A stretch of 64,000 nt of DNA from Ignavibacteria bacterium (GTDB taxonomy: Bacteria > Bacteroidota > Ignavibacteria > Kapaibacteriales > UBA4661): NCBI GenBank assembly GCA_947459425.1, contig CANHDJ010000012.1, positions 1 to 64,000 of the forward strand, in the 5' to 3' direction. Positions 1 through 64,000 of this stretch are shown here, piece by piece (position 1 is the first letter of the stretch; each line of letters starts with the position of its first letter). The notes below the pieces were generated by a model. It was not told the origin of the DNA and made no database searches. It saw nothing but the letters and a program-made list of their open reading frames with translations. The position numbers and the translations under genes are program-made.

Positions 1-148
1 TATTGCCATTATTCCAATTTCTCCAAAATTTAGACGATTTTGTAAAAACGGCAATAGGAATCGTAAAAAATCGGGCGATTTTCAGAGCTTATTGCAAGTT
101 TTAGCCCAGATTTTAACAAAAGGGCAAAACACCTACCTGACTAGATAC
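1..148 (+). repeat. Right part of a MITE copy (second copy at 5278-5479)
   Basis: This stretch matches 5332-5479 at 146 of 148 positions by eye (differences at 2 and 32). It ends in the same terminal sequence, ACCTGACTAGATAC. The left part lies outside the window. The lipase gene stops just after it (159). No coding capacity is seen. The near identity of two intergenic copies 5.3 kb apart points to recent mobility. Confidence 0.85.
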
Positions 149-158
149 AATTTTTGTA

Positions 159-1220
159 TCAATTCGTCGTGTGAAATTTCACCATGTTGAGCTGAACTTG
201 TGTTGTCAAATCTTTGCAGTTAAAATGTCCGTAAGGAACGGCAGAATAGACTTTTTCACCCGTTTGACCCGGAATGCGAGACGTATAGCGACCATACACT
301 AAATTTGCAAAGCCGATAATCTCATCTACGGTGGACCAAATCGAGTAGCGGTACGCCCCTTCATAGCTGGAACTGGAGTTCAGGTCTTGCAGAATGTTCG
401 AGAGTCCGAGCGGTCCGATAGCATAGCCCGGATATAAACCGTTAGTGGCTGCACAGGTAGGAGTGGAGCCGCTTGTCTGATAACATGAAACCAAGCCCCA
501 ATTTGCTCCGGCAATACCCACAAATGCATCCACGCGGGAACTAAGCGGCGATCCCAGATTGTATGCGCCTCCGTTCAGTAAATCACTTGCCGAACCGCCT
601 TTGATTGCCTTGCGTGCAAGTGTTACACCCATTGAATGACCGATAATATCTACCTTTTGCGCTCCTGTATAAGCCAACACTGCTTCAATAAATCGCCGAA
701 CACGGGTTAAATACGGACGAGAATGATATTGCTGTGCGGAAAGTGCCGCATTTGCCGAACCCCACGTCATGGCATACATTTCCGATGATTTATAGCCTTG
801 CGATTGAAAATGCGAAATAGAATTTGTCCAGCCGTTCTGTCCAAACGTCGTTCCTACGGCGCGGTCTGAGTTACCATGAATGAAGATAACGGGTTGATTT
901 AGGGGATTGTCTGAGGAGCTTGTGCGTCCGCCGTAGCAGGCGATATTGCTGAAGTTATCCGAGCCATAGCCGTTATTTTGAAGCCATGTAGCAAAGTGCG
1001 ACGTAAAGCCCGAAGGAACAGATTGCAGTTCTGTACCCGTTTCTTTCTCGCTGCTTGAGGTCTTTTCGGTAACTGTTTGAGGAGGTGTTTCTTCAGGAAT
1101 ACGGCTTGAAATGCGCACTGGTTCTTGTGCGGTACTACATGAAACAATGACATACCCTATTACCCCCATTAACGACAACAAACCAATACGACGAACCGAA
1201 GCCATAGCAAATGCTTTCAT
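159..1220 (-). CDS. Surface lipoprotein lipase, PhaZ7-like PHA depolymerase candidate
   Basis: A 353-residue alpha/beta hydrolase of the Lipase_2 type. The start chosen (1220) has AGGAG about 9 bases upstream and opens a lipoprotein signal peptide with lipobox IVSC (Cys28). A Ser/Thr/Glu-rich linker (29-70) precedes the catalytic domain. The oxyanion region is VIFIHGN (111-117) and the nucleophile is Ser196 in GHSMG; Asp299 and His332 are the likely triad partners. The segments VDIIGHSMG and GLVSCY...PTC resemble, from memory, PhaZ7 of Paucimonas lemoignei, which attacks amorphous PHB. The gene is divergent from phaE, and both promoters carry the same palindrome in opposite orientation. A plain triacylglycerol lipase is the alternative. 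The fold is certain; the substrate is inference. Confidence 0.8.
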   Translation of the reverse strand: MKAFAMASVRRIGLLSLMGVIGYVIVSCSTAQEPVRISSRIPEETPPQTVTEKTSSSEKETGTELQSVPSGFTSHFATWLQNNGYGSDNFSNIACYGGRTSSSDNPLNQPVIFIHGNSDRAVGTTFGQNGWTNSISHFQSQGYKSSEMYAMTWGSANAALSAQQYHSRPYLTRVRRFIEAVLAYTGAQKVDIIGHSMGVTLARKAIKGGSASDLLNGGAYNLGSPLSSRVDAFVGIAGANWGLVSCYQTSGSTPTCAATNGLYPGYAIGPLGLSNILQDLNSSSSYEGAYRYSIWSTVDEIIGFANLVYGRYTSRIPGQTGEKVYSAVPYGHFNCKDLTTQVQLNMVKFHTTN

Positions 1221-1269
1221 ATCACACGCTCCTGAATAATTTGTGAACACACAAAAGAAAATATTTATT

Positions 1270-1287
1270 GTTTGATTTGTTTCAAAC
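1270..1287 (-). promoter_or_regulatory. Operator-like palindrome A in front of the lipase gene
   Basis: GTTTGATTTGTTTCAAAC: half-sites GTTTGA and TCAAAC separated by six bases, ending 49 bases before the lipase start. It is the exact reverse complement of site B in front of phaE. The 1221-1524 intergenic space holds these two sites and otherwise AT-rich DNA. The binding protein is unknown; the GbsR-type regulator at 4586 is the nearest candidate. Confidence 0.55.
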
Positions 1288-1450
1288 GTTAGTGTTGGTA
1301 AAATACATTTTTTTTTCGATAAAGTCAAGAATTTCCTGCGCGATTATCCTCTGAAATAATATTGTTTTAGGCGATATAATGTAGAACTCGCGTGAGCAAG
1401 AGAATATTTGCACAAAGCAAAGAAAAAATTGACAATGATTGAAAATTTTG

Positions 1451-1476
1451 TTGCGTTTGAAACAAATCAAACGCAA
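1451..1476 (+). promoter_or_regulatory. Operator-like palindrome B in front of phaE
   Basis: A 26-base palindrome with two perfect 10-base arms (TTGCGTTTGA and TCAAACGCAA) around AACAAA. Its 18-base core (1455-1472) is the reverse complement of site A and lies 52 bases before the phaE ATG. It is the most symmetrical of the four sites in the PHA region. Confidence 0.6.
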
Positions 1477-1524
1477 AAAATCAAACACAGTATTTTATCA
1501 TATCCAATTTCTCAGGAGTTCGTT

Positions 1525-3096
1525 ATGAAAAAGCAATTCACACAAGGAGATTTCTACACCGAATGGATGCAAGGACAGCAAGCACTGATTGCAAGATGGT
1601 CGGAATCAGCACAAAAAGCTACTGATGCTTTTTTGAAAGGGGATGTGAGTGAGGCAATGAAAACCAGTGCCGAAGGCTTATCAAATGCTTATTCCTCAGC
1701 CGTAGAGCAGCAAACGGCAATGTCAAAACGCATGATGAGCGAAGCAGAAACAACGACGCAGCAATTCGCTGCGCCATTTGCCAGTTCACCATTTTTCGGA
1801 GCGCCATTCAACGGGGCATCCTTGAGCGGAACACCGTTTGGTGCTATGTTTTCGGGCAATCCGTCCTCGGTGAATCCTTTGCAAATGATGCAAGAATGGG
1901 CTGCATGGCAACAATCCATGCAAAAAGCAATGATGCCGCCTTGGGGACAGATGTTTGCGCAATTTGCTCCGCAGGGCAATCCAAACTTCTTCGATCAATG
2001 GACACGCTTCGCCGAAGCAGGTGCTTCGTCGTTTTCCATGCTGTCACAGGTTGCAAAAATGTACGAGCAATGGCAGCATTTGTCGCAATCGTGGGGTGTT
2101 TCGGTGCAGAAAATGTATAGTTCAATGGCAGAAACAATGCCTTCCGGCGTTGCAAAGGACACATTTCGGAATATGTTCTCTGGCGCGACGGTCTATATGA
2201 AACTGTTTGAACTTTGGATGCCGCTTCTGGACACAATGAAAGCAGGAAAAATGCCTACAAGCGAGGAAATTCAACACGCCCTTTCTCCCGGAAAATACAA
2301 GGAAGTTATTGATGCGCTGTTCGAGTTCATGATTCCAGAGCAGATGCAAACGCTCTTTGCACAAATGAACTCCTTCACGCAATCGCTCAATCTTTCGGGC
2401 AATCAAGCATCAAGAATAATGATGGCGCAAATGGAGCAAAATGCAAAAATGATTTTCGGTATGATGGCGCATAACCCTGAAGCGGCGTTGAATGTCTATA
2501 ATACGCTCATGTCCACGTATCAACAAGCTATCTCTTCGATGAATGCACTCCCGATGAACCAACGCCAAAGCGAACTTGCCGAAATCGCGCAGCACATCAT
2601 GGGGCGCATGGGAGAATATGCGCAAACTGTAACGAAATTCCAGCATTTGCTCTATTCCAACGGTCAAAAAGCCTTGGAACAACTGACAGAATCTGCCTTT
2701 GCAACGGGGCGTAACAAGAAAGCATTGACAAATTTCGATGAGCTTTTCAAAACATGGGTAGAAACGAATGAATCTGTTTTCCATGATCTTTTTGAAACCA
2801 AAGAATACGGCACAGTCCAAAGCAAATTAGGGCAAATCAGCTCTCATCTCTATAAGGATTTTGAGCAAATGTTTGAGGTCATGCTGAAAGATTTTCCCGT
2901 CGTTACACGCTCACACATAGATGAATTAGCAAAAACCGTCTTTGAGCTAAAACGTAAAGTCCGCGATTTGGAAAAACAAGACGAGAGCCTTGATGATGAC
3001 GACGGGGAAATTGCCACATCAAAGGCGAAAACTTCTGCTCAAAAAACAGCTTCAAAAGGTGCATCAAACGCAAAAGCCGCCGTGAAGAAAAAGTAA
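1525..3096 (+). CDS. phaE: Class III PHA synthase subunit PhaE
   Basis: A 523-residue non-catalytic partner that activates PhaC on the granule surface. ATG 1525 was chosen because CAGGAG stands 7 bases upstream. The protein is rich in Met and Gln, helical, and has no membrane segment. The C-terminal block around FPVVTRSHIDELAKTVFELK followed by KRKVRDLEKQ matches the conserved end of PhaE proteins. It is longer than the Allochromatium protein (about 360). After that block comes an acidic DESLDDDD stretch and a Lys/Ala/Ser tail ending AAVKKK, like the DNA-binding tails of PhaM and histone H1-like phasins. phaC follows after 214 bases. Palindrome B lies in the promoter. Confidence 0.85.
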   Translation: MKKQFTQGDFYTEWMQGQQALIARWSESAQKATDAFLKGDVSEAMKTSAEGLSNAYSSAVEQQTAMSKRMMSEAETTTQQFAAPFASSPFFGAPFNGASLSGTPFGAMFSGNPSSVNPLQMMQEWAAWQQSMQKAMMPPWGQMFAQFAPQGNPNFFDQWTRFAEAGASSFSMLSQVAKMYEQWQHLSQSWGVSVQKMYSSMAETMPSGVAKDTFRNMFSGATVYMKLFELWMPLLDTMKAGKMPTSEEIQHALSPGKYKEVIDALFEFMIPEQMQTLFAQMNSFTQSLNLSGNQASRIMMAQMEQNAKMIFGMMAHNPEAALNVYNTLMSTYQQAISSMNALPMNQRQSELAEIAQHIMGRMGEYAQTVTKFQHLLYSNGQKALEQLTESAFATGRNKKALTNFDELFKTWVETNESVFHDLFETKEYGTVQSKLGQISSHLYKDFEQMFEVMLKDFPVVTRSHIDELAKTVFELKRKVRDLEKQDESLDDDDGEIATSKAKTSAQKTASKGASNAKAAVKKK

Positions 3097-3310
3097 GATT
3101 GCTCAATATGCTTCAAATCAAGACTAAATCTTGTGTACAGAAGATTTTTTGTGAATTGCGCTTCGCGCTGCAAAACTCTGAACGCTAGGTGTAGTGAGGA
3201 GTACAGGCAAAAAATAATAAAAGGTGCATGAAAAGCGCGTAAAACAAGCACTTTAGAAATCTTTTTTGGTTTTTTACCAATTCATTTTCACATTCTTTTT
3301 CGACGATGCA

Positions 3311-4441
3311 ATGAACACAAAAACGGAACACGAGAAGAATGACCGCGAACAAGCAAACGGCTTGAATGCGCGTTCTGCAATGGTGATTCAAACCATGACG
3401 GGCGTGTACGAGCGGCTGTTGCAGAGTTTGAGCGCGTTGCAAGAAGTGAAATCTGTCGAGGTTGGCGTATCGGAAAAAGACTGCGTTTGGGAAGACGGAC
3501 ACGTCCGGCTCTATCATTTCCGGCACAAGGCTGGAAAACAGCAACAGCGTGTCCGTACTCCTCTTGTTCGTACTCCGATACTGATTGTCTATGCACTCGT
3601 GAATCGCCCGTATATGCTGGATTTGCAGCCTGACAGGAGTTTGGTACAGCAGCTTTTGCTGAACGGCGTGGACGTGTATATGCTGGATTGGGGCTATCCG
3701 ACGCGCTTTGAGCATCATTTGACGCTTGACGACTACATTTCCGGCTTTGTGGATGATGCTGTTCATACGGTGAGAAATCATGCGGGCGTGAAGAAGGTCA
3801 ATGTCTTGGGCGTGTGTCAGGGCGGCACGTTTTCGACGATCTACGCGGCACTTTTTCCCGACAAAGTGCGAAACCTGATTACGATTGCCACGCCGATAGA
3901 TTTTTCGGTCAAAGACGGTTTGCTCTTTGAATGGGCGAAAGAGATGGACGTGGATGCAATGGTAGATTCCTTCGGTGTTGTACCTGCAGAGTTGTTGAAT
4001 GCTGGGTTTGTTATGCTGAAGCCGTTTGCGCGTTTGCAAAAATATATGGGGGCATTTGAGGCAATGAATGATGAAACAGCATTGATGAATTTTCTGCGGA
4101 TGGAACAGTGGATATTCGATAGTCCGGGGCAGCCAGGCGAGTGTTATCGGCAATTTATCACGGATTTATACCAGCAAAATTATCTTATTAAAGGCAAGTT
4201 GCAACTAGGGCGCAGAACTGTGAATCTTCAGAAAATAACGATGCCGCTTTTGAATATCTATGCTGCAAATGACCACATCGTTCCGCATAGCAGTACAAAA
4301 GCCCTCAATCGCTATGTCAGTTCTGAGGATAAAGAATTGTATGAGGTTCCGGGCGGACATATTGGGATTTTTGTTGGCTCGAAAGCGCAAAAAGAACTTG
4401 CCCCGAAAATCGCTGAATGGCTTGGAAAGCGTGATGAATAA
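3311..4441 (+). CDS. phaC: Class III PHA synthase catalytic subunit PhaC
   Basis: A 376-residue synthase that polymerises 3-hydroxyacyl-CoA. The lipase-like box is GVCQGG with nucleophile Cys169; Asp321 (ANDHIVP) and His350 (GGHIGIF) complete the triad. Spacing agrees with Allochromatium PhaC (Cys149, Asp302, His331) with an offset of about 20, and length fits class III (about 355). ATG 3311 was chosen because the first 15 codons of the longer frame are Phe-rich and unlike the family. The 214-base gap to phaE contains no clear terminator, so co-transcription is likely. A Trp after the box aspartate (MLDWGYP) is typical of the family. Confidence 0.95.
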   Translation: MNTKTEHEKNDREQANGLNARSAMVIQTMTGVYERLLQSLSALQEVKSVEVGVSEKDCVWEDGHVRLYHFRHKAGKQQQRVRTPLVRTPILIVYALVNRPYMLDLQPDRSLVQQLLLNGVDVYMLDWGYPTRFEHHLTLDDYISGFVDDAVHTVRNHAGVKKVNVLGVCQGGTFSTIYAALFPDKVRNLITIATPIDFSVKDGLLFEWAKEMDVDAMVDSFGVVPAELLNAGFVMLKPFARLQKYMGAFEAMNDETALMNFLRMEQWIFDSPGQPGECYRQFITDLYQQNYLIKGKLQLGRRTVNLQKITMPLLNIYAANDHIVPHSSTKALNRYVSSEDKELYEVPGGHIGIFVGSKAQKELAPKIAEWLGKRDE

Positions 4442-4585
4442 TAGCTCTGCAATTATTTGAGAACAATAATTTTTCAAGAAAAATGGTCACTTTCTCGAAA
4501 TCCGTAGCATAAATGCTGTTTTTTTCGCTAGATTTGCTGGTTAAAATCGTTCCAAACGTTTCCGCTTCAGCATTTTTAGCATTAT

Positions 4586-5281
4586 ATGAACGTCGCAACC
4601 GAAAATACAAGCACTATACCAATGGAAAAAGAACCGCGCCTTGAGGCAAATGGTACTGTAAGCAATTCTTCACCAGAAAGTGATTCTACTTCCGTCTCCT
4701 CGCCCGAAACACCGCTTCAAATGGATGAAACCAAACGCGAAATGCTCCAAGCCTTTGGCGAGGCGTATCGCGGATTTGGACTCAGCAAGCAAATGGGACA
4801 CATTGTAGCGCTATTGCTGTACTCGTCCCAGCCTTTGTCTCTGGATGAAATTACTGAGCAACTTGGCATGAGCAAAGGTCCGATTAGCCAAGTTACACGC
4901 CGTTTGAATGAACGTAATATCATTCGTAAAGTCTGGAATCCGGGGAGCCGCAAGGATTATTACGAAATTCAGCAAGAAGTTTTTGCCAATGCATTCCGAA
5001 ACTTTTCGCATCTTATTCACCACAATACCGAAATTGCGCAAGATTTAAGCCAAAAAGTACAGGGCGCAGAAGTTAATGTTGTGCCTGATAAAGACTTACT
5101 TTTGAAGCGATTAAAAGAAATGGAAACGTTCTATATGCTCATGGAAAAACACTTTGGCAATTTTCTCGAAGAGTGGGCTGTCACACGTCCGGCGCTGTAT
5201 GCCACGCCACAGGAAACGCCAAATGCGCAGGATACCTCAGAAAATGATTGGTTAGGGCATCGAATTATTGTCAATTCGTAA
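4586..5281 (+). CDS. GbsR/MarR-type winged-helix regulator
   Basis: A 231-residue predicted regulator. Residues 1-45 are a low-complexity leader. A winged helix follows (about 50-125) with recognition region LGMSKGPISQVTRRLNERNI, then a helical dimerisation tail. The pattern is that of the GbsR family. No Shine-Dalgarno sequence is visible. TTCCAAACGTT, resembling half of the palindrome found elsewhere in the locus, lies about 26 bases upstream, so autoregulation is possible. Its stop codon TAA is supplied by the end of the MITE; without the insertion the codons would read Ser-TAG, so the protein is unchanged. A role as PHA regulator is inferred from position only. Confidence 0.8.
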   Translation: MNVATENTSTIPMEKEPRLEANGTVSNSSPESDSTSVSSPETPLQMDETKREMLQAFGEAYRGFGLSKQMGHIVALLLYSSQPLSLDEITEQLGMSKGPISQVTRRLNERNIIRKVWNPGSRKDYYEIQQEVFANAFRNFSHLIHHNTEIAQDLSQKVQGAEVNVVPDKDLLLKRLKEMETFYMLMEKHFGNFLEEWAVTRPALYATPQETPNAQDTSENDWLGHRIIVNS

Positions 5282-5479
5282 CTAGTCAGGTCTAAAAATT
5301 GGCGTTTTTTGATAAATTTCAGCATTTTTTCTGTTGCCATTATTCCAATTTCTCCAAAATTGAGACGATTTTGTAAAAACGGCAATAGGAATCGTAAAAA
5401 ATCGGGCGATTTTCAGAGCTTATTGCAAGTTTTAGCCCAGATTTTAACAAAAGGGCAAAACACCTACCTGACTAGATAC
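5278..5479 (+). mobile_element. 202-bp MITE with IS66-like ends and 8-bp target duplication
   Basis: The left end GTAACTAGTCAGGT (5278-5291) and the right end ACCTGACTAGATAC (5466-5479) are inverted repeats matching at 13 of 14. The element is flanked by direct repeats GTCAATTC at 5270-5277 and 5480-5487. Ends beginning GTA(A) with 8-bp duplications are characteristic of the IS66 family, which is probably the source of the transposase. There is no ORF inside. A copy of the right 148 bases opens the window. Confidence 0.9.
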
Positions 5480-5511
5480 GTCAATTCTTAGTTCCCAAAA
5501 GCGAATCCTCT

Positions 5512-6195
5512 ATGCAAATGAATTTTGCACTTGAACACAAACGAATCTTAGTAACGCAAGCCGACGAGTTCATGGGACCGGCTATTTGTACCATGCTGGA
5601 ACGTCAAGGTGCCATTGTCCACAAGCATTTTGGCTCTCTTATTGATGTACAGGCATCGGAACAACTCATCAGCGAATCGGGTGACGTTGATATTCTCATT
5701 GCAAATTTGGCGTTGCCTGCTCCGACTACCCGTGCGCACGAAGTGAGCGAAGAGGAATGGCAAGAGGTCTTTAACGTGCTTGTGCATCCGCTTCCGCGCT
5801 TGGTTCGGGCTGTTTTGCCGCAAATGATGGCGCGGAAATCGGGGAAAATTATCGTTGTGGGCAGCGCATCGGCACTGCGCGGGATAAATAGAGCCTCCAC
5901 TTACAGTGCCGCCAGAGGCACGCAGTTATCGTATGTACAGGCAATCGGTGTGGAACTCGCTCCGCACAATATCCAAGTGAACGCCATAGCTCAAAATTTT
6001 GTCGATAATCCAACCTATTTCCCTCCGGAAGTGCAGGCAAATCCTCGCTTTCAAGAACGTTTGAAGCGCGAAGTGCCTTTGGGCAGATTGGTTGCTGCCG
6101 AAGAAGATGCTGCGATGGTGGCGTATTTGTGTTCAGATGCCGCGAACTGTTTTGTCGGGCAGGTGTTTCCCGTTGCGGGTGGGTGGGTGATTTGA
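5512..6195 (+). CDS. Halohydrin dehalogenase-like SDR protein
   Basis: A 227-residue SDR-fold protein without the NAD(P) loop. Where a dehydrogenase has TGxxxGxG it has T15-x4-F20-x-G22 (TQADEFMG), the halide-pocket motif of halohydrin dehalogenases. The catalytic pattern is Ser118-x12-Tyr131-x3-Arg135, so Arg replaces the usual Lys; both signatures define the Hhe family (established knowledge). The C-terminal GQVFPVAGGW also resembles HheC (GQVFWLAGG). Such enzymes convert vicinal haloalcohols to epoxides and open epoxides with azide, cyanide or nitrite. The physiological substrate here is unknown. It lies between the PHA regulator and the PhaB-like reductase, so a degenerate, non-redox SDR partner of PHA metabolism is the alternative. 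Confidence 0.8.
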   Translation: MQMNFALEHKRILVTQADEFMGPAICTMLERQGAIVHKHFGSLIDVQASEQLISESGDVDILIANLALPAPTTRAHEVSEEEWQEVFNVLVHPLPRLVRAVLPQMMARKSGKIIVVGSASALRGINRASTYSAARGTQLSYVQAIGVELAPHNIQVNAIAQNFVDNPTYFPPEVQANPRFQERLKREVPLGRLVAAEEDAAMVAYLCSDAANCFVGQVFPVAGGWVI

Positions 6196-6350
6196 AATAT
6201 GCCTGCAAAAAAATATTTTTCCCACAGCAAAATTCTTGTTGCATAATTCTAAAACTCGTGTAATTTAGCACTACAAATTCAACGAAACACCTTTCCAAAA
6301 AATAGAAAATCAATGACTTGCCGATAATCGGCTTTTTTTAGCAAATTAAC

Positions 6351-6368
6351 GTTTGAAAAATTTCAAAC
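6351..6368 (+). promoter_or_regulatory. Operator-like palindrome D in front of the phaB-like gene
   Basis: GTTTGAAAAATTTCAAAC: the same half-sites and six-base spacing as sites A and B, ending 62 bases before ATG 6431. Confidence 0.55.
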
Positions 6369-6430
6369 AAACTAAATGCACTAAACAAATAAAAACTTCT
6401 AAGAAAACTACTTTTTACTTCAAAAAACAC

Positions 6431-7174
6431 ATGAAACGACTCGACAATAAAATAGCTCTTATCACTGGCGGTATTCAAGGAATCGGACTCAAAACCGCAG
6501 AACTCTTCGCAAAACACGGTGCAACTGTCATTCTTTGGGACATCAACGAAGAAAAAGGGAACGCCGTTGTAGCCGAATTTACCGCACGCGGTGAAAAAGC
6601 AGCCTTCGCAAAAGTGAATGTGGCAAAAATCGAAGAAGTGCAAGCCGCCGCAAAAACTGCGATTGACGCTTACGGACGGATTGATATTCTTGTGAACAAC
6701 GCCGGAATTACCCGCGACGCGACCTTGCTCAAAATCACGCCTGAACAGTGGCAGCAGGTGATTGATATTAACCTCACGGGCGTGTTCAACTGCGCTCACA
6801 CGATTGCACCGTACATGGTCGAAAAAGGCTACGGACGCATCATCAATGCTTCGTCGGTGGTTGGATTGTACGGTAATTTCGGGCAGTCGAACTATGTTGC
6901 CACCAAAGCAGGAGTTATCGGCATGACCAAAGTCTGGGCAAAAGAACTCGGTCGCAAAGGAATTACCGTCAATGCTGTTGCACCGGGCTTTATCGGAACG
7001 GATATGCTGCTGACGATGCCGGAAAAAGTGCTTCAAGGAATGCGCGACAAAACCCCGCTTCAACGCTTGGGTACGCCGGAAGATATTGCCAATGCGTATT
7101 TGTTCCTCGCTTCCGACGAAGCAAGTTTCGTTACCGGAACGGTGTTGAGTGTGGATGGCGGCGTTACGCTGTAA
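6431..7174 (+). CDS. phaB: Acetoacetyl-CoA reductase / 3-oxoacyl reductase (PhaB/FabG type)
   Basis: A 247-residue classical SDR that reduces 3-oxoacyl thioesters to (R)-3-hydroxyacyl thioesters, the monomers for PhaC. The cofactor loop is TGGIQGIG (about 13-20), NNAG follows strand 4, and the active site is Ser in NASSVVG with Tyr and Lys in YVATKAG. The end FVTGTVLSVDGGVTL is typical. ATG 6431 was chosen because the longer frame adds 26 Lys-rich residues absent from the family and would overlap palindrome D. PhaB and FabG cannot be separated by sequence alone; the neighbourhood favours PhaB. NADPH or NADH preference was not judged. Confidence 0.85.
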   Translation: MKRLDNKIALITGGIQGIGLKTAELFAKHGATVILWDINEEKGNAVVAEFTARGEKAAFAKVNVAKIEEVQAAAKTAIDAYGRIDILVNNAGITRDATLLKITPEQWQQVIDINLTGVFNCAHTIAPYMVEKGYGRIINASSVVGLYGNFGQSNYVATKAGVIGMTKVWAKELGRKGITVNAVAPGFIGTDMLLTMPEKVLQGMRDKTPLQRLGTPEDIANAYLFLASDEASFVTGTVLSVDGGVTL

Positions 7175-7283
7175 TGCTCGCGGTCAGTAGTGCGGTTGTG
7201 AGAGTTTCAAAAATGTGTGTGAAGTTTTTACCATTGAAAATTACGACATCAAATCAGTAGTGGTGTCCGGAGGTTCAACAATT

Positions 7284-8291
7284 ATGAATAATGCCTTACT
7301 ACGGGCGACAGGCTCGTATGCTCCTGAAAATGTCATTCCGAATAGCTATTTTAATGAACTACTCGGCGAGGACGTAGATACGTGGCTCGTGGAGAATCTA
7401 ACAATTCGTGAGCGCCGTTGGTGTGCCGAAAACGAATCTACGGCGGATTTGTGCGAACACGCCGCTAACCGTGCTTTGAACAATGCCGGACTTCGCGGAG
7501 AAGAACTTGATTTGCTCATCATTGCGACCGACACACCGGAATACGTCTCGCCTTCGACGGCATCGGTTGTGCAGCACCGCATCGGAGCAAAAAATGCCGG
7601 AACATTCGATATTAACACGGCTTGCGCTGGTTTTGTAACGGGGATGGATATTGCTACAAAATTTATTCGTGCCGATGAACGTTACAAAAACGTGATGGTT
7701 ATTGGTGCGTATGCAATGAGCAAGTATCTCAACAAAACCGATAAAAAGACCGTTACGCTCTTCGCTGATGGTGCTGCGGCTGCTATTCTCGGTGCAGAGC
7801 GCATGAACGATGCTTCGCCCAAAGAGCAAAAAGGCTACCTTGCCAGCGAACTCCGCACACAGGGGCAGTTCTACGATTGGATGGGGATTTACGGCGGGGC
7901 AGCGCATCAGCCCACAACGCAAGAAGTCTATGACCACAAAGACCATTTGCTGAAATTCGTCAAAAAATTTCCCCGCGAACTCAATCCCGATATGTGGACG
8001 GATATGATTCAAACCGTCAGCAAACGTGCGGGCATCCTACCTGAAGAAGCACAGCACTACTTTTTTACGCAAATCAATATCAATTCGATTCGAGACACGA
8101 TGGAGCGCCTCGGCGTTCCGATGGAGCGATCGCATAATATCATGGATAGATTCGGTTATACAGGCTCGGCGTGTATCGGCATGGCACTTGATGATGCTAT
8201 GCAGCAAGGCAAAATCAAGTCCGGTGATAATCTGGTGTTTATGGGTTCGGGCGGCGGTTTGGCATTTGCAAGTTTGGCATTGCGCTACTAA
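7284..8291 (+). CDS. KAS III-like thiolase-fold enzyme with altered active site
   Basis: A 335-residue relative of FabH. GGAGG about 11 bases before ATG 7284 fixes the start. The acyl-binding Cys114 is present in NTACAGF. The two residues needed for decarboxylating condensation are missing: the motif normally HQAN reads TQIN (Thr262 for His), and the usual GNTS reads GYTG (Tyr292 for Asn). The substrate loop and the GSGGGLAFAS end are otherwise well kept. FabH-like proteins with altered residues include acyltransferases and OleA-like condensing enzymes. A function on 3-hydroxyacyl or acyl-CoA is suggested by the adjoining phaB-like gene (109 bases upstream). A housekeeping FabH is unlikely. 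Confidence 0.75.
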   Translation: MNNALLRATGSYAPENVIPNSYFNELLGEDVDTWLVENLTIRERRWCAENESTADLCEHAANRALNNAGLRGEELDLLIIATDTPEYVSPSTASVVQHRIGAKNAGTFDINTACAGFVTGMDIATKFIRADERYKNVMVIGAYAMSKYLNKTDKKTVTLFADGAAAAILGAERMNDASPKEQKGYLASELRTQGQFYDWMGIYGGAAHQPTTQEVYDHKDHLLKFVKKFPRELNPDMWTDMIQTVSKRAGILPEEAQHYFFTQININSIRDTMERLGVPMERSHNIMDRFGYTGSACIGMALDDAMQQGKIKSGDNLVFMGSGGGLAFASLALRY

Positions 8292-8305
8292 GCAAGCGTC
8301 AAAGA

Positions 8306-8333
8306 GTAGAGACAAGGCACGCCTTGTCTCTAC
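8306..8333. repeat. 28-bp palindromic repeat, copy 1
   Basis: Arms of 13 bases (GTAGAGACAAGGC and its complement) around AC. A second copy with AT in the centre lies at 14987-15014. Both are followed within about 60 bases by CCCGAAAGGGA. It may act as a transcript-end hairpin between the KAS III-like and MFS genes. Similar palindromes are scattered in many bacterial genomes. Confidence 0.8.
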
Positions 8334-8441
8334 AACGATAGATTCTTTCACCCGAAAGGGATAAAACGAAGGCATCAATGACGGCGGCAGTTTGTGTGTA
8401 ATTCTTGTGTGTTCAAAATCCTCCCTTTTTGCCTTATCATT

Positions 8442-9731
8442 ATGGCAACAATACTTCTCGACAAAAAAGCATCTTCGACCGGAGAAGTGCAGGAGAAAAT
8501 ACCGCCGTATTCGTGGTATGTTCTTGCGCTGTTGTGTGTGGTGTATTTGATGAACTTCCTCGACAGGACGCTTATCTACATCCTTTTTCCGCCCATTAAA
8601 AAAGAAATGTTTCTGTCCGATTTGCAACTTGCTTTGCTCGGCACGACATCGTTTGTTATTTTTTACACTGCGCTCGGAATACCCTTCGGGCGGCTTGCAG
8701 ACAAGGTTGTACGAAAAAAGATGATTGCCGTTGGTCTTGCAATCTGGAGTTTGTTTTCGGGCTTAACGGGCTTTGCAACGGACTTTTGGACGATATTTGC
8801 TTGCCGCGTGATGGTCGGTGTGGGTGAGGCAACGCTTGGTCCGGCTGCAATGTCGCTTTTGTCGGATTTCTTCCCAAAGCGCATGAGAGCTACGGTACAG
8901 TCAATCTACTCCGCCGGAATACCACTCGGAGCGGCTGCTGCGTTTTTCTTGGGCGGCTCTATTGCCGAGGTGTTAAGCTGGCGATGGGCGTTCTATTTGC
9001 TGGGCTTTCCGGGCGTTTTACTTGCGCTCATGGTCTTATTCATCAAAGAGCCACCACGCGGCGTTGCCGAACTTAACGCTACTCAAGCAGAAAACAAGGC
9101 AGGATCAGGGCTTGCGGTCTTGGTAAAAAACAAAACGCTGATGTTTCATCACATTGGCTATGCGTTTTTTGCGGTCGCTACCAACAGCCTTAGTATCTGG
9201 GTTCCGACGCTTCTGAGCCGTGCGCATGGGATGTCGCTTGTGGCTGTCGGAACAATGGCGGGAATGTCCATGCTCATTGCAGGCGGCTTGGGGACAGCAT
9301 TTGGCGGATATATTGCTGACTGGTTCAAAGAGCGTTCCAAAGGCGGTCGCATGAAATTTACCGCAATGGCGGCTGCTCTTTGCGCACCGCTTTGGCTGAC
9401 ATTTTTGCTGTCGGGAAATATCACGGTGATGATTGCGTGTTACGTTCTTCTCACGGGATTCGGTCTTATTTGGCTGGGACCGGGCGCGGCAGACGTTCAC
9501 GATATTGTCGGTCCGAATTTGCGTGGTTTGGGCGTTGGTGTGTACTTTTTCACGGTGAATATCATCGGTTACGGTTTCGGTCCGCCAATTATCGGCAAAG
9601 TGAACGATATGCTCGGTGTCGGGGCTAACCCTTGGAATATGCACTATGGCTTGCTGATTTGTCCTCTTGCGTGTGCAGTTTCGGCGGTCTTTTTGTACTT
9701 CGGTTCGCGGAGTTTGGAGAAACAAGAGTAA
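8442..9731 (+). CDS. MFS transporter, anion/sugar-acid symporter type
   Basis: A 429-residue inner-membrane carrier with about 12 hydrophobic segments. The loop 2-3 signature GIPFGRLADKVVRKK and the NFLDRTLIY segment in helix 1 are typical of the spinster/anion-cation symporter branch. Helix 4-5 has RVMVGVGEATLGPAA. ATG 8442 was chosen because the preceding 16 codons of the open frame have no family counterpart. The substrate is not readable from sequence. Lying between PHA synthesis genes and acyl-CoA synthetases, uptake of hydroxy- or short-chain acids is a reasonable guess. Confidence 0.85.
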   Translation: MATILLDKKASSTGEVQEKIPPYSWYVLALLCVVYLMNFLDRTLIYILFPPIKKEMFLSDLQLALLGTTSFVIFYTALGIPFGRLADKVVRKKMIAVGLAIWSLFSGLTGFATDFWTIFACRVMVGVGEATLGPAAMSLLSDFFPKRMRATVQSIYSAGIPLGAAAAFFLGGSIAEVLSWRWAFYLLGFPGVLLALMVLFIKEPPRGVAELNATQAENKAGSGLAVLVKNKTLMFHHIGYAFFAVATNSLSIWVPTLLSRAHGMSLVAVGTMAGMSMLIAGGLGTAFGGYIADWFKERSKGGRMKFTAMAAALCAPLWLTFLLSGNITVMIACYVLLTGFGLIWLGPGAADVHDIVGPNLRGLGVGVYFFTVNIIGYGFGPPIIGKVNDMLGVGANPWNMHYGLLICPLACAVSAVFLYFGSRSLEKQE

Positions 9732-9785
9732 TCGAACAAGAATAAACGAAGTTTGTAACGCTTTTTTGTGTGTGGAGCGTGAGAA

Positions 9786-11825
9786 ATGATTGTCAAGCCA
9801 TTTCGAGATTGGAAGCTCTTTACGAAAGTTGTTGTGGTGATTCTGCTGACGGGCATCCCACCGACTGCCGTAACGCTCCTCTATTTCCTGCCGTTTATTG
9901 AGCAGCGATTGATGACAGAAAAGCGCGAAGCCGTTCAACACGTTGTACAGGCTGCTTTTACGATTGTCCAAGATTACGAAAAGCGTTCGCAAGCAGGCGA
10001 AATGAGCGTCGAAGAAGCAAAAACTCAAGCAAAAGAGCGTCTCCGTCAAATCCGCTACAAAGGGCAAGAATACGTGTGGATTAACAACATGAACGGCGAA
10101 TTTGTCATGAACCCGTTTGTGAAAGAATTGGAAACGATGTCCAAAGCACAAATGCTGGAACATCCCCGTTTCAAGCGTTTAGAGCCGATTATGACCAGCA
10201 TCGTCAAAGTCTGCGATCGGGCTGCTCAAGAAGGTTTTGTTGAATACGATGCCGGAAAACCCGGCGACACAAGCGGGAAACTCTACCCGAAAGTTTCGTT
10301 TGTGAAACTTCTTCCGGCATGGGGCTGGGTGGTCGGAAGCGGAATTTACGTGGATGAAGTCGAAGCGCAGGTAAGCCGTTTGTGGGTGGAAAATTTGCTC
10401 GCCATTAGTGTTGGCGCATCGGTTGGTATTGCCTTTGGCTTGCTTATGGCGTGGCAGCTTGCGCGTTCGATTCGCCGTCTCAGTCGTGCTGCGCAAAAGG
10501 TCAGTAACGGTGAGGAAAATGTTTCGGTGGACATTGCTTCGCAGGATGAAATCGGGGATTTGGGGCGAGCATTTAACACGATGATTCAAAGCATTGACCG
10601 TTTTGTCGAGGAAGTACGCTCCAAAAGCCATGAAGCAGAGTTTGCAGCAAAAGAAGCCCAAGCGGCAAAGGGTGAAATTTTCGAGCAGAAAGAATACCTT
10701 ACAACAAGCATTCAAGGCATTTTACGCGAGATGAATAAATTTGCCGACGGCGATTTGACCGTTAATCTTCATGCTCGGAACGACGACACAATTAAGCAAC
10801 TCTACGACGGCTTCAATGAAGCGGTTCACAAAATGCGCTTGGTTTTAGCGGAAGTGCTGAAACTCTCGCATCAAGCGGCAGCCTCGTCCGAAGAAATCTG
10901 TGCCGGTTCGGAGCGTATTGCCGCCGGAACGGAAGAACAAAAACAGCAAACGCATCAGATTTTAAGCGCGATTGAAGAAATGACGCGAACAATTTCCGCA
11001 AACCGCGATAATGCGCACCATGCCGCCGAAACAGCCCGCAACGCCGGTAAAAAAGCGCATGAAGGCGGGCGTGTGATGCAAGAAACTATCACGGGTATCG
11101 GCAAAGTAACCGATGCCGTGATGGAATCAGCTTCGATGATTGAAGAACTTCGCAAAAGCAACGAACAGGTGCGCGAGATTCTGGAAATTATCAACGACAT
11201 TGCCGCGCAAACGAACCTTCTTGCGCTGAACGCCGCTATCGAAGCAGCCCGCGCAGGTGAGCAAGGGCGCGGCTTTGCAGTTGTTGCCGATGAAGTACGC
11301 AAACTCGCCGAAAAGACCGTGAAATCCACCAAAGACATTGCCCAAATGGTGCAGCAAATTCAGAACGATACCATTCGCGCCGTGAAATCTATTGAGCGCG
11401 GCACACAAGAAGTTGAGCGCGAAAAGGCGTTGGCTGCGGAAGCGGAAGTCGCTCTCAGCACGATTATCCGCCAGATGGATGAGGTTGAACATCTTATCTC
11501 TGATGTTGCGCTTTCGGGCGAACAGCTTGCCGAAGCAGGGAATGTGATTGCGCAAAGCGTTCACGGCATTAGCCAAATCACTGACAGAACGGCAATGGAA
11601 ACCAGCGATATTGCTGCTGCGACGGGCGAACTCAACAGTTTAACGGCAAGTTTGCAAAAACTCGTTTCGATGTTCAAAGTGGATGTCCGCTCACTGGAAA
11701 AGCTCGGTGAAATTAGTGAACAAGAGCTTTCGGAACATACTGCCAAAGGACGCGCATTAGCTACGGAGCAGCGTTTGAAAGAACTTTCCATTGGTAACTT
11801 TTCTCCTCGAAATGTCGCCGCTTGA
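9786..11825 (+). CDS. Methyl-accepting chemotaxis protein with sCache_2 sensor
   Basis: A 679-residue chemoreceptor. Membrane segments lie at about 13-37 and 203-225. Between them is an sCache_2-type sensor with [15 protein letters not shown] and [24 protein letters not shown] follows (about 225-275), a second HAMP-like unit at about 300-360, then the signalling helices with tip [19 protein letters not shown] near 473-491. sCache_2 domains commonly bind pyruvate, lactate, acetate or propionate. Its stop codon begins the heptad repeat that leads into the acyl-CoA synthetase gene, so the two are probably co-transcribed. Sensing of PHA-derived acids is inference. Confidence 0.9.
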
Positions 11826-11878
11826 CGAATGACCAATGACGAATGTCTAATGACCAATGACGAACCAACAATGACCAC
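11823..11878 (+). repeat. Heptad tandem repeat (TGACGAA/TGACCAA) across a gene junction
   Basis: Eight consecutive 7-base units: TGACGAA, TGACCAA, TGACGAA, TGTCTAA, TGACCAA, TGACGAA, CCAACAA, TGACCAC. The first unit contains the chemoreceptor stop codon and the end of the array contains the next gene's ATG (11871). A shorter version lies at 53388-53415. Confidence 0.85.
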
Positions 11879-13379
11879 ATCACCTTCTGAGCGCGACTGG
11901 ATTGGCAAATGGGCTGTGTATGCAGCCACAAAAATTGCCGTCAAAGAGTATGAAACGGGACGCGAACTCACGTACCGCGAACTGAACACGCTTGGCAATC
12001 ACATAGCGCAACTTTTCACCGATAAAGGTTTGGTGAAGGGCGATACGGTTGCTGTGCTTGCGGAATCATGCTTGGAATACTATGTTCTCTTTGCGGCAGC
12101 GCAAAAAACAGGTGTGGTGCTTGTCCCGATGAACTACCGCCTTTCGGCACGGGAAATTGATTATTTGCTGGCGGATTGCGAACCGAAGTTGGTCATTGCC
12201 CAATCGCAGTTTCAGCCGCTTTTGGAAGCCTGCGGGCATTATCAGCACGTGGCGCACAAAATCAGCATGGAGGCTTTTGCCGAGGACACATACAGCCGCC
12301 GTGAGAGCGTGTATGCGTTTCCTGCCATGACCGATATTTCCGACGACGACCCGATATTTATTCTCTACACATCAGGAACGACGGGCTTCCCGAAAGGTGC
12401 GCTCTACACACACGGAATGCTTTTTTGGAACTCCGTCAATACGCATTTGCGCTTGGATATTACCTCCGATGATGTTTCGATTGTCTGCACACCGCCATTT
12501 CACACGGGCGGTTGGAACATTATCCCAACGCCGTTTTTTCATCACGGGGCAAGTTTTACGGTGATGAAAAAGTTTGATGCGGATGCAGTTGTGCGGCTTT
12601 TGGACGAAGAGCGCGTGACGATGTTTATGGCTGTTCCGACGATGATTCAGATGATGAAAGAATCGCCGTCCTTTGCTAATGCGGATTTGTCGTCAGTGCG
12701 GTATTTTATCATCGGTGGTGAGCCGCTTCCGCTTCCCGTGATTGAGGAATGGCAAAAGCGCGGAATCCCGATTCGCCAGGGCTTTGGTATGACGGAAGTT
12801 GGTCCCAGCGTTACGTCGCTCCACCAAAACGATTCGGCACGGAAAATCGGCTCAATCGGAACGCTCAATTTTTACCTCGAAGCTCGCGTGGTGGATGATA
12901 ACGGCAACGATGTTCCGCAAGGGCAGGAGGGCGAATTTATTGTGCGCGGGAAGGTCGTAACACCCGGCTACCGCAATAATCCGAAAGCGACTGCCGACAC
13001 CATTAAAGACGGCTGGTTCTACACGGGCGATATTGTGCGGCAAGACAGCGAGGGCTTTTTCTACGTGATGGACAGAAAGAAAAATATGTACATCTCCGGC
13101 GGCGAAAACGTCTATCCGGCAGAAGTCGAGAAGTTCATCGGTACGCACGAAGATGTACAGGAAGTCGCAATTATCGGTGTTCCCGATGAAAAATGGGGCG
13201 AAGTCGGCAAGGCGTTTGTTGTGTTGAAGCCCGCTTCAAACCTTCGTGCGGAGGACGTTGTAAGTTACTGCACGGGAAATTTAGCGAAGTACAAAATCCC
13301 GAAGTACGTCGAGTTTTTGCCGGAATTACCGAAAAGCGACACGGGAAAAATTGACCGCAAGAGCCTGAAAACGATGTAG
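11871..13379 (+). CDS. AMP-forming acyl-CoA synthetase, first of a tandem pair
   Basis: A 502-residue ANL-family ligase that activates a carboxylic acid to its CoA ester via an acyl-AMP. Motifs: ATP loop YTSGTTGFPKGA (about 167-178), QGFGMTEVG, the hinge region YTGDIVRQD, and the C-terminal catalytic Lys in KSDTGKIDRKSL. ATG 11871 aligns with the start of the downstream paralogue (MTTSPSERDWIGKWAVY versus MMQSAIEYDWFARRAVY); upstream ATGs are part of the heptad repeat. Chain-length preference is unknown; a hydroxy-acid or medium-chain substrate would fit the neighbourhood. Confidence 0.9.
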   Translation: MTTSPSERDWIGKWAVYAATKIAVKEYETGRELTYRELNTLGNHIAQLFTDKGLVKGDTVAVLAESCLEYYVLFAAAQKTGVVLVPMNYRLSAREIDYLLADCEPKLVIAQSQFQPLLEACGHYQHVAHKISMEAFAEDTYSRRESVYAFPAMTDISDDDPIFILYTSGTTGFPKGALYTHGMLFWNSVNTHLRLDITSDDVSIVCTPPFHTGGWNIIPTPFFHHGASFTVMKKFDADAVVRLLDEERVTMFMAVPTMIQMMKESPSFANADLSSVRYFIIGGEPLPLPVIEEWQKRGIPIRQGFGMTEVGPSVTSLHQNDSARKIGSIGTLNFYLEARVVDDNGNDVPQGQEGEFIVRGKVVTPGYRNNPKATADTIKDGWFYTGDIVRQDSEGFFYVMDRKKNMYISGGENVYPAEVEKFIGTHEDVQEVAIIGVPDEKWGEVGKAFVVLKPASNLRAEDVVSYCTGNLAKYKIPKYVEFLPELPKSDTGKIDRKSLKTM

Positions 13380-13399
13380 CATATTTTTTTGCTTTTAGG

Positions 13400-13417
13400 T
13401 TTTGCAAAATTTCAAAC
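13400..13417 (+). promoter_or_regulatory. Operator-like palindrome E in front of the second acyl-CoA synthetase
   Basis: TTTTGCAAAATTTCAAAC differs from site D at two of 18 positions (first and fifth). It ends 21 bases before the start at 13439, closer than in the other three cases, and the left half-site is degenerate. Confidence 0.4.
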
Positions 13418-13438
13418 GTTTGAGTTAGAACAAGAATA

Positions 13439-14947
13439 ATGATGCAATCAGCAATAGAATACGATTGGTTTGCGCGGCGGGCTGTGTATTCGCCCTTGGC
13501 AATCGCTCTCAAAGAAGCGGAGAGCGGTCGAGTGCTGACGTATTCTGCGCTGAACGATGCCGCCAATGCAGCCGCAATGCGCCTTCAAAGCGAGTGTGGT
13601 GTGAAATTAGGCGACCGCGTGGCGATTCTTGCGGAAAACTCCCTTGAACACCTTATTCTTCTGGGAGCCGCACAAAAGCTGGGATTTACGCTTGTTCCGC
13701 TCAATTTTCGCCTGACGGCTGCGGAATTGGATGTTGTTTTGAGTGATTCCGCACCGCGTGTGGTGTTGGTCGAAGAAAAATATCGCCACGTACTTGAAAA
13801 CGTCGCATCGGCGCGGTCTGTAAGCAAGATTCTTTCTTTAACGGAATGGTTCGTCAGCACCTCGCAAACGAAGCATGAATCATACCTCGACGCACATATC
13901 ATGCCTGATTTGCCGCTCTTGCTCTTGTACACTTCCGGCACAACGGGTATTCCCAAAGGTGCAATCTATTCCCATAAAATGCTCTTTTGGAATAGCATGA
14001 ATACGGGCATGAGCTGGGATTTAACCTCTGAAGACTGCACAGTGGATTGCCTGCCGCTTTTTCACACGGGCGGCTGGAATGTTCTGCTCACGCCGCTTTT
14101 GCATCGGGGCGGAACGACAATTTTGATGAAAAAATTCGATGCAAATGTTGTCTTGCGATTGCTCGAAGAAGAGCGTTGTACCTTGTTTATGGGCGTTCCG
14201 ACGGTATTGCAAATGCTGGCTTCCTCGCCGGAATTTCCGAAAACAGATTTATCGGCAATGCGCTATGTGGTCGCGGGCGGTGAACCGATGCCGCTTCCGC
14301 TTATCGAAACATGGCAACAGCGCGGAATAGCGGTGCGTCAAGGCTACGGCTTGACGGAAGTGGGTCCGAATATCTTTTCGCTGCATCAGGCAGATGCAAT
14401 GCGGAAAATCGGCTCAATCGGGCGACCGAATTTTTATGTGCAAGCGCGTTTGGTGGATGATAATGGCAACGATGTCGGTGCAAATGAAGCCGGAGAGCTG
14501 ATTGTACGCGGTCCGATGGTAACGCCCGGATATTGGCAAAAGCCCGAAGCTACTCGTGATGCCTTCCGCGAGGGCGGATGGTTCTGCACGGGAGATATAG
14601 CGCGGCGCGACGACGAAGGCTATTACTACATCACCGACCGCAAGAAAAATATGTACATCTCCGGCGGCGAAAATGTCTATCCGGCAGAAATAGAGCGCGT
14701 ATTGTACACGCATGAAGCAGTCGCGGAAGCAGCCGTTATCGGGGTTTCCGACGCGCAGTGGGGCGAAGTCGGAAAAGCCTTCGTTGTACTGAAACACCCA
14801 AAAACCGCGTTAAATCTTGATGTCGAGGCGGTGAGGCAATACTGCCGAGAACGACTGGCAGCGTACAAAGTCCCGAAATACGTGGAGTTTTTGGAGGAAT
14901 TACCCAAAAACGACGCAGGGAAAATCAATAAGAAAATTTTACGATAG
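13439..14947 (+). CDS. AMP-forming acyl-CoA synthetase, second of a tandem pair
   Basis: A 502-residue paralogue of the preceding gene with the same order of motifs: YTSGTTGIPKGA, QGYGLTEVG, DRKKNMYISGGENVYPAE and the catalytic Lys in KNDAGKINKKIL. Similarity to its neighbour is high across the full length, including the block MRKIGSIGRPNFYV, so this is a tandem duplication. Unlike the first copy it has its own palindrome in a 59-base gap, so the two may be regulated separately. Two adjacent ATG codons (13439, 13442) can start it. Confidence 0.9.
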   Translation: MMQSAIEYDWFARRAVYSPLAIALKEAESGRVLTYSALNDAANAAAMRLQSECGVKLGDRVAILAENSLEHLILLGAAQKLGFTLVPLNFRLTAAELDVVLSDSAPRVVLVEEKYRHVLENVASARSVSKILSLTEWFVSTSQTKHESYLDAHIMPDLPLLLLYTSGTTGIPKGAIYSHKMLFWNSMNTGMSWDLTSEDCTVDCLPLFHTGGWNVLLTPLLHRGGTTILMKKFDANVVLRLLEEERCTLFMGVPTVLQMLASSPEFPKTDLSAMRYVVAGGEPMPLPLIETWQQRGIAVRQGYGLTEVGPNIFSLHQADAMRKIGSIGRPNFYVQARLVDDNGNDVGANEAGELIVRGPMVTPGYWQKPEATRDAFREGGWFCTGDIARRDDEGYYYITDRKKNMYISGGENVYPAEIERVLYTHEAVAEAAVIGVSDAQWGEVGKAFVVLKHPKTALNLDVEAVRQYCRERLAAYKVPKYVEFLEELPKNDAGKINKKILR

Positions 14948-14986
14948 CATACGCTTATTCCATTTCGGGTCATAGAATTTATCGTT

Positions 14987-15014
14987 GTAGAGACAAGGCA
15001 TGCCTTGTCTCTAC
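14987..15014. repeat. 28-bp palindromic repeat, copy 2
   Basis: Same arms as the copy at 8306-8333, with centre AT. The sequence TATCGTTGTAGAGACAAGGC is shared with the complement of copy 1. It stands between the acyl-CoA synthetase and the TonB receptor genes and may end the upstream transcript. Confidence 0.8.
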
Positions 15015-15126
15015 GGCAAAGAATCGCCAAATAATGCACGGTTTTATTGCCCGAAAGGGAATAACAATTTCAGAGACGTTCAATTCATTCATTTTTTGTC
15101 AAAATTTTTTTTCAGGATGGTGGAGT

Positions 15127-17823
15127 ATGGTTCGGGTATTGACACTATTTTGCTTGGCTTCTATGCTGAGTTTCTCGGCAGTTTTTGCACAAATGAGCGG
15201 TAAAGTTACTGACAAAGAGACGAAAAAACCGATGCCCGGTGTGCGTGTTTCGGTGAAAGACACGAAATACGGCGCACAAACAGATGTTCAGGGGAATTAT
15301 TCCATCAAAGGCGTTCCGGCGGGCAATTACACGTTGGTCTTTTCCTACATCGGCTTCAAAGCAGTAGAGAAGCCTGTTTCGGGCAGTGATGCGCAAGTAA
15401 ATGTGGAAATGGAAGTCGGCAACGTCTCCACGCAAGATATTATCGTCCTTGGCGTTTCGCGGAAGGCGGAAAAAGTAACCGATGCTCCGGCTTCGATTCA
15501 GACCGTCAGCGCACAGGAACTCGACCGCGTACCGCTTGCGGGCGGCTACGGGCAAGCACTCGCTACACTCAAAGGCGTAGATTTCGTGCGCTCCGGCATT
15601 GACGGCGTGGGCATCAATGCTCGCGGTTTCAATAGTGCATTTAATACCCGTATGATGGTTATTACCGACGGGCGTTTCTCCATTTTGCCCGGAAACGGTC
15701 TGCCGGTGGGCAATTTGAACACGAACATCAAAGAGGATATTCAAAGCGTGGAAATGATTCTGGGACCCGCTTCGGCGCTCTATGGTCCGAATGCGCACAA
15801 CGGTATCGTAAACATCGTCAGCAAAGACCCGCGCACCTCGCAAGGAACAACCTTTGCGGGCAATTTTGGTCTGCAAAATTATCTTTCCGGTCGTTTCCGC
15901 CATGCTGGAGCAGCAGGGGATTTCGCATGGAAGGCAACGTTTGAGTATATGCAAGCGCGTGATTGGGATTTCACCGATACCGTCTATCAAACAGGCGTGA
16001 ACGGCGGCAATATCCCGCACTTCAACCCCGCAAATCCGACCGTCGGTATTCGTCGCCCGAACTTCATTACCGAAAATAAAAATGGTGCAAATCGCGGCAA
16101 CACAAACGTTGATGTGTTGAACGTAAAACACATCCGCGCAGAAGGCTCGCTCTATTGGAATATGCCGATTGAATCAGAATTTTTGGGCGGTCGCCCCGAT
16201 TTGATTTTGACCTACGGACAAAGCAACAACTGGGGCGCAGGTCCGACCAATGCAGGACGGAATTACATCAACGATTGGCTCTTCGGTACATGGCAAGCAA
16301 AATTCGTTTCGCCGCGCCTTTTTGCGCAAGTCTATAACACATGGAATAATTCCGGTAATACCTTCCCGCTCCAGAACGTTACGAACATCATGAACGGGAA
16401 TATCGTTCCTGTGCCGACGCTCTTCGGACCGCTTCGTAATGCAGACCGCGTTGGTCGTGTGCTGAATGGAACAATTACCGCCGACGAAGCAATTCAGGCG
16501 GCGCGGTTTGCCGAACTTTCCTCTCGCCTCAATGCTGAAATTCAGTACAACAACAAAATCGGCGACAATTTCAATTTTGTGTTGGGGGTAACATATCAAG
16601 CAGACAACCCACGCAGCGAAGGCACATACTTAGGTGATAACGTCGCCTTTCGCGGCGATGGTACGGCGAATCTTGGCACCGGGCGTTTGCTTTCCGATGG
16701 TTTTATCACGATTCCGAGTATATGGCAAGTTGGTGGCGCGGCACAGTTTGATTGGGATATTACCAGCGATTTGCGCCTTGTCGGTGCTGCCCGCTACGAC
16801 CAACACGCGATTTTCGGCGGTATGTTTGCTCCGAAAGCAGGTTTGATTTACAAAGTGGCTAATGGTGCTGTTCGTGCGACGTACGGACGCGGCTTTGTTG
16901 CACCGACGGTTTTGAATATGTTTATTTTTGTTCCGGCGGCGCAAGTTGGGCAAAATGTTTTGAGTATCGTGGGTAATTCCGAAGGCTTTACGCTTGCCAA
17001 CGGCACGAAAATTGACAAATTGCGTCCGGAGCGTGTTGATACCTACGAAATCGGCTACAAAGGCGCTCCGGTGGACAAACTTTTTATTGATGTCAGTGCA
17101 TATTTGCAAAATTCGGTAGATTTTATCAGCCCTGCCGTACCGTTGTATAGCGGCTTTACCGCACCAAATACCGTGACGCAGGTCGGCTCAACCAATGTTC
17201 AACCGCAGTTTATTCAATCCTACGTGAATTTCGGTGAAGTGCAAGCGTTTGGTATTGATGCGGGCGTTACCTACAATTTGACAGAAAACTTCTCGCTCGG
17301 TGTGAATTATTCGTACTTCAACCCGAACTACGATTCTACGCGCCGCGATGCGAATAACCGCCTTGTGTTTGACGTAAACCGTGATGGTGTCGTAACGCCG
17401 AATGAAATCAGCATCAATACCGCGCCGCATAAACTTTCGGCAACATTGAACTTCTTCAATCTCTTCAACGGCGTACTCTTTGGTTCGGTGAGCGGTCGTT
17501 ATGTAGCAGCCTACGATTTTGTTTCGGGCGTACACTTTGCAGGAGCATTCGGCGCAGGCACACGCACGATTGTCCCACGCAATCCTCAACTGCCCCTCAG
17601 TGCAACGAATCCTGCTGCGGCGACATTCCTCTTCAATCGCGGACAACTCGGCGGATTTTTCTCGTTGGATGCAAGCATCGGCGCGAATATCCTGCCGAAC
17701 CTGATGATTTCGGTTGCGGCGAACAACATCACCAATACCGTTCAGCGTGAAATGGTGGGCTCGCCGGCAATTCCGTTCTTCCTTTTGACGGAAGTTCGCT
17801 ACACGCTTCCGGCGTTTTATTGA
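15127..17823 (+). CDS. TonB-dependent outer-membrane receptor with carboxypeptidase-like N-domain
   Basis: An 898-residue receptor. ATG 15127 follows AGGATGG and opens a signal peptide ending SAVFA-Q. A CarboxypepD_reg-like beta domain comes first (about 24-105; GVRVSVKDTKYGAQTDVQGN), then the plug with GILG-like ILGPASALYGPNAHNGIVN, then a long barrel ending in an aromatic residue (LPAFY). No SusD-like partner is adjacent. Because a PHB depolymerase follows (172 bases), import of depolymerisation products or of a bound cofactor is possible; siderophore or vitamin uptake is the usual role and cannot be excluded. Confidence 0.88.
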   Translation: MVRVLTLFCLASMLSFSAVFAQMSGKVTDKETKKPMPGVRVSVKDTKYGAQTDVQGNYSIKGVPAGNYTLVFSYIGFKAVEKPVSGSDAQVNVEMEVGNVSTQDIIVLGVSRKAEKVTDAPASIQTVSAQELDRVPLAGGYGQALATLKGVDFVRSGIDGVGINARGFNSAFNTRMMVITDGRFSILPGNGLPVGNLNTNIKEDIQSVEMILGPASALYGPNAHNGIVNIVSKDPRTSQGTTFAGNFGLQNYLSGRFRHAGAAGDFAWKATFEYMQARDWDFTDTVYQTGVNGGNIPHFNPANPTVGIRRPNFITENKNGANRGNTNVDVLNVKHIRAEGSLYWNMPIESEFLGGRPDLILTYGQSNNWGAGPTNAGRNYINDWLFGTWQAKFVSPRLFAQVYNTWNNSGNTFPLQNVTNIMNGNIVPVPTLFGPLRNADRVGRVLNGTITADEAIQAARFAELSSRLNAEIQYNNKIGDNFNFVLGVTYQADNPRSEGTYLGDNVAFRGDGTANLGTGRLLSDGFITIPSIWQVGGAAQFDWDITSDLRLVGAARYDQHAIFGGMFAPKAGLIYKVANGAVRATYGRGFVAPTVLNMFIFVPAAQVGQNVLSIVGNSEGFTLANGTKIDKLRPERVDTYEIGYKGAPVDKLFIDVSAYLQNSVDFISPAVPLYSGFTAPNTVTQVGSTNVQPQFIQSYVNFGEVQAFGIDAGVTYNLTENFSLGVNYSYFNPNYDSTRRDANNRLVFDVNRDGVVTPNEISINTAPHKLSATLNFFNLFNGVLFGSVSGRYVAAYDFVSGVHFAGAFGAGTRTIVPRNPQLPLSATNPAAATFLFNRGQLGGFFSLDASIGANILPNLMISVAANNITNTVQREMVGSPAIPFFLLTEVRYTLPAFY

Positions 17824-17870
17824 TTTCTCGTAGTAGCAATTTTTTCGCCCAATAACGTTCAAAATTCAAT

Positions 17871-17929
17871 GCTCGCAGTGTGGCGTAATCGCTGAAAACT
17901 GTGAAAACCCTCACTGCGAGCTTTGTTTG
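17871..17929 (+). terminator. Hairpin terminator after the TonB receptor gene
   Basis: GCTCGCAGTG and CACTGCGAGC form a perfect 10-bp stem with a 31-base loop, followed by TTTGTTTGG. The long loop and short T-run lower confidence. Confidence 0.5.
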
Positions 17930-17994
17930 GTTTGAGTGTCAATCCGTACCGACGCTATTCTTTCACGGATTTTTTACCTCTTTTTTTCGACACT

Positions 17995-20301
17995 ATGAAA
18001 ACGCCAAACGCAAACTCATTTCAAGCAATCGTACTGCTCATCATTACGCTTTTCGCAAGCAATATTGCATTTGCTCAACTCACGCAGGTTACAGGCTTCG
18101 GTTCTAATCCCGGGGCGTTGAATATGTTCAAATTCGTTCCGGCAAATATCCCCGCCAATGCGCCGCTTGTGGTGGTGTTGCACGGTTGCACACAGACTGC
18201 CTCGCAATACGCTACCGAAACAGGTTGGAATGCGCTTGCCAACACGTATAAATTTTATGTGGTCTATGCCGAACAAAGCAGTTCCAATAATTCTTCACGA
18301 TGCTTTAATTGGTTTGAAAATGGCGATATTACTCGCGGTCAGGGCGAGGCACTTTCGATTAAGCAAATGACCGATAACATGAAAGCAAATCACTCCATTG
18401 ATGCAGGTAAAGTCTTCGTAACGGGCTTGTCTGCCGGAGGCGCGATGACCGCAGTGATGTGTGCGACGTACCCCGACGTGTTTCGTGCAGGTGCGGTGAT
18501 GGCGGGGCTGCCATATCGTGCTGGCATTGGCTCCAGTGCTGCGTTTCAGGCGATGAGTCCGGGCGTGGACAGAACGCCTCAGCAATGGGGAGATTTAGTG
18601 CGGAATCAAAATCCTTCTTTTGCAGGTACATGGCCCCGGATGTCAGTTTTTCATGGCTCAAGTGATTTTACGGTGCGCCCGATGAATATGACCGAAGTAG
18701 CCGACCAATGGACAAACGTGAATGGTGCGGATGCCACCGCAGACCAGACCACAACAGCGTTTGACGGTGTACCCGATATTACGCGCCGCGTCTATAACAA
18801 TTCCAGCAGTCAGCCTGTCGTGATTACCTACGATATTGCAGGAATGGGACACGCTATTGCTGTTGACCCCGGAACAGGCGTAAAACAAGGCGGAGCAACG
18901 GGTGGATATTCGGTAGATGAAAATTTCTACTCGTCGTACTGGGCAGCAGAATTTTTCGGAATTTTGAACACAGCCCCCCCAACTCCTCCCGCAGCACCGT
19001 CAAATCTCACTGCAACGGCAAGTTCAAGCTCGCAAATCAATCTCACGTGGACGGACAATGCAAGCGATGAAAGTGGTTATGTTGTGGAGCGCTCCGCAAC
19101 GTCGGGAAGCGGTTTTACCAGCATAACCACACTTGGCGCAAATGCGACTTCCTTTAGCAATACCGCGCTTACGGCAAGCACAACGTATTTTTATCGGGTT
19201 CGCGCCACGAATGCTGCTGGAAGTTCTGCCAATAGCAATGAAGCCAGCGCAACGACGCAAGCCGTACCGTCGAATCCTCCGACAGCACCTTCAAACCTCG
19301 TTGCAACCGCTACATCAAGCTCGCAAATCAACCTTACGTGGACGGATAACGCAAGTGATGAAACAGGCTATGTTGTGGAGCGTTCTGCAACGTCGGGAAG
19401 CGGTTTTACGAGTATTGCCACGCTTGGTGCAAATGCGACTTCCTTTAGCAACACGGGACTAACGGCAAGCACGACGTATGTTTATCGTGTTCGTGCGACA
19501 AATGCGGCAGGAAGTTCTGCCAATAGCAACGAAGCAAGCGCGACAACACAAGCATCTGCACCACCTTCGAGCTATACCATCCAGCAGCCAAACGGAACAA
19601 CATTTATCACAACATTGGCGAACGATAACACTGCACAATCCTTTACTTCACTGACGGCGGGAACAATTACCAGCGTAGAATTTCGTTTGCAACAAACCAC
19701 CACGAACACCGGATTGCGTATCTTTGCGGGGAATACCGTTTCGGGAACGCCTTTATATCAGCAAAGCGGCATGAATCTTGGCTCCGGCTGGCGGACAATT
19801 TCGCTCTCTACTCCTTTTGCCGTCTCAGCCAACACACAATACACCATTCAACTCACTCGCGCTTCGATAAACTATACGCCGTCGAATGCCTACGCGGGTG
19901 GGAATTTTTGGTACAATGCTATTTCCTACACCACATTTGATGCGGCGTTTCGGGTGAATATCTCAACGCAAGGCGGCGGCGGTGGTGGAGGCTTGCAAAG
20001 TGCTGATGAAATCGCACCAATCCTTGTCGCAGAAAAGCAAGAAGAGCTTGCTCCACAGTCTTCCGAATGGCTTCTCTATCCCAATCCGGCAAACGATGTC
20101 GTGAGTATCATTAGCCCCAGAAGCGCACAGCAAAAGCATTTGGCGGTGTATGACCTTTTGGGCAAAGAAATGATGTCGGTAGAATTGCGCGGAGAGCTAC
20201 AAACCGTGAACTGTGCGCAATTACCCGCAGGCGTATATTCTGTGCGCCTTAGCGACGAAAAGAGCGTGGTTGTGAAAAAATTAGTCATTCACGGGCGATA
20301 A
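17995..20301 (+). CDS. Secreted PHB depolymerase/esterase with two FN3 domains and T9SS signal
   Basis: A 768-residue exported hydrolase. The signal peptide ends near AFAQ (28). The catalytic domain (about 35-325) is of the PHB-depolymerase esterase family: VVLHGCTQ (59-66), nucleophile Ser146 in GLSAGG, Asp224 and His286. Two fibronectin III domains (about 332-423 and 426-518) are nearly identical to each other. A beta-rich domain (about 525-650, possibly substrate binding) follows, then a Gly linker and a Por-type sorting domain starting LLYPNPANDVV and ending KKLVIHGR. This is the layout of extracellular polymer-degrading enzymes, with T9SS replacing type II export. Feruloyl or acetylxylan esterases share the catalytic family, but the locus favours PHB. 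Confidence 0.85.
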   Translation: MKTPNANSFQAIVLLIITLFASNIAFAQLTQVTGFGSNPGALNMFKFVPANIPANAPLVVVLHGCTQTASQYATETGWNALANTYKFYVVYAEQSSSNNSSRCFNWFENGDITRGQGEALSIKQMTDNMKANHSIDAGKVFVTGLSAGGAMTAVMCATYPDVFRAGAVMAGLPYRAGIGSSAAFQAMSPGVDRTPQQWGDLVRNQNPSFAGTWPRMSVFHGSSDFTVRPMNMTEVADQWTNVNGADATADQTTTAFDGVPDITRRVYNNSSSQPVVITYDIAGMGHAIAVDPGTGVKQGGATGGYSVDENFYSSYWAAEFFGILNTAPPTPPAAPSNLTATASSSSQINLTWTDNASDESGYVVERSATSGSGFTSITTLGANATSFSNTALTASTTYFYRVRATNAAGSSANSNEASATTQAVPSNPPTAPSNLVATATSSSQINLTWTDNASDETGYVVERSATSGSGFTSIATLGANATSFSNTGLTASTTYVYRVRATNAAGSSANSNEASATTQASAPPSSYTIQQPNGTTFITTLANDNTAQSFTSLTAGTITSVEFRLQQTTTNTGLRIFAGNTVSGTPLYQQSGMNLGSGWRTISLSTPFAVSANTQYTIQLTRASINYTPSNAYAGGNFWYNAISYTTFDAAFRVNISTQGGGGGGGLQSADEIAPILVAEKQEELAPQSSEWLLYPNPANDVVSIISPRSAQQKHLAVYDLLGKEMMSVELRGELQTVNCAQLPAGVYSVRLSDEKSVVVKKLVIHGR

Positions 20302-20358
20302 TGCTTGTAGTTTGAACATTGATATCAAGCAAACTTTTTCACTCATTTACTCCGAACC

Positions 20359-21390
20359 ATGCAGAAACACACGCTCCAAACCACGCCCCTTCGGGTGCAT
20401 TACCGCACAAACGGCTCTACAACAGGCACTCCCGTACTGCTCATTCACGGGAATGTTTCTTCGTCGGTCTTTTTTGAAGAGTTGATTGATGCTTTGCCGC
20501 CGTCGCTCTACGTGGTTGCGCCGGATTTACGCGGCTATGGCGAGACAGAGGCTCTGGCACTTGATGCAACGCGGGGGCTGGGCGATTGGGCGGATGACAT
20601 TCATGCGTTGGTGGAAGCACTTGGTTGGCAGAAATTTCATTTGCTGGGATGGTCGCTGGGGGCGGGCGTTGCGATGCAATACGCGATTGACCACAGCGAC
20701 CGCCTTCTCAGCTTGACGCTGGAAAGCGCGATGTCGCCCTTTGGTTTCGGTGGAACGAAAGATGCAGCAGGAACGCCAACGTTTGCAGATTTTGCGGGTT
20801 CGGGTGGAGGCACGGCAAATCCTGAATTTACCAATCGTTTGGCATCGGGCGACACCAGCGAAGAAGACCCGAATAGTCCGCGCAATGTGATGAACACGTT
20901 TTACTTCAAGCCGCCCTTTCGTGCGCCGAAAGACCGCGAAGATGCTTATGTTGGCGGTATGCTTTCCACAAAAACAGGCGAAGGCTTTTATCCGGGTGAT
21001 TTGACCACTTCTGAGAATTGGCCCACTCTTGCTCCCGGCACCAAAGGCATCAATAACACGATTTCACCGAAATACTGCAACCTGAAAACGTTTGCAAACA
21101 TTGCCCACAAGCCGCGTGTACTCTGGATTCGCGGCGCAGACGACCAAATCGTTTCCGATACCTCGCTGTTTGATTTTGGGTACTTGGGTCAATTAGGCTT
21201 TGTTCCGGGGTATCCGGGAGCGGAAATCTATCCTGCGCAGCCGATGGTAAGCCAGCTTCGAGCGGTTTTGGACGCATACACCGGTAATGGCGGCTCGTAC
21301 AAAGAACTCGTTTGGTCGGAGTGTGGGCATTCGCCGCATATCGAAAAAGCCGCAGAGTTTCTTGCTGCCGTGAAGGAATTTTGGTCGTAA
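20359..21390 (+). CDS. Alpha/beta hydrolase, cytoplasmic copy
   Basis: A 343-residue esterase-like hydrolase with no signal peptide. Motifs: LLIHGN (27-32), PDLRGYG, nucleophile Ser99 in GWSLGAG, Asp in RGADDQIV (about 262) and His324 in ECGHSPHIEK. It is a paralogue of the next gene, sharing FGFGGTKD...GTP, PGYPG and CGHSPHIEK-type blocks, but the partner is exported. Fifty-seven bases separate it from the PHB depolymerase. Hydrolysis of 3-hydroxyacid dimers or oligomers inside the cell is a plausible role; no substrate can be read directly. Confidence 0.82.
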   Translation: MQKHTLQTTPLRVHYRTNGSTTGTPVLLIHGNVSSSVFFEELIDALPPSLYVVAPDLRGYGETEALALDATRGLGDWADDIHALVEALGWQKFHLLGWSLGAGVAMQYAIDHSDRLLSLTLESAMSPFGFGGTKDAAGTPTFADFAGSGGGTANPEFTNRLASGDTSEEDPNSPRNVMNTFYFKPPFRAPKDREDAYVGGMLSTKTGEGFYPGDLTTSENWPTLAPGTKGINNTISPKYCNLKTFANIAHKPRVLWIRGADDQIVSDTSLFDFGYLGQLGFVPGYPGAEIYPAQPMVSQLRAVLDAYTGNGGSYKELVWSECGHSPHIEKAAEFLAAVKEFWS

Positions 21391-21416
21391 TACTCGATTT
21401 TTTTGAAAGAAAAACC

Positions 21417-22595
21417 ATGAAAGCCGCATCAAAACTTCTGTTTATCGTTGCTATGGCAATTCCGATGCTCCAAAAAATCGTGATACAGCCGCACACCCTT
21501 CACGCTCAGGAAACACCTCAAAAACAGGAAATACCTGTGATGCAAGGTATTCGAGCGGAGCGCATTACCACAAGCCGCATCACAACGCGCGTCCTGTTCT
21601 CCGGGGAAACTAGTGGGATTCCTGTTATGTTTTTGCATGGGAATCTTTCCTCTGCTACGTGGTGGGAGGAGACGATGTTGGCTTTGCCAAAAGGTTTTCG
21701 TGGTATTGCGCCTGATTTACGCGGCTTTGGCAGCGCGGACACGAGCAAATACGTGAATGCACGGCGCGGCGCGGGTGATTGGGCGGATGACCTCATTGCG
21801 CTCATGGATAAACTCGGTATTGCCAAAGCGCATATTGTCGGGCATTCGCTCGGCGGGTACGTGGTTTGGCGCATGATGGCTGATTATCCTGAGCGTTTGC
21901 TTTCGGTAACGCTTGTTGCGCCGGGTTCGCCGTTTGGTTTTGGCGGAACAAAAGACACACTCGGAACGCCGTGTTACAGCGATTTTGCGGGAACGGGAAG
22001 CGGTCTGGCGAATAAACTGCTCATCAAAGCAATCAAAGACGGTGACCGCTCGACGAACTCCCTTTTTACGCCGCGTTCAGCATTGCGGAATGTTGTTTTG
22101 AAAGCACCCTTTGTTCCGAAGCGCGAAGAGGAATTACTTTCGTCCATGATGAGCGTTCATCTAGGCGAGAAAGCGCTTCCGGGCGATGCCGCACCAAGCA
22201 AGAACTGGACAGGTTTTGCGCCCGGCGAATGGGGTGCTGTCAATGCACTTTCACCAAAATATGCGGGCGGCATGGCGGACAAACTTGTGCAAGCAAAAGT
22301 GAAAGTATCAGTTTTGTGGATTCGCGGTAAAGATGACCTTGCTGTCAATAACAATGCGGCTTCTGATGTCGGAACGCTCGGCGCACGAGGTTTTATCCCG
22401 AATTATCCCGGCAAAGACGTGTTTCCTCCTCAACCAATGCTCGACCAAACCCGCACCGTGCTTGAGCGGTACAAGCATTCAGGCGACTCCTACAAGGAAG
22501 TCGTGTTGGAAAATTGCGGACACACGCCCTATATCGAAAAACCGCAGGAATTTAACGAGGTTTTTCATGCACATTTGCTCAGAACGCAGAAATAA
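21417..22595 (+). CDS. Alpha/beta hydrolase, exported copy
   Basis: A 392-residue paralogue of the upstream gene with a signal peptide (hydrophobic LLFIVAMAIPMLQKIVI, then HTLHAQ). Motifs: MFLHGN, PDLRGFG, Ser nucleophile in GHSLGG, Asp in GKDDLAV and His in ENCGHTPYIEK. ATG 21417 lies 26 bases after the upstream stop, so the two genes are probably one transcript. A periplasmic or secreted counterpart acting on the same class of ester is inferred from the pairing. Confidence 0.82.
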   Translation: MKAASKLLFIVAMAIPMLQKIVIQPHTLHAQETPQKQEIPVMQGIRAERITTSRITTRVLFSGETSGIPVMFLHGNLSSATWWEETMLALPKGFRGIAPDLRGFGSADTSKYVNARRGAGDWADDLIALMDKLGIAKAHIVGHSLGGYVVWRMMADYPERLLSVTLVAPGSPFGFGGTKDTLGTPCYSDFAGTGSGLANKLLIKAIKDGDRSTNSLFTPRSALRNVVLKAPFVPKREEELLSSMMSVHLGEKALPGDAAPSKNWTGFAPGEWGAVNALSPKYAGGMADKLVQAKVKVSVLWIRGKDDLAVNNNAASDVGTLGARGFIPNYPGKDVFPPQPMLDQTRTVLERYKHSGDSYKEVVLENCGHTPYIEKPQEFNEVFHAHLLRTQK

Positions 22596-22652
22596 CGACT
22601 TTTCAGACCATTTCTTTTTACCATTTTTTTTTACACTTTTGGAGAACCTTCC

Positions 22653-23204
22653 ATGAAACGTTTTCTTTCTCTCGCTCTAACTGCGTGTGTTGCAGTTTGG
22701 ATGGTGTCTTGTGCGGCAGGTACAGACACGGGTAACAACAACAATCAACAAAACGACGCAACAGGCGGGCTGGTCGGTACGTGGGTTTCGGCAGGTCAAG
22801 ATGTCGCGCCACTGCTTAAAATTCCGCTTATTGCTTCTGACTCAATTACGGCTAATTTTAATGCACAAGGTGGTTATAGTGTAACATCGTATTCCGCTCG
22901 CAATGGCAACATAAGCTATACGGGTTCATACACTGTGGCTAAAAGCACAAAAGATACGCTTGGTGCGACAATTTATACCATTGATATTCGCCAAGCAACA
23001 CCAGGAATAGCGCGTGTTCAAGGAATTTATGTTGTACAAACATCAGTCTCACCCGCACGAATGCTCTATGAAGTAGTTCAGGTTGAATCTCCGGCTGGCA
23101 CTCCTCCGACCGTTGCCAGTGGTTTTGGGACATCGAAAGATGTAACTGGTAGAGTGCTTGCTGCTTTAGGTTTATCGAATGTTCAAGTTTTCCGCAAACG
23201 CTAA
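22653..23204 (+). CDS. Small lipoprotein of unknown function
   Basis: A 183-residue lipoprotein: signal peptide with lipobox MVSC (Cys20), an Asn/Gln-rich linker (about 27-36), then a beta-rich domain beginning LVGTWVS, the opening typical of lipocalin-like or extracellular ligand-binding domains. The leader TTTTGGAGAACC before its ATG is repeated in front of the alpha/beta hydrolase at 25134, which suggests a shared 5' segment. It lies 57 bases after the exported hydrolase and is followed by a strong terminator. I do not recognise a family. Confidence 0.75.
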   Translation: MKRFLSLALTACVAVWMVSCAAGTDTGNNNNQQNDATGGLVGTWVSAGQDVAPLLKIPLIASDSITANFNAQGGYSVTSYSARNGNISYTGSYTVAKSTKDTLGATIYTIDIRQATPGIARVQGIYVVQTSVSPARMLYEVVQVESPAGTPPTVASGFGTSKDVTGRVLAALGLSNVQVFRKR

Positions 23205-23220
23205 ACCCTTACTCTCCTTC

Positions 23221-23272
23221 AAGCCCGCAAGAAACCACCGTTCTTCAACGCTTGCGGGCTTTTGTTTTTTTT
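23221..23272 (+). terminator. Strong intrinsic terminator
   Basis: Perfect 11-bp stem AAGCCCGCAAG / CTTGCGGGCTT with a 19-base loop, followed by TTGTTTTTTTT. It ends the hydrolase-lipoprotein transcript. Confidence 0.9.
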
Positions 23273-23308
23273 AGGTCAATTTTTTTGAAGCATTTTTTCG
23301 GAGGCGTA

Positions 23309-25084
23309 ATGCGTCGTTTTTTCTACCCTTTGTCATTGAGTGTTGTCATTCTTTCTCATTTGCTCATAAGCCCGATTGCAAGCCACGCGCAAGCAATTTC
23401 GGAAGGTTTGGGAACGGGGCGGGGGATGCGACTTTCTCCTGAAACAACGCTGATTCCTCCCGCGATGCGTCCTCAGTCAGAGCAGTTTTACCCTTTGACC
23501 GACGTGGAGCAAAAGCAGATAGTCAATTCGGCTCTCGTGAGTGGGGATTCTTTACTGGCGCAGTTTTCTTTGACCAAAGCCGCACCGAAAGAGCATCCAC
23601 GCGAGTTTCAGTTTTTGGCGTTTTACTACACACAAGCCGTTGCTTCCAGTGTGTACAGCGCGAATCCCTTCACGGGCGAAGTGCTGGGGCGGCTTTTCGG
23701 GGAGAATCAATCAAAAACCACGCCCGGTTCTGCGCTCTACATGGAGCAGCGTATTTTGCCGTTTTTCATCTACCAACCGAAACTTTTCGACGGACGCGCC
23801 ATTTTGCGGGCTGCTTTCGAGATTGATTGGACGTGGGGCGATGAATCGTACCTCGTGGGCGGCAATCGCGGCGGGGCTTTTAACGGCGGGCGGGTGAATA
23901 TCCAAACGCAGAATATCGAATTGGAGCTGCTTCCGGGCGATAATTGGACAATCAATATCGGGCTGCAACGCCTTTTCGACACGCAGTACAATCCCTACCG
24001 CACCTTTGCCAATACCATGCTCCAAACCGGATACCGCCTTGCGTTTTGGGGAAGCCATGCAACGGGAATTACGGTGAGAAAAGATGAAGATTACTGGCGC
24101 TTGAAAACAGGGTATTACGTGCTGTACGCCCGTGAACCCGAACAGCGCAACGGTGTGTCGCTTTTTGAAGCAAATGCGGAATTTGACCTCACTTCGGAAT
24201 GGCGACAGGGCTTCTCGGCGTGGTATTTGATGGACAAGGCAAACGGGCAAGCGGGCATACCGACGATTAACGAAGGTTTGTCCAGTCCGCTCACGGAGTG
24301 GAATGGCACGTTTCGTTTTCGCTTTCCGTTTACCAATTCTGCTGATTTGAATAATCGCTACGAAGCCGATATTTTCTGGCTTGGCACCTACGGCAGCTAC
24401 AATCCCGAATTTCAAAACGGGCGTTTGGGCGGTTCGATGTTTGCGATTGCGAATCTTGGCACGGCGTATATGTTCGACCAAGGCGCGTGGCAAAAAGGCG
24501 CGGATATTTTCGGGTATGCACTCAACGGGCGCGTGGGCTACCGCTACGGGCAAACGCAGGACGACCTTGTGCAGATTGATGTGCTGTACAGTTCCGGCGA
24601 TGCAAACGGTCTGAACGACAAGCAGTATTCGGGCGTAATTACGGGCAATACGTGGGGTTTTCCGGGTTCGATTTTCGTCGGACACGGCGCGTATTTAGTC
24701 TTTCCGCATGGCAACGTCGTGAATCGTTTTATCGGCGCGGTGAGCGATTTGTCGAATTTAGGCTACGGCGTAACGGGCGGTATTTTCAACGTCAGCAACG
24801 ATATTATTCCGCACAAACTTTCTGCGCGACTTGGCGCGGCTGCGGCGTTTTCCAACGTCAATCCTCCACGCGGTGCATCCACGCAGCCGATTGATAATTT
24901 CATCGGTTGGGAAACGAATGCCCGCTTGATCTATCAACTGGGCGTGTTTATGAGTCTTGAGTTTCATGCGGCGTATATGTGGCTTGGTAACTATTACAAC
25001 AGCCCGCGAGTGAATGGTGATTCGCCTACAAAGCCCGTGAATCCTTGGACGACGTTTCTTGCTTTTCGCTGGTTGATGTTTTGA
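23309..25084 (+). CDS. Outer-membrane beta-barrel protein, porin-like
   Basis: A 591-residue exported protein. GGAGG stands just before ATG 23309. The signal peptide ends near ASHAQ (28). The body is a series of alternating, aromatic-rich strands with turns such as WTWGDESYLVGGN and LEADIFW-like repeats, and it ends in Phe (RWLMF) as outer-membrane barrels do. There is no plug domain, so it is not a TonB receptor. It resembles alginate-export or carbohydrate porins only in general form. Position between the lipoprotein and an exported hydrolase suggests passage of oligomers; that is inference. Confidence 0.7.
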   Translation: MRRFFYPLSLSVVILSHLLISPIASHAQAISEGLGTGRGMRLSPETTLIPPAMRPQSEQFYPLTDVEQKQIVNSALVSGDSLLAQFSLTKAAPKEHPREFQFLAFYYTQAVASSVYSANPFTGEVLGRLFGENQSKTTPGSALYMEQRILPFFIYQPKLFDGRAILRAAFEIDWTWGDESYLVGGNRGGAFNGGRVNIQTQNIELELLPGDNWTINIGLQRLFDTQYNPYRTFANTMLQTGYRLAFWGSHATGITVRKDEDYWRLKTGYYVLYAREPEQRNGVSLFEANAEFDLTSEWRQGFSAWYLMDKANGQAGIPTINEGLSSPLTEWNGTFRFRFPFTNSADLNNRYEADIFWLGTYGSYNPEFQNGRLGGSMFAIANLGTAYMFDQGAWQKGADIFGYALNGRVGYRYGQTQDDLVQIDVLYSSGDANGLNDKQYSGVITGNTWGFPGSIFVGHGAYLVFPHGNVVNRFIGAVSDLSNLGYGVTGGIFNVSNDIIPHKLSARLGAAAAFSNVNPPRGASTQPIDNFIGWETNARLIYQLGVFMSLEFHAAYMWLGNYYNSPRVNGDSPTKPVNPWTTFLAFRWLMF

Positions 25085-25133
25085 TGACCCTTCTTTCACG
25101 CTTTTTTCGCAATTGTCTTTTGGAGAACCCCCA

Positions 25134-26120
25134 ATGAACCGCTTATCACACTCTCTTGTTGTTTTTTGTATGCTTTTTGGAATAGGATTTTGGGTAAAAT
25201 TGTTGTTTTCGCCGGAACGTGCCGCAGCGCAAGAGACTATGCGCGAGAAAACGGAATTTCAGGATTTAGACTATCCGTTTCCAACGAAAACGATGGAACT
25301 TTCGGGCGGAGTACGCCTTGCATACACGGATGAAGGCGCAAGTACAGCGCGTGAGACGATTATTTTCATTCACGGCTTGGGATCGTATCTTCCAGCGTGG
25401 AAGCGGAATGTGGAGGCATTGCGCTCGGAGTATCGCTGCATTGCGATTGATTTGCCCGGCTATGGAAAATCCTCGAAAGGCGAATATCCGATTTCGATGA
25501 GTTTTTATGCGGATGTGGTTGCGGAATTTATCGGGAAACTTGGTCTGCAAAGCGCGATTTTATGCGGTCATTCGATGGGCGGACAAATTTCGATGACGGT
25601 TGCGCTGAAGCATCCGCAGAAGGTGAAAAAGCTGATTCTCTGCGCTCCGGCGGGATTTGAGGCGTTTTCGGAAGGGGAAAAACAGTGGTTCCGCGAGGTG
25701 GTAACGGCGCAGGGTGTACGTCTTACGCCTCCGGCACAGATTCGGACGAATCTCATGGGCAATTTTTACACGATGCCGCCTGATGCGGAGTTTATGATTA
25801 CGGACCGCATTTTGATGCGCGGGATGAAGCAGTTTGATTGGTATTGTTGGACGATTGTAAAGTCTGTGCAAGCAATGGTGAATGAGCCTGTTGTGGAGCG
25901 CTTGCATCAAATTCAGCAGCCGACGCTGATTCTTTACGGCGAGAATGATAATCTCATTCCGAATCCTTTTTTGCATGGTGGAAAAACGGAAAGTGTTGCG
26001 AAGGTGGGAGCATCGAAAATTCCGACGAATAAACTGGTCATCGTGCCGCGCTGCGGTCATTTCGTGCAGTTCGACCAATCAGAGTTGGTGAATGAGGAAA
26101 TACGGGGGTTTTTGCGGTAA
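25134..26120 (+). CDS. Exported alpha/beta hydrolase
   Basis: A 328-residue hydrolase. The N-terminus has a hydrophobic segment (about 7-26) and AAAQ, a signal peptide or anchor. Motifs: IIFIHGLG, LPGYGKSS, Ser nucleophile in CGHSMGGQ, Asp in YGENDNLIP and His in RCGHFVQFDQ. It is less related to the two tandem hydrolases than they are to each other. It is 49 bases after the barrel gene and shares the TTTTGGAGAACC leader with the lipoprotein at 22653. It closes the run of same-strand genes of the PHA region. Substrate unknown. Confidence 0.82.
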   Translation: MNRLSHSLVVFCMLFGIGFWVKLLFSPERAAAQETMREKTEFQDLDYPFPTKTMELSGGVRLAYTDEGASTARETIIFIHGLGSYLPAWKRNVEALRSEYRCIAIDLPGYGKSSKGEYPISMSFYADVVAEFIGKLGLQSAILCGHSMGGQISMTVALKHPQKVKKLILCAPAGFEAFSEGEKQWFREVVTAQGVRLTPPAQIRTNLMGNFYTMPPDAEFMITDRILMRGMKQFDWYCWTIVKSVQAMVNEPVVERLHQIQQPTLILYGENDNLIPNPFLHGGKTESVAKVGASKIPTNKLVIVPRCGHFVQFDQSELVNEEIRGFLR

Positions 26121-26396
26121 GGCTGTGGACACTCACTTATTAAAGATGCTTCGGGTCGCAGCAATTCTCGGTCTAAATCACAAAAAGTAAAAATTTAGCC
26201 GACTAAAATATTGTATCGTGAATGCGTACAGTTTTTTCTGATTGTATTTTTGGAGGCAATTTTCTCTAGCGAGCATCACACAAAGCGATTTTTGGGGAAT
26301 ATTGTTTACAACAAGAGCCTCTAAAGACCTTACAAAATCGTTTAGCAAATGCTGGTCGTTAGCCAACTTTTCACTTGCTATTTTTAGATTTAGGAC

Positions 26397-27752
26397 TTAC
26401 GAATTGCTGTGTAACTGGCTCTTCGACTGGCTTTCCAACGCTTCCCACCAATGCAGCGCCTCTTCCGCCAAGTGAAATGACCCCGCTATCAAAAGCGGTT
26501 CATTTCTCGCCAGCATTGCCCGGCAAGCCTCTGCTACGGAAGGATATGCCTCTGCGGACAAACCCAAGCCTAAAGCGGTTTGTACAATATCGCTGGCAGC
26601 GCGGGCGCGGGCAAAATCAAGCGTCGGCACATACAAATTCTGCACAACGGGCGCTAATGCTGCCAGCATCGTTTCGGCTTGTTTGTCCTGCATTGCCGTA
26701 AAAAGGACGTTCCAGCGCACAGCGTCGTAACCGCATCCCGTCAGGGTTTGAATCAGCATTGCCACACCGGAAGGGTTGTGCGCTACGTCCATCACAATTG
26801 GCGGCGTGGCGCGAAGAAGTTCGATGCGTCCGCGTAAGCCGCTATTGACGGAAATATTCTGCAAGCCGCTTCGGAACTGGTCGGGGGTGATGGGGAATTG
26901 GGAGTGAATATGCTCAAGCACCGCAAATGCCGTCAAAATATTTCGCGCTTGATGTGTCCCGCAAAGCCGTGATTCTACGCCGTGTAAGGTGTGTTTCGGC
27001 GACGAAAGCGCAATCTCCATCAAAAAATCCGATGAAAGCCGCGTAATACTGACGGCATACTGCTCATCCAACACGTGCAGAGGCGATTCTGTCTGCGCTG
27101 CATACTTTTCAAAAGTAGGACGCAAGATTTGACGAGGCTCGGCAACAATGCACGGCGCTCCACGCTTCATAATACCTGCTTTTTCGGAAGCAATCTCCGG
27201 CAGCGTTTCGCCCAAATATTCCGTGTGGTCGTAGTCAATGGATGTAATGGCTGTTATCAGAACATTACGGGGAGAAAGAATATTCGTCGCATCCAAACGC
27301 CCACCCAAACCTGTTTCTATCACCGCTACATCCACGTCGTTATCGGCAAAATGCCGAAATGCCAGTGCTGTTGCGGCTTCAAAGAACGTAGCATTTTCCG
27401 CCATCACAAGCGGCATCAAACGCTGCATCTGTCGCAATAGCTCATCATCGCTAATTTCCACGCCTCCGATACGAATCCGCTCATTAAAACGCAAAATATG
27501 CGGCGATGTGTACAAACCAACGCGAAAGCCCGCCTCGGTGAGTGCCGACGCAATGACCGATGAAACCGTCCCTTTGCCGTTTGTTCCGGCGATATGGATA
27601 GATGGAAAGCGGTCTTGCGGGTTGCCGAGTGCTTCCAGGAGTGATTGGATGCGGTGCAGCCCTGCTGAAGCGTGAAAACGCCGCAACGTGTAGAGTTCCT
27701 CCAAAATTTCATGGAGTGTTGAGGGGAGAATATGTGCAGAAATATTGCTCAT
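26397..27752 (-). CDS. folC: Folylpolyglutamate/dihydrofolate synthase FolC
   Basis: A 451-residue Mur-ligase-fold enzyme adding glutamate to folates. ATP loop IAGTNGKGTVSS (about 55-66), TSPHILRFNERI, DYDHTEYLG with the metal-binding region, and VAHNPSG in the C-terminal domain are all typical. ATG 27752 was chosen; a longer form from 27791 adds 13 residues. It is convergent with the PHA region; the 276-base gap between them (26121-26396) holds nothing I recognise. Confidence 0.92.
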   Translation of the reverse strand: MSNISAHILPSTLHEILEELYTLRRFHASAGLHRIQSLLEALGNPQDRFPSIHIAGTNGKGTVSSVIASALTEAGFRVGLYTSPHILRFNERIRIGGVEISDDELLRQMQRLMPLVMAENATFFEAATALAFRHFADNDVDVAVIETGLGGRLDATNILSPRNVLITAITSIDYDHTEYLGETLPEIASEKAGIMKRGAPCIVAEPRQILRPTFEKYAAQTESPLHVLDEQYAVSITRLSSDFLMEIALSSPKHTLHGVESRLCGTHQARNILTAFAVLEHIHSQFPITPDQFRSGLQNISVNSGLRGRIELLRATPPIVMDVAHNPSGVAMLIQTLTGCGYDAVRWNVLFTAMQDKQAETMLAALAPVVQNLYVPTLDFARARAASDIVQTALGLGLSAEAYPSVAEACRAMLARNEPLLIAGSFHLAEEALHWWEALESQSKSQLHSNS

Positions 27753-27909
27753 TGCGGTTTTGAAGGCAGATGGAAGCAAGGACAAGCGCAAAAGGCAAAA
27801 CTAGCATTTTCGGCGTACACCGCAAACACTCATTTTTTCTCACGTGCTTTCCTCAAAAAAGCGTAAATTTGCGCTCTTTCTTGTTTTTCCATTTCTCCCA
27901 GACAACATC

Positions 27910-29064
27910 ATGCACTATAAAGGCTTTGCGACAACTGCTATCCACACGGGGCAAGAACCTGATCCGCTTACAGGTGCGGTGACAGTACCGCTTTACCAGA
28001 CTTCTACCTACGCACAAGAGGGAATCGGGCAGCACAAGGGGTTCGAGTATGCGCGGACGCACAATTTGACACGCTTCAAATGGGAAGAAAATCTTGCCGC
28101 ACTCGAAGCCGGAAACGACCAAAAAGCATGGGGATTCGCCTTTGCAAGCGGCTTGGCGGCGATTGATACGATTATGAAACTGCTTTCCAGTGGCGACCAC
28201 GTTATTGCTGCCGAAGATATGTACGGCGGCACGTTCCGCCTTTTCGACAAGATTTTGCGCCGTTTTGGTGTAGAATTTTCCTACGTTGATATGACCGCTC
28301 CCGAAGCCGTGCGCAAGGCATTGACACCAAAAACCAAGATGATTTATACTGAATCGCCTACCAATCCGATGATGATGCTCACCGACCTTGCGGCAGTGGC
28401 GGCGATTGCGAAAGAAGCTGGGGCAATGATGGTTGTGGATAATACCTTCGCAAGCCCGTATATCCAGCAGCCGCTTCGTTTGGGCGCAGATATTGTCATT
28501 CATTCGGCAACGAAGTATCTAGGCGGGCATTCCGACCTTGTGAGTGGGATTGTGGCAACAAATCGTCAGGATATTGCTGACCAAATCAAATTCCTTCAAA
28601 ATGCTGCTGGTGCTGTACCGGGACCGTTTGAATGTTGGCTTTGCTTACGCTCTATCAAAACGCTGGCAGTACGCATGAAGCAGCACGAGGAAAATGCGCG
28701 GCAAATCGCTGATTTTTGTGCGAAGCATCCTGCTATCAAAAAAGTCTATTATCCAGGGCTACCGACGCATCCGCAACATGAGCTGGCAAAGAAGCAAATG
28801 CGCGGCTTTGGGGCAATGATTTCGATTGAACTTGGTTCGCTGGACAAAGCAAAACAATTTGCTTCTTCGGTGCGCGTCTTTACTCTCGCTGAGTCGCTAG
28901 GCGGCGTGGAATCTCTAGTTTGCCACCCCGTGAGCATGACGCATGGCAGCGTTCCCAAAGAAACCCGCGACCGCTTAGGCGTTACCGACGGTCTTGTGCG
29001 CTTGTCAGTCGGCATCGAAGATATTGAAGATTTGCTTGCTGATATTGAGCAAGCGTTGAAATAA
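27910..29064 (+). CDS. Cystathionine gamma-synthase/lyase family PLP enzyme
   Basis: A 384-residue enzyme of the Cys/Met metabolism family. The Schiff-base Lys is in SATKYLGGHSD; YARTHNLTR, GLAAIDT and TYAQEG are family blocks; ESLGGVESLVCHPVSMTHG near the end is typical of MetB/cystathionine gamma-lyase. Substrate class (synthase, lyase or homocysteine-forming sulfhydrylase) is not settled by these motifs. ATG 27910 was chosen because the longer frame begins with an Arg/Phe-rich leader without family match. Confidence 0.88.
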   Translation: MHYKGFATTAIHTGQEPDPLTGAVTVPLYQTSTYAQEGIGQHKGFEYARTHNLTRFKWEENLAALEAGNDQKAWGFAFASGLAAIDTIMKLLSSGDHVIAAEDMYGGTFRLFDKILRRFGVEFSYVDMTAPEAVRKALTPKTKMIYTESPTNPMMMLTDLAAVAAIAKEAGAMMVVDNTFASPYIQQPLRLGADIVIHSATKYLGGHSDLVSGIVATNRQDIADQIKFLQNAAGAVPGPFECWLCLRSIKTLAVRMKQHEENARQIADFCAKHPAIKKVYYPGLPTHPQHELAKKQMRGFGAMISIELGSLDKAKQFASSVRVFTLAESLGGVESLVCHPVSMTHGSVPKETRDRLGVTDGLVRLSVGIEDIEDLLADIEQALK

Positions 29065-29066
29065 TC

Positions 29067-29260
29067 GGTCAATTACTGAAATTATGCTTGAAATCTCAAT
29101 ATTCCCCTCTTTGGGACAAAGAGGGGTGTCCAAGCGATAGCGAGGACGGGGTGTTTCCGCGTCGTCTCAAGAGGCGCTACCCCGTCCGTCTGCGCTGCGC
29201 TTGACTGACACCCCTTCACAATGTGAAGGGGAATTGGTGAAAGCGTAATTTCAGTCAATT
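29067..29260. repeat. Structured intergenic repeat with terminal inverted ends
   Basis: The ends read ACTGAAATTATGCTT (left) and AAGCGTAATTTCAGT (right) and are inverted copies with one difference. Inside are perfect hairpins: CCCCTCTTTG/CAAAGAGGGG (29104-29126) and CCCCTTCACA/TGTGAAGGGG (29211-29231), plus GGACGGGGT/ACCCCGTCC (29144-29187). GGGGTGTC and GACACCCC pair the outer two. No ORF. The form is that of a folded repeat or non-autonomous element; no second copy is in the window. Confidence 0.75.
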
Positions 29261-29309
29261 ATTTAATCCACCGCAACACCTTTCCTTATCAACACTTTGG
29301 GCGTTTGCC

Positions 29310-31328
29310 ATGAATCAATCAAGCACTACTAATGGGGTTCACCTAAACGGAAGCACGAACAATGGTCATCCCGCAAGTAACCACGCGGCGCATGAGCCAT
29401 TTCATTATCACTATCTCGACCACATCAACTATCCCGCAGATTTGCGTAAACTTCCGCCCGCAGCGCTTACCGACGTTGCCAACGAAGTCCGCGAATACAT
29501 GGTGGACACCATCACCAAGGTCGGCGGACACTTTGGCGCAGGTCTTGGCACGGTTGAACTCACTGTTGCGCTGCACTACGTTTTCAATACGCCCAAAGAC
29601 AAAATCGTTATTGACACCGGGCATCAAGGCTACCCGCATAAAATCTTGACAGGGCGCAAACACGACCTGCACACGATTCGTCAAAAAGGCGGACTTTCGG
29701 GCTTTTTGAAGCGTACCGAAAGCGAGTATGATTCCTTTGGTGCCGGACACGCTACCACGAGCATTTCCGCCGCTCTCGGCATGGCAACAGCCCGCGACGT
29801 GAAAGGCGAGGATTACAACGTCGTTGCCGTTATTGGCGATGGCGCAATGACGGGCGGTCTGGCGTATGAAGCCATGAATAACTGTGGTGTGCAGAAGCGC
29901 AAAATCTTGGTGATTTTGAACGACAACAATATGTCGATTGCGCCGAATGTTTGGTCTATCTCGAATTATTTTACGAATGTTTTCACGTCGCCGACGCTTC
30001 AGAAATTACGCGGCTCAATTTCCGACATGACCGATAGAATGGACGATTTCGGCGATCGCATTCGTCAGGCAGTGCATAAAATCGAAGGCGGTATCAAGGC
30101 GGTGTTCACACCCGGAATGCTCTTCGAGGCGCTTGGATTCAAGTATTTTGGTCCCATCAACGGACACAATATGCCGCAACTCGTGAAAATTTTAGAATCG
30201 GTCAAAGACATCGAAGGACCGGTGCTGCTACATATTACGACGCAAAAGGGCAAGGGCTATGCGCCCGCAGAAGGCGATAAGCAATTCCTTCACGCGATTG
30301 GCAAAATTGATAAAATCACGGGTAAATCGCTGGCGAAAAAGCCCGACGTGCCGCTTCCACCTTTGTACCAGAACGTTTTTGGACAAGCAATGGTGGAACT
30401 CTGCGAAAAAGACCCGCATATTGTCGGCATCACTGCCGCTATGCCCGATGGAACGGGATTAAACCTGCTTCACGACAAAATGCCGGAGCGCGTGATTGAT
30501 ACGGGCATCGCCGAAGGTCATGCCGTTACCGCCGCCGCAGGAATGGCGTGTGAGGGCATTGTTCCGGTGGTCGCTATTTATTCCACATTCCTCCAACGCG
30601 CTTTCGACCATATTGCGCATGATTGCGCCTTGCAGCATCTGCACGTGGTCTTTGCACTGGACAGGGGCGGTTTGGCGGGGGCAGATGGTCCGACGCATCA
30701 TGGAGTGCTGGATTTAGCATATTTGCGCTGTATTCAAGGCATGGTTGTGATGGCTCCGAAGGACGAGCAGGAACTTCGCAATATGCTGTATTCGGCGGTC
30801 TATCACTATAAGCAAGGTCCCGTCTCGCTTCGTTATCCGCGTGGCAATAGCATTGGTGTTCCGATGGGGCAGATGCAAGCGCTTCCGCTTGGCAAGGGCG
30901 AAATCGTGCGCTCCGGGCGGGATGTGGCTATTGTTGCCATTGGAAATATGGTACATAAATCTTTGCAAGCCGCAGAACTCCTATGGCAAGAAGGCATTTC
31001 GGCAGAAATTGTGAACGCCCGTTTTGTCAAGCCACTTGATACCGCGCTGATGGACGACCTTTGCAGCCGTTTTGAGAAAATTATCACCGTCGAAGATGGT
31101 CAAAAGCAAGGTGGATTCGGTAGTGCCGTCTTGGAGTACGTCGGTACGAAACACAATCGTACAACCGATGTCTATATTCACGGCATTGATGATGTTTTTG
31201 TCGAGCATGGCACACAGGAAGAACTTTGGCACGACTTAGGCTTGGATGCTGAGGGTATTGCCAGCGTCGTGAAAGAATTTATTGGTTTTCCGCAGCACTT
31301 AGACACGGCGGAACTTGTTGGACGGTAG
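29310..31328 (+). CDS. dxs: 1-deoxy-D-xylulose-5-phosphate synthase
   Basis: A 672-residue thiamine-diphosphate enzyme, first step of the MEP isoprenoid pathway. Motifs: GHFGAGLGTVELTVALHYVF, DTGHQGYPHKILTGR, the TPP site GDGAMTGG...NDNNMSI, and DRGGLAGADGPTHHG in the pyrimidine domain. The first about 35 residues are a low-complexity Asn/His-rich leader absent from E. coli Dxs. Length otherwise fits (E. coli 620). Confidence 0.95.
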   Translation: MNQSSTTNGVHLNGSTNNGHPASNHAAHEPFHYHYLDHINYPADLRKLPPAALTDVANEVREYMVDTITKVGGHFGAGLGTVELTVALHYVFNTPKDKIVIDTGHQGYPHKILTGRKHDLHTIRQKGGLSGFLKRTESEYDSFGAGHATTSISAALGMATARDVKGEDYNVVAVIGDGAMTGGLAYEAMNNCGVQKRKILVILNDNNMSIAPNVWSISNYFTNVFTSPTLQKLRGSISDMTDRMDDFGDRIRQAVHKIEGGIKAVFTPGMLFEALGFKYFGPINGHNMPQLVKILESVKDIEGPVLLHITTQKGKGYAPAEGDKQFLHAIGKIDKITGKSLAKKPDVPLPPLYQNVFGQAMVELCEKDPHIVGITAAMPDGTGLNLLHDKMPERVIDTGIAEGHAVTAAAGMACEGIVPVVAIYSTFLQRAFDHIAHDCALQHLHVVFALDRGGLAGADGPTHHGVLDLAYLRCIQGMVVMAPKDEQELRNMLYSAVYHYKQGPVSLRYPRGNSIGVPMGQMQALPLGKGEIVRSGRDVAIVAIGNMVHKSLQAAELLWQEGISAEIVNARFVKPLDTALMDDLCSRFEKIITVEDGQKQGGFGSAVLEYVGTKHNRTTDVYIHGIDDVFVEHGTQEELWHDLGLDAEGIASVVKEFIGFPQHLDTAELVGR

Positions 31329-31375
31329 AATGCTGCGTAAAGATTGACAAAAATTTAAAAAGTATGATTGCCGAA

Positions 31376-31419
31376 AAAGCCGATGTTTCCTTGTGGGAAG
31401 CATCGGCTTTATTTTTTTT
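31376..31419 (+). terminator. Intrinsic terminator after dxs
   Basis: A 15-bp stem with one G-T pair (AAAGCCGATGTTTCC / GGAAGCATCGGCTTT), loop TTGTG, followed by ATTTTTTTT. Confidence 0.9.
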
Positions 31420-31457
31420 ACGATTTTCCTTGTGCAGAATCATTGAGATTTTTAAGT

Positions 31458-31476
31458 TAGTGTAAAATTAACACGA
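31458..31476 (+). promoter_or_regulatory. NrtR-like operator 1 (7-5-7 palindrome)
   Basis: TAGTGTA-AAATT-AACACGA, 30 bases before the NrtR-like gene. The right arm matches the complement of the left at 5 of 7. The left arm and spacing recur in front of nadV, which is what makes it credible. Confidence 0.5.
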
Positions 31477-31506
31477 ACAAAAAAAACAAGAAGAAACCTT
31501 GATACA

Positions 31507-32208
31507 ATGAGCTTTACCTACAAATATCCTCGCCCTGCGCTTGCGGTGGACTGTGTTATTTTCGGGTTCGATCATACCCAAGAAACGCCGGAATTGCAAA
31601 CTCTTTGTATTGAGCGCAACATTGCTCCATTCAAGGGGAAATGGGCATTGCCGGGCGGTTTTGTTCAAATGGATGAGACATTGGATGCCGCCGCCGCCCG
31701 CGAATTGAAGGAAGAAACCGGAATTGAAAACGTGTATATTGAACAACTCTACACATTTGGTGCGCCAGACCGCGACCCGCGAGGGCGCACCGTTTCTGTT
31801 GCCTACGTTGCGCTGGTGAATTTGGAAAAACATCATTTAGACGCAGGAACCGACGCGAAGTCGGCGGCATGGTTTCCCATCAACAAGTTGCCCATATTGG
31901 CATTCGACCACAAACTTGTCGTGAAAACAGCCATAGAGCGCTTGCGGGGCAAGGTACGCTATCAGCCTGTCGGATTCGAGTTGCTGCCTGATGAATTTAC
32001 ATTGAGCGAACTCCAAATGCTCTACGAAACAATATTGGAGCGCACGTTCGACAAACGGAATTTTCGTAAAAAAATTGACGGTTATGGCTTACTCATCGAA
32101 ACAGGCGGTATGCGACGCGGCAAGCCCAATCGCGCCGCAAAACTCTACCGATTCGATAGCAAACGCTACAAAGCACTCGAAAAACACGGCTTTCTCTTTG
32201 AACTCTAA
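31507..32208 (+). CDS. nrtR: NrtR-like Nudix regulator of NAD metabolism
   Basis: A 233-residue protein with an N-terminal Nudix domain (about 10-145) and a C-terminal winged helix (about 155-230; [20 protein letters not shown] then [13 protein letters not shown]), the layout of NrtR. The Nudix box [20 protein letters not shown] plus TGI is fully canonical, so hydrolase activity on ADP-ribose may persist. NrtR represses NAD salvage genes and is relieved by ADP-ribose (established for the family). It is followed by a NadM-Nudix and a NadV gene, and two 7-5-7 operator-like sites flank the set. Confidence 0.82.
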
Positions 32209-32266
32209 TCAAGAACCAAGGAACAAGCCCTAATCACCAATAACCAATCAACCAAAGGACAAAACA

Positions 32267-33190
32267 ATGCCTGCTCCCCGCACCGATACTGGCGTTATTG
32301 TTGGGCGCTTTCAAATACATGACCTCCATGAGGCTCATCGTGCCATTATTGAGAGTGTTTTAGCGCAACATCGCAAAGTTATTATGTTTCTCGGCGTGTC
32401 CGCAACGCTTGTGACGAAACACAATCCACTTGATTTTGTCGCCCGAAAAGAAATGATATTACAAGCCTTTCCACAGTTGACGGTCTTGGCGCTACCCGAT
32501 ATGCCGTCGGATAAGGATTGGAGCAAGGCACTCGACCAGCGCATACGCGAGGTTGCACCAGTTGGCGGTGTGATGCTCTATGGCGGGCGCGATAGCTTCA
32601 TTTCGTGCTACTTTGGTGATTTCCCAACGCAGGAACTTGAGCAACGGGTCTTTGTCTCAGGAACGGAGGTGCGGAAAAATGTCAGTAGCGAGGTGAAATC
32701 TACGCCGGACTTCCGTGCAGGGGTTATTTATGCGGCGTACAATCAATACGATAAGGTCTATCCGACCGTTGATGTTGCTATCGTGCGCGACGATACAGTG
32801 CTGCTGGGCAAAAAGCCTAATCAGGCGAAATACCGCTTTATTGGTGGCTTTGCAGACCCTAGAGATGACAGCTATGAGCAAAGCGCCACACGAGAAGCGT
32901 TGGAAGAAACAGGCGCGGAAGTCGGCGATGTGCGCTATCTGGGCAGTGCAAAGATTGACGATTGGCGCTACGCAAGCGAAAGTGATAAAATTATGACGCT
33001 ATTTTTTATGGCGAAGTACGTTTTTGGTCGCATTCAGCCGCAAGACGATATTAGCGAATTGCGCTTTTTCCGCTTTTCCGAATTACAGCGCACCGATATT
33101 GTGCCGGAACATGGCGTACTCTATGATTTGCTCAAACGAACTATTCCCGAACTTGGCAGTGGTACTCATCGGGGCGTAGATTTGCCGTAG
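32267..33190 (+). CDS. nadM: Bifunctional NMN adenylyltransferase / Nudix hydrolase (NadM-Nudix)
   Basis: A 307-residue two-domain protein. Residues 1-170: nucleotidyltransferase with GVIVGRFQIHDLHEAH; the usual HxGH is HEAH here. VSGTEVRKN resembles the second ATP-contact motif (ISSTxxR). Residues 175-300: Nudix domain with GGFADPRDDSYEQSATREAL and EETGA, one residue longer than the canonical box before the REAL helix. It would make NAD from NMN and ATP, downstream of NadV. The 58-base gap to nrtR is a degenerate CCAAT-rich repeat. Assignment rests on both domains plus context. Confidence 0.8.
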   Translation: MPAPRTDTGVIVGRFQIHDLHEAHRAIIESVLAQHRKVIMFLGVSATLVTKHNPLDFVARKEMILQAFPQLTVLALPDMPSDKDWSKALDQRIREVAPVGGVMLYGGRDSFISCYFGDFPTQELEQRVFVSGTEVRKNVSSEVKSTPDFRAGVIYAAYNQYDKVYPTVDVAIVRDDTVLLGKKPNQAKYRFIGGFADPRDDSYEQSATREALEETGAEVGDVRYLGSAKIDDWRYASESDKIMTLFFMAKYVFGRIQPQDDISELRFFRFSELQRTDIVPEHGVLYDLLKRTIPELGSGTHRGVDLP

Positions 33191-33297
33191 CATTCCATCC
33201 AGGAGTATGAAAGCAATTCGCTCTTCTTGATCTTGCTCATCGCCTGTGTGAATTTCATCCGCATTCCGATTTATCAATTTTTTTTGCCCAAAAAAGA

Positions 33298-33316
33298 TAG
33301 TGTACTTTGTACAATA
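33298..33316 (+). promoter_or_regulatory. NrtR-like operator 2 (7-5-7 palindrome)
   Basis: TAGTGTA-CTTTG-TACAATA, right arm matching the complement of the left at 6 of 7, 32 bases before nadV. Same left arm and spacing as the site at 31458. Confidence 0.55.
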
Positions 33317-33348
33317 ACAAAAAATTCTTCACCTTTTCTTCTACGACC

Positions 33349-34731
33349 ATGAATCGCAAGAACAATATCCTTCTTCTGACCGACAGCTATAAAGTCAGTC
33401 ACTACAAGCAATATCCGCCGGAGACAAGCACAATTTATTCGTATTTTGAATCGCGGGGCGGGCGTTTTGATAATGTCGTGTTTTTTGGTTTGCAATATTA
33501 TTTGAAAGAATATCTTGCCGGGCAAATCGTAACGCAAGAAACAATCAGTGATGCAGCCTTCGTGTACGAAAAACACTTTGGTAATCCGGCGCTTTTTAAC
33601 CGTGCCGGATGGGAATATATTCTTCAGCGCCATAATGGGCGCTTGCCAGTGCGCATCAGAGCCGTGCCGGAAGGCAGCGCCATCGCCACACACAACGTGA
33701 TGATGACGATTGAAAACACCGACCCGCAATGCTATTGGCTGACAAATTTTCTGGAAACACTTTTGGTACAAACGTGGTATGGCAGCACGGTTGCGACGCT
33801 TTCGCGGGAAATTAAAAAGGTCATTCTGCGGTATTTGGAGGAAACAGGCGATGCAGCGCTGATAGATTTTAAGCTGCACGATTTCGGGTTTCGCGGCGTG
33901 TCGTCGGTGGAGTCAGCGGGCATAGGCGGAGCGGCGCATTTGGTGAATTTTATGGGAACTGATACCGTTCAGGCGCTCACGTTTATTCAGGATTTTTACA
34001 ACACGCAGCAATGCTACGGGTTTTCGATTCCGGCGGCGGAACACAGCACGATTACATCATGGGGGCGCGAAAACGAGGCAAAGGCGTACGCAAATATGCT
34101 GTCGCAGTATCCCGAAGGTTTGGTGGCGTGTGTGAGCGATTCTTACGATATTTACGCTGCTTGCGACCAGATTTGGGGGCAGCAACTCCACGATGCTGTG
34201 CTGAATCGCAAAGGAACACTTGTGGTGCGCCCTGATTCGGGCAAGCCGTCGGAAGTGGTCTTGAAGGTACTGGAAATACTGGGCAATCGCTTTGGCACAA
34301 GCCAGAATGCGAAGGGCTTTAAAGTGTTACATCCCAACGTCCGCGTGATTCAAGGCGACGGGGTTGATTACGACTCAATTGGCGAGATTTTAAGCGTTCT
34401 GAAGCAACACCACTGGTCGGCGGACAACATTGCCTTTGGCATGGGTGGAGCGCTATTGCAAAAACTTGACCGCGATACCCAAAAATTTGCCTTCAAATGC
34501 AGTGCCGCCGTTGTGGGCGGCGTAGAGCGCGATGTTTTCAAACAACCCATCACCGATAGCGGCAAAAACTCGAAACGCGGACGCTTGAAATTGGTGCATA
34601 CGCCCGAAGGCGGCTTCACAACGGTTGGCGCTGATTCGGACGCTGCAGATGTACTGCAAACGGTGTTTGAAAACGGCTATCTGACGAAAGAATATACGTT
34701 TGATGATGTCAAGCGGAATGCGGCGTTGTAG
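33349..34731 (+). CDS. nadV: Nicotinamide phosphoribosyltransferase
   Basis: A 460-residue NAMPT-family enzyme making NMN from nicotinamide and PRPP. Family blocks: LLTDSYKVSHYKQYPP at the N-terminus, KLHDFGFRGVSS, the PRPP region RPDSGKPSEVVLKVL, VIQGDGVDY, and FGMGGALLQKLDRDTQKFA. Length matches NadV/NAMPT (about 460-490). It completes a two-step nicotinamide-to-NAD salvage route with the preceding gene. Confidence 0.95.
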   Translation: MNRKNNILLLTDSYKVSHYKQYPPETSTIYSYFESRGGRFDNVVFFGLQYYLKEYLAGQIVTQETISDAAFVYEKHFGNPALFNRAGWEYILQRHNGRLPVRIRAVPEGSAIATHNVMMTIENTDPQCYWLTNFLETLLVQTWYGSTVATLSREIKKVILRYLEETGDAALIDFKLHDFGFRGVSSVESAGIGGAAHLVNFMGTDTVQALTFIQDFYNTQQCYGFSIPAAEHSTITSWGRENEAKAYANMLSQYPEGLVACVSDSYDIYAACDQIWGQQLHDAVLNRKGTLVVRPDSGKPSEVVLKVLEILGNRFGTSQNAKGFKVLHPNVRVIQGDGVDYDSIGEILSVLKQHHWSADNIAFGMGGALLQKLDRDTQKFAFKCSAAVVGGVERDVFKQPITDSGKNSKRGRLKLVHTPEGGFTTVGADSDAADVLQTVFENGYLTKEYTFDDVKRNAAL

Positions 34732-34760
34732 TAGTCCATGAAAAATATTTGCGGATGCTT

Positions 34761-34800
34761 CGGCAAACTCAACATAAGGTCGGCAAACTCAACATAAGGT
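34761..34800 (+). repeat. Perfect 20-bp tandem duplication
   Basis: CGGCAAACTCAACATAAGGT occurs twice head to tail in the gap after nadV. Each copy ends ACATAAGGT and the sequence continues TTGAAG. No gene or hairpin is involved. Confidence 0.9.
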
Positions 34801-34873
34801 TTGAAGTGCTTTTTATCCTGAGTTTGCTTGCTAGAGTCATAGAAATCGAAGCACCCATTTGTTTTCTTTCTTA

Positions 34874-35806
34874 TCAAGGAATTTTTCCCTCAGCTTTTAA
34901 CTCTTTTTCGTAGCTCTGTAGCTGTTTTTGTAGCTGTTGTAGCTCGGCTTGAAATTCCTGATAAATCATGCTCATACGCGCTAAATCACCGCCAAAAATG
35001 TTTCCACTGGCAGCTAGTATTCCCGCGCTCGCGCTATTTCCGCCAAGGTTGTCGATTGAGGCTTGGGTTAATGTCAATTCATCGGCGAGGCTTTGCAAAT
35101 GACGAACGATTTTGTCAATAGCTTTGTTTTTCATCGGCGCGGTCTCCTGCCGAAGAAAATAGGCTATACACTGAATAGAAAAGAAACTTTTGGTATTGAT
35201 GATGCTTCCATCACAGTCTATCGGGTTGATCATGGATTGCAATGGCAATACCCCAGAAGGAGTCGATGAGTTTGTTCCTGGGAATGAGATATTTCTAAAT
35301 TGATTACGCATAGTCTGAGCCATCGGATTAATTCGCTGTCCGACGTTAATCCCTTGCTTCGCACCTCGTATGCGCTGGGCATAATTCACGCTTTTATCAG
35401 CTTCAACAGTGACCGTAGGCAAACGAACGATCTTTGTTCCGTCGCCTGATTGCTCATTGCAATAGCGATCCATCAAATCGACAGCAGGCGCATATCCAAG
35501 TTGAGATGCTTTTGCCAACCTACCACAGCCTTCTTGCTTACGACCCGAATTAATGAGTAAACTCCCCAGCATCCCCATTGAAGCCACATCATTAGGGTTA
35601 TAGCGCAAGGCAGTGGTAAAATCTTGTATAGCCTTGGTATAGTTTTCACGGTGAACATAGACACAAGCGCGATAGAAGTAGCTTTCCGAATGATTGGGCA
35701 TAATCGACAATATTTGCGAGAATGCCTTCTCCGCTTCATCGAAACGATTTACAAAATATCTGCATAGTCCGAGTTGATAATATGCTGTTGCCGATTGAAT
35801 AAGAGG
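34874..35806 (-). pseudogene. TPR protein, 5' end removed by the IS630 element
   Basis: The reading frame contains at least two tetratricopeptide units near its start (YYQLGLCRYFVNRFDEAEKA and YFYRACVYVHRENYTKAIQD) and begins in mid-repeat at the IS boundary, so the 5' part is missing. The frame runs on into the element, where an ATG at 35851 could start a product with about 15 element-coded residues. After the repeats come a low-complexity middle and a Gln/Lys coiled coil (QQLQKQLQSYEKELKAEGKI). Sequence beyond the right IS end in the same frame is antisense to the marR gene and does not resemble TPR, so the 5' part was lost, not only separated. Function unknown. Confidence 0.65.
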
Positions 35807-35810
35807 TAAG

Positions 35811-36230
35811 TTAATTCTCAAAAGTAATTCGGTATTTTGTTCCAATAGCATTAAGTATAGCGAACAAATGGGAACGAAGATTGACAAAACTCGAATAAGC
35901 CTCTATCGGTAACCAATGATATTTGATAAACTTCCAGAGGATTTCGATTCGATTAAGCGTTGACGAATAGGTCGGTAAGAATTCCAAGCGGACATTTTTT
36001 CGCCTCCACCGTTTTTCTGCCTCTCTCACCTCATCGGTATGATGTATCGGAGCGTTATCAATAACGAGAAACAACGGTTTCGATTTGGCAGAACGCCGCT
36101 TGATATACTCATCAATTGCCGCAATAATACAGCGGTCATCAAGGTTTTTCTCAAAGACGGTACAGCGAAAGTGACAATCGCTGCGCAAGAAACCGACAAC
36201 GTTCAAACGCTGGTGATGTCCCTCAAGCAC
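35811..36230 (-). CDS. IS630 transposase, catalytic C-terminal frame
   Basis: A 139-residue frame with the DDE region: second Asp in VIDNAPIHHTD and third acidic residue in LNRIEILWKFIKYHW. It starts at a GTG overlapping the stop of the upstream frame (GTGCTTGA), so reinitiation is possible. Relative to that frame it is shifted +1, not the -1 usual for programmed slippage in this family. The stop lies inside the left inverted repeat. Confidence 0.82.
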   Translation of the reverse strand: MLEGHHQRLNVVGFLRSDCHFRCTVFEKNLDDRCIIAAIDEYIKRRSAKSKPLFLVIDNAPIHHTDEVREAEKRWRRKNVRLEFLPTYSSTLNRIEILWKFIKYHWLPIEAYSSFVNLRSHLFAILNAIGTKYRITFEN

Positions 36231-36510
36231 GAATCCATATCGGACGCTCGGGATGTTGCCATGCCATTGGCTGTGAGGCTTTCAGCGAAAATCCCGAGGC
36301 ATCAACATACGCTACCTCGACCTTGCCTTGCTCTTGCTGTTTCTCCAACCCTGCCAAACGTTTCGCCGCACGTTTGTACTGTTCCGGGTCAGGTTCTTTG
36401 GCAAGACCTTTACGAATCCGCCTAAAACTCAAGCCATTCTCGCGTAAGCGGCGGCGAATCGTTTCCAACTGCTTGCACGTGGATTCATTCAAGGGCGTTA
36501 CGAATTTCAT
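36223..36510 (-). CDS. IS630 transposase, N-terminal frame with internal deletion
   Basis: About 95 residues. MKFVTPLNESTCKQLETI looks like the true N-terminus of long IS630 transposases, but it passes straight into RRRLRENGLSFRRIRKGLA, the end of the helix-turn-helix region, so roughly 90-100 residues of DNA-binding domain appear deleted in frame. The first catalytic Asp is in VAYVDASGFSL. An upstream ATG (36576) would add 22 residues. The product probably cannot bind its ends. Confidence 0.72.
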   Translation of the reverse strand: MKFVTPLNESTCKQLETIRRRLRENGLSFRRIRKGLAKEPDPEQYKRAAKRLAGLEKQQEQGKVEVAYVDASGFSLKASQPMAWQHPERPIWIRA

Positions 36511-36724
36511 CGGTACAAAAGATAGAGATTGGCTCAATGGAATTGGTGGCAATTTCGTGATTTTGTGCCATTCCATCAAGCAATTACCGAATTTCTTTTG
36601 AGAAAGAACTTAATTGCTCGGTATTGGGGAGTATTCTTCTCTTTTTTTTGGTAATCTGCCAAAAAAAGCAGAAATTTGATGTTGGAACATTTAATGGTGC
36701 AACGCTTAATTTATCCCTTTCACC

Positions 36725-37177
36725 ATGCCAAGCATTGAACAAGAAATTATGCAGAGCAGATTTCGGAATGAGAAGCACAGAGCAATCATCAATCTCGTCT
36801 ATACGGGAAATTGGCTCACAGCGCAGCATTCCAAATTTCTCAAAACATTTGAGATAAGCGAGCAGCAATTTAACATTTTGCGCATTTTGCGTGGGCAACG
36901 CCCCAAGCCAGCATCTATCAATCTCATTCGTGAGCGAATGCTTGATAAAATGAGCGATGTGTCGCGTTTGGTCGAGCGAATGCGCAAACTTGGCTTGCTT
37001 GAAAGGGAAGCCTGCCCCAGTGACCGCCGTTTTGTCGAGGTGGTGATTACCAAAAAGGGAATGGAACTCCTTGAGGAGATTGATATGCAATCTCCTCACG
37101 TTGATAGCATTGCGGAAAATCTAACGGATAATGAGTTAGAGGCACTCAATACATTACTGGACAAATTGCGAGGGTAG
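36725..37177 (+). CDS. MarR-family regulator
   Basis: A 150-residue winged-helix regulator. The helix-turn-helix and wing lie at about 40-110 with ISEQQFNILRILRGQ, RMLDKMSDVSRLVERMRKLG and the wing DRRFVEVVITKKG. Helical ends (1-30, 115-150) form the dimer interface in this family. It is convergent with the IcmF-like gene, with 8 bases between stops. The IS630 element ends 112 bases upstream and may have altered its promoter. Target genes unknown. Confidence 0.88.
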   Translation: MPSIEQEIMQSRFRNEKHRAIINLVYTGNWLTAQHSKFLKTFEISEQQFNILRILRGQRPKPASINLIRERMLDKMSDVSRLVERMRKLGLLEREACPSDRRFVEVVITKKGMELLEEIDMQSPHVDSIAENLTDNELEALNTLLDKLRG

Positions 37178-37185
37178 AAACAAAT

Positions 37186-38607
37186 TTACCCTTCTTTGAG
37201 TGCTTCAAGCGCTCCTTGCACTTGATACATCCGCCGGGCAAGATTGACTTGTTCGGCGGTTTGCTTTTTATAGCGGTCGTGTTCATCGGCAATTTCGGCA
37301 AGATAGCGTGTGCGGTTGGGTGGAATGATATAGATTTTTTTGCTCATTTCTTCGGAAACCTCAAAGCTGGAAGCAAGACCTACTCCCGTTTTTGCGACGA
37401 TCGTATCCATCAAAACGCGGTACAGCGTGTTCATTCCCGGGTCGTTGAATTGCGAAGCCATTGTGCCAAACACAGGCATTTCCTCCGGTTTTTTGTCCCA
37501 CAGCCCACGTGCGCGTTGGTACTGCTTTTTCACGTCGCGCAGTGCATCCAGAGCACCCGATTTGTCGAACTTGTTCAGCGCAATCACGTCCGCATAATCA
37601 ATCATATCAATCTTTTCCAGTTGCGTTGCTGCGCCAAATTCAGGGGTCATCACATACAGCGACACATCGGCAATATCCGTGATTTCCGAGCCGCTCTGCC
37701 CAATTCCCGCCGTTTCGATGATAATGAGGTCGTAACCCGCGACTTTTACCGCCGGAAGCATGGCGTTGATGCTCGTGCTGATAGCAGCGTTAGATTGCCG
37801 AGTTGCCACCGAGCGCATAAATACTCGTGGGTTGTCAATAGCATTCATCCGAATACGGTCGCCCAGCAATGCGCCTCCCGTCTTACGTTTCGAGGGGTCA
37901 ACGGAGACGATCGCAATGCGCTTTTCAGGAAAATCCATCAAAAAGCGGCGCACAAGCTCGTCCGTCAGCGAGGATTTCCCGGCACCGCCTGTGCCAGTGA
38001 TACCAAGAATTGGCGTTTTTAGCCCTTCGGCAGCTTGCTCAATTTGCGGAAGTGTTGCACATTTACCAAGTTCTATGAGCGTCAGAAGCCGCGCCAAGGC
38101 TGCATTGTTGCCCGCTTTGGTCTGCTCCACCAGCATCGGCTCTTGTCCTGCGGAAAGTTCGACAGGGGAAAAATCCGATTGCTGCACAAGGTCGTTAATC
38201 ATGCCCTGCAAGCCCATCGTGCGCCCATCTTCGGGCGAGTAAATGCGATTGATACCGTAAGCATGAAGGTCGGCGATTTCCTCCGGCAAAATTGTTCCGC
38301 CACCACCGCCGAAAATCTTGACGTGCTGCGCCCCGCGCTCAGTCAGCAAATCACGCATATACTTGAAAAACTCATTGTGTCCGCCTTGATAACTCGTAAT
38401 AGCCACCGATTGGACATCTTCTTGAATTGCTGCATTCACGATTTCGCCCACCGAGCGATTATGCCCGAGGTGAATCACTTCGGCACCAGTAGCTTGAATA
38501 ATGCGGCGCATGATGTTGATAGCGGCATCGTGTCCGTCGAAAAGCGATGCGGCGGTAACAATACGGACGTTATGTTGGGGTTGATAGGGGTTTTGAATAG
38601 TAGTCAT
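37186..38607 (-). CDS. IcmF-like B12-binding/G-protein chaperone fusion lacking the mutase domain
   Basis: A 473-residue protein corresponding to the first half of fused isobutyryl-CoA mutase IcmF. Residues 12-145: cobalamin domain with [16 protein letters not shown] (Asp24, His26), SYQGG and GGGGG. Residues about 180-430: MeaB/ArgK-type GTPase with P-loop GTGGAGKSS and NKFDKSG. The last 40 residues correspond to the linker that in IcmF leads into the mutase barrel, but the frame ends at a TAA and the marR gene follows on the other strand. IcmF is normally about 1,090 residues. Either the mutase subunit is coded elsewhere or the 3' part was lost. High similarity to the IcmF N-terminus argues against a plain MeaB. 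Confidence 0.85.
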
Positions 38608-38613
38608 AGAGCC

Positions 38614-39018
38614 TTACAATTCTTGTGAAAAAGAATAATCAAACGTGTACGAATGTTTGCCGGATTCGATAATGATATTCATTGTTCCCGAAAGCCCTGT
38701 AAGCTGCTCTGTGCCTGAATCCGGTACAACCTGTACACTCAGACTCGGTGTGCCACGATTCATCACGCCAACGTGCAGGAGAACAAACGTTCCCGTGCGC
38801 CCGTGCAGCGCCCCGCTTACTTTCTCCAGCGCCACATATCCGGCAGAGCCTTTTGTGCTGGTTTGCGCACTAAGCATCTCGCCTTTGCTTGTGGCTTCAA
38901 GGTCGCCGTGGAATGTTTTGTCAAGGGAGAGCCGCCCCAAAAGGGCATCAACACTGGTGTCGAAGAGCGGCTGTGGGGTGAGTTTTACGTCAAATGGTCC
39001 TGCTGCGCGGGTTGGCAT
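38614..39018 (-). CDS. DUF3224-family protein
   Basis: A 134-residue beta-rich protein matching the general pattern of DUF3224: FDVKLTPQPLFD at the start, LSLDKTFHGDLEATSKGEML in the middle, and HSYTFDYSF at the end. The family is of unknown function, with a small barrel-like fold. Only 6 bases separate its stop from the start of the IcmF-like gene, so the two are probably co-transcribed. Confidence 0.75.
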   Translation of the reverse strand: MPTRAAGPFDVKLTPQPLFDTSVDALLGRLSLDKTFHGDLEATSKGEMLSAQTSTKGSAGYVALEKVSGALHGRTGTFVLLHVGVMNRGTPSLSVQVVPDSGTEQLTGLSGTMNIIIESGKHSYTFDYSFSQEL

Positions 39019-39072
39019 GAAAAATTCTCGTGTTTGATGATACAAAATAATTTCCAGTATTCTCTTCGATTT

Positions 39073-41475
39073 CTATACTTCCTGTTCGGCAGGGTTGGCG
39101 GGAACTGCTGCCGTTGCGGGCTTCATGGCTCGTCCCAACTCTTCGCGGCGGCGAACAATCGCAACGAAAAACCCTGCGACCATAAAAATTACCCCACCCC
39201 AAACCAGATTGATAAAGGGTTTGTAGGACAATTCAATCGTAAAAACCTCGCGGGGAACGGTCTGCGGCTTATTGGAATCGGCAAAAGCAAGAATAGCTTG
39301 CGATTTCGAGAGATTTTCCTTGTTTGCCACAATACGCTGGAAGGCAATGTAATACTTCGTTCCGGGGATATTGAAGGGTTCTTGCTTTTGTGCGGCGGCA
39401 TTGCCCGCGATACCTTCCTTGCCTTTAAAAGTAGTGTAGAGAGCTTGTACACTTGTGTCTGCGCCATTGGGAGTGCGGTGAACAATTTCGATAATTGCCC
39501 CCAAACGCAAATCATCGGGGCTTGTGCCGGATTGCATCGCGTTCATTGCCTGCGACATATCGAATTTTTTCAAGAGAATCGTGTACGAGGAATCAAGCGG
39601 CATTGGCGTTGGCTCTTCTTTGCTAATAACCGCACTGGGCGCTTCGCCTTCGGTTTCGATGGCTTTCGGCGACACGTACATATCGTTTGTGAGCGTCCAT
39701 TTGATGCCGGGTTCGAGGAATGCCGATTGGCGTTTGTTGAAATCACTCCAATACAGCACTGGCGCTACAACGTGTTCTTTTCCGTCTTTTTCGAGGGCAA
39801 CGTAGTATTTATATTTTTCGCGGTCTTTGTAGTCTTTTTCCACCTGCTCGCGCCCGACGTACATGATTTTGTAGCCCATAGCTTGCTTCGCCACGCCCTG
39901 TGGCAGCGTCACGTGTTCGGTGATGGAATACCTTGACGTTGCCACGATGCCCAAGAAAAGCAGTGCAATTCCGAAGTGGGAAATATATGCGCCCGTGTGC
40001 TGCGGCTTTGAACGCATCAGCCGTGCGCCCATTTCGATATTGACAAAAAGTGCAAAAAATGAACCCAGAACAAGTGTCAAATACGCAAGGTCGTGAACAC
40101 CAAAAGCAGCCGTAATACCGCTTGCGACCACGGCCAAGGCAGCCGGAATCGTCAATTTGCGGAAAAATTCTTTTCGCCCCGTTGACTTCCAACGCAGCAG
40201 AATCGCCATACCGTTGACAAAAGCAACAATTATCACGAGCGGAAGGTGCATTTTGTTGTAGTAGGAAATATCAATCGCTACTTTAGGCTGCTTCAGCACT
40301 TCGCAGACGATGGGCCAACTTGTGCCGATGGTAACGATAATCGCGCTTGCCAGTGTCAGCGCAGAGCCGATAGAAAGGGCAAACTCACGTGATGTGGGAT
40401 TAAAATTAGCTTTGCTGGAACTGATGTCCTTGCGGCGCAGAATCATAATGCCAAAACCAAGCACCGCAAAAACAACGATAAAGACCAACAGCAACACGTA
40501 AGCAAACAAGCCCGGATCAACAAACGAATGAACCGATGTATCGCCTAGAATGCCGCTCCGTGTCAAAAATGTAGAGTAGAGTACCATCAGAAATGTAAGA
40601 ATTGCCAAGACAAGATTGGTGCGCACTAAACCACCCGTTTTCTTCTGCGTCAGCATCGTGTGAACCAGTCCAACTGCAACAAGCCAAGGAATCAACGAAG
40701 AATTTTCGACCGGATCCCAGCCCCAAAAGCCGCCCCAGCCCAAGGTTTCATACGCCCAAAAACCGCCCAACATAATACCGAAGCCTAATACAGCCGTTCC
40801 GAACAGCACCCACGGCAGCGACACGGCTATCCAATTATGGTAATCACGCTTCAGCAATGCGCCCATCGCAAATGCAAATGGTACGGACATCGAAGCAAAG
40901 CCCGTGAAGAGAATTGGCGGATGAATGGTAATCCACAAGTTTTGCAACAGAGGATTCAAGCCTTTACCATTTTGCGGCATAAAACCTTCGCCCACGCCGT
41001 CTTTGGCAAAAGATTCCCAAACGTAGGCAAATGGGCTTTTCGCAACAAGCATAAGCAGCAGAAAGACTAAAATCAAGCCGTAAAATGCCATTACTTCGCC
41101 TTCGTACTTGTGTTTGCGCACGTAAGGCAGCAAACTTATACCAATAGCTGATACCAAGACTGTCCAAAGCGTGAAACTGCCTTCCTGCCCTGCGTAGAAG
41201 GTGGCGGCAAGAAGCGGTTTCGAGAGTTCCCGGGAGGAATGCCCCCAAACGTAGGTATAGCGGAAATCATGCGTAAAAATGTTGTAGAGTTGAACGCCGG
41301 AAACAACCAGCATTCCAACAAAAATGCACACAAAAAAGATACGCCCAATGCGGCGAAACTCCTCTTGCCAAGCCATTCCACGCCCTGTGTAAAGCGACAG
41401 AAAATACGAGCCTGACGACACTAGTGCTGAGGCGAAAAGGAGATTGACGAAAAATTGCGAATATTGTCCGAACAT
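39073..41475 (-). CDS. ccmF: Cytochrome c biogenesis protein CcmF
   Basis: An 800-residue polytopic membrane protein of the heme lyase complex that attaches heme to apocytochrome c. The Trp-rich heme-handling motif GGFWGWDPVENSSLIPWL lies at about 245-262. There are about 15 membrane segments and a large periplasmic loop near the C-terminus (about 600-740). It is longer than E. coli CcmF (647). No other ccm gene adjoins it, so the rest of the system must be elsewhere. Confidence 0.92.
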   Translation of the reverse strand: MFGQYSQFFVNLLFASALVSSGSYFLSLYTGRGMAWQEEFRRIGRIFFVCIFVGMLVVSGVQLYNIFTHDFRYTYVWGHSSRELSKPLLAATFYAGQEGSFTLWTVLVSAIGISLLPYVRKHKYEGEVMAFYGLILVFLLLMLVAKSPFAYVWESFAKDGVGEGFMPQNGKGLNPLLQNLWITIHPPILFTGFASMSVPFAFAMGALLKRDYHNWIAVSLPWVLFGTAVLGFGIMLGGFWAYETLGWGGFWGWDPVENSSLIPWLVAVGLVHTMLTQKKTGGLVRTNLVLAILTFLMVLYSTFLTRSGILGDTSVHSFVDPGLFAYVLLLVFIVVFAVLGFGIMILRRKDISSSKANFNPTSREFALSIGSALTLASAIIVTIGTSWPIVCEVLKQPKVAIDISYYNKMHLPLVIIVAFVNGMAILLRWKSTGRKEFFRKLTIPAALAVVASGITAAFGVHDLAYLTLVLGSFFALFVNIEMGARLMRSKPQHTGAYISHFGIALLFLGIVATSRYSITEHVTLPQGVAKQAMGYKIMYVGREQVEKDYKDREKYKYYVALEKDGKEHVVAPVLYWSDFNKRQSAFLEPGIKWTLTNDMYVSPKAIETEGEAPSAVISKEEPTPMPLDSSYTILLKKFDMSQAMNAMQSGTSPDDLRLGAIIEIVHRTPNGADTSVQALYTTFKGKEGIAGNAAAQKQEPFNIPGTKYYIAFQRIVANKENLSKSQAILAFADSNKPQTVPREVFTIELSYKPFINLVWGGVIFMVAGFFVAIVRRREELGRAMKPATAAVPANPAEQEV

Positions 41476-41520
41476 AGTGGTGATGGGGAAATGAGAGGAG
41501 GTGATTAGATGACTTGGTAA

Positions 41521-41883
41521 TTACGGTTTATCATGCTTGTCGTTGGCAGGAACAAATGTTACGGAAAGCTCTAACCCAAGCGCCATGCCCATTTCAACAA
41601 GTTTTTCTATGCTCATATTAGGCGAAGCATTTAGAAAACGAGAAATCCAGCCTTTGCTAACTCCCAAACGCTCGGCAAGGTCTTTGCGCTTGATGCCTTG
41701 ACGCTCCATTTCGATGCAAATTTGCCCGGTAAGAGCGAGCATTTTACTGTATGCGACAGCCTGAGCATGGTCGTTGGCTTCGCTAAGTTCTTGGGCGAAC
41801 CAATTTGCCAAAACAAATGGCTCAGAACTTACGTCCAAACTGACCGTTGCGGCAGAGGGCGTGTTTGCGGAAGAGATTTCCAT
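41521..41883 (-). CDS. HTH antitoxin (HigA-like)
   Basis: A 120-residue XRE-type protein with helix-turn-helix KRKDLAERLGVSKGWISRFL (about 62-81) and a Lys/Asp-rich tail. It follows the toxin-like gene after 39 bases in the toxin-first order typical of HigBA systems. The unstructured first 20 residues are Ser/Thr-rich. Confidence 0.75.
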   Translation of the reverse strand: MEISSANTPSAATVSLDVSSEPFVLANWFAQELSEANDHAQAVAYSKMLALTGQICIEMERQGIKRKDLAERLGVSKGWISRFLNASPNMSIEKLVEMGMALGLELSVTFVPANDKHDKP

Positions 41884-41922
41884 AATGAAAATAAATATGA
41901 AGATGGAATCAGTGTTTTTCCG

Positions 41923-42339
41923 TTATTCGGCGTGAGAAGCATTGTTATATGCCGCTTTTGTGCGAATTGCTCGTTCAATTTCTGCTTTATGCTTTTTATC
42001 CGAATCATTGACCTTTTTGATGTAACCGTGCGTAATACAAAGCGATTGGTCGGTGTCGTAGAAAGCAAAGAACCGAATCTGTCCAGTGGGTTTCAGTTCG
42101 TAAATGTCGTCAACGCCTTTCATTTTTTCATACTTTTGCTCATTCTTGCGAATATGGTCAGGTTCATGGGCAAGAGTTTCAAAAAACTTGATGATTTTCT
42201 TTTTGCTATTCGCATCGCTTCGCCCAACTTCCTGAATAAACGGTACAAACTCTGGCACTCTATCTTTCTCGCTTATACAATACAGCGACAAAGCTACTTC
42301 GAGGCGGTTATCAGCCTGATACAACAGGAGTTTTTTCAT
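41923..42339 (-). CDS. HigB/Gp49-like toxin (RelE superfamily)
   Basis: A 138-residue protein with the Gp49/HigB pattern: FETLAHEPDHIRKNEQKYEK, a central YELKPTGQIRFFAFYD strand and LCITHGYIKKVNDSDKKHKA. Such proteins cleave mRNA on the ribosome. The following HTH gene is its likely antitoxin. Toxicity is inferred. Confidence 0.75.
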   Translation of the reverse strand: MKKLLLYQADNRLEVALSLYCISEKDRVPEFVPFIQEVGRSDANSKKKIIKFFETLAHEPDHIRKNEQKYEKMKGVDDIYELKPTGQIRFFAFYDTDQSLCITHGYIKKVNDSDKKHKAEIERAIRTKAAYNNASHAE

Positions 42340-42407
42340 AGCGGGTTTACAAATTTGTCAACTTTTTGCCCAAAACCAAAGCAATTTTTCTGGTTTTTGC
42401 CTCTATT

Positions 42408-43748
42408 CTACACCGCATGAACAGGCACTGCCTTAACGCGCACATCCACGCCATACTCAGCGTTCATGCCGTCAATGAGCGGCGCTATAAACGTCAGTGC
42501 GTGTGCTGCAGCCTCGTCATCGGGAAAGGTGTACGATAGTTCGATTGCGCCATTTTCAACCTTTTCACGAATGAGAAAAGCGTGTGGGAAGTGCGACTGC
42601 ATCTGCGTTTTCACGTAATCACCCGCAGCATTGCTTTTGGCGGTGCGTTTGTCCTGCTCTTGACGGTCAATATAGACAAAATTGAGCATGGAAGCGACTT
42701 CTTGGGGTAGTGGCGGTAGAGAGCCGCGTGGAATCAAAAACGCGCTCAATGCCGAGAAGTCAGCAAAAACGCGATGTTGCGCCGTTGCCCGCATGAGATA
42801 ATCGAATCCGCTTGAGCCGCCCGTGCCAACCTTTGAACCAATCATCCGCATTGCCATTTGTGCATGGCGGTAGCGCCAAACCGAGAAATTTTCATCAATT
42901 TCAATCAGTGCTTGCAAAAGGCGGAAAGGCAGATGCAAAATTGGGTATTCGCGGTAAAGCAGCACAAACAATGCCGCTTGCGAAGCCTTGAAAGAGAGCC
43001 GTCTCGCGCCACTTTCGCGCAAAGCATTGTAAGCATCTTCGCTGAAAAAAGCACGAAAACTTTTTTCGTTCATATCGGTCTGCGTGAGCATATCGCTGAC
43101 GACTTGCGCAGACATAGCGGCGTTGGTTTCAATCATTGAGCGGTCGTGGGCAAACATCCGTTCGACAGCCGCTTGATATTCTTTCCAAAACGAGTACGAC
43201 GGTTTTTGTATAAACGGCATTCGCTCCAACCAAAGTTCCACAAGTGAAAAAAGCGAGGGCTGTTTTTCGGCTTCGCTGATGCGTTCTTTATCAACTTCGG
43301 AGAGCGGCAGGTGCGTCAATACTCGTTGTTGGCGGTTTAGACCTAATTTAATTTCCATCAAACGAAATTGTACTGATTGGAAGCCACTTGCCGGATAAAG
43401 CACATCACGAAAATCCAAAAAGTCCATCGGAGTCATGGTTTCCAGCACATCTATTTGCTGGAACAAAATAGGACCAATCGCCGCAATCCGCTCCAAACGG
43501 TGCTGCGCTCTGGCAACTTCGTGTTCGGGAACGGGATTTTGTGCGAAAACAGTAAGAATTGCGTCGAGTTCGTGTAGAATTTGCTTAAACCACAGTTCGT
43601 AGGTTTGATGCGTGATAATGAAGAGCATTTCGTCGTGCGCTGCCGCCGTCGGAGCGTTGAGCTCGCCGGAGCGTGGCTTTTGTGCGTCCAAAATTGTCGG
43701 AAGCTGAAGATAATCCCCGTAATAAAGCGGTTTGTACGGTGTTTCCAT
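42408..43748 (-). CDS. kynA: Tryptophan 2,3-dioxygenase
   Basis: A 446-residue heme enzyme opening the indole ring to N-formylkynurenine. Typical blocks: ITHQTYELWFKQILHELD near 45-62, TPMDFLDFRDVLYPASGFQS, FRLMEIKLG and RMIGSKVGTGGSSGFDYL with the conserved GTGGSSG. It is of the longer (eukaryote-length) form; bacterial enzymes are often about 280. No other kynurenine-pathway gene adjoins it. Confidence 0.93.
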   Translation of the reverse strand: METPYKPLYYGDYLQLPTILDAQKPRSGELNAPTAAAHDEMLFIITHQTYELWFKQILHELDAILTVFAQNPVPEHEVARAQHRLERIAAIGPILFQQIDVLETMTPMDFLDFRDVLYPASGFQSVQFRLMEIKLGLNRQQRVLTHLPLSEVDKERISEAEKQPSLFSLVELWLERMPFIQKPSYSFWKEYQAAVERMFAHDRSMIETNAAMSAQVVSDMLTQTDMNEKSFRAFFSEDAYNALRESGARRLSFKASQAALFVLLYREYPILHLPFRLLQALIEIDENFSVWRYRHAQMAMRMIGSKVGTGGSSGFDYLMRATAQHRVFADFSALSAFLIPRGSLPPLPQEVASMLNFVYIDRQEQDKRTAKSNAAGDYVKTQMQSHFPHAFLIREKVENGAIELSYTFPDDEAAAHALTFIAPLIDGMNAEYGVDVRVKAVPVHAV

Positions 43749-43764
43749 TGCGTAGGTCGTTTTG

Positions 43765-45558
43765 TCAGATGTTGAAGTTTTGAATTGAGTTCATCAAATG
43801 GTCTTTTGATTCGTTGAGGTCGCTTGCGCCTTGTGCGGTGGCGGCGGTTAATTCGGAAGATTGCCGCGTCACGCGCTTAATATCGTCAACGATAGTATTC
43901 ATGTTATTGCTGCGCTCGGTCAGGCTTTGACTCATTCCGGCAAGCGCATTGATGCTTTCGGCGACGGCTGCCGTCCGCGTAATAATGCGTTCCAGCGCTT
44001 CAGAAGCCTTTGCCGCCGCGAGTTTCCCCTGTTCAACATTCTGGACGCTGGCTTGCATAGACTTCACAACCTGCCGCGTATCGCCTTGGATGCGGGTGAT
44101 GGTGGCAGAAATTTCTTTGGTGGCAGTCTGTGTACGTTCCGCTAATTTCCGCACTTCGTCGGCAACAACCGCAAAGCCGCGTCCTTGGTCGCCAGCGCGG
44201 GCGGCTTCGATGGCGGCATTAAGCGCCAAAAGGTTTGTTTGGTCGGCAATATCAGCAATGACGCGGATAATCGCGCCAATTTGCTTACTGCTTTCGCCCA
44301 ATGCTTGTACGGTCTCAACCGATTCACCAACCACTTCGCTAATAGCGTTCATGCCGAGAATAGCTTCGCGGACGACGCTTCCCCCACGCTGCGCATCATT
44401 GCTGGCTTCATTGGATTCTTGTGCCGCGCTCACAGCTCGCGATGAACTTTCTTCAATCACATCCACCATATCGCTAATTTCATCCGAAATGCGCTGCACT
44501 TGCATCATTTGATTTTGTGCGCCCGCAGCCATAGATTCCGAATGAGCGCTGATATTGGCGCTGATATTGGCAACGGCATGAGCTGCATCGACAACATCTT
44601 CAATAAGCTGCCCGATATTGGCGGAAGCGTTGTTGAAGCCAATCGAAATCTTGTTCATCACATCGTCTTTCTCGTTGCCAAGCGGCAACTGTACCGCAAT
44701 ATCGCCATTGGCAAAGCGCTCCATCGCGTCCAGAATACGAATGGCGGAATTTTGCAGATGTTCTTGTTGCTCTTGCAGCGCGTGACGGGCATCTTCGGCT
44801 TTTCGCGCCATTTCTTCAGCACGAGAGGACTTTTCAATAAAATTGATGGCGCGTTTGATGTTCTGCACCATACCATTAAACGCATTTGCCAAGACTTCCA
44901 CTTCGTCTTTGGTATGAATACTGACGCTTGCCTCGAAATTTCCACCCGCAACCTGCTCTGCTGCACGAGAAAGCGTCTTGAGCGGGCGCACGATTCTTGC
45001 ACTGACAATCAGAATCACGATACCGCCCAAAACTAAAATTCCAACACCAATACCGATGGCAATCAAACGGCTCTGCTCGGCATCGCTGCTTAATTCAGTG
45101 AGGCTAATGCCAACAATCACTTTCCCATTGGCAGTTCCTTGATAGACAATTGGTTCGACATAAAGTGCAACGTCTTTCACCGCTTGGACGTGCTTATCCG
45201 ACGATTGTAAAGCGCTTTGAATCTCGCTTTGCAAGGTTTCAAACGAGTTATCTGGCTTAAAAGAAGCGATTTCTTGCCCTGCGGTATTGACAATAACCGC
45301 AAATTTCACGCCCGTTAATGTTGGCAGCACATCCAGCGTGGATTTGACGGCGGCGGCATCTTCAAAAGCAACGCCAGTCGAAGCATTAAACGCTATCATT
45401 TGTGCTGTCACGCGGACTTTTTCATCGAGATACTTCGTCATCTGCGCCTTTTGGCGAAGAGGGAAAAACATCGCCACAAAAGCACCAATAGTGATGAGGA
45501 GAACAAGAACGACGGATACCAGTTTTTGTTGGATACCAAAGCGTGGTTTTTGTGCCAT
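43765..45558 (-). CDS. Methyl-accepting chemotaxis protein
   Basis: A 597-residue chemoreceptor. Membrane segments at about 11-32 and 160-182 bracket a small periplasmic sensor (about 33-158) that I could not assign. HAMP spans about 183-235. The signalling tip [20 protein letters not shown] is followed by the conserved [19 protein letters not shown]. The chemoreceptor at 9786 has the same tip but a different sensor. It is 16 bases from kynA on the same strand. Confidence 0.9.
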
Positions 45559-45901
45559 AAAGCAGATGAGGATTGATGGACAAAGCGAACAGGGAGTTCC
45601 GATGATGTTCGCACGAAAAAAGAAAAACGTTGAATCTTCGTTACGCAGAGAATTTGCTTTGTTGGCAAATTGCTCCTTGTAAGATTCTTAGGGCTACGGT
45701 ATTTTGTGATAAGCAGGATAATCCCAAACAGTATTCTTGACTGCTCACCAACGGCGGTCTCGATCGTTCGAGTCCATGGAAAGAAGCGGCGATTGCATTT
45801 GCGGAGAGGGCATGAACAACATCGCTCTTGATGCGCATCGCAGCTACGAATTTGCACAATTTTAGCGACAAATCCTTATTTTCCTCATTATTTTTTTCAC
45901 T
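45559..45901. other. Gene-free stretch between divergent genes
   Basis: 343 bases between the chemoreceptor and the lipoprotein start. I see no convincing ORF, repeat or hairpin. CGATCGTTCGAGTCC at about 45760 recalls a tRNA T-arm but no cloverleaf can be built. Confidence 0.6.
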
Positions 45902-46990
45902 ATGAAGACTTCCTTTTCTGCTCGTTTACCGAGAATAATGACCTCTGTGCTGGCATTGACGCTGCTTGTGATTTTCGCTGCCAATCTTAGTGGCTGCCGC
46001 AAAAAGCGCGGTTCTGGCAACGAGTACGAACTTGGCATCAGCACCCCAACAAATAACGTTTGGGTAGGCTATTTCCGCTTCGATGAATACGGTGGTGGCG
46101 ACATTGGCGAAGCCAATCCGACAGCAGTTTTTGTCGGACACGTCCTGACCGTGCGGCAATCTGGCGACTCACTCCGTGCAAATCTTTCCGCCAATGGACA
46201 TCATCATTCTAGCGAACTTATCTGCACTGTAAAGGAAATTGAGGACACGCTCAAAGTCTTTTTCCAGCGCTATGGCGGTAACCATGATTCAACCACAGGC
46301 AAATATCCCCTGGGGGCGCATCTGCTCTCGCTTGTGCGGTCGAATTACACCATCAGCACAACGTGGGCGGCGTATAAGCCGATCTACATGGAGATTACGC
46401 CTAAACGTCAAGGAAGTGTCTGCTTTATGAAAGAAAATGAAGACGATGTGCCGAATATTGATATGGAGGAATTTCCTGCGTATTGGGCGGAGTACGTGAA
46501 AACCCTTGCCGCACAGGATTCCGTGAAACTCGCCTACATGACTATTTTTCCGCTTGTCGGTAGTAATTATGTTCGCCCGGAAGGTGCGCTGACGGATATT
46601 GTCTCCAAGACAGATTTTATGCTGAATTATCATGTCGTTCTTTTTCCGGCACTCAGAAAAGTGCTGCAAAACAAGAAAGCAAGCGACTTTCAAGCCCGCA
46701 TTAAGACCGAAGATCATAGCATTTTTCTTCCTAACGGGCTGGTTCCTCTGGGAGCGCAACTCCTTCGTTTGACCGTAAGATCCCAAGAACTCAATAAATT
46801 TGCCGAAATCCCCGACGATAAAGCCGACACCAAACTCCTCACCAAAGAGCAAGCCGAAATTCTCCGCCGCAACAACAAAATTGCGAAAGATCTGGGCGCT
46901 GAATACCGATGGGCGGTTTATGTAACGCGATTGCAAGGCAAATATCGCGTCTGCTATATCGGCGTGGAGCCGAGCGAAGATCCAAGTTGA
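45902..46990 (+). CDS. Lipoprotein of unknown function
   Basis: A 362-residue lipoprotein: hydrophobic SVLALTLLVIFAANL then lipobox LSGC (Cys32), followed by a basic RKKRGSG. Residues about 50-170 form a beta-rich domain (VWVGYFRFDEYGGGD, LTVRQSGDSLRANLSANGHH) that resembles DUF5991-type domains in length and strand pattern only. The rest is mixed alpha/beta. No neighbour suggests a role. Confidence 0.7.
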   Translation: MKTSFSARLPRIMTSVLALTLLVIFAANLSGCRKKRGSGNEYELGISTPTNNVWVGYFRFDEYGGGDIGEANPTAVFVGHVLTVRQSGDSLRANLSANGHHHSSELICTVKEIEDTLKVFFQRYGGNHDSTTGKYPLGAHLLSLVRSNYTISTTWAAYKPIYMEITPKRQGSVCFMKENEDDVPNIDMEEFPAYWAEYVKTLAAQDSVKLAYMTIFPLVGSNYVRPEGALTDIVSKTDFMLNYHVVLFPALRKVLQNKKASDFQARIKTEDHSIFLPNGLVPLGAQLLRLTVRSQELNKFAEIPDDKADTKLLTKEQAEILRRNNKIAKDLGAEYRWAVYVTRLQGKYRVCYIGVEPSEDPS

Positions 46991-47004
46991 AAAAAAATTG
47001 CGAT

Positions 47005-47044
47005 AAAAAAATGGAGTCTGCCCCCGTTAGAAGGCAGACTCCAT
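47005..47044 (-). terminator. Intrinsic terminator for the gene at 47070
   Basis: Perfect 12-bp stem ATGGAGTCTGCC / GGCAGACTCCAT, followed on the minus strand by TTTTTTATCG. It may also serve the convergent lipoprotein gene. Confidence 0.9.
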
Positions 47045-47069
47045 CGTGTTTCCGTCATTATCAAAAGGG

Positions 47070-47891
47070 CTACGGCTGCAATTCCGAAGTTACCACTGCG
47101 CCATTCATCTGCGGAATACTTTGGCGCTCTTTCAGCACTTTTGCGCCGTCTTTGGAAATCCATATCGTGCTGTTGACACCATCGCTGCCAACGAAACTCA
47201 CCTCGACTTTATACGCCATAAATTTTCCCGCCGCGACGCTTACTTCCTCCATGCCAACAACACTCACCAGCATCTGTGTTGCTTGTTGCGACATCATATC
47301 AAAGTTCGTAAACGTTGCTTTGTAGCCCTCTGCAAAGGGCAATGTCGCCAAAATCGTTGAAGTGCCGGTGCCATCAGCAAAAAGATGACCTGTTACTTCT
47401 TTGTCAATTTTCGTGTTTGCCATAGGGCTTTCCACGCTGCCTTTAATCTTGTTCCCGTCGTAATCCAGCACAATGCTCATCGGACCTTGATTCACACGGC
47501 GTTTGACGGGCGCAAGTGTGCCTTTGACGACTTCTGCTTCGTCCGTGACAGAACCCATTGGGCTTTGCGAGGTTTCGGTAATTTTCCAATTCTTGGCAGC
47601 ATCAGTAATTTCCGTTACCTTGGTTGCCTCAATTTTGCGCCCACTCGCTTCCAGCGTAATTTTGTACGATACTTTGCCCGGCTTGAGGTCGGATGCGGGT
47701 TTTGCAATGATGATGCTTGCGGTGGATGCCGCTAGTGTTGTTGCCGTCGTTGCAGCCGTCGTTTGAGCGGGAACCTCTTGGGAGGCTGCTTTTGGGGGTG
47801 TTGTCGTTTGTGCGTGAAGGTGCATTGTGCCAGCGCTGGCGAAACCAGCAATGACGACAGCATTCAGCGCCAGAAAAGAAAATCGTTGCAT
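47070..47891 (-). CDS. Exported DUF3108-like protein
   Basis: A 273-residue exported protein: signal peptide to about 27 (MHLHAQ), an Ala/Thr-rich linker (30-65), then a beta-sheet domain with KVSYKITLEASGRKIEATKV, MSIVLDYDGNKIKG, and TIWISKDGAKVLKERQSIP, the pattern of DUF3108 and related outer-membrane-associated proteins. ATG 47891 was chosen; TTG at 47900 would add three residues. A strong terminator follows. Function unknown. Confidence 0.72.
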   Translation of the reverse strand: MQRFSFLALNAVVIAGFASAGTMHLHAQTTTPPKAASQEVPAQTTAATTATTLAASTASIIIAKPASDLKPGKVSYKITLEASGRKIEATKVTEITDAAKNWKITETSQSPMGSVTDEAEVVKGTLAPVKRRVNQGPMSIVLDYDGNKIKGSVESPMANTKIDKEVTGHLFADGTGTSTILATLPFAEGYKATFTNFDMMSQQATQMLVSVVGMEEVSVAAGKFMAYKVEVSFVGSDGVNSTIWISKDGAKVLKERQSIPQMNGAVVTSELQP

Positions 47892-48011
47892 AGTTTTCAA
47901 AAAGGTAAAAAAAGTGAATATCGGGAATAAATGAAAACAGTGTGAAAATCCACCGGGTGGCGAAAAAGCTGCTTGGGCAGAATAATATCGGAACTAGTGA
48001 GGCATTATTCT

Positions 48012-49082
48012 TTAAATAACCGTAATCAACGAACCCGAGGCATTTCTTGGCAGAAAACGACCAATCGGCGTAAAAGCGCTTTCAAGCCCAGCCGCCGCAA
48101 AAACACGTCGTACCCGCTCAAGACCTTCGGGCTTGACGGCGACAAGCAGACCGCCACTGGTTTGCGGGTCGCACAAAATGGCGCGTTGCACATCTGAAAG
48201 CGGCGCGATGTGATGCCCGTAGCTGTCAAAATTGCGTTGTGTGCCGCCCGGAAGAGATTTTTGCGCTAAGTAATGCGCCAAACGTGGCAGTTGCGGAATC
48301 GTCTCAAACGTAATCTCCGCATTCACTCTGCTTCCTAAGCACATTTCCGTTAAATGCCCCAACAAGCCAAAGCCCGTCACATCGGTCATTGCTGTCACGT
48401 GTGGAATCTCACCCAACGCCGCACCAATGCTATTGAGGCGCATCATTTGTGTCGCCGCAACGCCCTTGTCTTCGGGGCGCAAAATACCACGTTTTTCTGC
48501 GGTTGTCAATATGCCCACGCCAAGCGGTTTGGTGAGAAAAAGCACGTCGCCTGCTTCGGCTGTGCTGTTGCGCTTAATATTTTCAATCGGCACAAGTCCG
48601 CTTACCGCCAGACCAAAGATAGGTTCGGGGCTGTCAATGCTGTGTCCACCGGCAAGCGGTATGCCCGCCTCGGCGCAAATGTGTCTGCCGCCCGCCACGA
48701 CTCGTCCCGCGATCTCTGGCGCAAGTTTATCCAGCGTCCAGCCCAAAATAGCAATCGCCATCGTCGGTTTTCCGCCCATTGCATAGACATCGCTAATAGC
48801 ATTTGCTCCGGCAATGCGCCCAAAATCAAACGGGTCGTCAACAATCGGCATAAAAAAATCGGTCGTGCTGATAAGAGCTTGCCCATTGCCAAGGTCGTAC
48901 ACCGCAGCATCGTCGCGAGAATCATTGCCCACAAGCAGTCGTCCCGCATCGTAGGTTGTGGGCGCGGCTTCGTTGCTGTGAAGGATTTTGTCAAGAATTG
49001 AGGGGGCTATTTTGCAGCCGCAGCCCGCTCCGTGACTGAATTGCGTCAGGCGAATGAGGTCGTTGGATTCAGATATTTGCAT
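48012..49082 (-). CDS. selD: Selenide, water dikinase SelD
   Basis: A 356-residue enzyme making selenophosphate for selenocysteine and selenouridine. The active-site loop is GAGCGCK (Cys21, Cys23, Lys24); Cys occupies the position that is selenocysteine in some organisms. [20 protein letters not shown] and [14 protein letters not shown] are typical. Neither selA/selB nor a selenoprotein is visible nearby. Confidence 0.95.
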
Positions 49083-49132
49083 TGGTTATTGCTCACGAAA
49101 TTGATGGGATGTTCACGGTAAAAACAGTATAG

Positions 49133-49183
49133 AAAAAACCCATCTGGCGGCAATGTTTTTCACGTCTTTAGCCGCCGGATGGG
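49133..49183 (-). terminator. Intrinsic terminator for the cyclophilin gene
   Basis: On the minus strand CCCATCCGGCGGC pairs with GCCGCCAGATGGG (one G-T pair) and is followed by TTTTTTC. It separates the cyclophilin gene from selD. Confidence 0.85.
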
Positions 49184-49247
49184 GAAGTTTTTCTTGTGGA
49201 CGGAACAAAGCGGCGAGACCGCTCCAAACCTAATCCGAAGGATCGCC

Positions 49248-49937
49248 TTATTTTTTCTTTACAATCGTCATTTCAACTTTCTCAATCGGGCTGGAAATTT
49301 GCCCATCTCCGCCCGGCTCGCAAGCCACACGTGCGATTTGGTCAACAACCTCCATACCGCTCACTACGCGCCCGTAGATGGAATATTGACCGTCCAAGTG
49401 CGGTGCCACACCATGGCAAATGAAAAACTGCGTTGTCGCGCTGTTCGTGTCTGGACCACGTGCTGCCGAGATAATACCCGGCTCGTGGCGAAGAGTCTGG
49501 CTAAACTCTGCCGGCACGGTACGCAATCCCGGTTCGCCCGTTCCCCAGAACATTTTCGGTTTGCCGCTATTCGGGCGAGAATTAGGGTCGCCGCCTTGAA
49601 TCATAAAGCCCGGAATGACGCGGTGAAACGCTGTGCCGTCGTAAAATTTTGTAGCGACGAGACTGTCAAAATTTGCAGCGTGTTTTGGAGCGAGGTCGTT
49701 AAAAATTTCGATGGTTACATTGCCAAGCGCTTTGCCGCCGGAAGTAACGGTCATCAGATATTGCGGGCGTGTAGGGGCTGTGGTGGTGGTCATTTTGGGA
49801 GAAGAAGTTTTTGTTGAAGATGATTTCTCTTTCGAGGTCTTTTTTTGCGCAAATGCAAACGAGGCGGTGAAACTGCTTACGACGAAACTCATCACGGTAA
49901 GCATCATAACAGAGCCAAATGCACGTCGTGTCGTCAT
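49248..49937 (-). CDS. Exported cyclophilin-type peptidyl-prolyl isomerase
   Basis: A 229-residue isomerase with a signal peptide ending near SFAFAQ, a Lys/Ser/Thr linker (about 30-55) and a cyclophilin domain (about 58-225): FHRVIPGFMIQGGDP, TNSATTQFFI and YSIYGRVVSGMEVVDQI. The catalytic Arg is in FHR and the QFFI strand is kept. It is downstream of a second cyclophilin, 42 bases apart, so the two are a tandem pair. Confidence 0.9.
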   Translation of the reverse strand: MTTRRAFGSVMMLTVMSFVVSSFTASFAFAQKKTSKEKSSSTKTSSPKMTTTTAPTRPQYLMTVTSGGKALGNVTIEIFNDLAPKHAANFDSLVATKFYDGTAFHRVIPGFMIQGGDPNSRPNSGKPKMFWGTGEPGLRTVPAEFSQTLRHEPGIISAARGPDTNSATTQFFICHGVAPHLDGQYSIYGRVVSGMEVVDQIARVACEPGGDGQISSPIEKVEMTIVKKK

Positions 49938-49979
49938 GGAAAATGTCCTTTGAAGAAAGTGAAACAACGAGAATAACAA

Positions 49980-50711
49980 TTATTTTTGTGTCATTGGGCG
50001 GATTTTCGCCACAGCAACACTTTTTATGACAATAGCTTTGACGGGGCGACCATCGTTTTCGTTTAACTGCGGTATGATTTCCGCCTTGCCAATCGCATCC
50101 AATACGTCCAGCCCATCCAAAACTTTTCCAAAAATAGTAAATTGCTGCGGTAATTCCGGCACGTCGCGCAAACAAATAAAAAATTGGCTTGTGTTTGCAT
50201 CGGGGCTTCGGCTTGCCATAGCGATTGTACCACGTTTGTAGCCGATTTTTGTGCTTGGCGCATCAAGAAAAATTTCATCGGGGAATGGCTCACCAAAAGC
50301 GCTTTCGCCGCCAGTTCCCCATTCGTCTTTTTTGCGTTTATCTTTCGTTTTGGGGTCTCCAGCTTGAATAACAAAGTTTCGCGCTACCCGATGCACCAAT
50401 ATTCCCCGAAAAAATTTCTTCTCCGCAAGTTTCACAAAATTTTCCACCGTTTGCGGGGCATCTTTTCCATAAAGCCCAATCACCATCTCACCCAATGAAG
50501 TCCGCATAACAACACGGTGCGTGAGCAACGGTACGGTATCGGCGGCGGCAGTGTCGGAGGGCGCGGTCAGTTTTTTCGTGGCGGTGTTCTGTGCTGTATT
50601 TTTTTGCGCTGCCATAAATCGGCGTAAACGCTCAGGCTGCGCATAATCCTGACAACTAGTGACCGCCAGCAACGCAAGTATGGTCAAGGGCAAGTACGAT
50701 TGTTGTTTCAT
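49980..50711 (-). CDS. Cyclophilin-type isomerase, lipoprotein
   Basis: A 243-residue isomerase with lipobox AVTSC (Cys20), so tethered to a membrane, and a linker to about 70. The cyclophilin domain has VHRVARNFVIQAGDP, TSQFFICL and FTIFGKVLDGLDVLDAI, with a short charged insert (KTKDKRKKDEW). ATG 50711 was chosen because it starts the lipoprotein signal. Confidence 0.9.
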   Translation of the reverse strand: MKQQSYLPLTILALLAVTSCQDYAQPERLRRFMAAQKNTAQNTATKKLTAPSDTAAADTVPLLTHRVVMRTSLGEMVIGLYGKDAPQTVENFVKLAEKKFFRGILVHRVARNFVIQAGDPKTKDKRKKDEWGTGGESAFGEPFPDEIFLDAPSTKIGYKRGTIAMASRSPDANTSQFFICLRDVPELPQQFTIFGKVLDGLDVLDAIGKAEIIPQLNENDGRPVKAIVIKSVAVAKIRPMTQK

Positions 50712-50770
50712 AGCGAAAAGTCGTGAAGGATGTGGATTGCCAATAGTATTTTGGGTGGTTGAAGTGCCTG

Positions 50771-51694
50771 TCACAAGTGCCGAATTTCTTCCTCGCTGAG
50801 TCCCGTTGCCGCAGCGATGTCGCGCACAGACAAGCCGAGTTTTGTGAGATTGCGGGCGATGTCGCGCTCTCGTTCCCGCTTTTCTTCGCGTCCTTTCTCT
50901 AGCCCTTTCGCCAACCCTTTCTCTAGCCCTTTCGCCAACCCTTTCTCTAGCCCTTTCGCCAACCCTTTCGCTTGGGCTTCCTCTATCGCTGTGTCCATCA
51001 CGTTCTGTAAATCGCGGTAATACTTCAGCGATGCTTCGTACTCTTTTGCCTCGCCTTGATTGAACTGCGCTATTTCTGCTGCCTGAAATGCCTCCTCAAA
51101 TATTCGCTCCTGCAAAACCGCCGGAATGCCGTCCAAACGGCTCACATGGCGGATAAAATAAAGCCATTTGTCCATTTGTGTCGTCAGTTCATACTCTGAT
51201 TTGGTGAATTTCGGCATTTCTAAATAGACAAACGTCAATTTGTCGTAAAAGACACGATTATGCTGGTTTTTCAGTTGAACGAAGTGTAGATAATCAGCAT
51301 TGGTGCGGTCTTCGTCGAACACAAAATCCAGTATGCCAATGCAGTACACCGCCGCGAGTTCAAAATTCCACGAATCGCCTCGCTCCGCCTGTTCGCGTAT
51401 CGGGAAGGTAGCGTAAAAAACACTACGGTCTTTGAAGAAATTCTGTTTTGCTTTTTGCAATTCAACAATAAAGCGTTCTCCGTTCTCGCCCGTGCAGGCA
51501 ATATCGAAAATAGCTTTGCGGTCGAGTTGTGTCGCGCCTGTCGCCTCGTTTTTGGTGTATTCGAGGTTGCGGATGCGATGCTTGGGCGGTAAAAGCGTAT
51601 TCAGAAAGTCAACAAGCAAGTCTTTATGCGCTTCTTCGCCAAAAAGTTTCTTGAAACCGAAATCGGTGAAAGGGTTGCAGTAGCGTTGTTTCAT
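50771..51694 (-). CDS. Rpn-family PD-(D/E)XK nuclease / putative transposase
   Basis: A 307-residue protein of the recombination-promoting nuclease (Rpn) family. It opens with NPFTDFGFKKLFGEE, followed by the nuclease core FDIACTGENGERFIVELQ (Asp...Glu-x-Gln). A helical region leads to a Lys-Gly-Leu repeat (KGLAKGLE, three copies plus variants) and a C-terminal GLSVRDIAAATGLSEEEI helix-turn-helix-like tail. Rpn proteins of E. coli stimulate RecA-independent recombination. ATG 51694 was chosen because it starts the conserved domain. Confidence 0.85.
   Translation of the reverse strand: MKQRYCNPFTDFGFKKLFGEEAHKDLLVDFLNTLLPPKHRIRNLEYTKNEATGATQLDRKAIFDIACTGENGERFIVELQKAKQNFFKDRSVFYATFPIREQAERGDSWNFELAAVYCIGILDFVFDEDRTNADYLHFVQLKNQHNRVFYDKLTFVYLEMPKFTKSEYELTTQMDKWLYFIRHVSRLDGIPAVLQERIFEEAFQAAEIAQFNQGEAKEYEASLKYYRDLQNVMDTAIEEAQAKGLAKGLEKGLAKGLEKGLAKGLEKGREEKRERERDIARNLTKLGLSVRDIAAATGLSEEEIRHL
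50892..50963 (-). repeat. Three perfect 24-bp tandem repeats inside the Rpn gene
   Basis: The unit, beginning CCTTTCTCTAGCCCTTTCGC, is repeated head to tail three times without a base change and codes for eight residues (GLAKGLEK register). It is a likely site of copy-number variation. Confidence 0.92.
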
Positions 51695-51728
51695 GGTCGT
51701 GGATGCTGTAATGGCATTGCTCACTTGG

Positions 51729-52649
51729 TTAGTTCGTGTCGAACAACACGGGCTTTTTACCGCCCTGACGATTTGCGTCCAATGAGATTTTATGCGCTCT
51801 TCGGGCGAGGCGCTCACGCTGTTTAAGTTCTTTGAGGCTGCTGATGCCGTCATCGTCATTCAGTATTTCTGCGTTGTCGGCAGGATACTCTTTGGTTGTC
51901 ACATTCTCCAATGATTCATCAATCTCGGTTTGAACGGGCTTGCAAAGGTAAATCTCTCCAAACTGCTCTTGTTGGCGGATTTTTACGTTGTGGCTTCGCA
52001 TCATTTCAAGCAACGCAAGGAATGTCACCACCAGCGTCGAGCGGTCTGTTCCAGCGACAAGTTCCGAAAACGATATTTCTTCGCGGTAGGCAAAAAGTGC
52101 CATGATAAGCGCGGCTTGCTCTTCAATCGTCACGGGTTCGCGCTCAATAGTGTGCGGATTCGGCGCTTTGGGCGCTTTTTGCAATGCCCGCGAGAATGCC
52201 GCCAGTAAATCGAAAAGCGTCAGATGGGAAAGTTCATCATGCGGATTGGGATCGTCCTTCACATCTGCCTCAAAAAACTGCCGATAATAGATGTACCGTT
52301 GCGATTCCGACATGGTTTGCAGCTCTTCGGCGGCTTCTTTGTAGCGCTTGTATTCGAGCAAACGCCGCACCAATTCTGCTCTGGGGTCTTCTTCGGCTTG
52401 TTCGCCTTCGCCTTCTTTTTTTTCTTCGGGCAGAAGCAATTTTGCTTTAATCTGCATCAACGTCGCAGCCATCACCAAAAACTCACCTGCTAACTCCAAA
52501 TCCAGCAATTCAATAATGCGGGTATATTCCAAAAACTCATTGGCAATCCGGGCAATCGGAATATCGTGAATATTGAGTTCGTCGCGTTTGATAAAAAAAA
52601 GCAACAGGTCGAAAGGACCATGAAAATTGGGAAGTTGAATAGTGTACAT
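51729..52649 (-). CDS. scpA: Segregation and condensation protein ScpA
   Basis: A 306-residue kleisin that bridges SMC heads. N-terminal signature FHGPFDLLLFFIKRDELNI then DIPIARIANEFLEY and EFLVMAATLMQIKAKLLLPE. The C-terminal winged helix (ISFSELVAGTDRSTLVVTFLA then LLEMM, about 210-255) is followed by a charged tail of about 45 residues. ATG 52649 was chosen because MYTIQLPNFHGP is the normal beginning. No scpB lies adjacent. Confidence 0.93.
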   Translation of the reverse strand: MYTIQLPNFHGPFDLLLFFIKRDELNIHDIPIARIANEFLEYTRIIELLDLELAGEFLVMAATLMQIKAKLLLPEEKKEGEGEQAEEDPRAELVRRLLEYKRYKEAAEELQTMSESQRYIYYRQFFEADVKDDPNPHDELSHLTLFDLLAAFSRALQKAPKAPNPHTIEREPVTIEEQAALIMALFAYREEISFSELVAGTDRSTLVVTFLALLEMMRSHNVKIRQQEQFGEIYLCKPVQTEIDESLENVTTKEYPADNAEILNDDDGISSLKELKQRERLARRAHKISLDANRQGGKKPVLFDTN

Positions 52650-52826
52650 GGCTGGATAAATGAGGAACAATGGGGCTTCGCGTAACAATGACGAGCGAAA
52701 ACGAAACTGCAATATACGCAATCCCCAAAAAAGCAACGGCAGAAAACCACGTTTTTCGTAAATTGCGGGCTGTTCGCGTTTTTTGGTATCCGCGTGATGC
52801 CCTTTTGTTGTACCGTTTTTCCGTTC

Positions 52827-53384
52827 ATGAGCTATTTTAGCCGACACTTCACAAAGCATCATCTTTGGTTTCGCATCGCCTTCGTTGTGTATGCCGTTGG
52901 CGCACTATTTCTCTTTTCGTCGGAAGCGCATACTACCGTGTTGCCCAAGGCTTACCGTGTTTCGGAGCATTATAGCGTCGTCTGGCAAAACAACACTCCG
53001 CAGAAAACAACGGTAAAAAGTAAGAAAAAATCCTCGAAGCCTCGTAAGACCTCATCATCTGCCCGTCCTTTGTCCGTGCCGCTTCCCAGCCGTTCTGATG
53101 CTCTTGTTGCAGATTCCTTGCGCAACGACAACCGCGTAGAAATTTTTACCGATGTTGGCTCCGAGCGAGGAGTCGTGCGGATAACGCTCCGCGAAAGCCA
53201 AACGGTGGAAATTGTTGCGTTCAATATTTTAGGCAAGCGCGTTGCCGAAGTCTATGCCGGAGAAGCAAAAGCAGGCATGAATACGGTAAGTTTTGATCTT
53301 TCAGGTCTCTCCAATGGTGTCTATATCTGCGTTGTGCGCGGGCGCAACTTCAAAACTGCCGAAAAATTCATCGTTTCGCGCTAA
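52827..53384 (+). CDS. Short exported protein consisting mainly of a T9SS sorting domain
   Basis: A 185-residue protein. A membrane or signal segment (about 15-35) is followed by a Lys/Ser/Pro linker (KSKKKSSKPRKTSSSARPLS) and then by a Por-type sorting domain (about 110-185: VVRITLRESQTVEIVAFNIL, NGVYICVVRGRNFKTAEKF). No catalytic or binding domain stands before the sorting signal, which is unusual. ATG 52827 chosen; 52794 is possible. A cell-surface peptide or a truncated cargo are alternatives. Confidence 0.72.
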   Translation: MSYFSRHFTKHHLWFRIAFVVYAVGALFLFSSEAHTTVLPKAYRVSEHYSVVWQNNTPQKTTVKSKKKSSKPRKTSSSARPLSVPLPSRSDALVADSLRNDNRVEIFTDVGSERGVVRITLRESQTVEIVAFNILGKRVAEVYAGEAKAGMNTVSFDLSGLSNGVYICVVRGRNFKTAEKFIVSR

Positions 53385-53387
53385 CAA

Positions 53388-53415
53388 TGACGAATGATCA
53401 AGCACCAATGACTAC
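53388..53415 (+). repeat. Heptad repeat at a second gene junction
   Basis: TGACGAA, TGATCAA, GCACCAA, TGACTAC: four 7-base units filling the gap between a stop (53384) and the glycosyltransferase ATG (53419). Same type as 11823-11878. Confidence 0.75.
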
Positions 53416-53418
53416 CCC

Positions 53419-54552
53419 ATGAATATCCTCGTTTTGAATTGGCAAGACCGCATGAATCCTTTGTCTGGCGGCGCAGAGACGCATCTGCACGAGATTTTCT
53501 CGCGGGTAGCGGCGGCGGGGCATCATGTGACACTCTATTGTTCGGCATTTGAGGGCGCAAAGGCAGAGGAGATGCTCGATGGGATGATGGTTATTCGGGA
53601 AGGGGCAAGAAATACGTTTAATTTCGGCGTTCCGCGTCGGTATCGTGCGGATTTTCGGCATCGCGCCTTCGATATTGTCATTGATGATATTAACAAAATT
53701 CCCTTTTACACGCCGCTTTATGTGCGCAAACCGCTTCTGGCGATTGCGCATCATCTTTTTGGCACGAGTATATTTGCTGAAGCGGGCGCGATTGCCGGAA
53801 GTTATGTCTATGGAGCGGAGATGCTTCTTCCGCACGTTTATCGCTCCACACCGTTTGCGGCAGTTTCGGACAGCACGAAAGCGGAACTTGTGCAGAAGGG
53901 CATAAACGCTGAGAATATCACGGTAATTCCTAACTGCATTAACCGTGAACAATTTCCCTTCACCTTGCCCAAACACCATGATTTGACGCCAATTATCACG
54001 TATTTCGGGCGGCTCAAACGCTATAAAAGTGTTCATCATCTTTTGCAGGCATTCGCGCTCATCAGCGAGGAATTTCCCCAAGCAAGCATTCGGATTATGG
54101 GAAAAGGAGACGCAGAGGCAGACTTACGCCGAGAAGCCGAACACCTTGGCTTGAACACGCCTTCGCGTCGGCAGGTTGAATTTCTCGGCTTTATTCCCGA
54201 AGAGCGCAAGGCAGCAATGCTGGCAGAATCGCACTGCGTCGTGAATCCATCCATGAAAGAAGGATGGGGCATTATTAACGTTGAAGCAAATGCTTGTGGC
54301 GTTCCCGTCATTGCCGCCAACGTGCCAGGGCTGCGTGATGCGGTTCGGCACGGCGAAAGTGGACTGCTCTACGAATACGGCGATATTCCCGCCTTAGCCG
54401 AAGCCTTGCGGCGTATCTTGCGCGATAGAGTATTGCACCACCACTTACAAGAAGGAGCTGTTGCTTTTGCCAAGCACTTTGATTGGGAGACTTCAGCAAA
54501 AGAAATGATGAATCGCATGGAAAGCTGTATTGTATCGCACAAAAGCACCTAA
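53419..54552 (+). CDS. Glycosyltransferase family 4 protein
   Basis: A 377-residue GT-B glycosyltransferase. The N-terminal Rossmann domain begins NILVLNWQDRMNPLSGGAE, with the Gly-Gly-Ala-Glu acceptor loop. The C-terminal domain has ITYFGRLKRYKSVHHLLQAF and the donor-binding EGWGIINVEANACGVPVIAA (the two Glu of the E-x7-E motif). Sugar and acceptor cannot be read. Cell-wall, LPS or exopolysaccharide synthesis are all possible. Confidence 0.9.
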   Translation: MNILVLNWQDRMNPLSGGAETHLHEIFSRVAAAGHHVTLYCSAFEGAKAEEMLDGMMVIREGARNTFNFGVPRRYRADFRHRAFDIVIDDINKIPFYTPLYVRKPLLAIAHHLFGTSIFAEAGAIAGSYVYGAEMLLPHVYRSTPFAAVSDSTKAELVQKGINAENITVIPNCINREQFPFTLPKHHDLTPIITYFGRLKRYKSVHHLLQAFALISEEFPQASIRIMGKGDAEADLRREAEHLGLNTPSRRQVEFLGFIPEERKAAMLAESHCVVNPSMKEGWGIINVEANACGVPVIAANVPGLRDAVRHGESGLLYEYGDIPALAEALRRILRDRVLHHHLQEGAVAFAKHFDWETSAKEMMNRMESCIVSHKST

Positions 54553-54914
54553 CCAATCAAATACTCTCATCAATGAGAGAAAAACATCTCGTTTGCGAAA
54601 ACAGCACTCTCATTTATGATGCTGAATGATAGGCAAAAAAGCAAAAAGTGCCGATATTTGACAAAAAAAGCTGGTAAAAAGTTTGGCACGAAAATTACTA
54701 ACTAGTACAGTACAACTTTGCATCACTACCACTGACGAAAAGCAAAGTATTTTGAAGATTTGGTTGAACTAGATATGTGAACTCCTTATCATAGGCACTC
54801 CCAAAGGAAGGGGAACAGCGGGCGGTACTGGCACGGTACCGCCCTCACTGTTTTAAATACCCCCGATGCCGTTGTCTGCCAAAAATATCTTGTTGATTCA
54901 ATCCCGTGTCCCCG
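54553..54914. other. 362-base intergenic stretch with two hairpins
   Basis: No gene. CTCTCAT-CA-ATGAGAG (54564-54579) is a short hairpin just after the glycosyltransferase stop. GGGCGGTAC / GTACCGCCC with a 7-base loop (54820-54844) stands about 70 bases before the XRE-cupin gene. TAACTAGT at about 54708 and CTAGAT at about 54766 recall the MITE ends weakly. Confidence 0.6.
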
Positions 54915-55559
54915 ATGAAACCGAACTCAACCGAAATAGCCGACGATATTGTCCAGCACCCAAAACTCTTGGGTGAAAGCCTTCGGCGCTTACGTCTCGT
55001 TTCTGAAATGTCGGTGCAGCAAACCGCCGATGCACTCGGCGTTTCCAAGTCTTTTATCTCCATGGTTGAAAGCGGGCAGAGGGGGATAAAATTTGAAGAC
55101 CTTCTTGCTCTTATGCGCCTTTACAAATACCCACTTGGTTGGTTTCTTACGAAAACCCGCGATTCCTTTCTCCAAAGCACTTTAGACAAACCCCTTGAGC
55201 AAACGGCAAATAATATCGTCCAACCCCGGAGCAATGCGCTCTTGATGACGGGAGACCGTTTGACGGCTACACGCCCGCGACTCCTGCTACTGCGCCCCTT
55301 GCGCTCTCGCAGTGACAGCGAGTGGCTGGAGCTTATGCTTCCAGCGCAAAGCCAACTCACCGAGCGACCGCTTACGCTTGAAGGCGAGGTGCGAGGCGTT
55401 GTTCAGCGCGGAACGCTTCTTTTTACATTGAATAATGATGAATATCGGGCGAAAGAAGGTGAGGAGTTTTGCTTTGATGGCAGGATGCCGCATATTTTTC
55501 GGAATTATTTAACCGAACCCCTTATTGTGACGCTTGTTATTACTCCTGCGGGCTTGTAG
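54915..55559 (+). CDS. XRE-cupin transcriptional regulator
   Basis: A 214-residue regulator with an N-terminal helix-turn-helix (about 20-75: MSVQQTADALGVSKSFISMV then ESGQRGIKFEDLLAL) and a C-terminal cupin (about 115-210) ending FDGRMPHIFRNYLTEPLIVT with the His of the cupin motif. Such proteins sense a small ligand. Its 3' end overlaps murE by 20 bases, tail to tail. ATG 54915 chosen over GTG 54906. Confidence 0.85.
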   Translation: MKPNSTEIADDIVQHPKLLGESLRRLRLVSEMSVQQTADALGVSKSFISMVESGQRGIKFEDLLALMRLYKYPLGWFLTKTRDSFLQSTLDKPLEQTANNIVQPRSNALLMTGDRLTATRPRLLLLRPLRSRSDSEWLELMLPAQSQLTERPLTLEGEVRGVVQRGTLLFTLNNDEYRAKEGEEFCFDGRMPHIFRNYLTEPLIVTLVITPAGL

Positions 55560-57066
55560 GTGCAGTGCTTGGATGCAACTGCTTTTCTGCACGTTGAATT
55601 TCCTCTGCATCGTCAAAATGAATCCGCTCTGCCCCAAGAATTTGATAATTTTCGTGTCCTTTACCCGCAACCAAGACAATATCGCCCGTTTGAGCCTGAC
55701 TAATGGCGTGAACAATAGCCTCGCGGCGGTCGGCAAGAACCGTTGTTGCAGCAAATTTTTCTTTCGGGACACCCGCTAAAACATCATCTAAAATAGCCAA
55801 TGGGTCTTCATTGCGAGGATTGTCGCTTGTCAGAACAAGCACGTCCGCCAGACGCGACGCGATTGCGCCCATTTTCGGACGTTTGGTGCGGTCGCGGTTG
55901 CCGCCACAGCCAACAACGCAGACGACACGCCCTGCTTGAGCAGAATTATCCCGCAATTCGCGGCAAGCCAAGAGCGCTTTTTCGAGAGCATCCGGCGTGT
56001 GTGCGTAATCCACAATCGCAACGGCTTGGTCGCCAAGCAGCGACAAACGCTGCATCCGTCCCGGAGCGCCCTGAACACGCTCCGTAATCGCCTCTTGCAG
56101 CTTTGCCGTATCGCAGCCCAGCGTGTGTGCCATTGCGACGCAGGCTGCAAGATTTTCACTATTAAACTTCCCGATAAGCGGCATTGAGGTTTGAAGCGGC
56201 TCACCAGCGATATTGAGCGTTAAATAGGTGCGAATAAAACTGAGTTCTTCCTCCGCAATCCGCACATCGGCATTGCTAGAACGACCAAAAAGCAGTTTCC
56301 GTGAGGCTTTGGTATCTTGCAGCATATACCCTCCTCGCTCGTCATCCGCATTGGAGACCGCAATGGCGCTGGCGGGAAGCATATCGAAGAGGCGTTTTTT
56401 TGCTTCAGCGTACGCCTCCATCGTGCCGTGAAAATCTAAATGGTCTTGCGTCAGATTGGTAAAAATTGCTCCGGCAAAGATTGTGCTATGCACCCGCTCC
56501 AAAACAAGCGCATGAGAACTGACTTCCATGACGATTGCCGTTGCTCCCCGCTTGCGCATATCGGCGAGTAACGCACACAATTCCGGTGCTTCGGGTGTCG
56601 TAAAATTCGATGGAATCACCTCATTGCCAATATAATTTCCCGTTGTACCGATGATACCAACCTTTTCGCCCATTGCCTCCAAAAGATGCTTCAGTACAAA
56701 GGTACACGTGGTTTTGCCATTGGTGCCGGTAATACCGAAAACACGGAGTTTTGTTGTCGGCTGGTCGAACCAGACGTGCGCCATTTCTGCCAGAACCTTT
56801 CTGCTGTCCGGCACGATGACAAGAGAGACGTGGGACGGAATCTCAATCTCTCGCTCCGCCACAACAACCCGTGCGCCGCGTTCAATAGCCTGTCCGATAA
56901 AATCATGTCCATCGGCTTGCAAGCCCTGAATAGCGACAAAAAGCGCGTCTTCGCTGCATCGGCGCGAATCGTACTGCACACTCGTTACAGCCCGCGCTAA
57001 TGCGTGTTCGTCACCTTGCAGAATAAAGGAGGAGGTCATTTCAAGCAGTGTATGGAGCGATTTCAT
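55540..57066 (-). CDS. murE: UDP-MurNAc-L-Ala-D-Glu:meso-DAP ligase
   Basis: A 508-residue Mur ligase for peptidoglycan stem peptide synthesis. ATP loop GITGTNGKTT (about 110-119), QDHLDFHGTMEAYAEAKKRL, DYAHTPDAL, and DNPRNEDP near 415, the signature for meso-diaminopimelate instead of lysine. ATG 57066 chosen; a TTG at 57078 would add four residues. It stands alone, without the usual dcw cluster neighbours. Confidence 0.95.
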   Translation of the reverse strand: MKSLHTLLEMTSSFILQGDEHALARAVTSVQYDSRRCSEDALFVAIQGLQADGHDFIGQAIERGARVVVAEREIEIPSHVSLVIVPDSRKVLAEMAHVWFDQPTTKLRVFGITGTNGKTTCTFVLKHLLEAMGEKVGIIGTTGNYIGNEVIPSNFTTPEAPELCALLADMRKRGATAIVMEVSSHALVLERVHSTIFAGAIFTNLTQDHLDFHGTMEAYAEAKKRLFDMLPASAIAVSNADDERGGYMLQDTKASRKLLFGRSSNADVRIAEEELSFIRTYLTLNIAGEPLQTSMPLIGKFNSENLAACVAMAHTLGCDTAKLQEAITERVQGAPGRMQRLSLLGDQAVAIVDYAHTPDALEKALLACRELRDNSAQAGRVVCVVGCGGNRDRTKRPKMGAIASRLADVLVLTSDNPRNEDPLAILDDVLAGVPKEKFAATTVLADRREAIVHAISQAQTGDIVLVAGKGHENYQILGAERIHFDDAEEIQRAEKQLHPSTAPTSPQE

Positions 57067-57237
57067 ACTATTGGTCAAAAAATAGCGTTACAGAACACTT
57101 GCGATAAAGCGGTGCAACATACGGCAAATGCTGGAAAAAATCAATGCCAAAGGAAGAATTTTCTTCGCCATAACGCCAAACGCCATATAATACGCTGGAA
57201 GAGCGCATGATATGGCGTTGTTCGGTATACAAACGAA

Positions 57238-59427
57238 TTACTTTACAACCCGCAACAACAATATTTTCGTCTGACCATCAACCTGCAAACGGCAGGAATA
57301 CACGCCTTGCGCAATGCTCTCGACTGACCAAGGCAGCGTGTACGTTCCGGCGGAACGCAATCCATCATCAATACTCACGATTTTCTCACCGAGCATTGAA
57401 TAAATTTCCAACTTGACTGCGGCAGCTTTGGGAAGGGTGTAGCGGAAAAGTGCAGAGGTATTTGCTGGATTGGGTAATGCCTCGAATGACGCATCACTAC
57501 TAGCGCGAACACTTGTCGGTGTGAACATAAACTGCGAGGTAGAAAATCCTACGCCGCCTTGCGCAATGACCGCGATATTACCCGTTGCCCCCTGCCCAAC
57601 AACCGCTTGGAGCTGCGTTGGCGAGATAACCGTGAATGACCGCGCCGGAATACCGCCAAAGGTTACGCCAGTGACATTGTTAAAAAATGTTCCGAACATA
57701 TTGATAACCGCTCCGGGACCACCAAATGTGGGCGAAAAGAACGTAATTGTTGGCTGGGCGGTAAAGGTGAATTGCTGCGAGGCGCTTGTAGAGCCGTTGA
57801 ATGTCGAAACCGTCACTGCGCCACTTGCGCCGTTGCCGACTGTGGCTATAATTTGTGCGGGGCTGCTGACGGTGAAATTTTGCGCCGGAACGCCGCCAAA
57901 GCTCACGCCCGTTACGTTGGTGAAATTTGTGCCGATAATATTCACAATCGTTCCCGAAGCCCCGACGTTGGGCGAAACAAAGGTAATTGTCGGCGGGGCA
58001 GTAAAGGTAAATGTTTGCTGCGAAGCCGAAGTGCCGCCGAGTGTCGTGATACTGACTGCGCCCGTTGCACCTTGCCCGCCAATAATCGCGGTTACTTGTG
58101 TCGGGCTGATTTGCGTAAAGGATTGTGCCGGAACGCCACCAAACGCCACACCGCGCGTACTGTCGAGATTTGTCCCGATGATAGTGACGGTGGTTCCGGC
58201 AGCGCCTGATTGTGGCGTAATAAACAGCACATTCGGCAAAGGAATAAACGTAAATCGCTGGGTCGAATTAACCGACCCGACAAGCGTCGTGAGCGTAATA
58301 ACGCCACTTGCGCCATTGCCAACAACGGCAGTGATTTGTGTTGGACTGTTAATTGTAAATGATGCCGGAGTGCCGCCAAAAGACACGCTTGTAACGGTTG
58401 TTAGGTTTGTGCCGATAATTGTTACGAGCGTCCCGGCTCCGCCCGTTTGCGGCGACATGAACAGCACCGAAGGCTGCGGAACAAAGGTAAATACTTGCGG
58501 TGAAGCGGCGATACTGCCTCCAACGCTCAAATTGACAATTCCCGTTGCGCCCTGCCCGACGGTTGCCAACACGAGTGTATCATTCAAGATAGTGAACGAT
58601 TGTGCTGAAACGCCACCAAACAAGACAGATTGGGTGTTCCCAAGATTCCTTCCCGTAATGACAACGGGCGTTCCGGTAGTGCCGACACTTGGAGAAATAG
58701 TCCGAATCACGGGTTGGGCTTGCACGGCGGCAAAGGCACGGAGTTGCGTTATACGTCCACATTGGTCGTTGAGGCTAAAGACGGTGGCAGTCGTTACGCC
58801 AGCCGGAGCGCCGAAAAAGCGCACAAAAACTTGTGCTTGAGCGTTCGGAGCAACAACCGCCGGAACAAGCGAATCAATCACAAATGCGCCCGAAAATTGC
58901 GGCGCAGGGATAGAAAACGGCAATGTACCAGTGTTGCGAAGTGTAACAGTTGTTGTGGTTGGTGTATTGATGGGAACATTGCCGAGGACAATGTTCGTCG
59001 TTGAAAGCACAAAGCCAGTAGAATCGCGTTGTGCGGAAATCGGAATCGTATTTATGCCGCCGGAGGCATTGAGAGAATTCGTCGCAAAGACGAGTGCAGC
59101 GTTGATAGAGCCGATACGGTTAGGGTTATAGGCAACAACGATAGCTTGCGTAGCGCCAGCCGTGATAAAAAGCGGTGTGTTTGGAGTAATACTTGCTGGC
59201 GAAGCAATGCTGAAATCAGCATTTGTCGGGCTGACGGCTGCACCGGAGAGAATAAGTGTTAGCCCGCCCGTATTCTGGATGACAACGGTTGTCGTAATAA
59301 CGCCGCTCGTGCAGGAAAGCGTCCCAAAACTGAGCGATGGAGGTGCGGCGAAAACTTGTGCCGATGCGGGTTTGAGAGCAAACAAGCAGAGTATTATTGC
59401 ACAACACCAAAAGAAGCAAGATTTCAT
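57238..59427 (-). CDS. Surface protein with IPT/TIG repeats and T9SS signal
   Basis: A 729-residue exported protein. Signal peptide to about 24 (ASAQ). Two choice-of-anchor D/HYDIN-like domains (about 28-235), each with FGxL...VxLxNTG-type strands (LVLSNTN, TVTLRNTGTLPFSI). Five IPT/TIG repeats (about 240-625) with signature SPxxGxxGTxVxIxGTNL and FGGVPAQSFT. A Por sorting domain ends SCRLQVDGQTKILLLRVV. A structural or adhesive surface protein is likely. No enzyme domain is present. Confidence 0.85.
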   Translation of the reverse strand: MKSCFFWCCAIILCLFALKPASAQVFAAPPSLSFGTLSCTSGVITTTVVIQNTGGLTLILSGAAVSPTNADFSIASPASITPNTPLFITAGATQAIVVAYNPNRIGSINAALVFATNSLNASGGINTIPISAQRDSTGFVLSTTNIVLGNVPINTPTTTTVTLRNTGTLPFSIPAPQFSGAFVIDSLVPAVVAPNAQAQVFVRFFGAPAGVTTATVFSLNDQCGRITQLRAFAAVQAQPVIRTISPSVGTTGTPVVITGRNLGNTQSVLFGGVSAQSFTILNDTLVLATVGQGATGIVNLSVGGSIAASPQVFTFVPQPSVLFMSPQTGGAGTLVTIIGTNLTTVTSVSFGGTPASFTINSPTQITAVVGNGASGVITLTTLVGSVNSTQRFTFIPLPNVLFITPQSGAAGTTVTIIGTNLDSTRGVAFGGVPAQSFTQISPTQVTAIIGGQGATGAVSITTLGGTSASQQTFTFTAPPTITFVSPNVGASGTIVNIIGTNFTNVTGVSFGGVPAQNFTVSSPAQIIATVGNGASGAVTVSTFNGSTSASQQFTFTAQPTITFFSPTFGGPGAVINMFGTFFNNVTGVTFGGIPARSFTVISPTQLQAVVGQGATGNIAVIAQGGVGFSTSQFMFTPTSVRASSDASFEALPNPANTSALFRYTLPKAAAVKLEIYSMLGEKIVSIDDGLRSAGTYTLPWSVESIAQGVYSCRLQVDGQTKILLLRVVK

Positions 59428-59507
59428 AACCAATTGAAATAAGCGAAAATGATAGGCTTTTTTTGATGGCAATGATGCAAGAAGTATGCCAGAGTCTCAA
59501 ATAGCAC

Positions 59508-59548
59508 AAACCCGCTTCTCGTCTAGCATTGAGACGAAAGGCGGGTTT
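59508..59548 (-). terminator. Hairpin after the DUF1232 gene
   Basis: AAACCCGC / GCGGGTTT with a second inner stem TCGTCT / AGACGA. It is downstream of the gene at 59592 and upstream of the IPT/TIG gene; only a short T-run follows. Confidence 0.55.
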
Positions 59549-59591
59549 GCTGTTGTTTTCCAAATCTCATTCTGAAGCAGTTTTTTTCTGC

Positions 59592-60017
59592 TTAATTCAC
59601 GTTTTTCTCTGCGGTGTACGATTTATAGCGGTCAATTTCTGAGGCAATAGCGTTCATCACAATACTCAGAACAAATGCATCATCAATATAGCCCAGCACG
59701 GGGATATAATCTGGCAGAAGATCTATCGGCGAGATAAAATAGAGCAGTCCTGCAATGACCATTGTTTTGCTTGACCATGCCATAGCGAACTCTTTATCAC
59801 GAATCATCGCATAAAGCATTTTCACTTTGGCAATCATATTTTTCACAAGCGGAAGGCGTTGATTGACGGAATCAAGCACTTTAGCAACTTTTTCCGGCAA
59901 TTCCTCGACAACCACTTTTTCATCTTCACGCGAAACATTCTGAGCGCGGGCGAAAAGCTCTTGTTCGAGGCGTTGTTGCTGCTCGGCAGAAATAGGCGTT
60001 TCTTTCATAGTATCCAT
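59592..60017 (-). CDS. YkvA/DUF1232 membrane protein
   Basis: A 141-residue protein with the DUF1232 motif FISPIDLLPDYIPVLGYIDD (about 95-114) inside a hydrophobic C-terminal half. The first 60 residues are charged and helical. It may be bound to the inner membrane by one or two short segments. The family has no settled function. It is 14 bases downstream of lgt on the same strand. Confidence 0.85.
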   Translation of the reverse strand: MDTMKETPISAEQQQRLEQELFARAQNVSREDEKVVVEELPEKVAKVLDSVNQRLPLVKNMIAKVKMLYAMIRDKEFAMAWSSKTMVIAGLLYFISPIDLLPDYIPVLGYIDDAFVLSIVMNAIASEIDRYKSYTAEKNVN

Positions 60018-60031
60018 ATAATTTCGATTGA

Positions 60032-60958
60032 TTATCGGCGTTTAGTTTGATGCGATTTATCTATTCGATGCGTTGATTTAGCGATGGGTTTAGTGCTGGT
60101 GGATTTTATTGCGCTGGGTTTATCCGATGTAATGACGGGATGTTTGAGCGCCCGCCATGCCAAAAACGCGCCCAAGGCAATAAGCGGCACACTCAGTATT
60201 TGTCCCATGTTTATCGGTAATCCACTTTCAAAAGCAACTTGATTTTCTTTCGTAAATTCAATACAAAATCTTGCTCCAAAAATACACATAAAAAATACGC
60301 CTAAAAGTAAGCCATTGGGCGTTTTTGCGTCATAACGACGATAAATGAAGCGCATCAAAGCAAAGGTGCAGATATAGCAGAGCGCTTCGTAGAGTTGCGA
60401 CGGATGGCGTGGCAAGAGGTCGCGCTCGGTGAAAATAATTGCCCAAGGCAAGTCAGTCGGATGCCCAATCATTTCATGGTTAAAAAAATTGCCGACCCGA
60501 ATAAGAAACGCTGCCAAGGCAGTAACAATCGCAATGCGGTCAATAATCCACAAAAACGGCTGTGCCGGACGGTTTCGCGCATACAGCCAGAGCGCAATCG
60601 AAATCCCAACGACCGCACCATGACTGGCATAGCCGCCTTTCCAGATTTGAAAAATTTCTAAGGGATTGGCGAGGTAATAATCCGGCTGATAGAACAGGCA
60701 GTGTCCGAGCCGCATTCCGAGTATTGTTCCACCAATCATGTAGAACGTTAGCGGCTCCATGTCCGTCAAAGGGCGATATTCCCGGACAAACATTCGAGAC
60801 ATGAGCAGATACCCCAGAAAAAAGCCCGATGAAAAAAGTACGCCGTACCAGCGAATCGTGACGCTGCCAAAGGACACCATTTCGGGTTTCACATCCCACG
60901 TAATGGCGGCGAAAGAAAAGAGGTACGAAAAAAGAATACCAAACGCAGAGATGAGCAT
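60032..60958 (-). CDS. lgt: Prolipoprotein diacylglyceryl transferase
   Basis: A 308-residue polytopic enzyme attaching diacylglycerol to lipoprotein cysteines. Family motif RVGNFFNHEMIGHPTDLPWA is in place with its Arg and Asn; ASHGAVVGI holds the essential His; HPSQLYEA near 180 is typical. It ends with a Ser/Lys-rich basic tail (about 40 residues). The many lipoproteins of this window are its natural substrates. Confidence 0.94.
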   Translation of the reverse strand: MLISAFGILFSYLFSFAAITWDVKPEMVSFGSVTIRWYGVLFSSGFFLGYLLMSRMFVREYRPLTDMEPLTFYMIGGTILGMRLGHCLFYQPDYYLANPLEIFQIWKGGYASHGAVVGISIALWLYARNRPAQPFLWIIDRIAIVTALAAFLIRVGNFFNHEMIGHPTDLPWAIIFTERDLLPRHPSQLYEALCYICTFALMRFIYRRYDAKTPNGLLLGVFFMCIFGARFCIEFTKENQVAFESGLPINMGQILSVPLIALGAFLAWRALKHPVITSDKPSAIKSTSTKPIAKSTHRIDKSHQTKRR

Positions 60959-61011
60959 TTTGGGGTTGGTGTTAAGTTTTGAATGATGAATTTCACAAAA
61001 AAGACGGATAA

Positions 61012-61386
61012 TTATTTTTTGCTTTTCGCATCGTTGATGACTATCGCTTCAATAACGTAGTTCGTGATTTCCTCACGCTTTGCATGGATAAATGCAATGC
61101 TCGGCAGCGCGATATGGCGAACCAATTTCAGGCTTTTCCCCGAAAACAGTTCAAAACTGTCCGACATTTGCGTTCCCGACATAAACCCAAGCATAACGCC
61201 ACTTTTATTGACATTGAGATAGCAAATCATCCCTTGACGCACGTAGAACGGTACGCCGTACTTCATTTCTTCTTGAATATCTGGCTCCGTGCTAAGCACT
61301 AATGCCCGCGCTTCCAAGGCAATGCTTTTTTGCGGTTCGTTCAAAAGAGCGAAGTATTCATCGGCTATTGGGCGCTTTTTCGTCAT
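61012..61386 (-). CDS. DUF1801-type protein
   Basis: A 124-residue small soluble protein with the DUF1801/YdhG pattern: YFALLNEPQKSIALEARALV, EEMKYGVPFYVRQGMICYLN and RHIALPSIAFIHAKREEI. Function unknown. It stands between lgt and kup, 39 bases from the latter, without obvious functional link. Confidence 0.8.
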   Translation of the reverse strand: MTKKRPIADEYFALLNEPQKSIALEARALVLSTEPDIQEEMKYGVPFYVRQGMICYLNVNKSGVMLGFMSGTQMSDSFELFSGKSLKLVRHIALPSIAFIHAKREEITNYVIEAIVINDAKSKK

Positions 61387-61425
61387 ACGCTTCTACAATC
61401 ACAAGAGATTGACGGTTTGTCAGTA

Positions 61426-63369
61426 TTATACTTCAATGCGCTTCAATTTCAAATATTGATGCGAGTGCGTCGAAATCGGTACTTTCTCGACCGTGACCGA
61501 ACTTAAATCAAGTTCAAATTCGTTGACAATCGAAAGACTAAAGCGCTTGAGAAAGATGTAGGCTTCGACGATAATACGCTGAAGAATCGTCAAACGGTCG
61601 TATTCATCGGACAAATATTCCTCAAAAACGACAAAACGAAAATCACCCGTAATCTGATTATTTTTCAACGAAATATAGCGACTGGATGTATCAACTTCGT
61701 CATTTTTCTCAAGGTCGCAGACCACTTGACGGAAAAAGGCGTTGATATGGAGCGGAACGCGGAAGCCGAGATAAAACGTTAAACGAATGACGGCATCGGG
61801 AACAAGATGTTCCACTTCATACTCCATCGTGTAAGGGCTATCAGTTGTTTCGATATGCAAAAGCCAGTAAATATCGGCTCTTTTGGGTTGTTTCTCCAAG
61901 ACAGAATAGATAATGCTGCGGTCAACTTGATGCGGGTACGGCACTTTATTGAGATACACCAAATGCGTCGAATACTTTGGCACTTCGCGGTCTTCGGCAA
62001 GGTCGCGGAGCGCCGGCAAATAGTCCTCAATGCGAACGCTATGAGCAAAGCGTGCAAGAATAATGCGGGCATTGAACCAAATCACCATCACCATTCCCAG
62101 CACAAACGAGATAACAAGCGTTATCCAGCCCCCTTCGTGAAGTTTACTCATATTGGCAATAAGGAAACCAACTTCGATTGCCCCAAAAACCGCGACCGTA
62201 CCGACCACAACACCCGTGCTGTACTCCATTCGCCGTAAATATTGTGCCAACAAAATGGTTGTCGAAAGCATTGCCAGCGTAATAGCGATGCCGTATGCAG
62301 CCTCCATATGGCTGGATTCTTGAAAATGCCACATAATAAACATACATCCTGCCCAGAGCAGCCAATTTGCCGTTGGAATGTACATTTGCCCGCGAGATTC
62401 CGAAGGGTAGCGAATCGCAAGGCGGGGCCAAAGGTGAAGTTTGATTGCTTCGCTGAAGAGCGTAAACGAGCCCGTGATAAGTGCTTGAGAGGCAATAATC
62501 GCAGCAGCCGTCGCTACGCCGATACCCATGGGCAAGAACCATTTGGGCATCATTGCATAGAATGGGTTGATACCATTGAGCGTTTGCATTCCGCTTGAAA
62601 GCAACCATGCGCCTTGCCCCATATAATTCAGTAATAACGCCGTTTTGACAAACCCCCATGAAAACTGGATATTGGGTCGCCCGCAATGCCCAAGGTCGGA
62701 GTAAAGCGCCTCAGCGCCCGTTGTGCAGAGGAATACTGCGCCCAAAAGCCAGAAACCTTGCGGAAAAGCCGTAAGCAGATGATAAGCATAATAGGGATTA
62801 AACGCTTTAATGACCGACGGATACGCACCAATATTGACCACACCAAGCACGGCAAGCATCCCAAACCACAATACCATGATAGGACCGAATGCCTGACCAA
62901 TTTTTGCCGTACCAAATTGCTGCACGACAAACAGTGCCGTAATGATTGCCATCGAAATCCCAACGGTCGGCAATGCGGGGTCAATAATCCGCAAGCCCTC
63001 AATCGCTGATGAAACCGAGATGGGCGGCGTGATAATGCCATCCGCAATCAGCGATGCACCACCAAGCATTGCCGGAGCAACAAGCCATTTCCCGCGTCGC
63101 CGGACGAGCGTGAAGAGCGAGAATATGCCGCCTTCGCCATTATTATCTGCCCGCAGCGTAATGAGGACGTATTTGATGGTCGTCTGCAATGTCAGCGTCC
63201 AGAATACGCACGACAATCCGCCAAAAATCAGGTCTTCCGTGATAAGGCGCGTCCCGATGATAGCTTTCATCACATACAATGGTGATGTACCAATATCGCC
63301 ATAAATGATGCCGACGGTTATCAGCAGCCCGGCAAGGCTGAGTTTTTGATGGTGTGAATGATTGCCCAT
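61426..63369 (-). CDS. kup: KUP-family potassium transporter
   Basis: A 647-residue membrane protein with about 12 membrane segments. KUP motif GIIYGDIGTSPLYVMKAI at the N-terminus, NNGEGGIFSLFTLVRRRGKW, and GADSLY-like GAEALYSDLGHCGRPNI in the middle. The C-terminal cytosolic part (about 480-647) matches the family. ATG 63369 was chosen because MGNHSHHQKLSLAGL is the likely beginning. Confidence 0.94.
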   Translation of the reverse strand: MGNHSHHQKLSLAGLLITVGIIYGDIGTSPLYVMKAIIGTRLITEDLIFGGLSCVFWTLTLQTTIKYVLITLRADNNGEGGIFSLFTLVRRRGKWLVAPAMLGGASLIADGIITPPISVSSAIEGLRIIDPALPTVGISMAIITALFVVQQFGTAKIGQAFGPIMVLWFGMLAVLGVVNIGAYPSVIKAFNPYYAYHLLTAFPQGFWLLGAVFLCTTGAEALYSDLGHCGRPNIQFSWGFVKTALLLNYMGQGAWLLSSGMQTLNGINPFYAMMPKWFLPMGIGVATAAAIIASQALITGSFTLFSEAIKLHLWPRLAIRYPSESRGQMYIPTANWLLWAGCMFIMWHFQESSHMEAAYGIAITLAMLSTTILLAQYLRRMEYSTGVVVGTVAVFGAIEVGFLIANMSKLHEGGWITLVISFVLGMVMVIWFNARIILARFAHSVRIEDYLPALRDLAEDREVPKYSTHLVYLNKVPYPHQVDRSIIYSVLEKQPKRADIYWLLHIETTDSPYTMEYEVEHLVPDAVIRLTFYLGFRVPLHINAFFRQVVCDLEKNDEVDTSSRYISLKNNQITGDFRFVVFEEYLSDEYDRLTILQRIIVEAYIFLKRFSLSIVNEFELDLSSVTVEKVPISTHSHQYLKLKRIEV

Positions 63370-63459
63370 TTGGGTGGAGCGGGGTAAGATGGAGAAAGGC
63401 TGCGGAAGCACACAATTCAGTGTTTATGCCGCCGCAGCCGTTGTTTTGTGCGTAAATTG

Positions 63460-64000
63460 TTAAAATTTCCCTTTGACTTCCCAGTAAATGTTTTTCCGCA
63501 ATTCCAGCATCCAATCTTCATAGACTTTGGCGCGTTTTTGCATCGAAGCCATTTGTTCGAGGCGCTTATAATCATCATCGAAAGAGATTTTGTGTTCGGG
63601 AATATATTTTTTGCGCAAGACGATATTAAACGCGCTTTTTGTGCTTCCCGGAGCGCTATACGGCAGTGCTTCGGTGATTCCGCCGTCTTTCAATTTTTCG
63701 ATTTTTTCACGTAAATCCGATGGCAATTTCACCGCTTCCATCCGACCCAACAGCCCGCCAAATGCCTTCGTGTCGGTGTCATCAGAATATTGCTTGGCGA
63801 GGTCTTCAAACGATTCACCTTTGGCGACACGCATTTTGAGCGAATCCAAAAAGCCTTTGGTGCGCGTTACGTCATCATCGGTTTGACCAAGTTTCAGAAG
63901 GATATGCCGCGTTTTTACTTCATTCTCGCGCTTGTCCAAGAGTTGAATAACGTGAAAGCCAAACGGCGTTTCGACGGGCTGCGAAATCTCGTTGATTTGC
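63460..64000 (-). CDS. Parvulin-type peptidyl-prolyl isomerase (SurA/PpiC), 3' part
   Basis: The frame is open to the window edge (reading ...ISQPVETPFGFHVIQLLDKR), so this is the C-terminal part of a longer gene. It shows the end of one rotamase domain, then a second beginning VKTRHILLKLGQTDDDV, with AKGESFEDLAKQYSDDTDTK and GGLLGRM. The usual Phe-Gly-Phe-His end of a parvulin domain is seen in PFGFHVI. Two rotamase units suggest SurA, a periplasmic chaperone for outer-membrane proteins. Confidence 0.82.
   Translation of the reverse strand, partial: QINEISQPVETPFGFHVIQLLDKRENEVKTRHILLKLGQTDDDVTRTKGFLDSLKMRVAKGESFEDLAKQYSDDTDTKAFGGLLGRMEAVKLPSDLREKIEKLKDGGITEALPYSAPGSTKSAFNIVLRKKYIPEHKISFDDDYKRLEQMASMQKRAKVYEDWMLELRKNIYWEVKGKF

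Follow-up and report, generated by a model that had tools for sequence, protein, structure and literature searches.

A probable composite locus joining polyhydroxyalkanoate depolymerase and synthase genes to an older uptake operon in an Ignavibacteria bacterium

We have analyzed 18 ORFs lying between positions 159 and 26120 of a 64,000-nucleotide stretch of DNA from an Ignavibacteria bacterium (the window). On balance we favour reading this locus as a composite, in which an older uptake operon of the phylum was joined, in this genus, to a cassette of polyhydroxyalkanoate (PHA) depolymerase and synthase genes. The observations that carry this reading are the gene families, their synteny, the separability of core operon and cassette, and the altered residues of a KASIII-like protein. 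The genes are clustered more than chance allows, since their synteny recurs in other species. Chance adjacency, for which no supporting evidence was found, is scarcely credible when gene order is conserved across species and contigs.

Gene content of the locus

The genes are listed in Table 1; 17 are on the plus strand and the PhaZ7-like gene is divergent. An earlier note had described about 18 adjacent genes here, and the ORFs do carry the families that it named. Two families had been missed: the first SDR-like ORF is instead a halohydrin dehalogenase homologue, and a KASIII/FabH-like gene was absent from the list. The ORF that had been called PhaB passes its FabG cut-off and misses that for acetoacetyl-CoA reductase (265.3 against 302.1). 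The paired alpha/beta hydrolases were recovered as AbhN and AbhO (43% identical; of these two, only AbhO has a signal-like N-terminus, as read from the translation), but a third hydrolase, AbhR, stands at the end of the run.

Table 1. Predicted genes of the locus, with positions in the window
Product	Position	Strand	Basis
PhaZ7-like secreted lipase/PHA depolymerase	159..1328	-	Lipase_2; likely start ATG 1220
PhaE, class III PHA synthase subunit, long form	1408..3096	+	PF09712; likely start ATG 1525
PhaC, class III PHA synthase	3266..4441	+	TIGR01836; likely start ATG 3311
MarR-family regulator (CudC/GbsR-like), core operon	4586..5281	+	PF01047; CudC 67.7 against 218 bits
Halohydrin dehalogenase homologue, accessory	5512..6195	+	Nearest solved relatives and both HHDH motifs
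FabG/PhaB-type SDR, core operon	6353..7174	+	NF004198, 310.5 against cut-off 296; likely start ATG 6431
KASIII/FabH-fold protein, core operon	7215..8291	+	Cys kept, Thr/Tyr at FabH His/Asn; likely start ATG 7284
MFS transporter	8394..9731	+	PF07690
sCache/dCache chemoreceptor, cassette gene	9786..11825	+	Pfam match
AMP-forming acyl-CoA ligase 1, core operon	11829..13379	+	PF00501/PF13193
AMP-forming acyl-CoA ligase 2	13439..14947	+	54% identical to ligase 1
TonB-dependent receptor with CarboxypepD_reg-like domain	15034..17823	+	Not SusC by cut-off
Predicted secreted type 1 short-chain-length PHA depolymerase	17923..20301	+	fn3 domains, NF050058, T9SS sorting tail TIGR04183
AbhN, PHB-depolymerase-like alpha/beta hydrolase	20359..21390	+	No signal-like N-terminus; best PDB 8ynv
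AbhO, AbhN paralogue	21312..22595	+	Signal-like N-terminus; likely start ATG 21417
p183, small lipoprotein-like, core operon	22653..23204	+	No known family
Outer-membrane beta-barrel, core operon	23252..25084	+	AlgE- then OprD/Occ-like by fold; likely start ATG 23309
AbhR, alpha/beta hydrolase, core operon	25113..26120	+	Signal-like N-terminus; likely start ATG 25134

PhaC scores 458.6 bits against the TIGR01836 cut-off of 365.3, which places it in class III, and its lipase-box cysteine is present in the translation (GVCQGG). The adjacent PhaE, with a longest ORF of 562 codons, passes the gathering score of its Pfam family (52.2 against 25.7), as expected of a class III synthase, but falls below the NCBIfam cut-off (TIGR01834, 58.7 against 154.95). 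The pair also differs from known class III synthases in that the window copy is a second one in its genome and is linked to secreted depolymerases. Its PhaC belongs to a clade separate from that of the other phaC.

Both secreted enzymes resemble known extracellular PHA depolymerases. PhaZ7 is the nearest solved structure to the PhaZ7-like lipase (E 2.8e-15, residues 125-305), although the latter reaches only 94.1 of the 450 bits set as cut-off for the PhaZ7 model NF050060 (residues 123-302); it has a lipoprotein-like N-terminus, and a GHSMGV box can be read in its translation. The product of the larger gene is a predicted extracellular type 1 PHA depolymerase, with predicted activity on PHB. 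Its catalytic domain scores 313.6 bits against a cut-off of 150, and it differs from other such enzymes in its T9SS sorting tail; the T9SS component SprA was found in all five genomes searched. The phaE-phaC cassette and the hydrolases might instead serve the cell's own granules, with secretion incidental, as the presence of a PHA synthase and an AbhN lacking a signal-like N-terminus would allow. The sorting tail, the occurrence of SprA, the lipoprotein-like N-terminus of the PhaZ7-like protein and a second phaC elsewhere in all 8 genus genomes make this very improbable.

The specificity of the remaining enzymes is less clear from their matches. Neither ligase passes the cut-off of any of its best 25 of more than 100 models, and among solved structures ligase 2 is closest to two with equal scores, named feruloyl-CoA synthetase (376.8 bits) and fatty-acyl-CoA synthase. 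In the PDB, AbhN is nearest to a PHB depolymerase (E 1.9e-17 over residues 15-143). It scores 111.8 against the cut-off of 300 for the i_nPHAscl model, which is also the top family of AbhO (93.2); AbhN, AbhO and AbhR all match the intracellular PHB depolymerase model, each below its cut-off. Profile matches of AbhR are 4f0j (1.6e-39), the PHB depolymerase 8ynv (3e-34) and BphD, a meta-cleavage hydrolase (5.7e-34), the last two being equally close.

The locus had been likened to a polysaccharide utilisation locus without SusD. The likeness of composition stands: a TonB receptor, a secreted polymer hydrolase, further hydrolases, a transporter, a sensor and a regulator are clustered, and none of the 18 proteins gave a match to a SusD family. 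Membership of the SusCD type does not, as the receptor misses the SusC model (TIGR04056, 94.8 against 368.25), and the target would be a polyester rather than a glycan. Neither p183 nor the beta-barrel protein has a match in Pfam or NCBIfam; the predicted structure of the barrel (pLDDT 71.3) resembles AlgE (E 1.9e-16) and then the Occ/OprD porins.

Synteny within the genus

In five of the eight genus genomes phaE-phaC is accompanied by the PhaZ7-like gene, the MarR regulator, the chemoreceptor, ligase 1, p183 and the barrel; in both G007 and G003 the locus is divided between two contigs. The PhaZ7-like gene (in three pieces in G003) and the chemoreceptor are present in all five locus-bearing species, while the T9SS depolymerase is present in three and was not found in the other two at E 1e-15. 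G007 has the full set of 18, on two contigs whose ends fall within the locus. In G006 and G001, FabG, KASIII, the MFS transporter, the TonB receptor, ligase 2 and AbhO lie on a contig other than that of phaC. A gene that is crotonase-like by eye adjoins this split core in both genomes.

The co-occurrence with phaC/E in relatives that the earlier note had proposed to look for holds for the cassette set in 5 of 8 genomes, but the group of FabG, KASIII, MFS, TonB receptor, ligase 2 and AbhO is split off in 2 of the 5. The same note had taken phaC/E without any of the other genes as evidence against its view. G002, G004 and G005 do carry a phaC, with no match, at the limits used, to the barrel, the window depolymerase, the TonB receptor or a close phaC; their phaC forms a clade separate from that of the locus. 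G004 has another type 1 depolymerase match elsewhere in its genome.

The core operon and the dehalogenase outside the genus

Of 395 genomes sampled from the phylum, 57 contain a relative of the KASIII-like protein, and loci were fetched from 40 of the 54 such genomes outside the window's genus. By tblastn, a match to ligase 1 or 2 is present in all 40 loci, FabG in 39, AbhR in 38, MarR in 34, the barrel in 27, p183 in 26, the TonB receptor in 12 and AbhO in 10; none of the 40 has a match to PhaC, PhaE, the window's depolymerases or the chemoreceptor. Counts of predicted ORFs over 43 loci are lower (ligase 40, FabG 37, AbhR 32, MarR 29, barrel 26, p183 26). The transporter in these 43 loci is of the MFS type in 8 and an SSF symporter in 29, never both; the MFS protein of locus L219 has an aromatic acid symporter model as its nearest, below cut-off. 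The window preserves the order MarR-FabG-KASIII-transporter-ligase-p183-barrel-AbhR. G009, from another genus, groups KASIII, MFS, ligase, TonB receptor, AbhO, MarR and AbhR in one place, and the 20 kb fetched there contain no phaC.

Accessory ORFs near the core loci (55 scanned) include five thiolases, the commonest among the 25 of 63 families listed, and one short-chain fatty acid transporter; a MaoC dehydratase occurs at one locus. These neighbours bear on the view that the core operon acts on another acid ester, e.g. hydroxycinnamate esters, and that the PHA cassette merely adjoins it, the two sharing no substrate. The feruloyl-CoA synthetase match of ligase 2, the nearness of AbhR to meta-cleavage hydrolases, the crotonase-like gene beside the split core and the L219 transporter would all agree with such a view. 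It is nevertheless unlikely: no ring-cleavage family appears among the 25 families listed, and the depolymerase, AbhN and ligase 2 of the window are set between core genes, not next to them.

Across the 395 genomes, and with kinship ignored, KASIII co-occurs with type 1 depolymerases at an odds ratio of 5.4 for depolymerase matches over cut-off and 3.2 at E 1e-20 (4.6 and 3.0 without the window's genus). It is found together with class III PhaC in 6 genomes against 1.2 expected, kinship again ignored, and 3 of the 6 are from the window's genus. We count the depolymerase association as weak support, and reject the argument that co-occurrence proves PHB to be the substrate, because kinship was ignored and a chitinase control (E 1e-25) is enriched as well (odds ratio 2.0, p 0.015).

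The halohydrin dehalogenase (HHDH) homologue is nearest to the B and D types among solved relatives: 7b73 (307.8 bits), which we take to be HheD2, whence the type letter, 8xxb (292.2) and HheB 4zd6 (181.7). Copies at least 80% identical are present in 3 of the 8 genus genomes. Both family motifs, T-X4-F/Y-X-G and S-X12-Y-X3-R (PMC11976700), are present, with T15, F20 and G22 of the first and S118, Y131 and R135 of the second invariant in all three genus sequences. It differs from known halohydrin dehalogenases in its placement, in this genus, within a PHA locus. From 132 dehalogenase loci 80 were kept, and 70 of these were scanned with the window proteins, the ten weakest (L151-L160) being excluded. 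PhaC/PhaE matches were confined to the two loci of the window's genus, the 68 others having none nearby in flanks of up to 10 kb, shorter on short contigs, where PHA synthases of other classes could escape. Other window proteins are matched sparsely (AbhO-like 3, AbhR-like 4, FabG-like 7, ligase-like a few), and within 4 kb no neighbouring family recurs in more than 6 of the 70 loci, ORFs overlapping the dehalogenase excluded. As neither PhaC/PhaE nor a conserved neighbour family was matched at the loci scanned outside the genus, the homologue was rejected as a member of the PHA pathway; this putative enzyme is accessory, unexplained cargo. Other physiological functions of halohydrin dehalogenases cannot be excluded, as one account puts it (PMC4989007). 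One plasmid record matches the homologue at 42%.

The earlier note had proposed that the genes act as one PHA scavenging-and-storage pathway. On this view all 18 would be dedicated to it and would have evolved as a unit. In its favour the genes are adjacent in the window and complete in G007, and the cassette keeps its company in 5 of 8 genomes. The core, however, is separable, with two groups on separate contigs in G006 and G001 and 40 of 40 other fetched loci lacking a PhaC/E or depolymerase match, and the dehalogenase lacks PhaC/PhaE nearby at the 68 loci outside the genus. A single unit is accordingly quite improbable.

The KASIII-like protein and a proposed function

The model of the KASIII-like protein (pLDDT 94.7) has FabH enzymes as its top structural matches. 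The active cysteine of FabH is kept in all 43 readable rows of the subfamily alignment (46 aligned, 3 unreadable there), but the FabH histidine is replaced by Thr in 42 and Ser in one, and the asparagine by Tyr in all 43, so that the subfamily lacks the Cys-His-Asn triad. In FabH the His and Asn serve decarboxylation. A plain FabH was therefore ruled out. A sole thiolase was also ruled out, since three thiolases elsewhere in G000 leave the protein unneeded in that role.

For the composite locus we infer a substrate, a direction of flux, an order of events and a KASIII role as follows. The older backbone would comprise the MarR regulator, FabG-type SDR, KASIII-like protein, transporter, acyl-CoA ligase, p183, outer-membrane channel and secreted hydrolase. 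It would bring in short hydroxy acids joined by ester bonds, 3-hydroxybutyrate oligomers being the likeliest, and these would be cleaved in the periplasm before the acid is taken up, converted to its CoA ester and oxidized towards acetyl-CoA in a beta-oxidation-like manner. The KASIII-like protein may carry out a non-decarboxylating acyl transfer, perhaps thiolysis. The genus would later have added the secreted PHA depolymerases, the chemoreceptor, the extra hydrolases, the second ligase and the class III PHA synthase, so that the cell would solubilise external PHA and then use the 3-hydroxyacyl-CoA as fuel or return it to polymer. Against this, the sequence alone does not fix the substrate, the ligase models being below cut-off and AbhR ambiguous, and the 40 other core loci have no match to a depolymerase like those of the window.

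A broader reading, offered tentatively as a possibility short of probable, is that the core operon represents a widespread and so far undescribed system for the use of polyester oligomers, the ester counterpart of polysaccharide loci. It would have a channel family of its own in the outer membrane, and a KASIII-fold Thr/Tyr enzyme acting on 3-oxoacyl-CoA, replacing thiolase or working beside it. The Kapaibacterium-type locus, having gained depolymerases and a PHA synthase, would then reveal the substrate of the core, and the dehalogenase might remove 3-hydroxy acid analogues that bear a halogen or an epoxide, ahead of the synthase. In the open-access literature searched, no title or abstract opening describes such a locus. 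If correct, this would give a likely substrate to the operon marked by KASIII in those 57 genomes of the phylum, contribute a family of outer-membrane channels and a KASIII subfamily with altered residues, and show how the use of polyesters (bioplastics) can be put together in a cluster that closely resembles polysaccharide loci. The halohydrin dehalogenase is placed in the same PHA setting in three species.

Gene content of the locus

The window shows a depolymerase and synthase cassette for PHA, a bacterial polyester, joined to a widespread uptake operon (the core), for which a literature search found no published description. The 18 ORFs of the locus encode, in order, a PhaZ7-like lipase (divergent), PhaE, PhaC, MarR, a halohydrin dehalogenase homologue, a FabG-type SDR, a KASIII-like protein, an MFS transporter, an sCache/dCache chemoreceptor, acyl-CoA ligases 1 and 2, a TonB receptor, a type 1 PHA depolymerase with a T9SS tail, the alpha/beta hydrolases AbhN and AbhO, the small lipoprotein-like protein p183, an outer-membrane barrel and a third hydrolase, AbhR. 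An opposite-strand gene with Mur ligase domains follows. PhaC is class III, above the model cut-off, and the type 1 depolymerase scored twice its cut-off. PhaZ7 is the nearest solved structure to the PhaZ7-like lipase, although the match to the PhaZ7 model reached 94 bits where 450 are required. The earlier note had the gene families and their clustering right but missed the dehalogenase homologue and the KASIII-like protein, and the gene it called PhaB passes the FabG cut-off and fails that for acetoacetyl-CoA reductase.

Coordinates of the locus and of other features discussed in the text
Feature	Sequence	Position	Strand
Locus	window	159-26120	
Halohydrin dehalogenase homologue	window	5512-6195	
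KASIII-like protein	window	7215-8291	
NrtR-like regulator, NUDIX protein, NAMPT-type phosphoribosyltransferase (consecutive)	window	31507-34731	
B12-binding domain and MeaB GTPase (single ORF)	window	37186-38607	-
PhaZ7-like gene of G003	L041	7689-8705	
Second, distant KASIII-like gene, after ligase	L210	13900-14928	
Second, distant KASIII-like gene, after ligase	L211	13601-14632	
Second, distant KASIII-like gene, after ligase	L230	8026-9048	

Distribution within the genus

A close phaC (68-100% identity) is present in five of the eight genomes of the window's genus and absent from three; a second phaC (41-45% identity) lies elsewhere in the genome in all eight. A tree built from 17 PhaC sequences (midpoint root, for drawing only) places the five locus copies in a single clade (100/99) and the eight second copies, with the sole copy of G009 from a related genus, in another (100/99). 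The PhaC sequences of G073, G092 and G182, which belong to a different family of the phylum, side with the locus copies via a long branch. Common to the five locus-bearing genomes are the PhaZ7-like gene, PhaE, PhaC, MarR, the chemoreceptor, the first ligase, p183 and the barrel. AbhR is found in four, the contig of the fifth stopping directly after the barrel, while the type 1 depolymerase and the dehalogenase are each found in three. In genomes G007 and G003 the locus is spread over two contigs, each ending within it, so that we infer continuity there from the order of the genes. Genomes G006 and G001 have the FabG, KASIII, MFS, TonB, second-ligase and AbhO genes grouped on a separate contig, with a gene that looks crotonase-like by eye; given this split, the locus is two separable gene groups. 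In G003 the match to the PhaZ7-like gene falls into three pieces, and the gene may be broken or mis-assembled. G004, which has phaC and no locus, carries a further type 1 depolymerase match elsewhere in its genome.

The core operon across the phylum

A KASIII profile built from six sequences gave hits (E 1e-75 or better) in 57 out of 395 genomes sampled from the phylum, three of the 57 being from the window's genus. Neighbourhoods of 9.7 to 20 kb were taken for 40 of the 54 genomes outside the genus and searched by tblastn (E 1e-8). The ligase was found in all 40 loci and relatives of FabG in 39, of AbhR in 38, MarR in 34, the barrel in 27, p183 in 26, the TonB receptor in 12 and AbhO in 10; counts from predicted ORFs were somewhat lower. 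No match to PhaC, PhaE, the PHA depolymerase, the PhaZ7-like gene or the chemoreceptor was kept in these 40 loci at this threshold. The core order, MarR-FabG-KASIII-transporter-ligase-p183-barrel-AbhR, is maintained in the window, with phaE-phaC upstream and further genes inserted. The simplest history suggested by this distribution is an old core to which the PHA genes were added later in the window's genus. Adding three loci of the genus and family gives 43, of which 8 have an MFS transporter and 29 an SSF symporter; the two replace each other and never occur together. A thiolase follows AbhR in loci L209, L210 and L211.

The earlier note inferred that all genes of the locus act as one PHA scavenging-and-storage pathway, a reading that we judge only partly right. 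The cassette genes do recur together, in synteny, in five of the eight genus genomes, as a comparison of related genomes should show for such a pathway, but three of the eight hold phaC without the locus, which we count against it, and the core is separable, no match to the PHA genes having been kept in the 40 loci. Co-occurrence over the 395 genomes lends weak support to a PHA link, because the statistics ignore kinship: KASIII and the type 1 depolymerase coincide in 8 genomes over the cut-off (2.6 expected, OR 5.4) and in 21 at E 1e-20 (10.5 expected, OR 3.2), or with OR 4.6 and 3.0, respectively, when the window's genus is removed. Six of eight genomes with class III PhaC also have KASIII (1.2 expected), three of these six being of the window's genus; a chitinase control coincides with KASIII in 26 genomes (18.3 expected, OR 2.0, p 0.015).

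Predicted functions

Decarboxylation by FabH is driven by His and Asn. The KASIII-like protein folds like FabH in its AlphaFold model (mean pLDDT 94.7), for which FabH enzymes are the top structural matches. Residues were matched to those of FabH by alignment, and 43 of 46 rows of the family are readable at these places. The active cysteine is kept in all 43, whereas the His place holds Thr in 42 and Ser in one, and the Asn place Tyr in 43; the corrected alignment of all 46 rows shows no change at the cysteine or the tyrosine and almost none at the threonine. With both residues replaced, the usual condensation of malonyl units is unlikely, and our best guess is that the protein transfers acyl groups or carries out thiolysis within a pathway resembling beta-oxidation.

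Among accessory ORFs of the core loci (55 scanned of 78 listed), thiolases (5) were commonest in the 25 of 63 families listed; a MaoC dehydratase occurs at one locus and a short-chain fatty acid transporter once, below its NCBIfam cut-off. The intracellular PHB depolymerase model is the best NCBIfam family for AbhN and AbhO and among the best for AbhR, all below cut-off; profile matches of AbhR include 4f0j (1.6e-39), PHB depolymerase (3e-34) and BphD (5.7e-34). The barrel has no known family, and its structural model (pLDDT 71) resembles AlgE, then OprD/Occ channels. Together, these accessory families, hydrolase relatives and barrel likeness indicate that the core probably takes up short ester-linked acids, hydrolyses them, activates them with CoA and oxidises them. 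As PHA genes are present in the window's genus, 3-hydroxybutyrate oligomers are the likeliest substrate. It may instead be an aromatic or other ester, since the solved structures closest to ligase 2 carry the names feruloyl-CoA synthetase and fatty-acyl-CoA synthase.

Among solved structures, the dehalogenase homologue is closest to 7b73 (307.8 bits) and 8xxb (292.2), each deposited under the name SDR, followed by HheB (181.7). Three species share both fingerprint motifs given in PMC11976700 without variation. Among 70 loci scanned, phaC and phaE lie near the dehalogenase only in the two of the window's genus, and elsewhere no neighbour family is conserved. From its sequence context the gene looks like cargo retained in three species; PMC4989007 states that this enzyme type could have other physiological functions.

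Beyond the locus, the ORF with the B12-binding domain and MeaB GTPase had no mutase domain reported at E 1e-10. The row from the NrtR-like regulator to the phosphoribosyltransferase looks like nicotinamide salvage.
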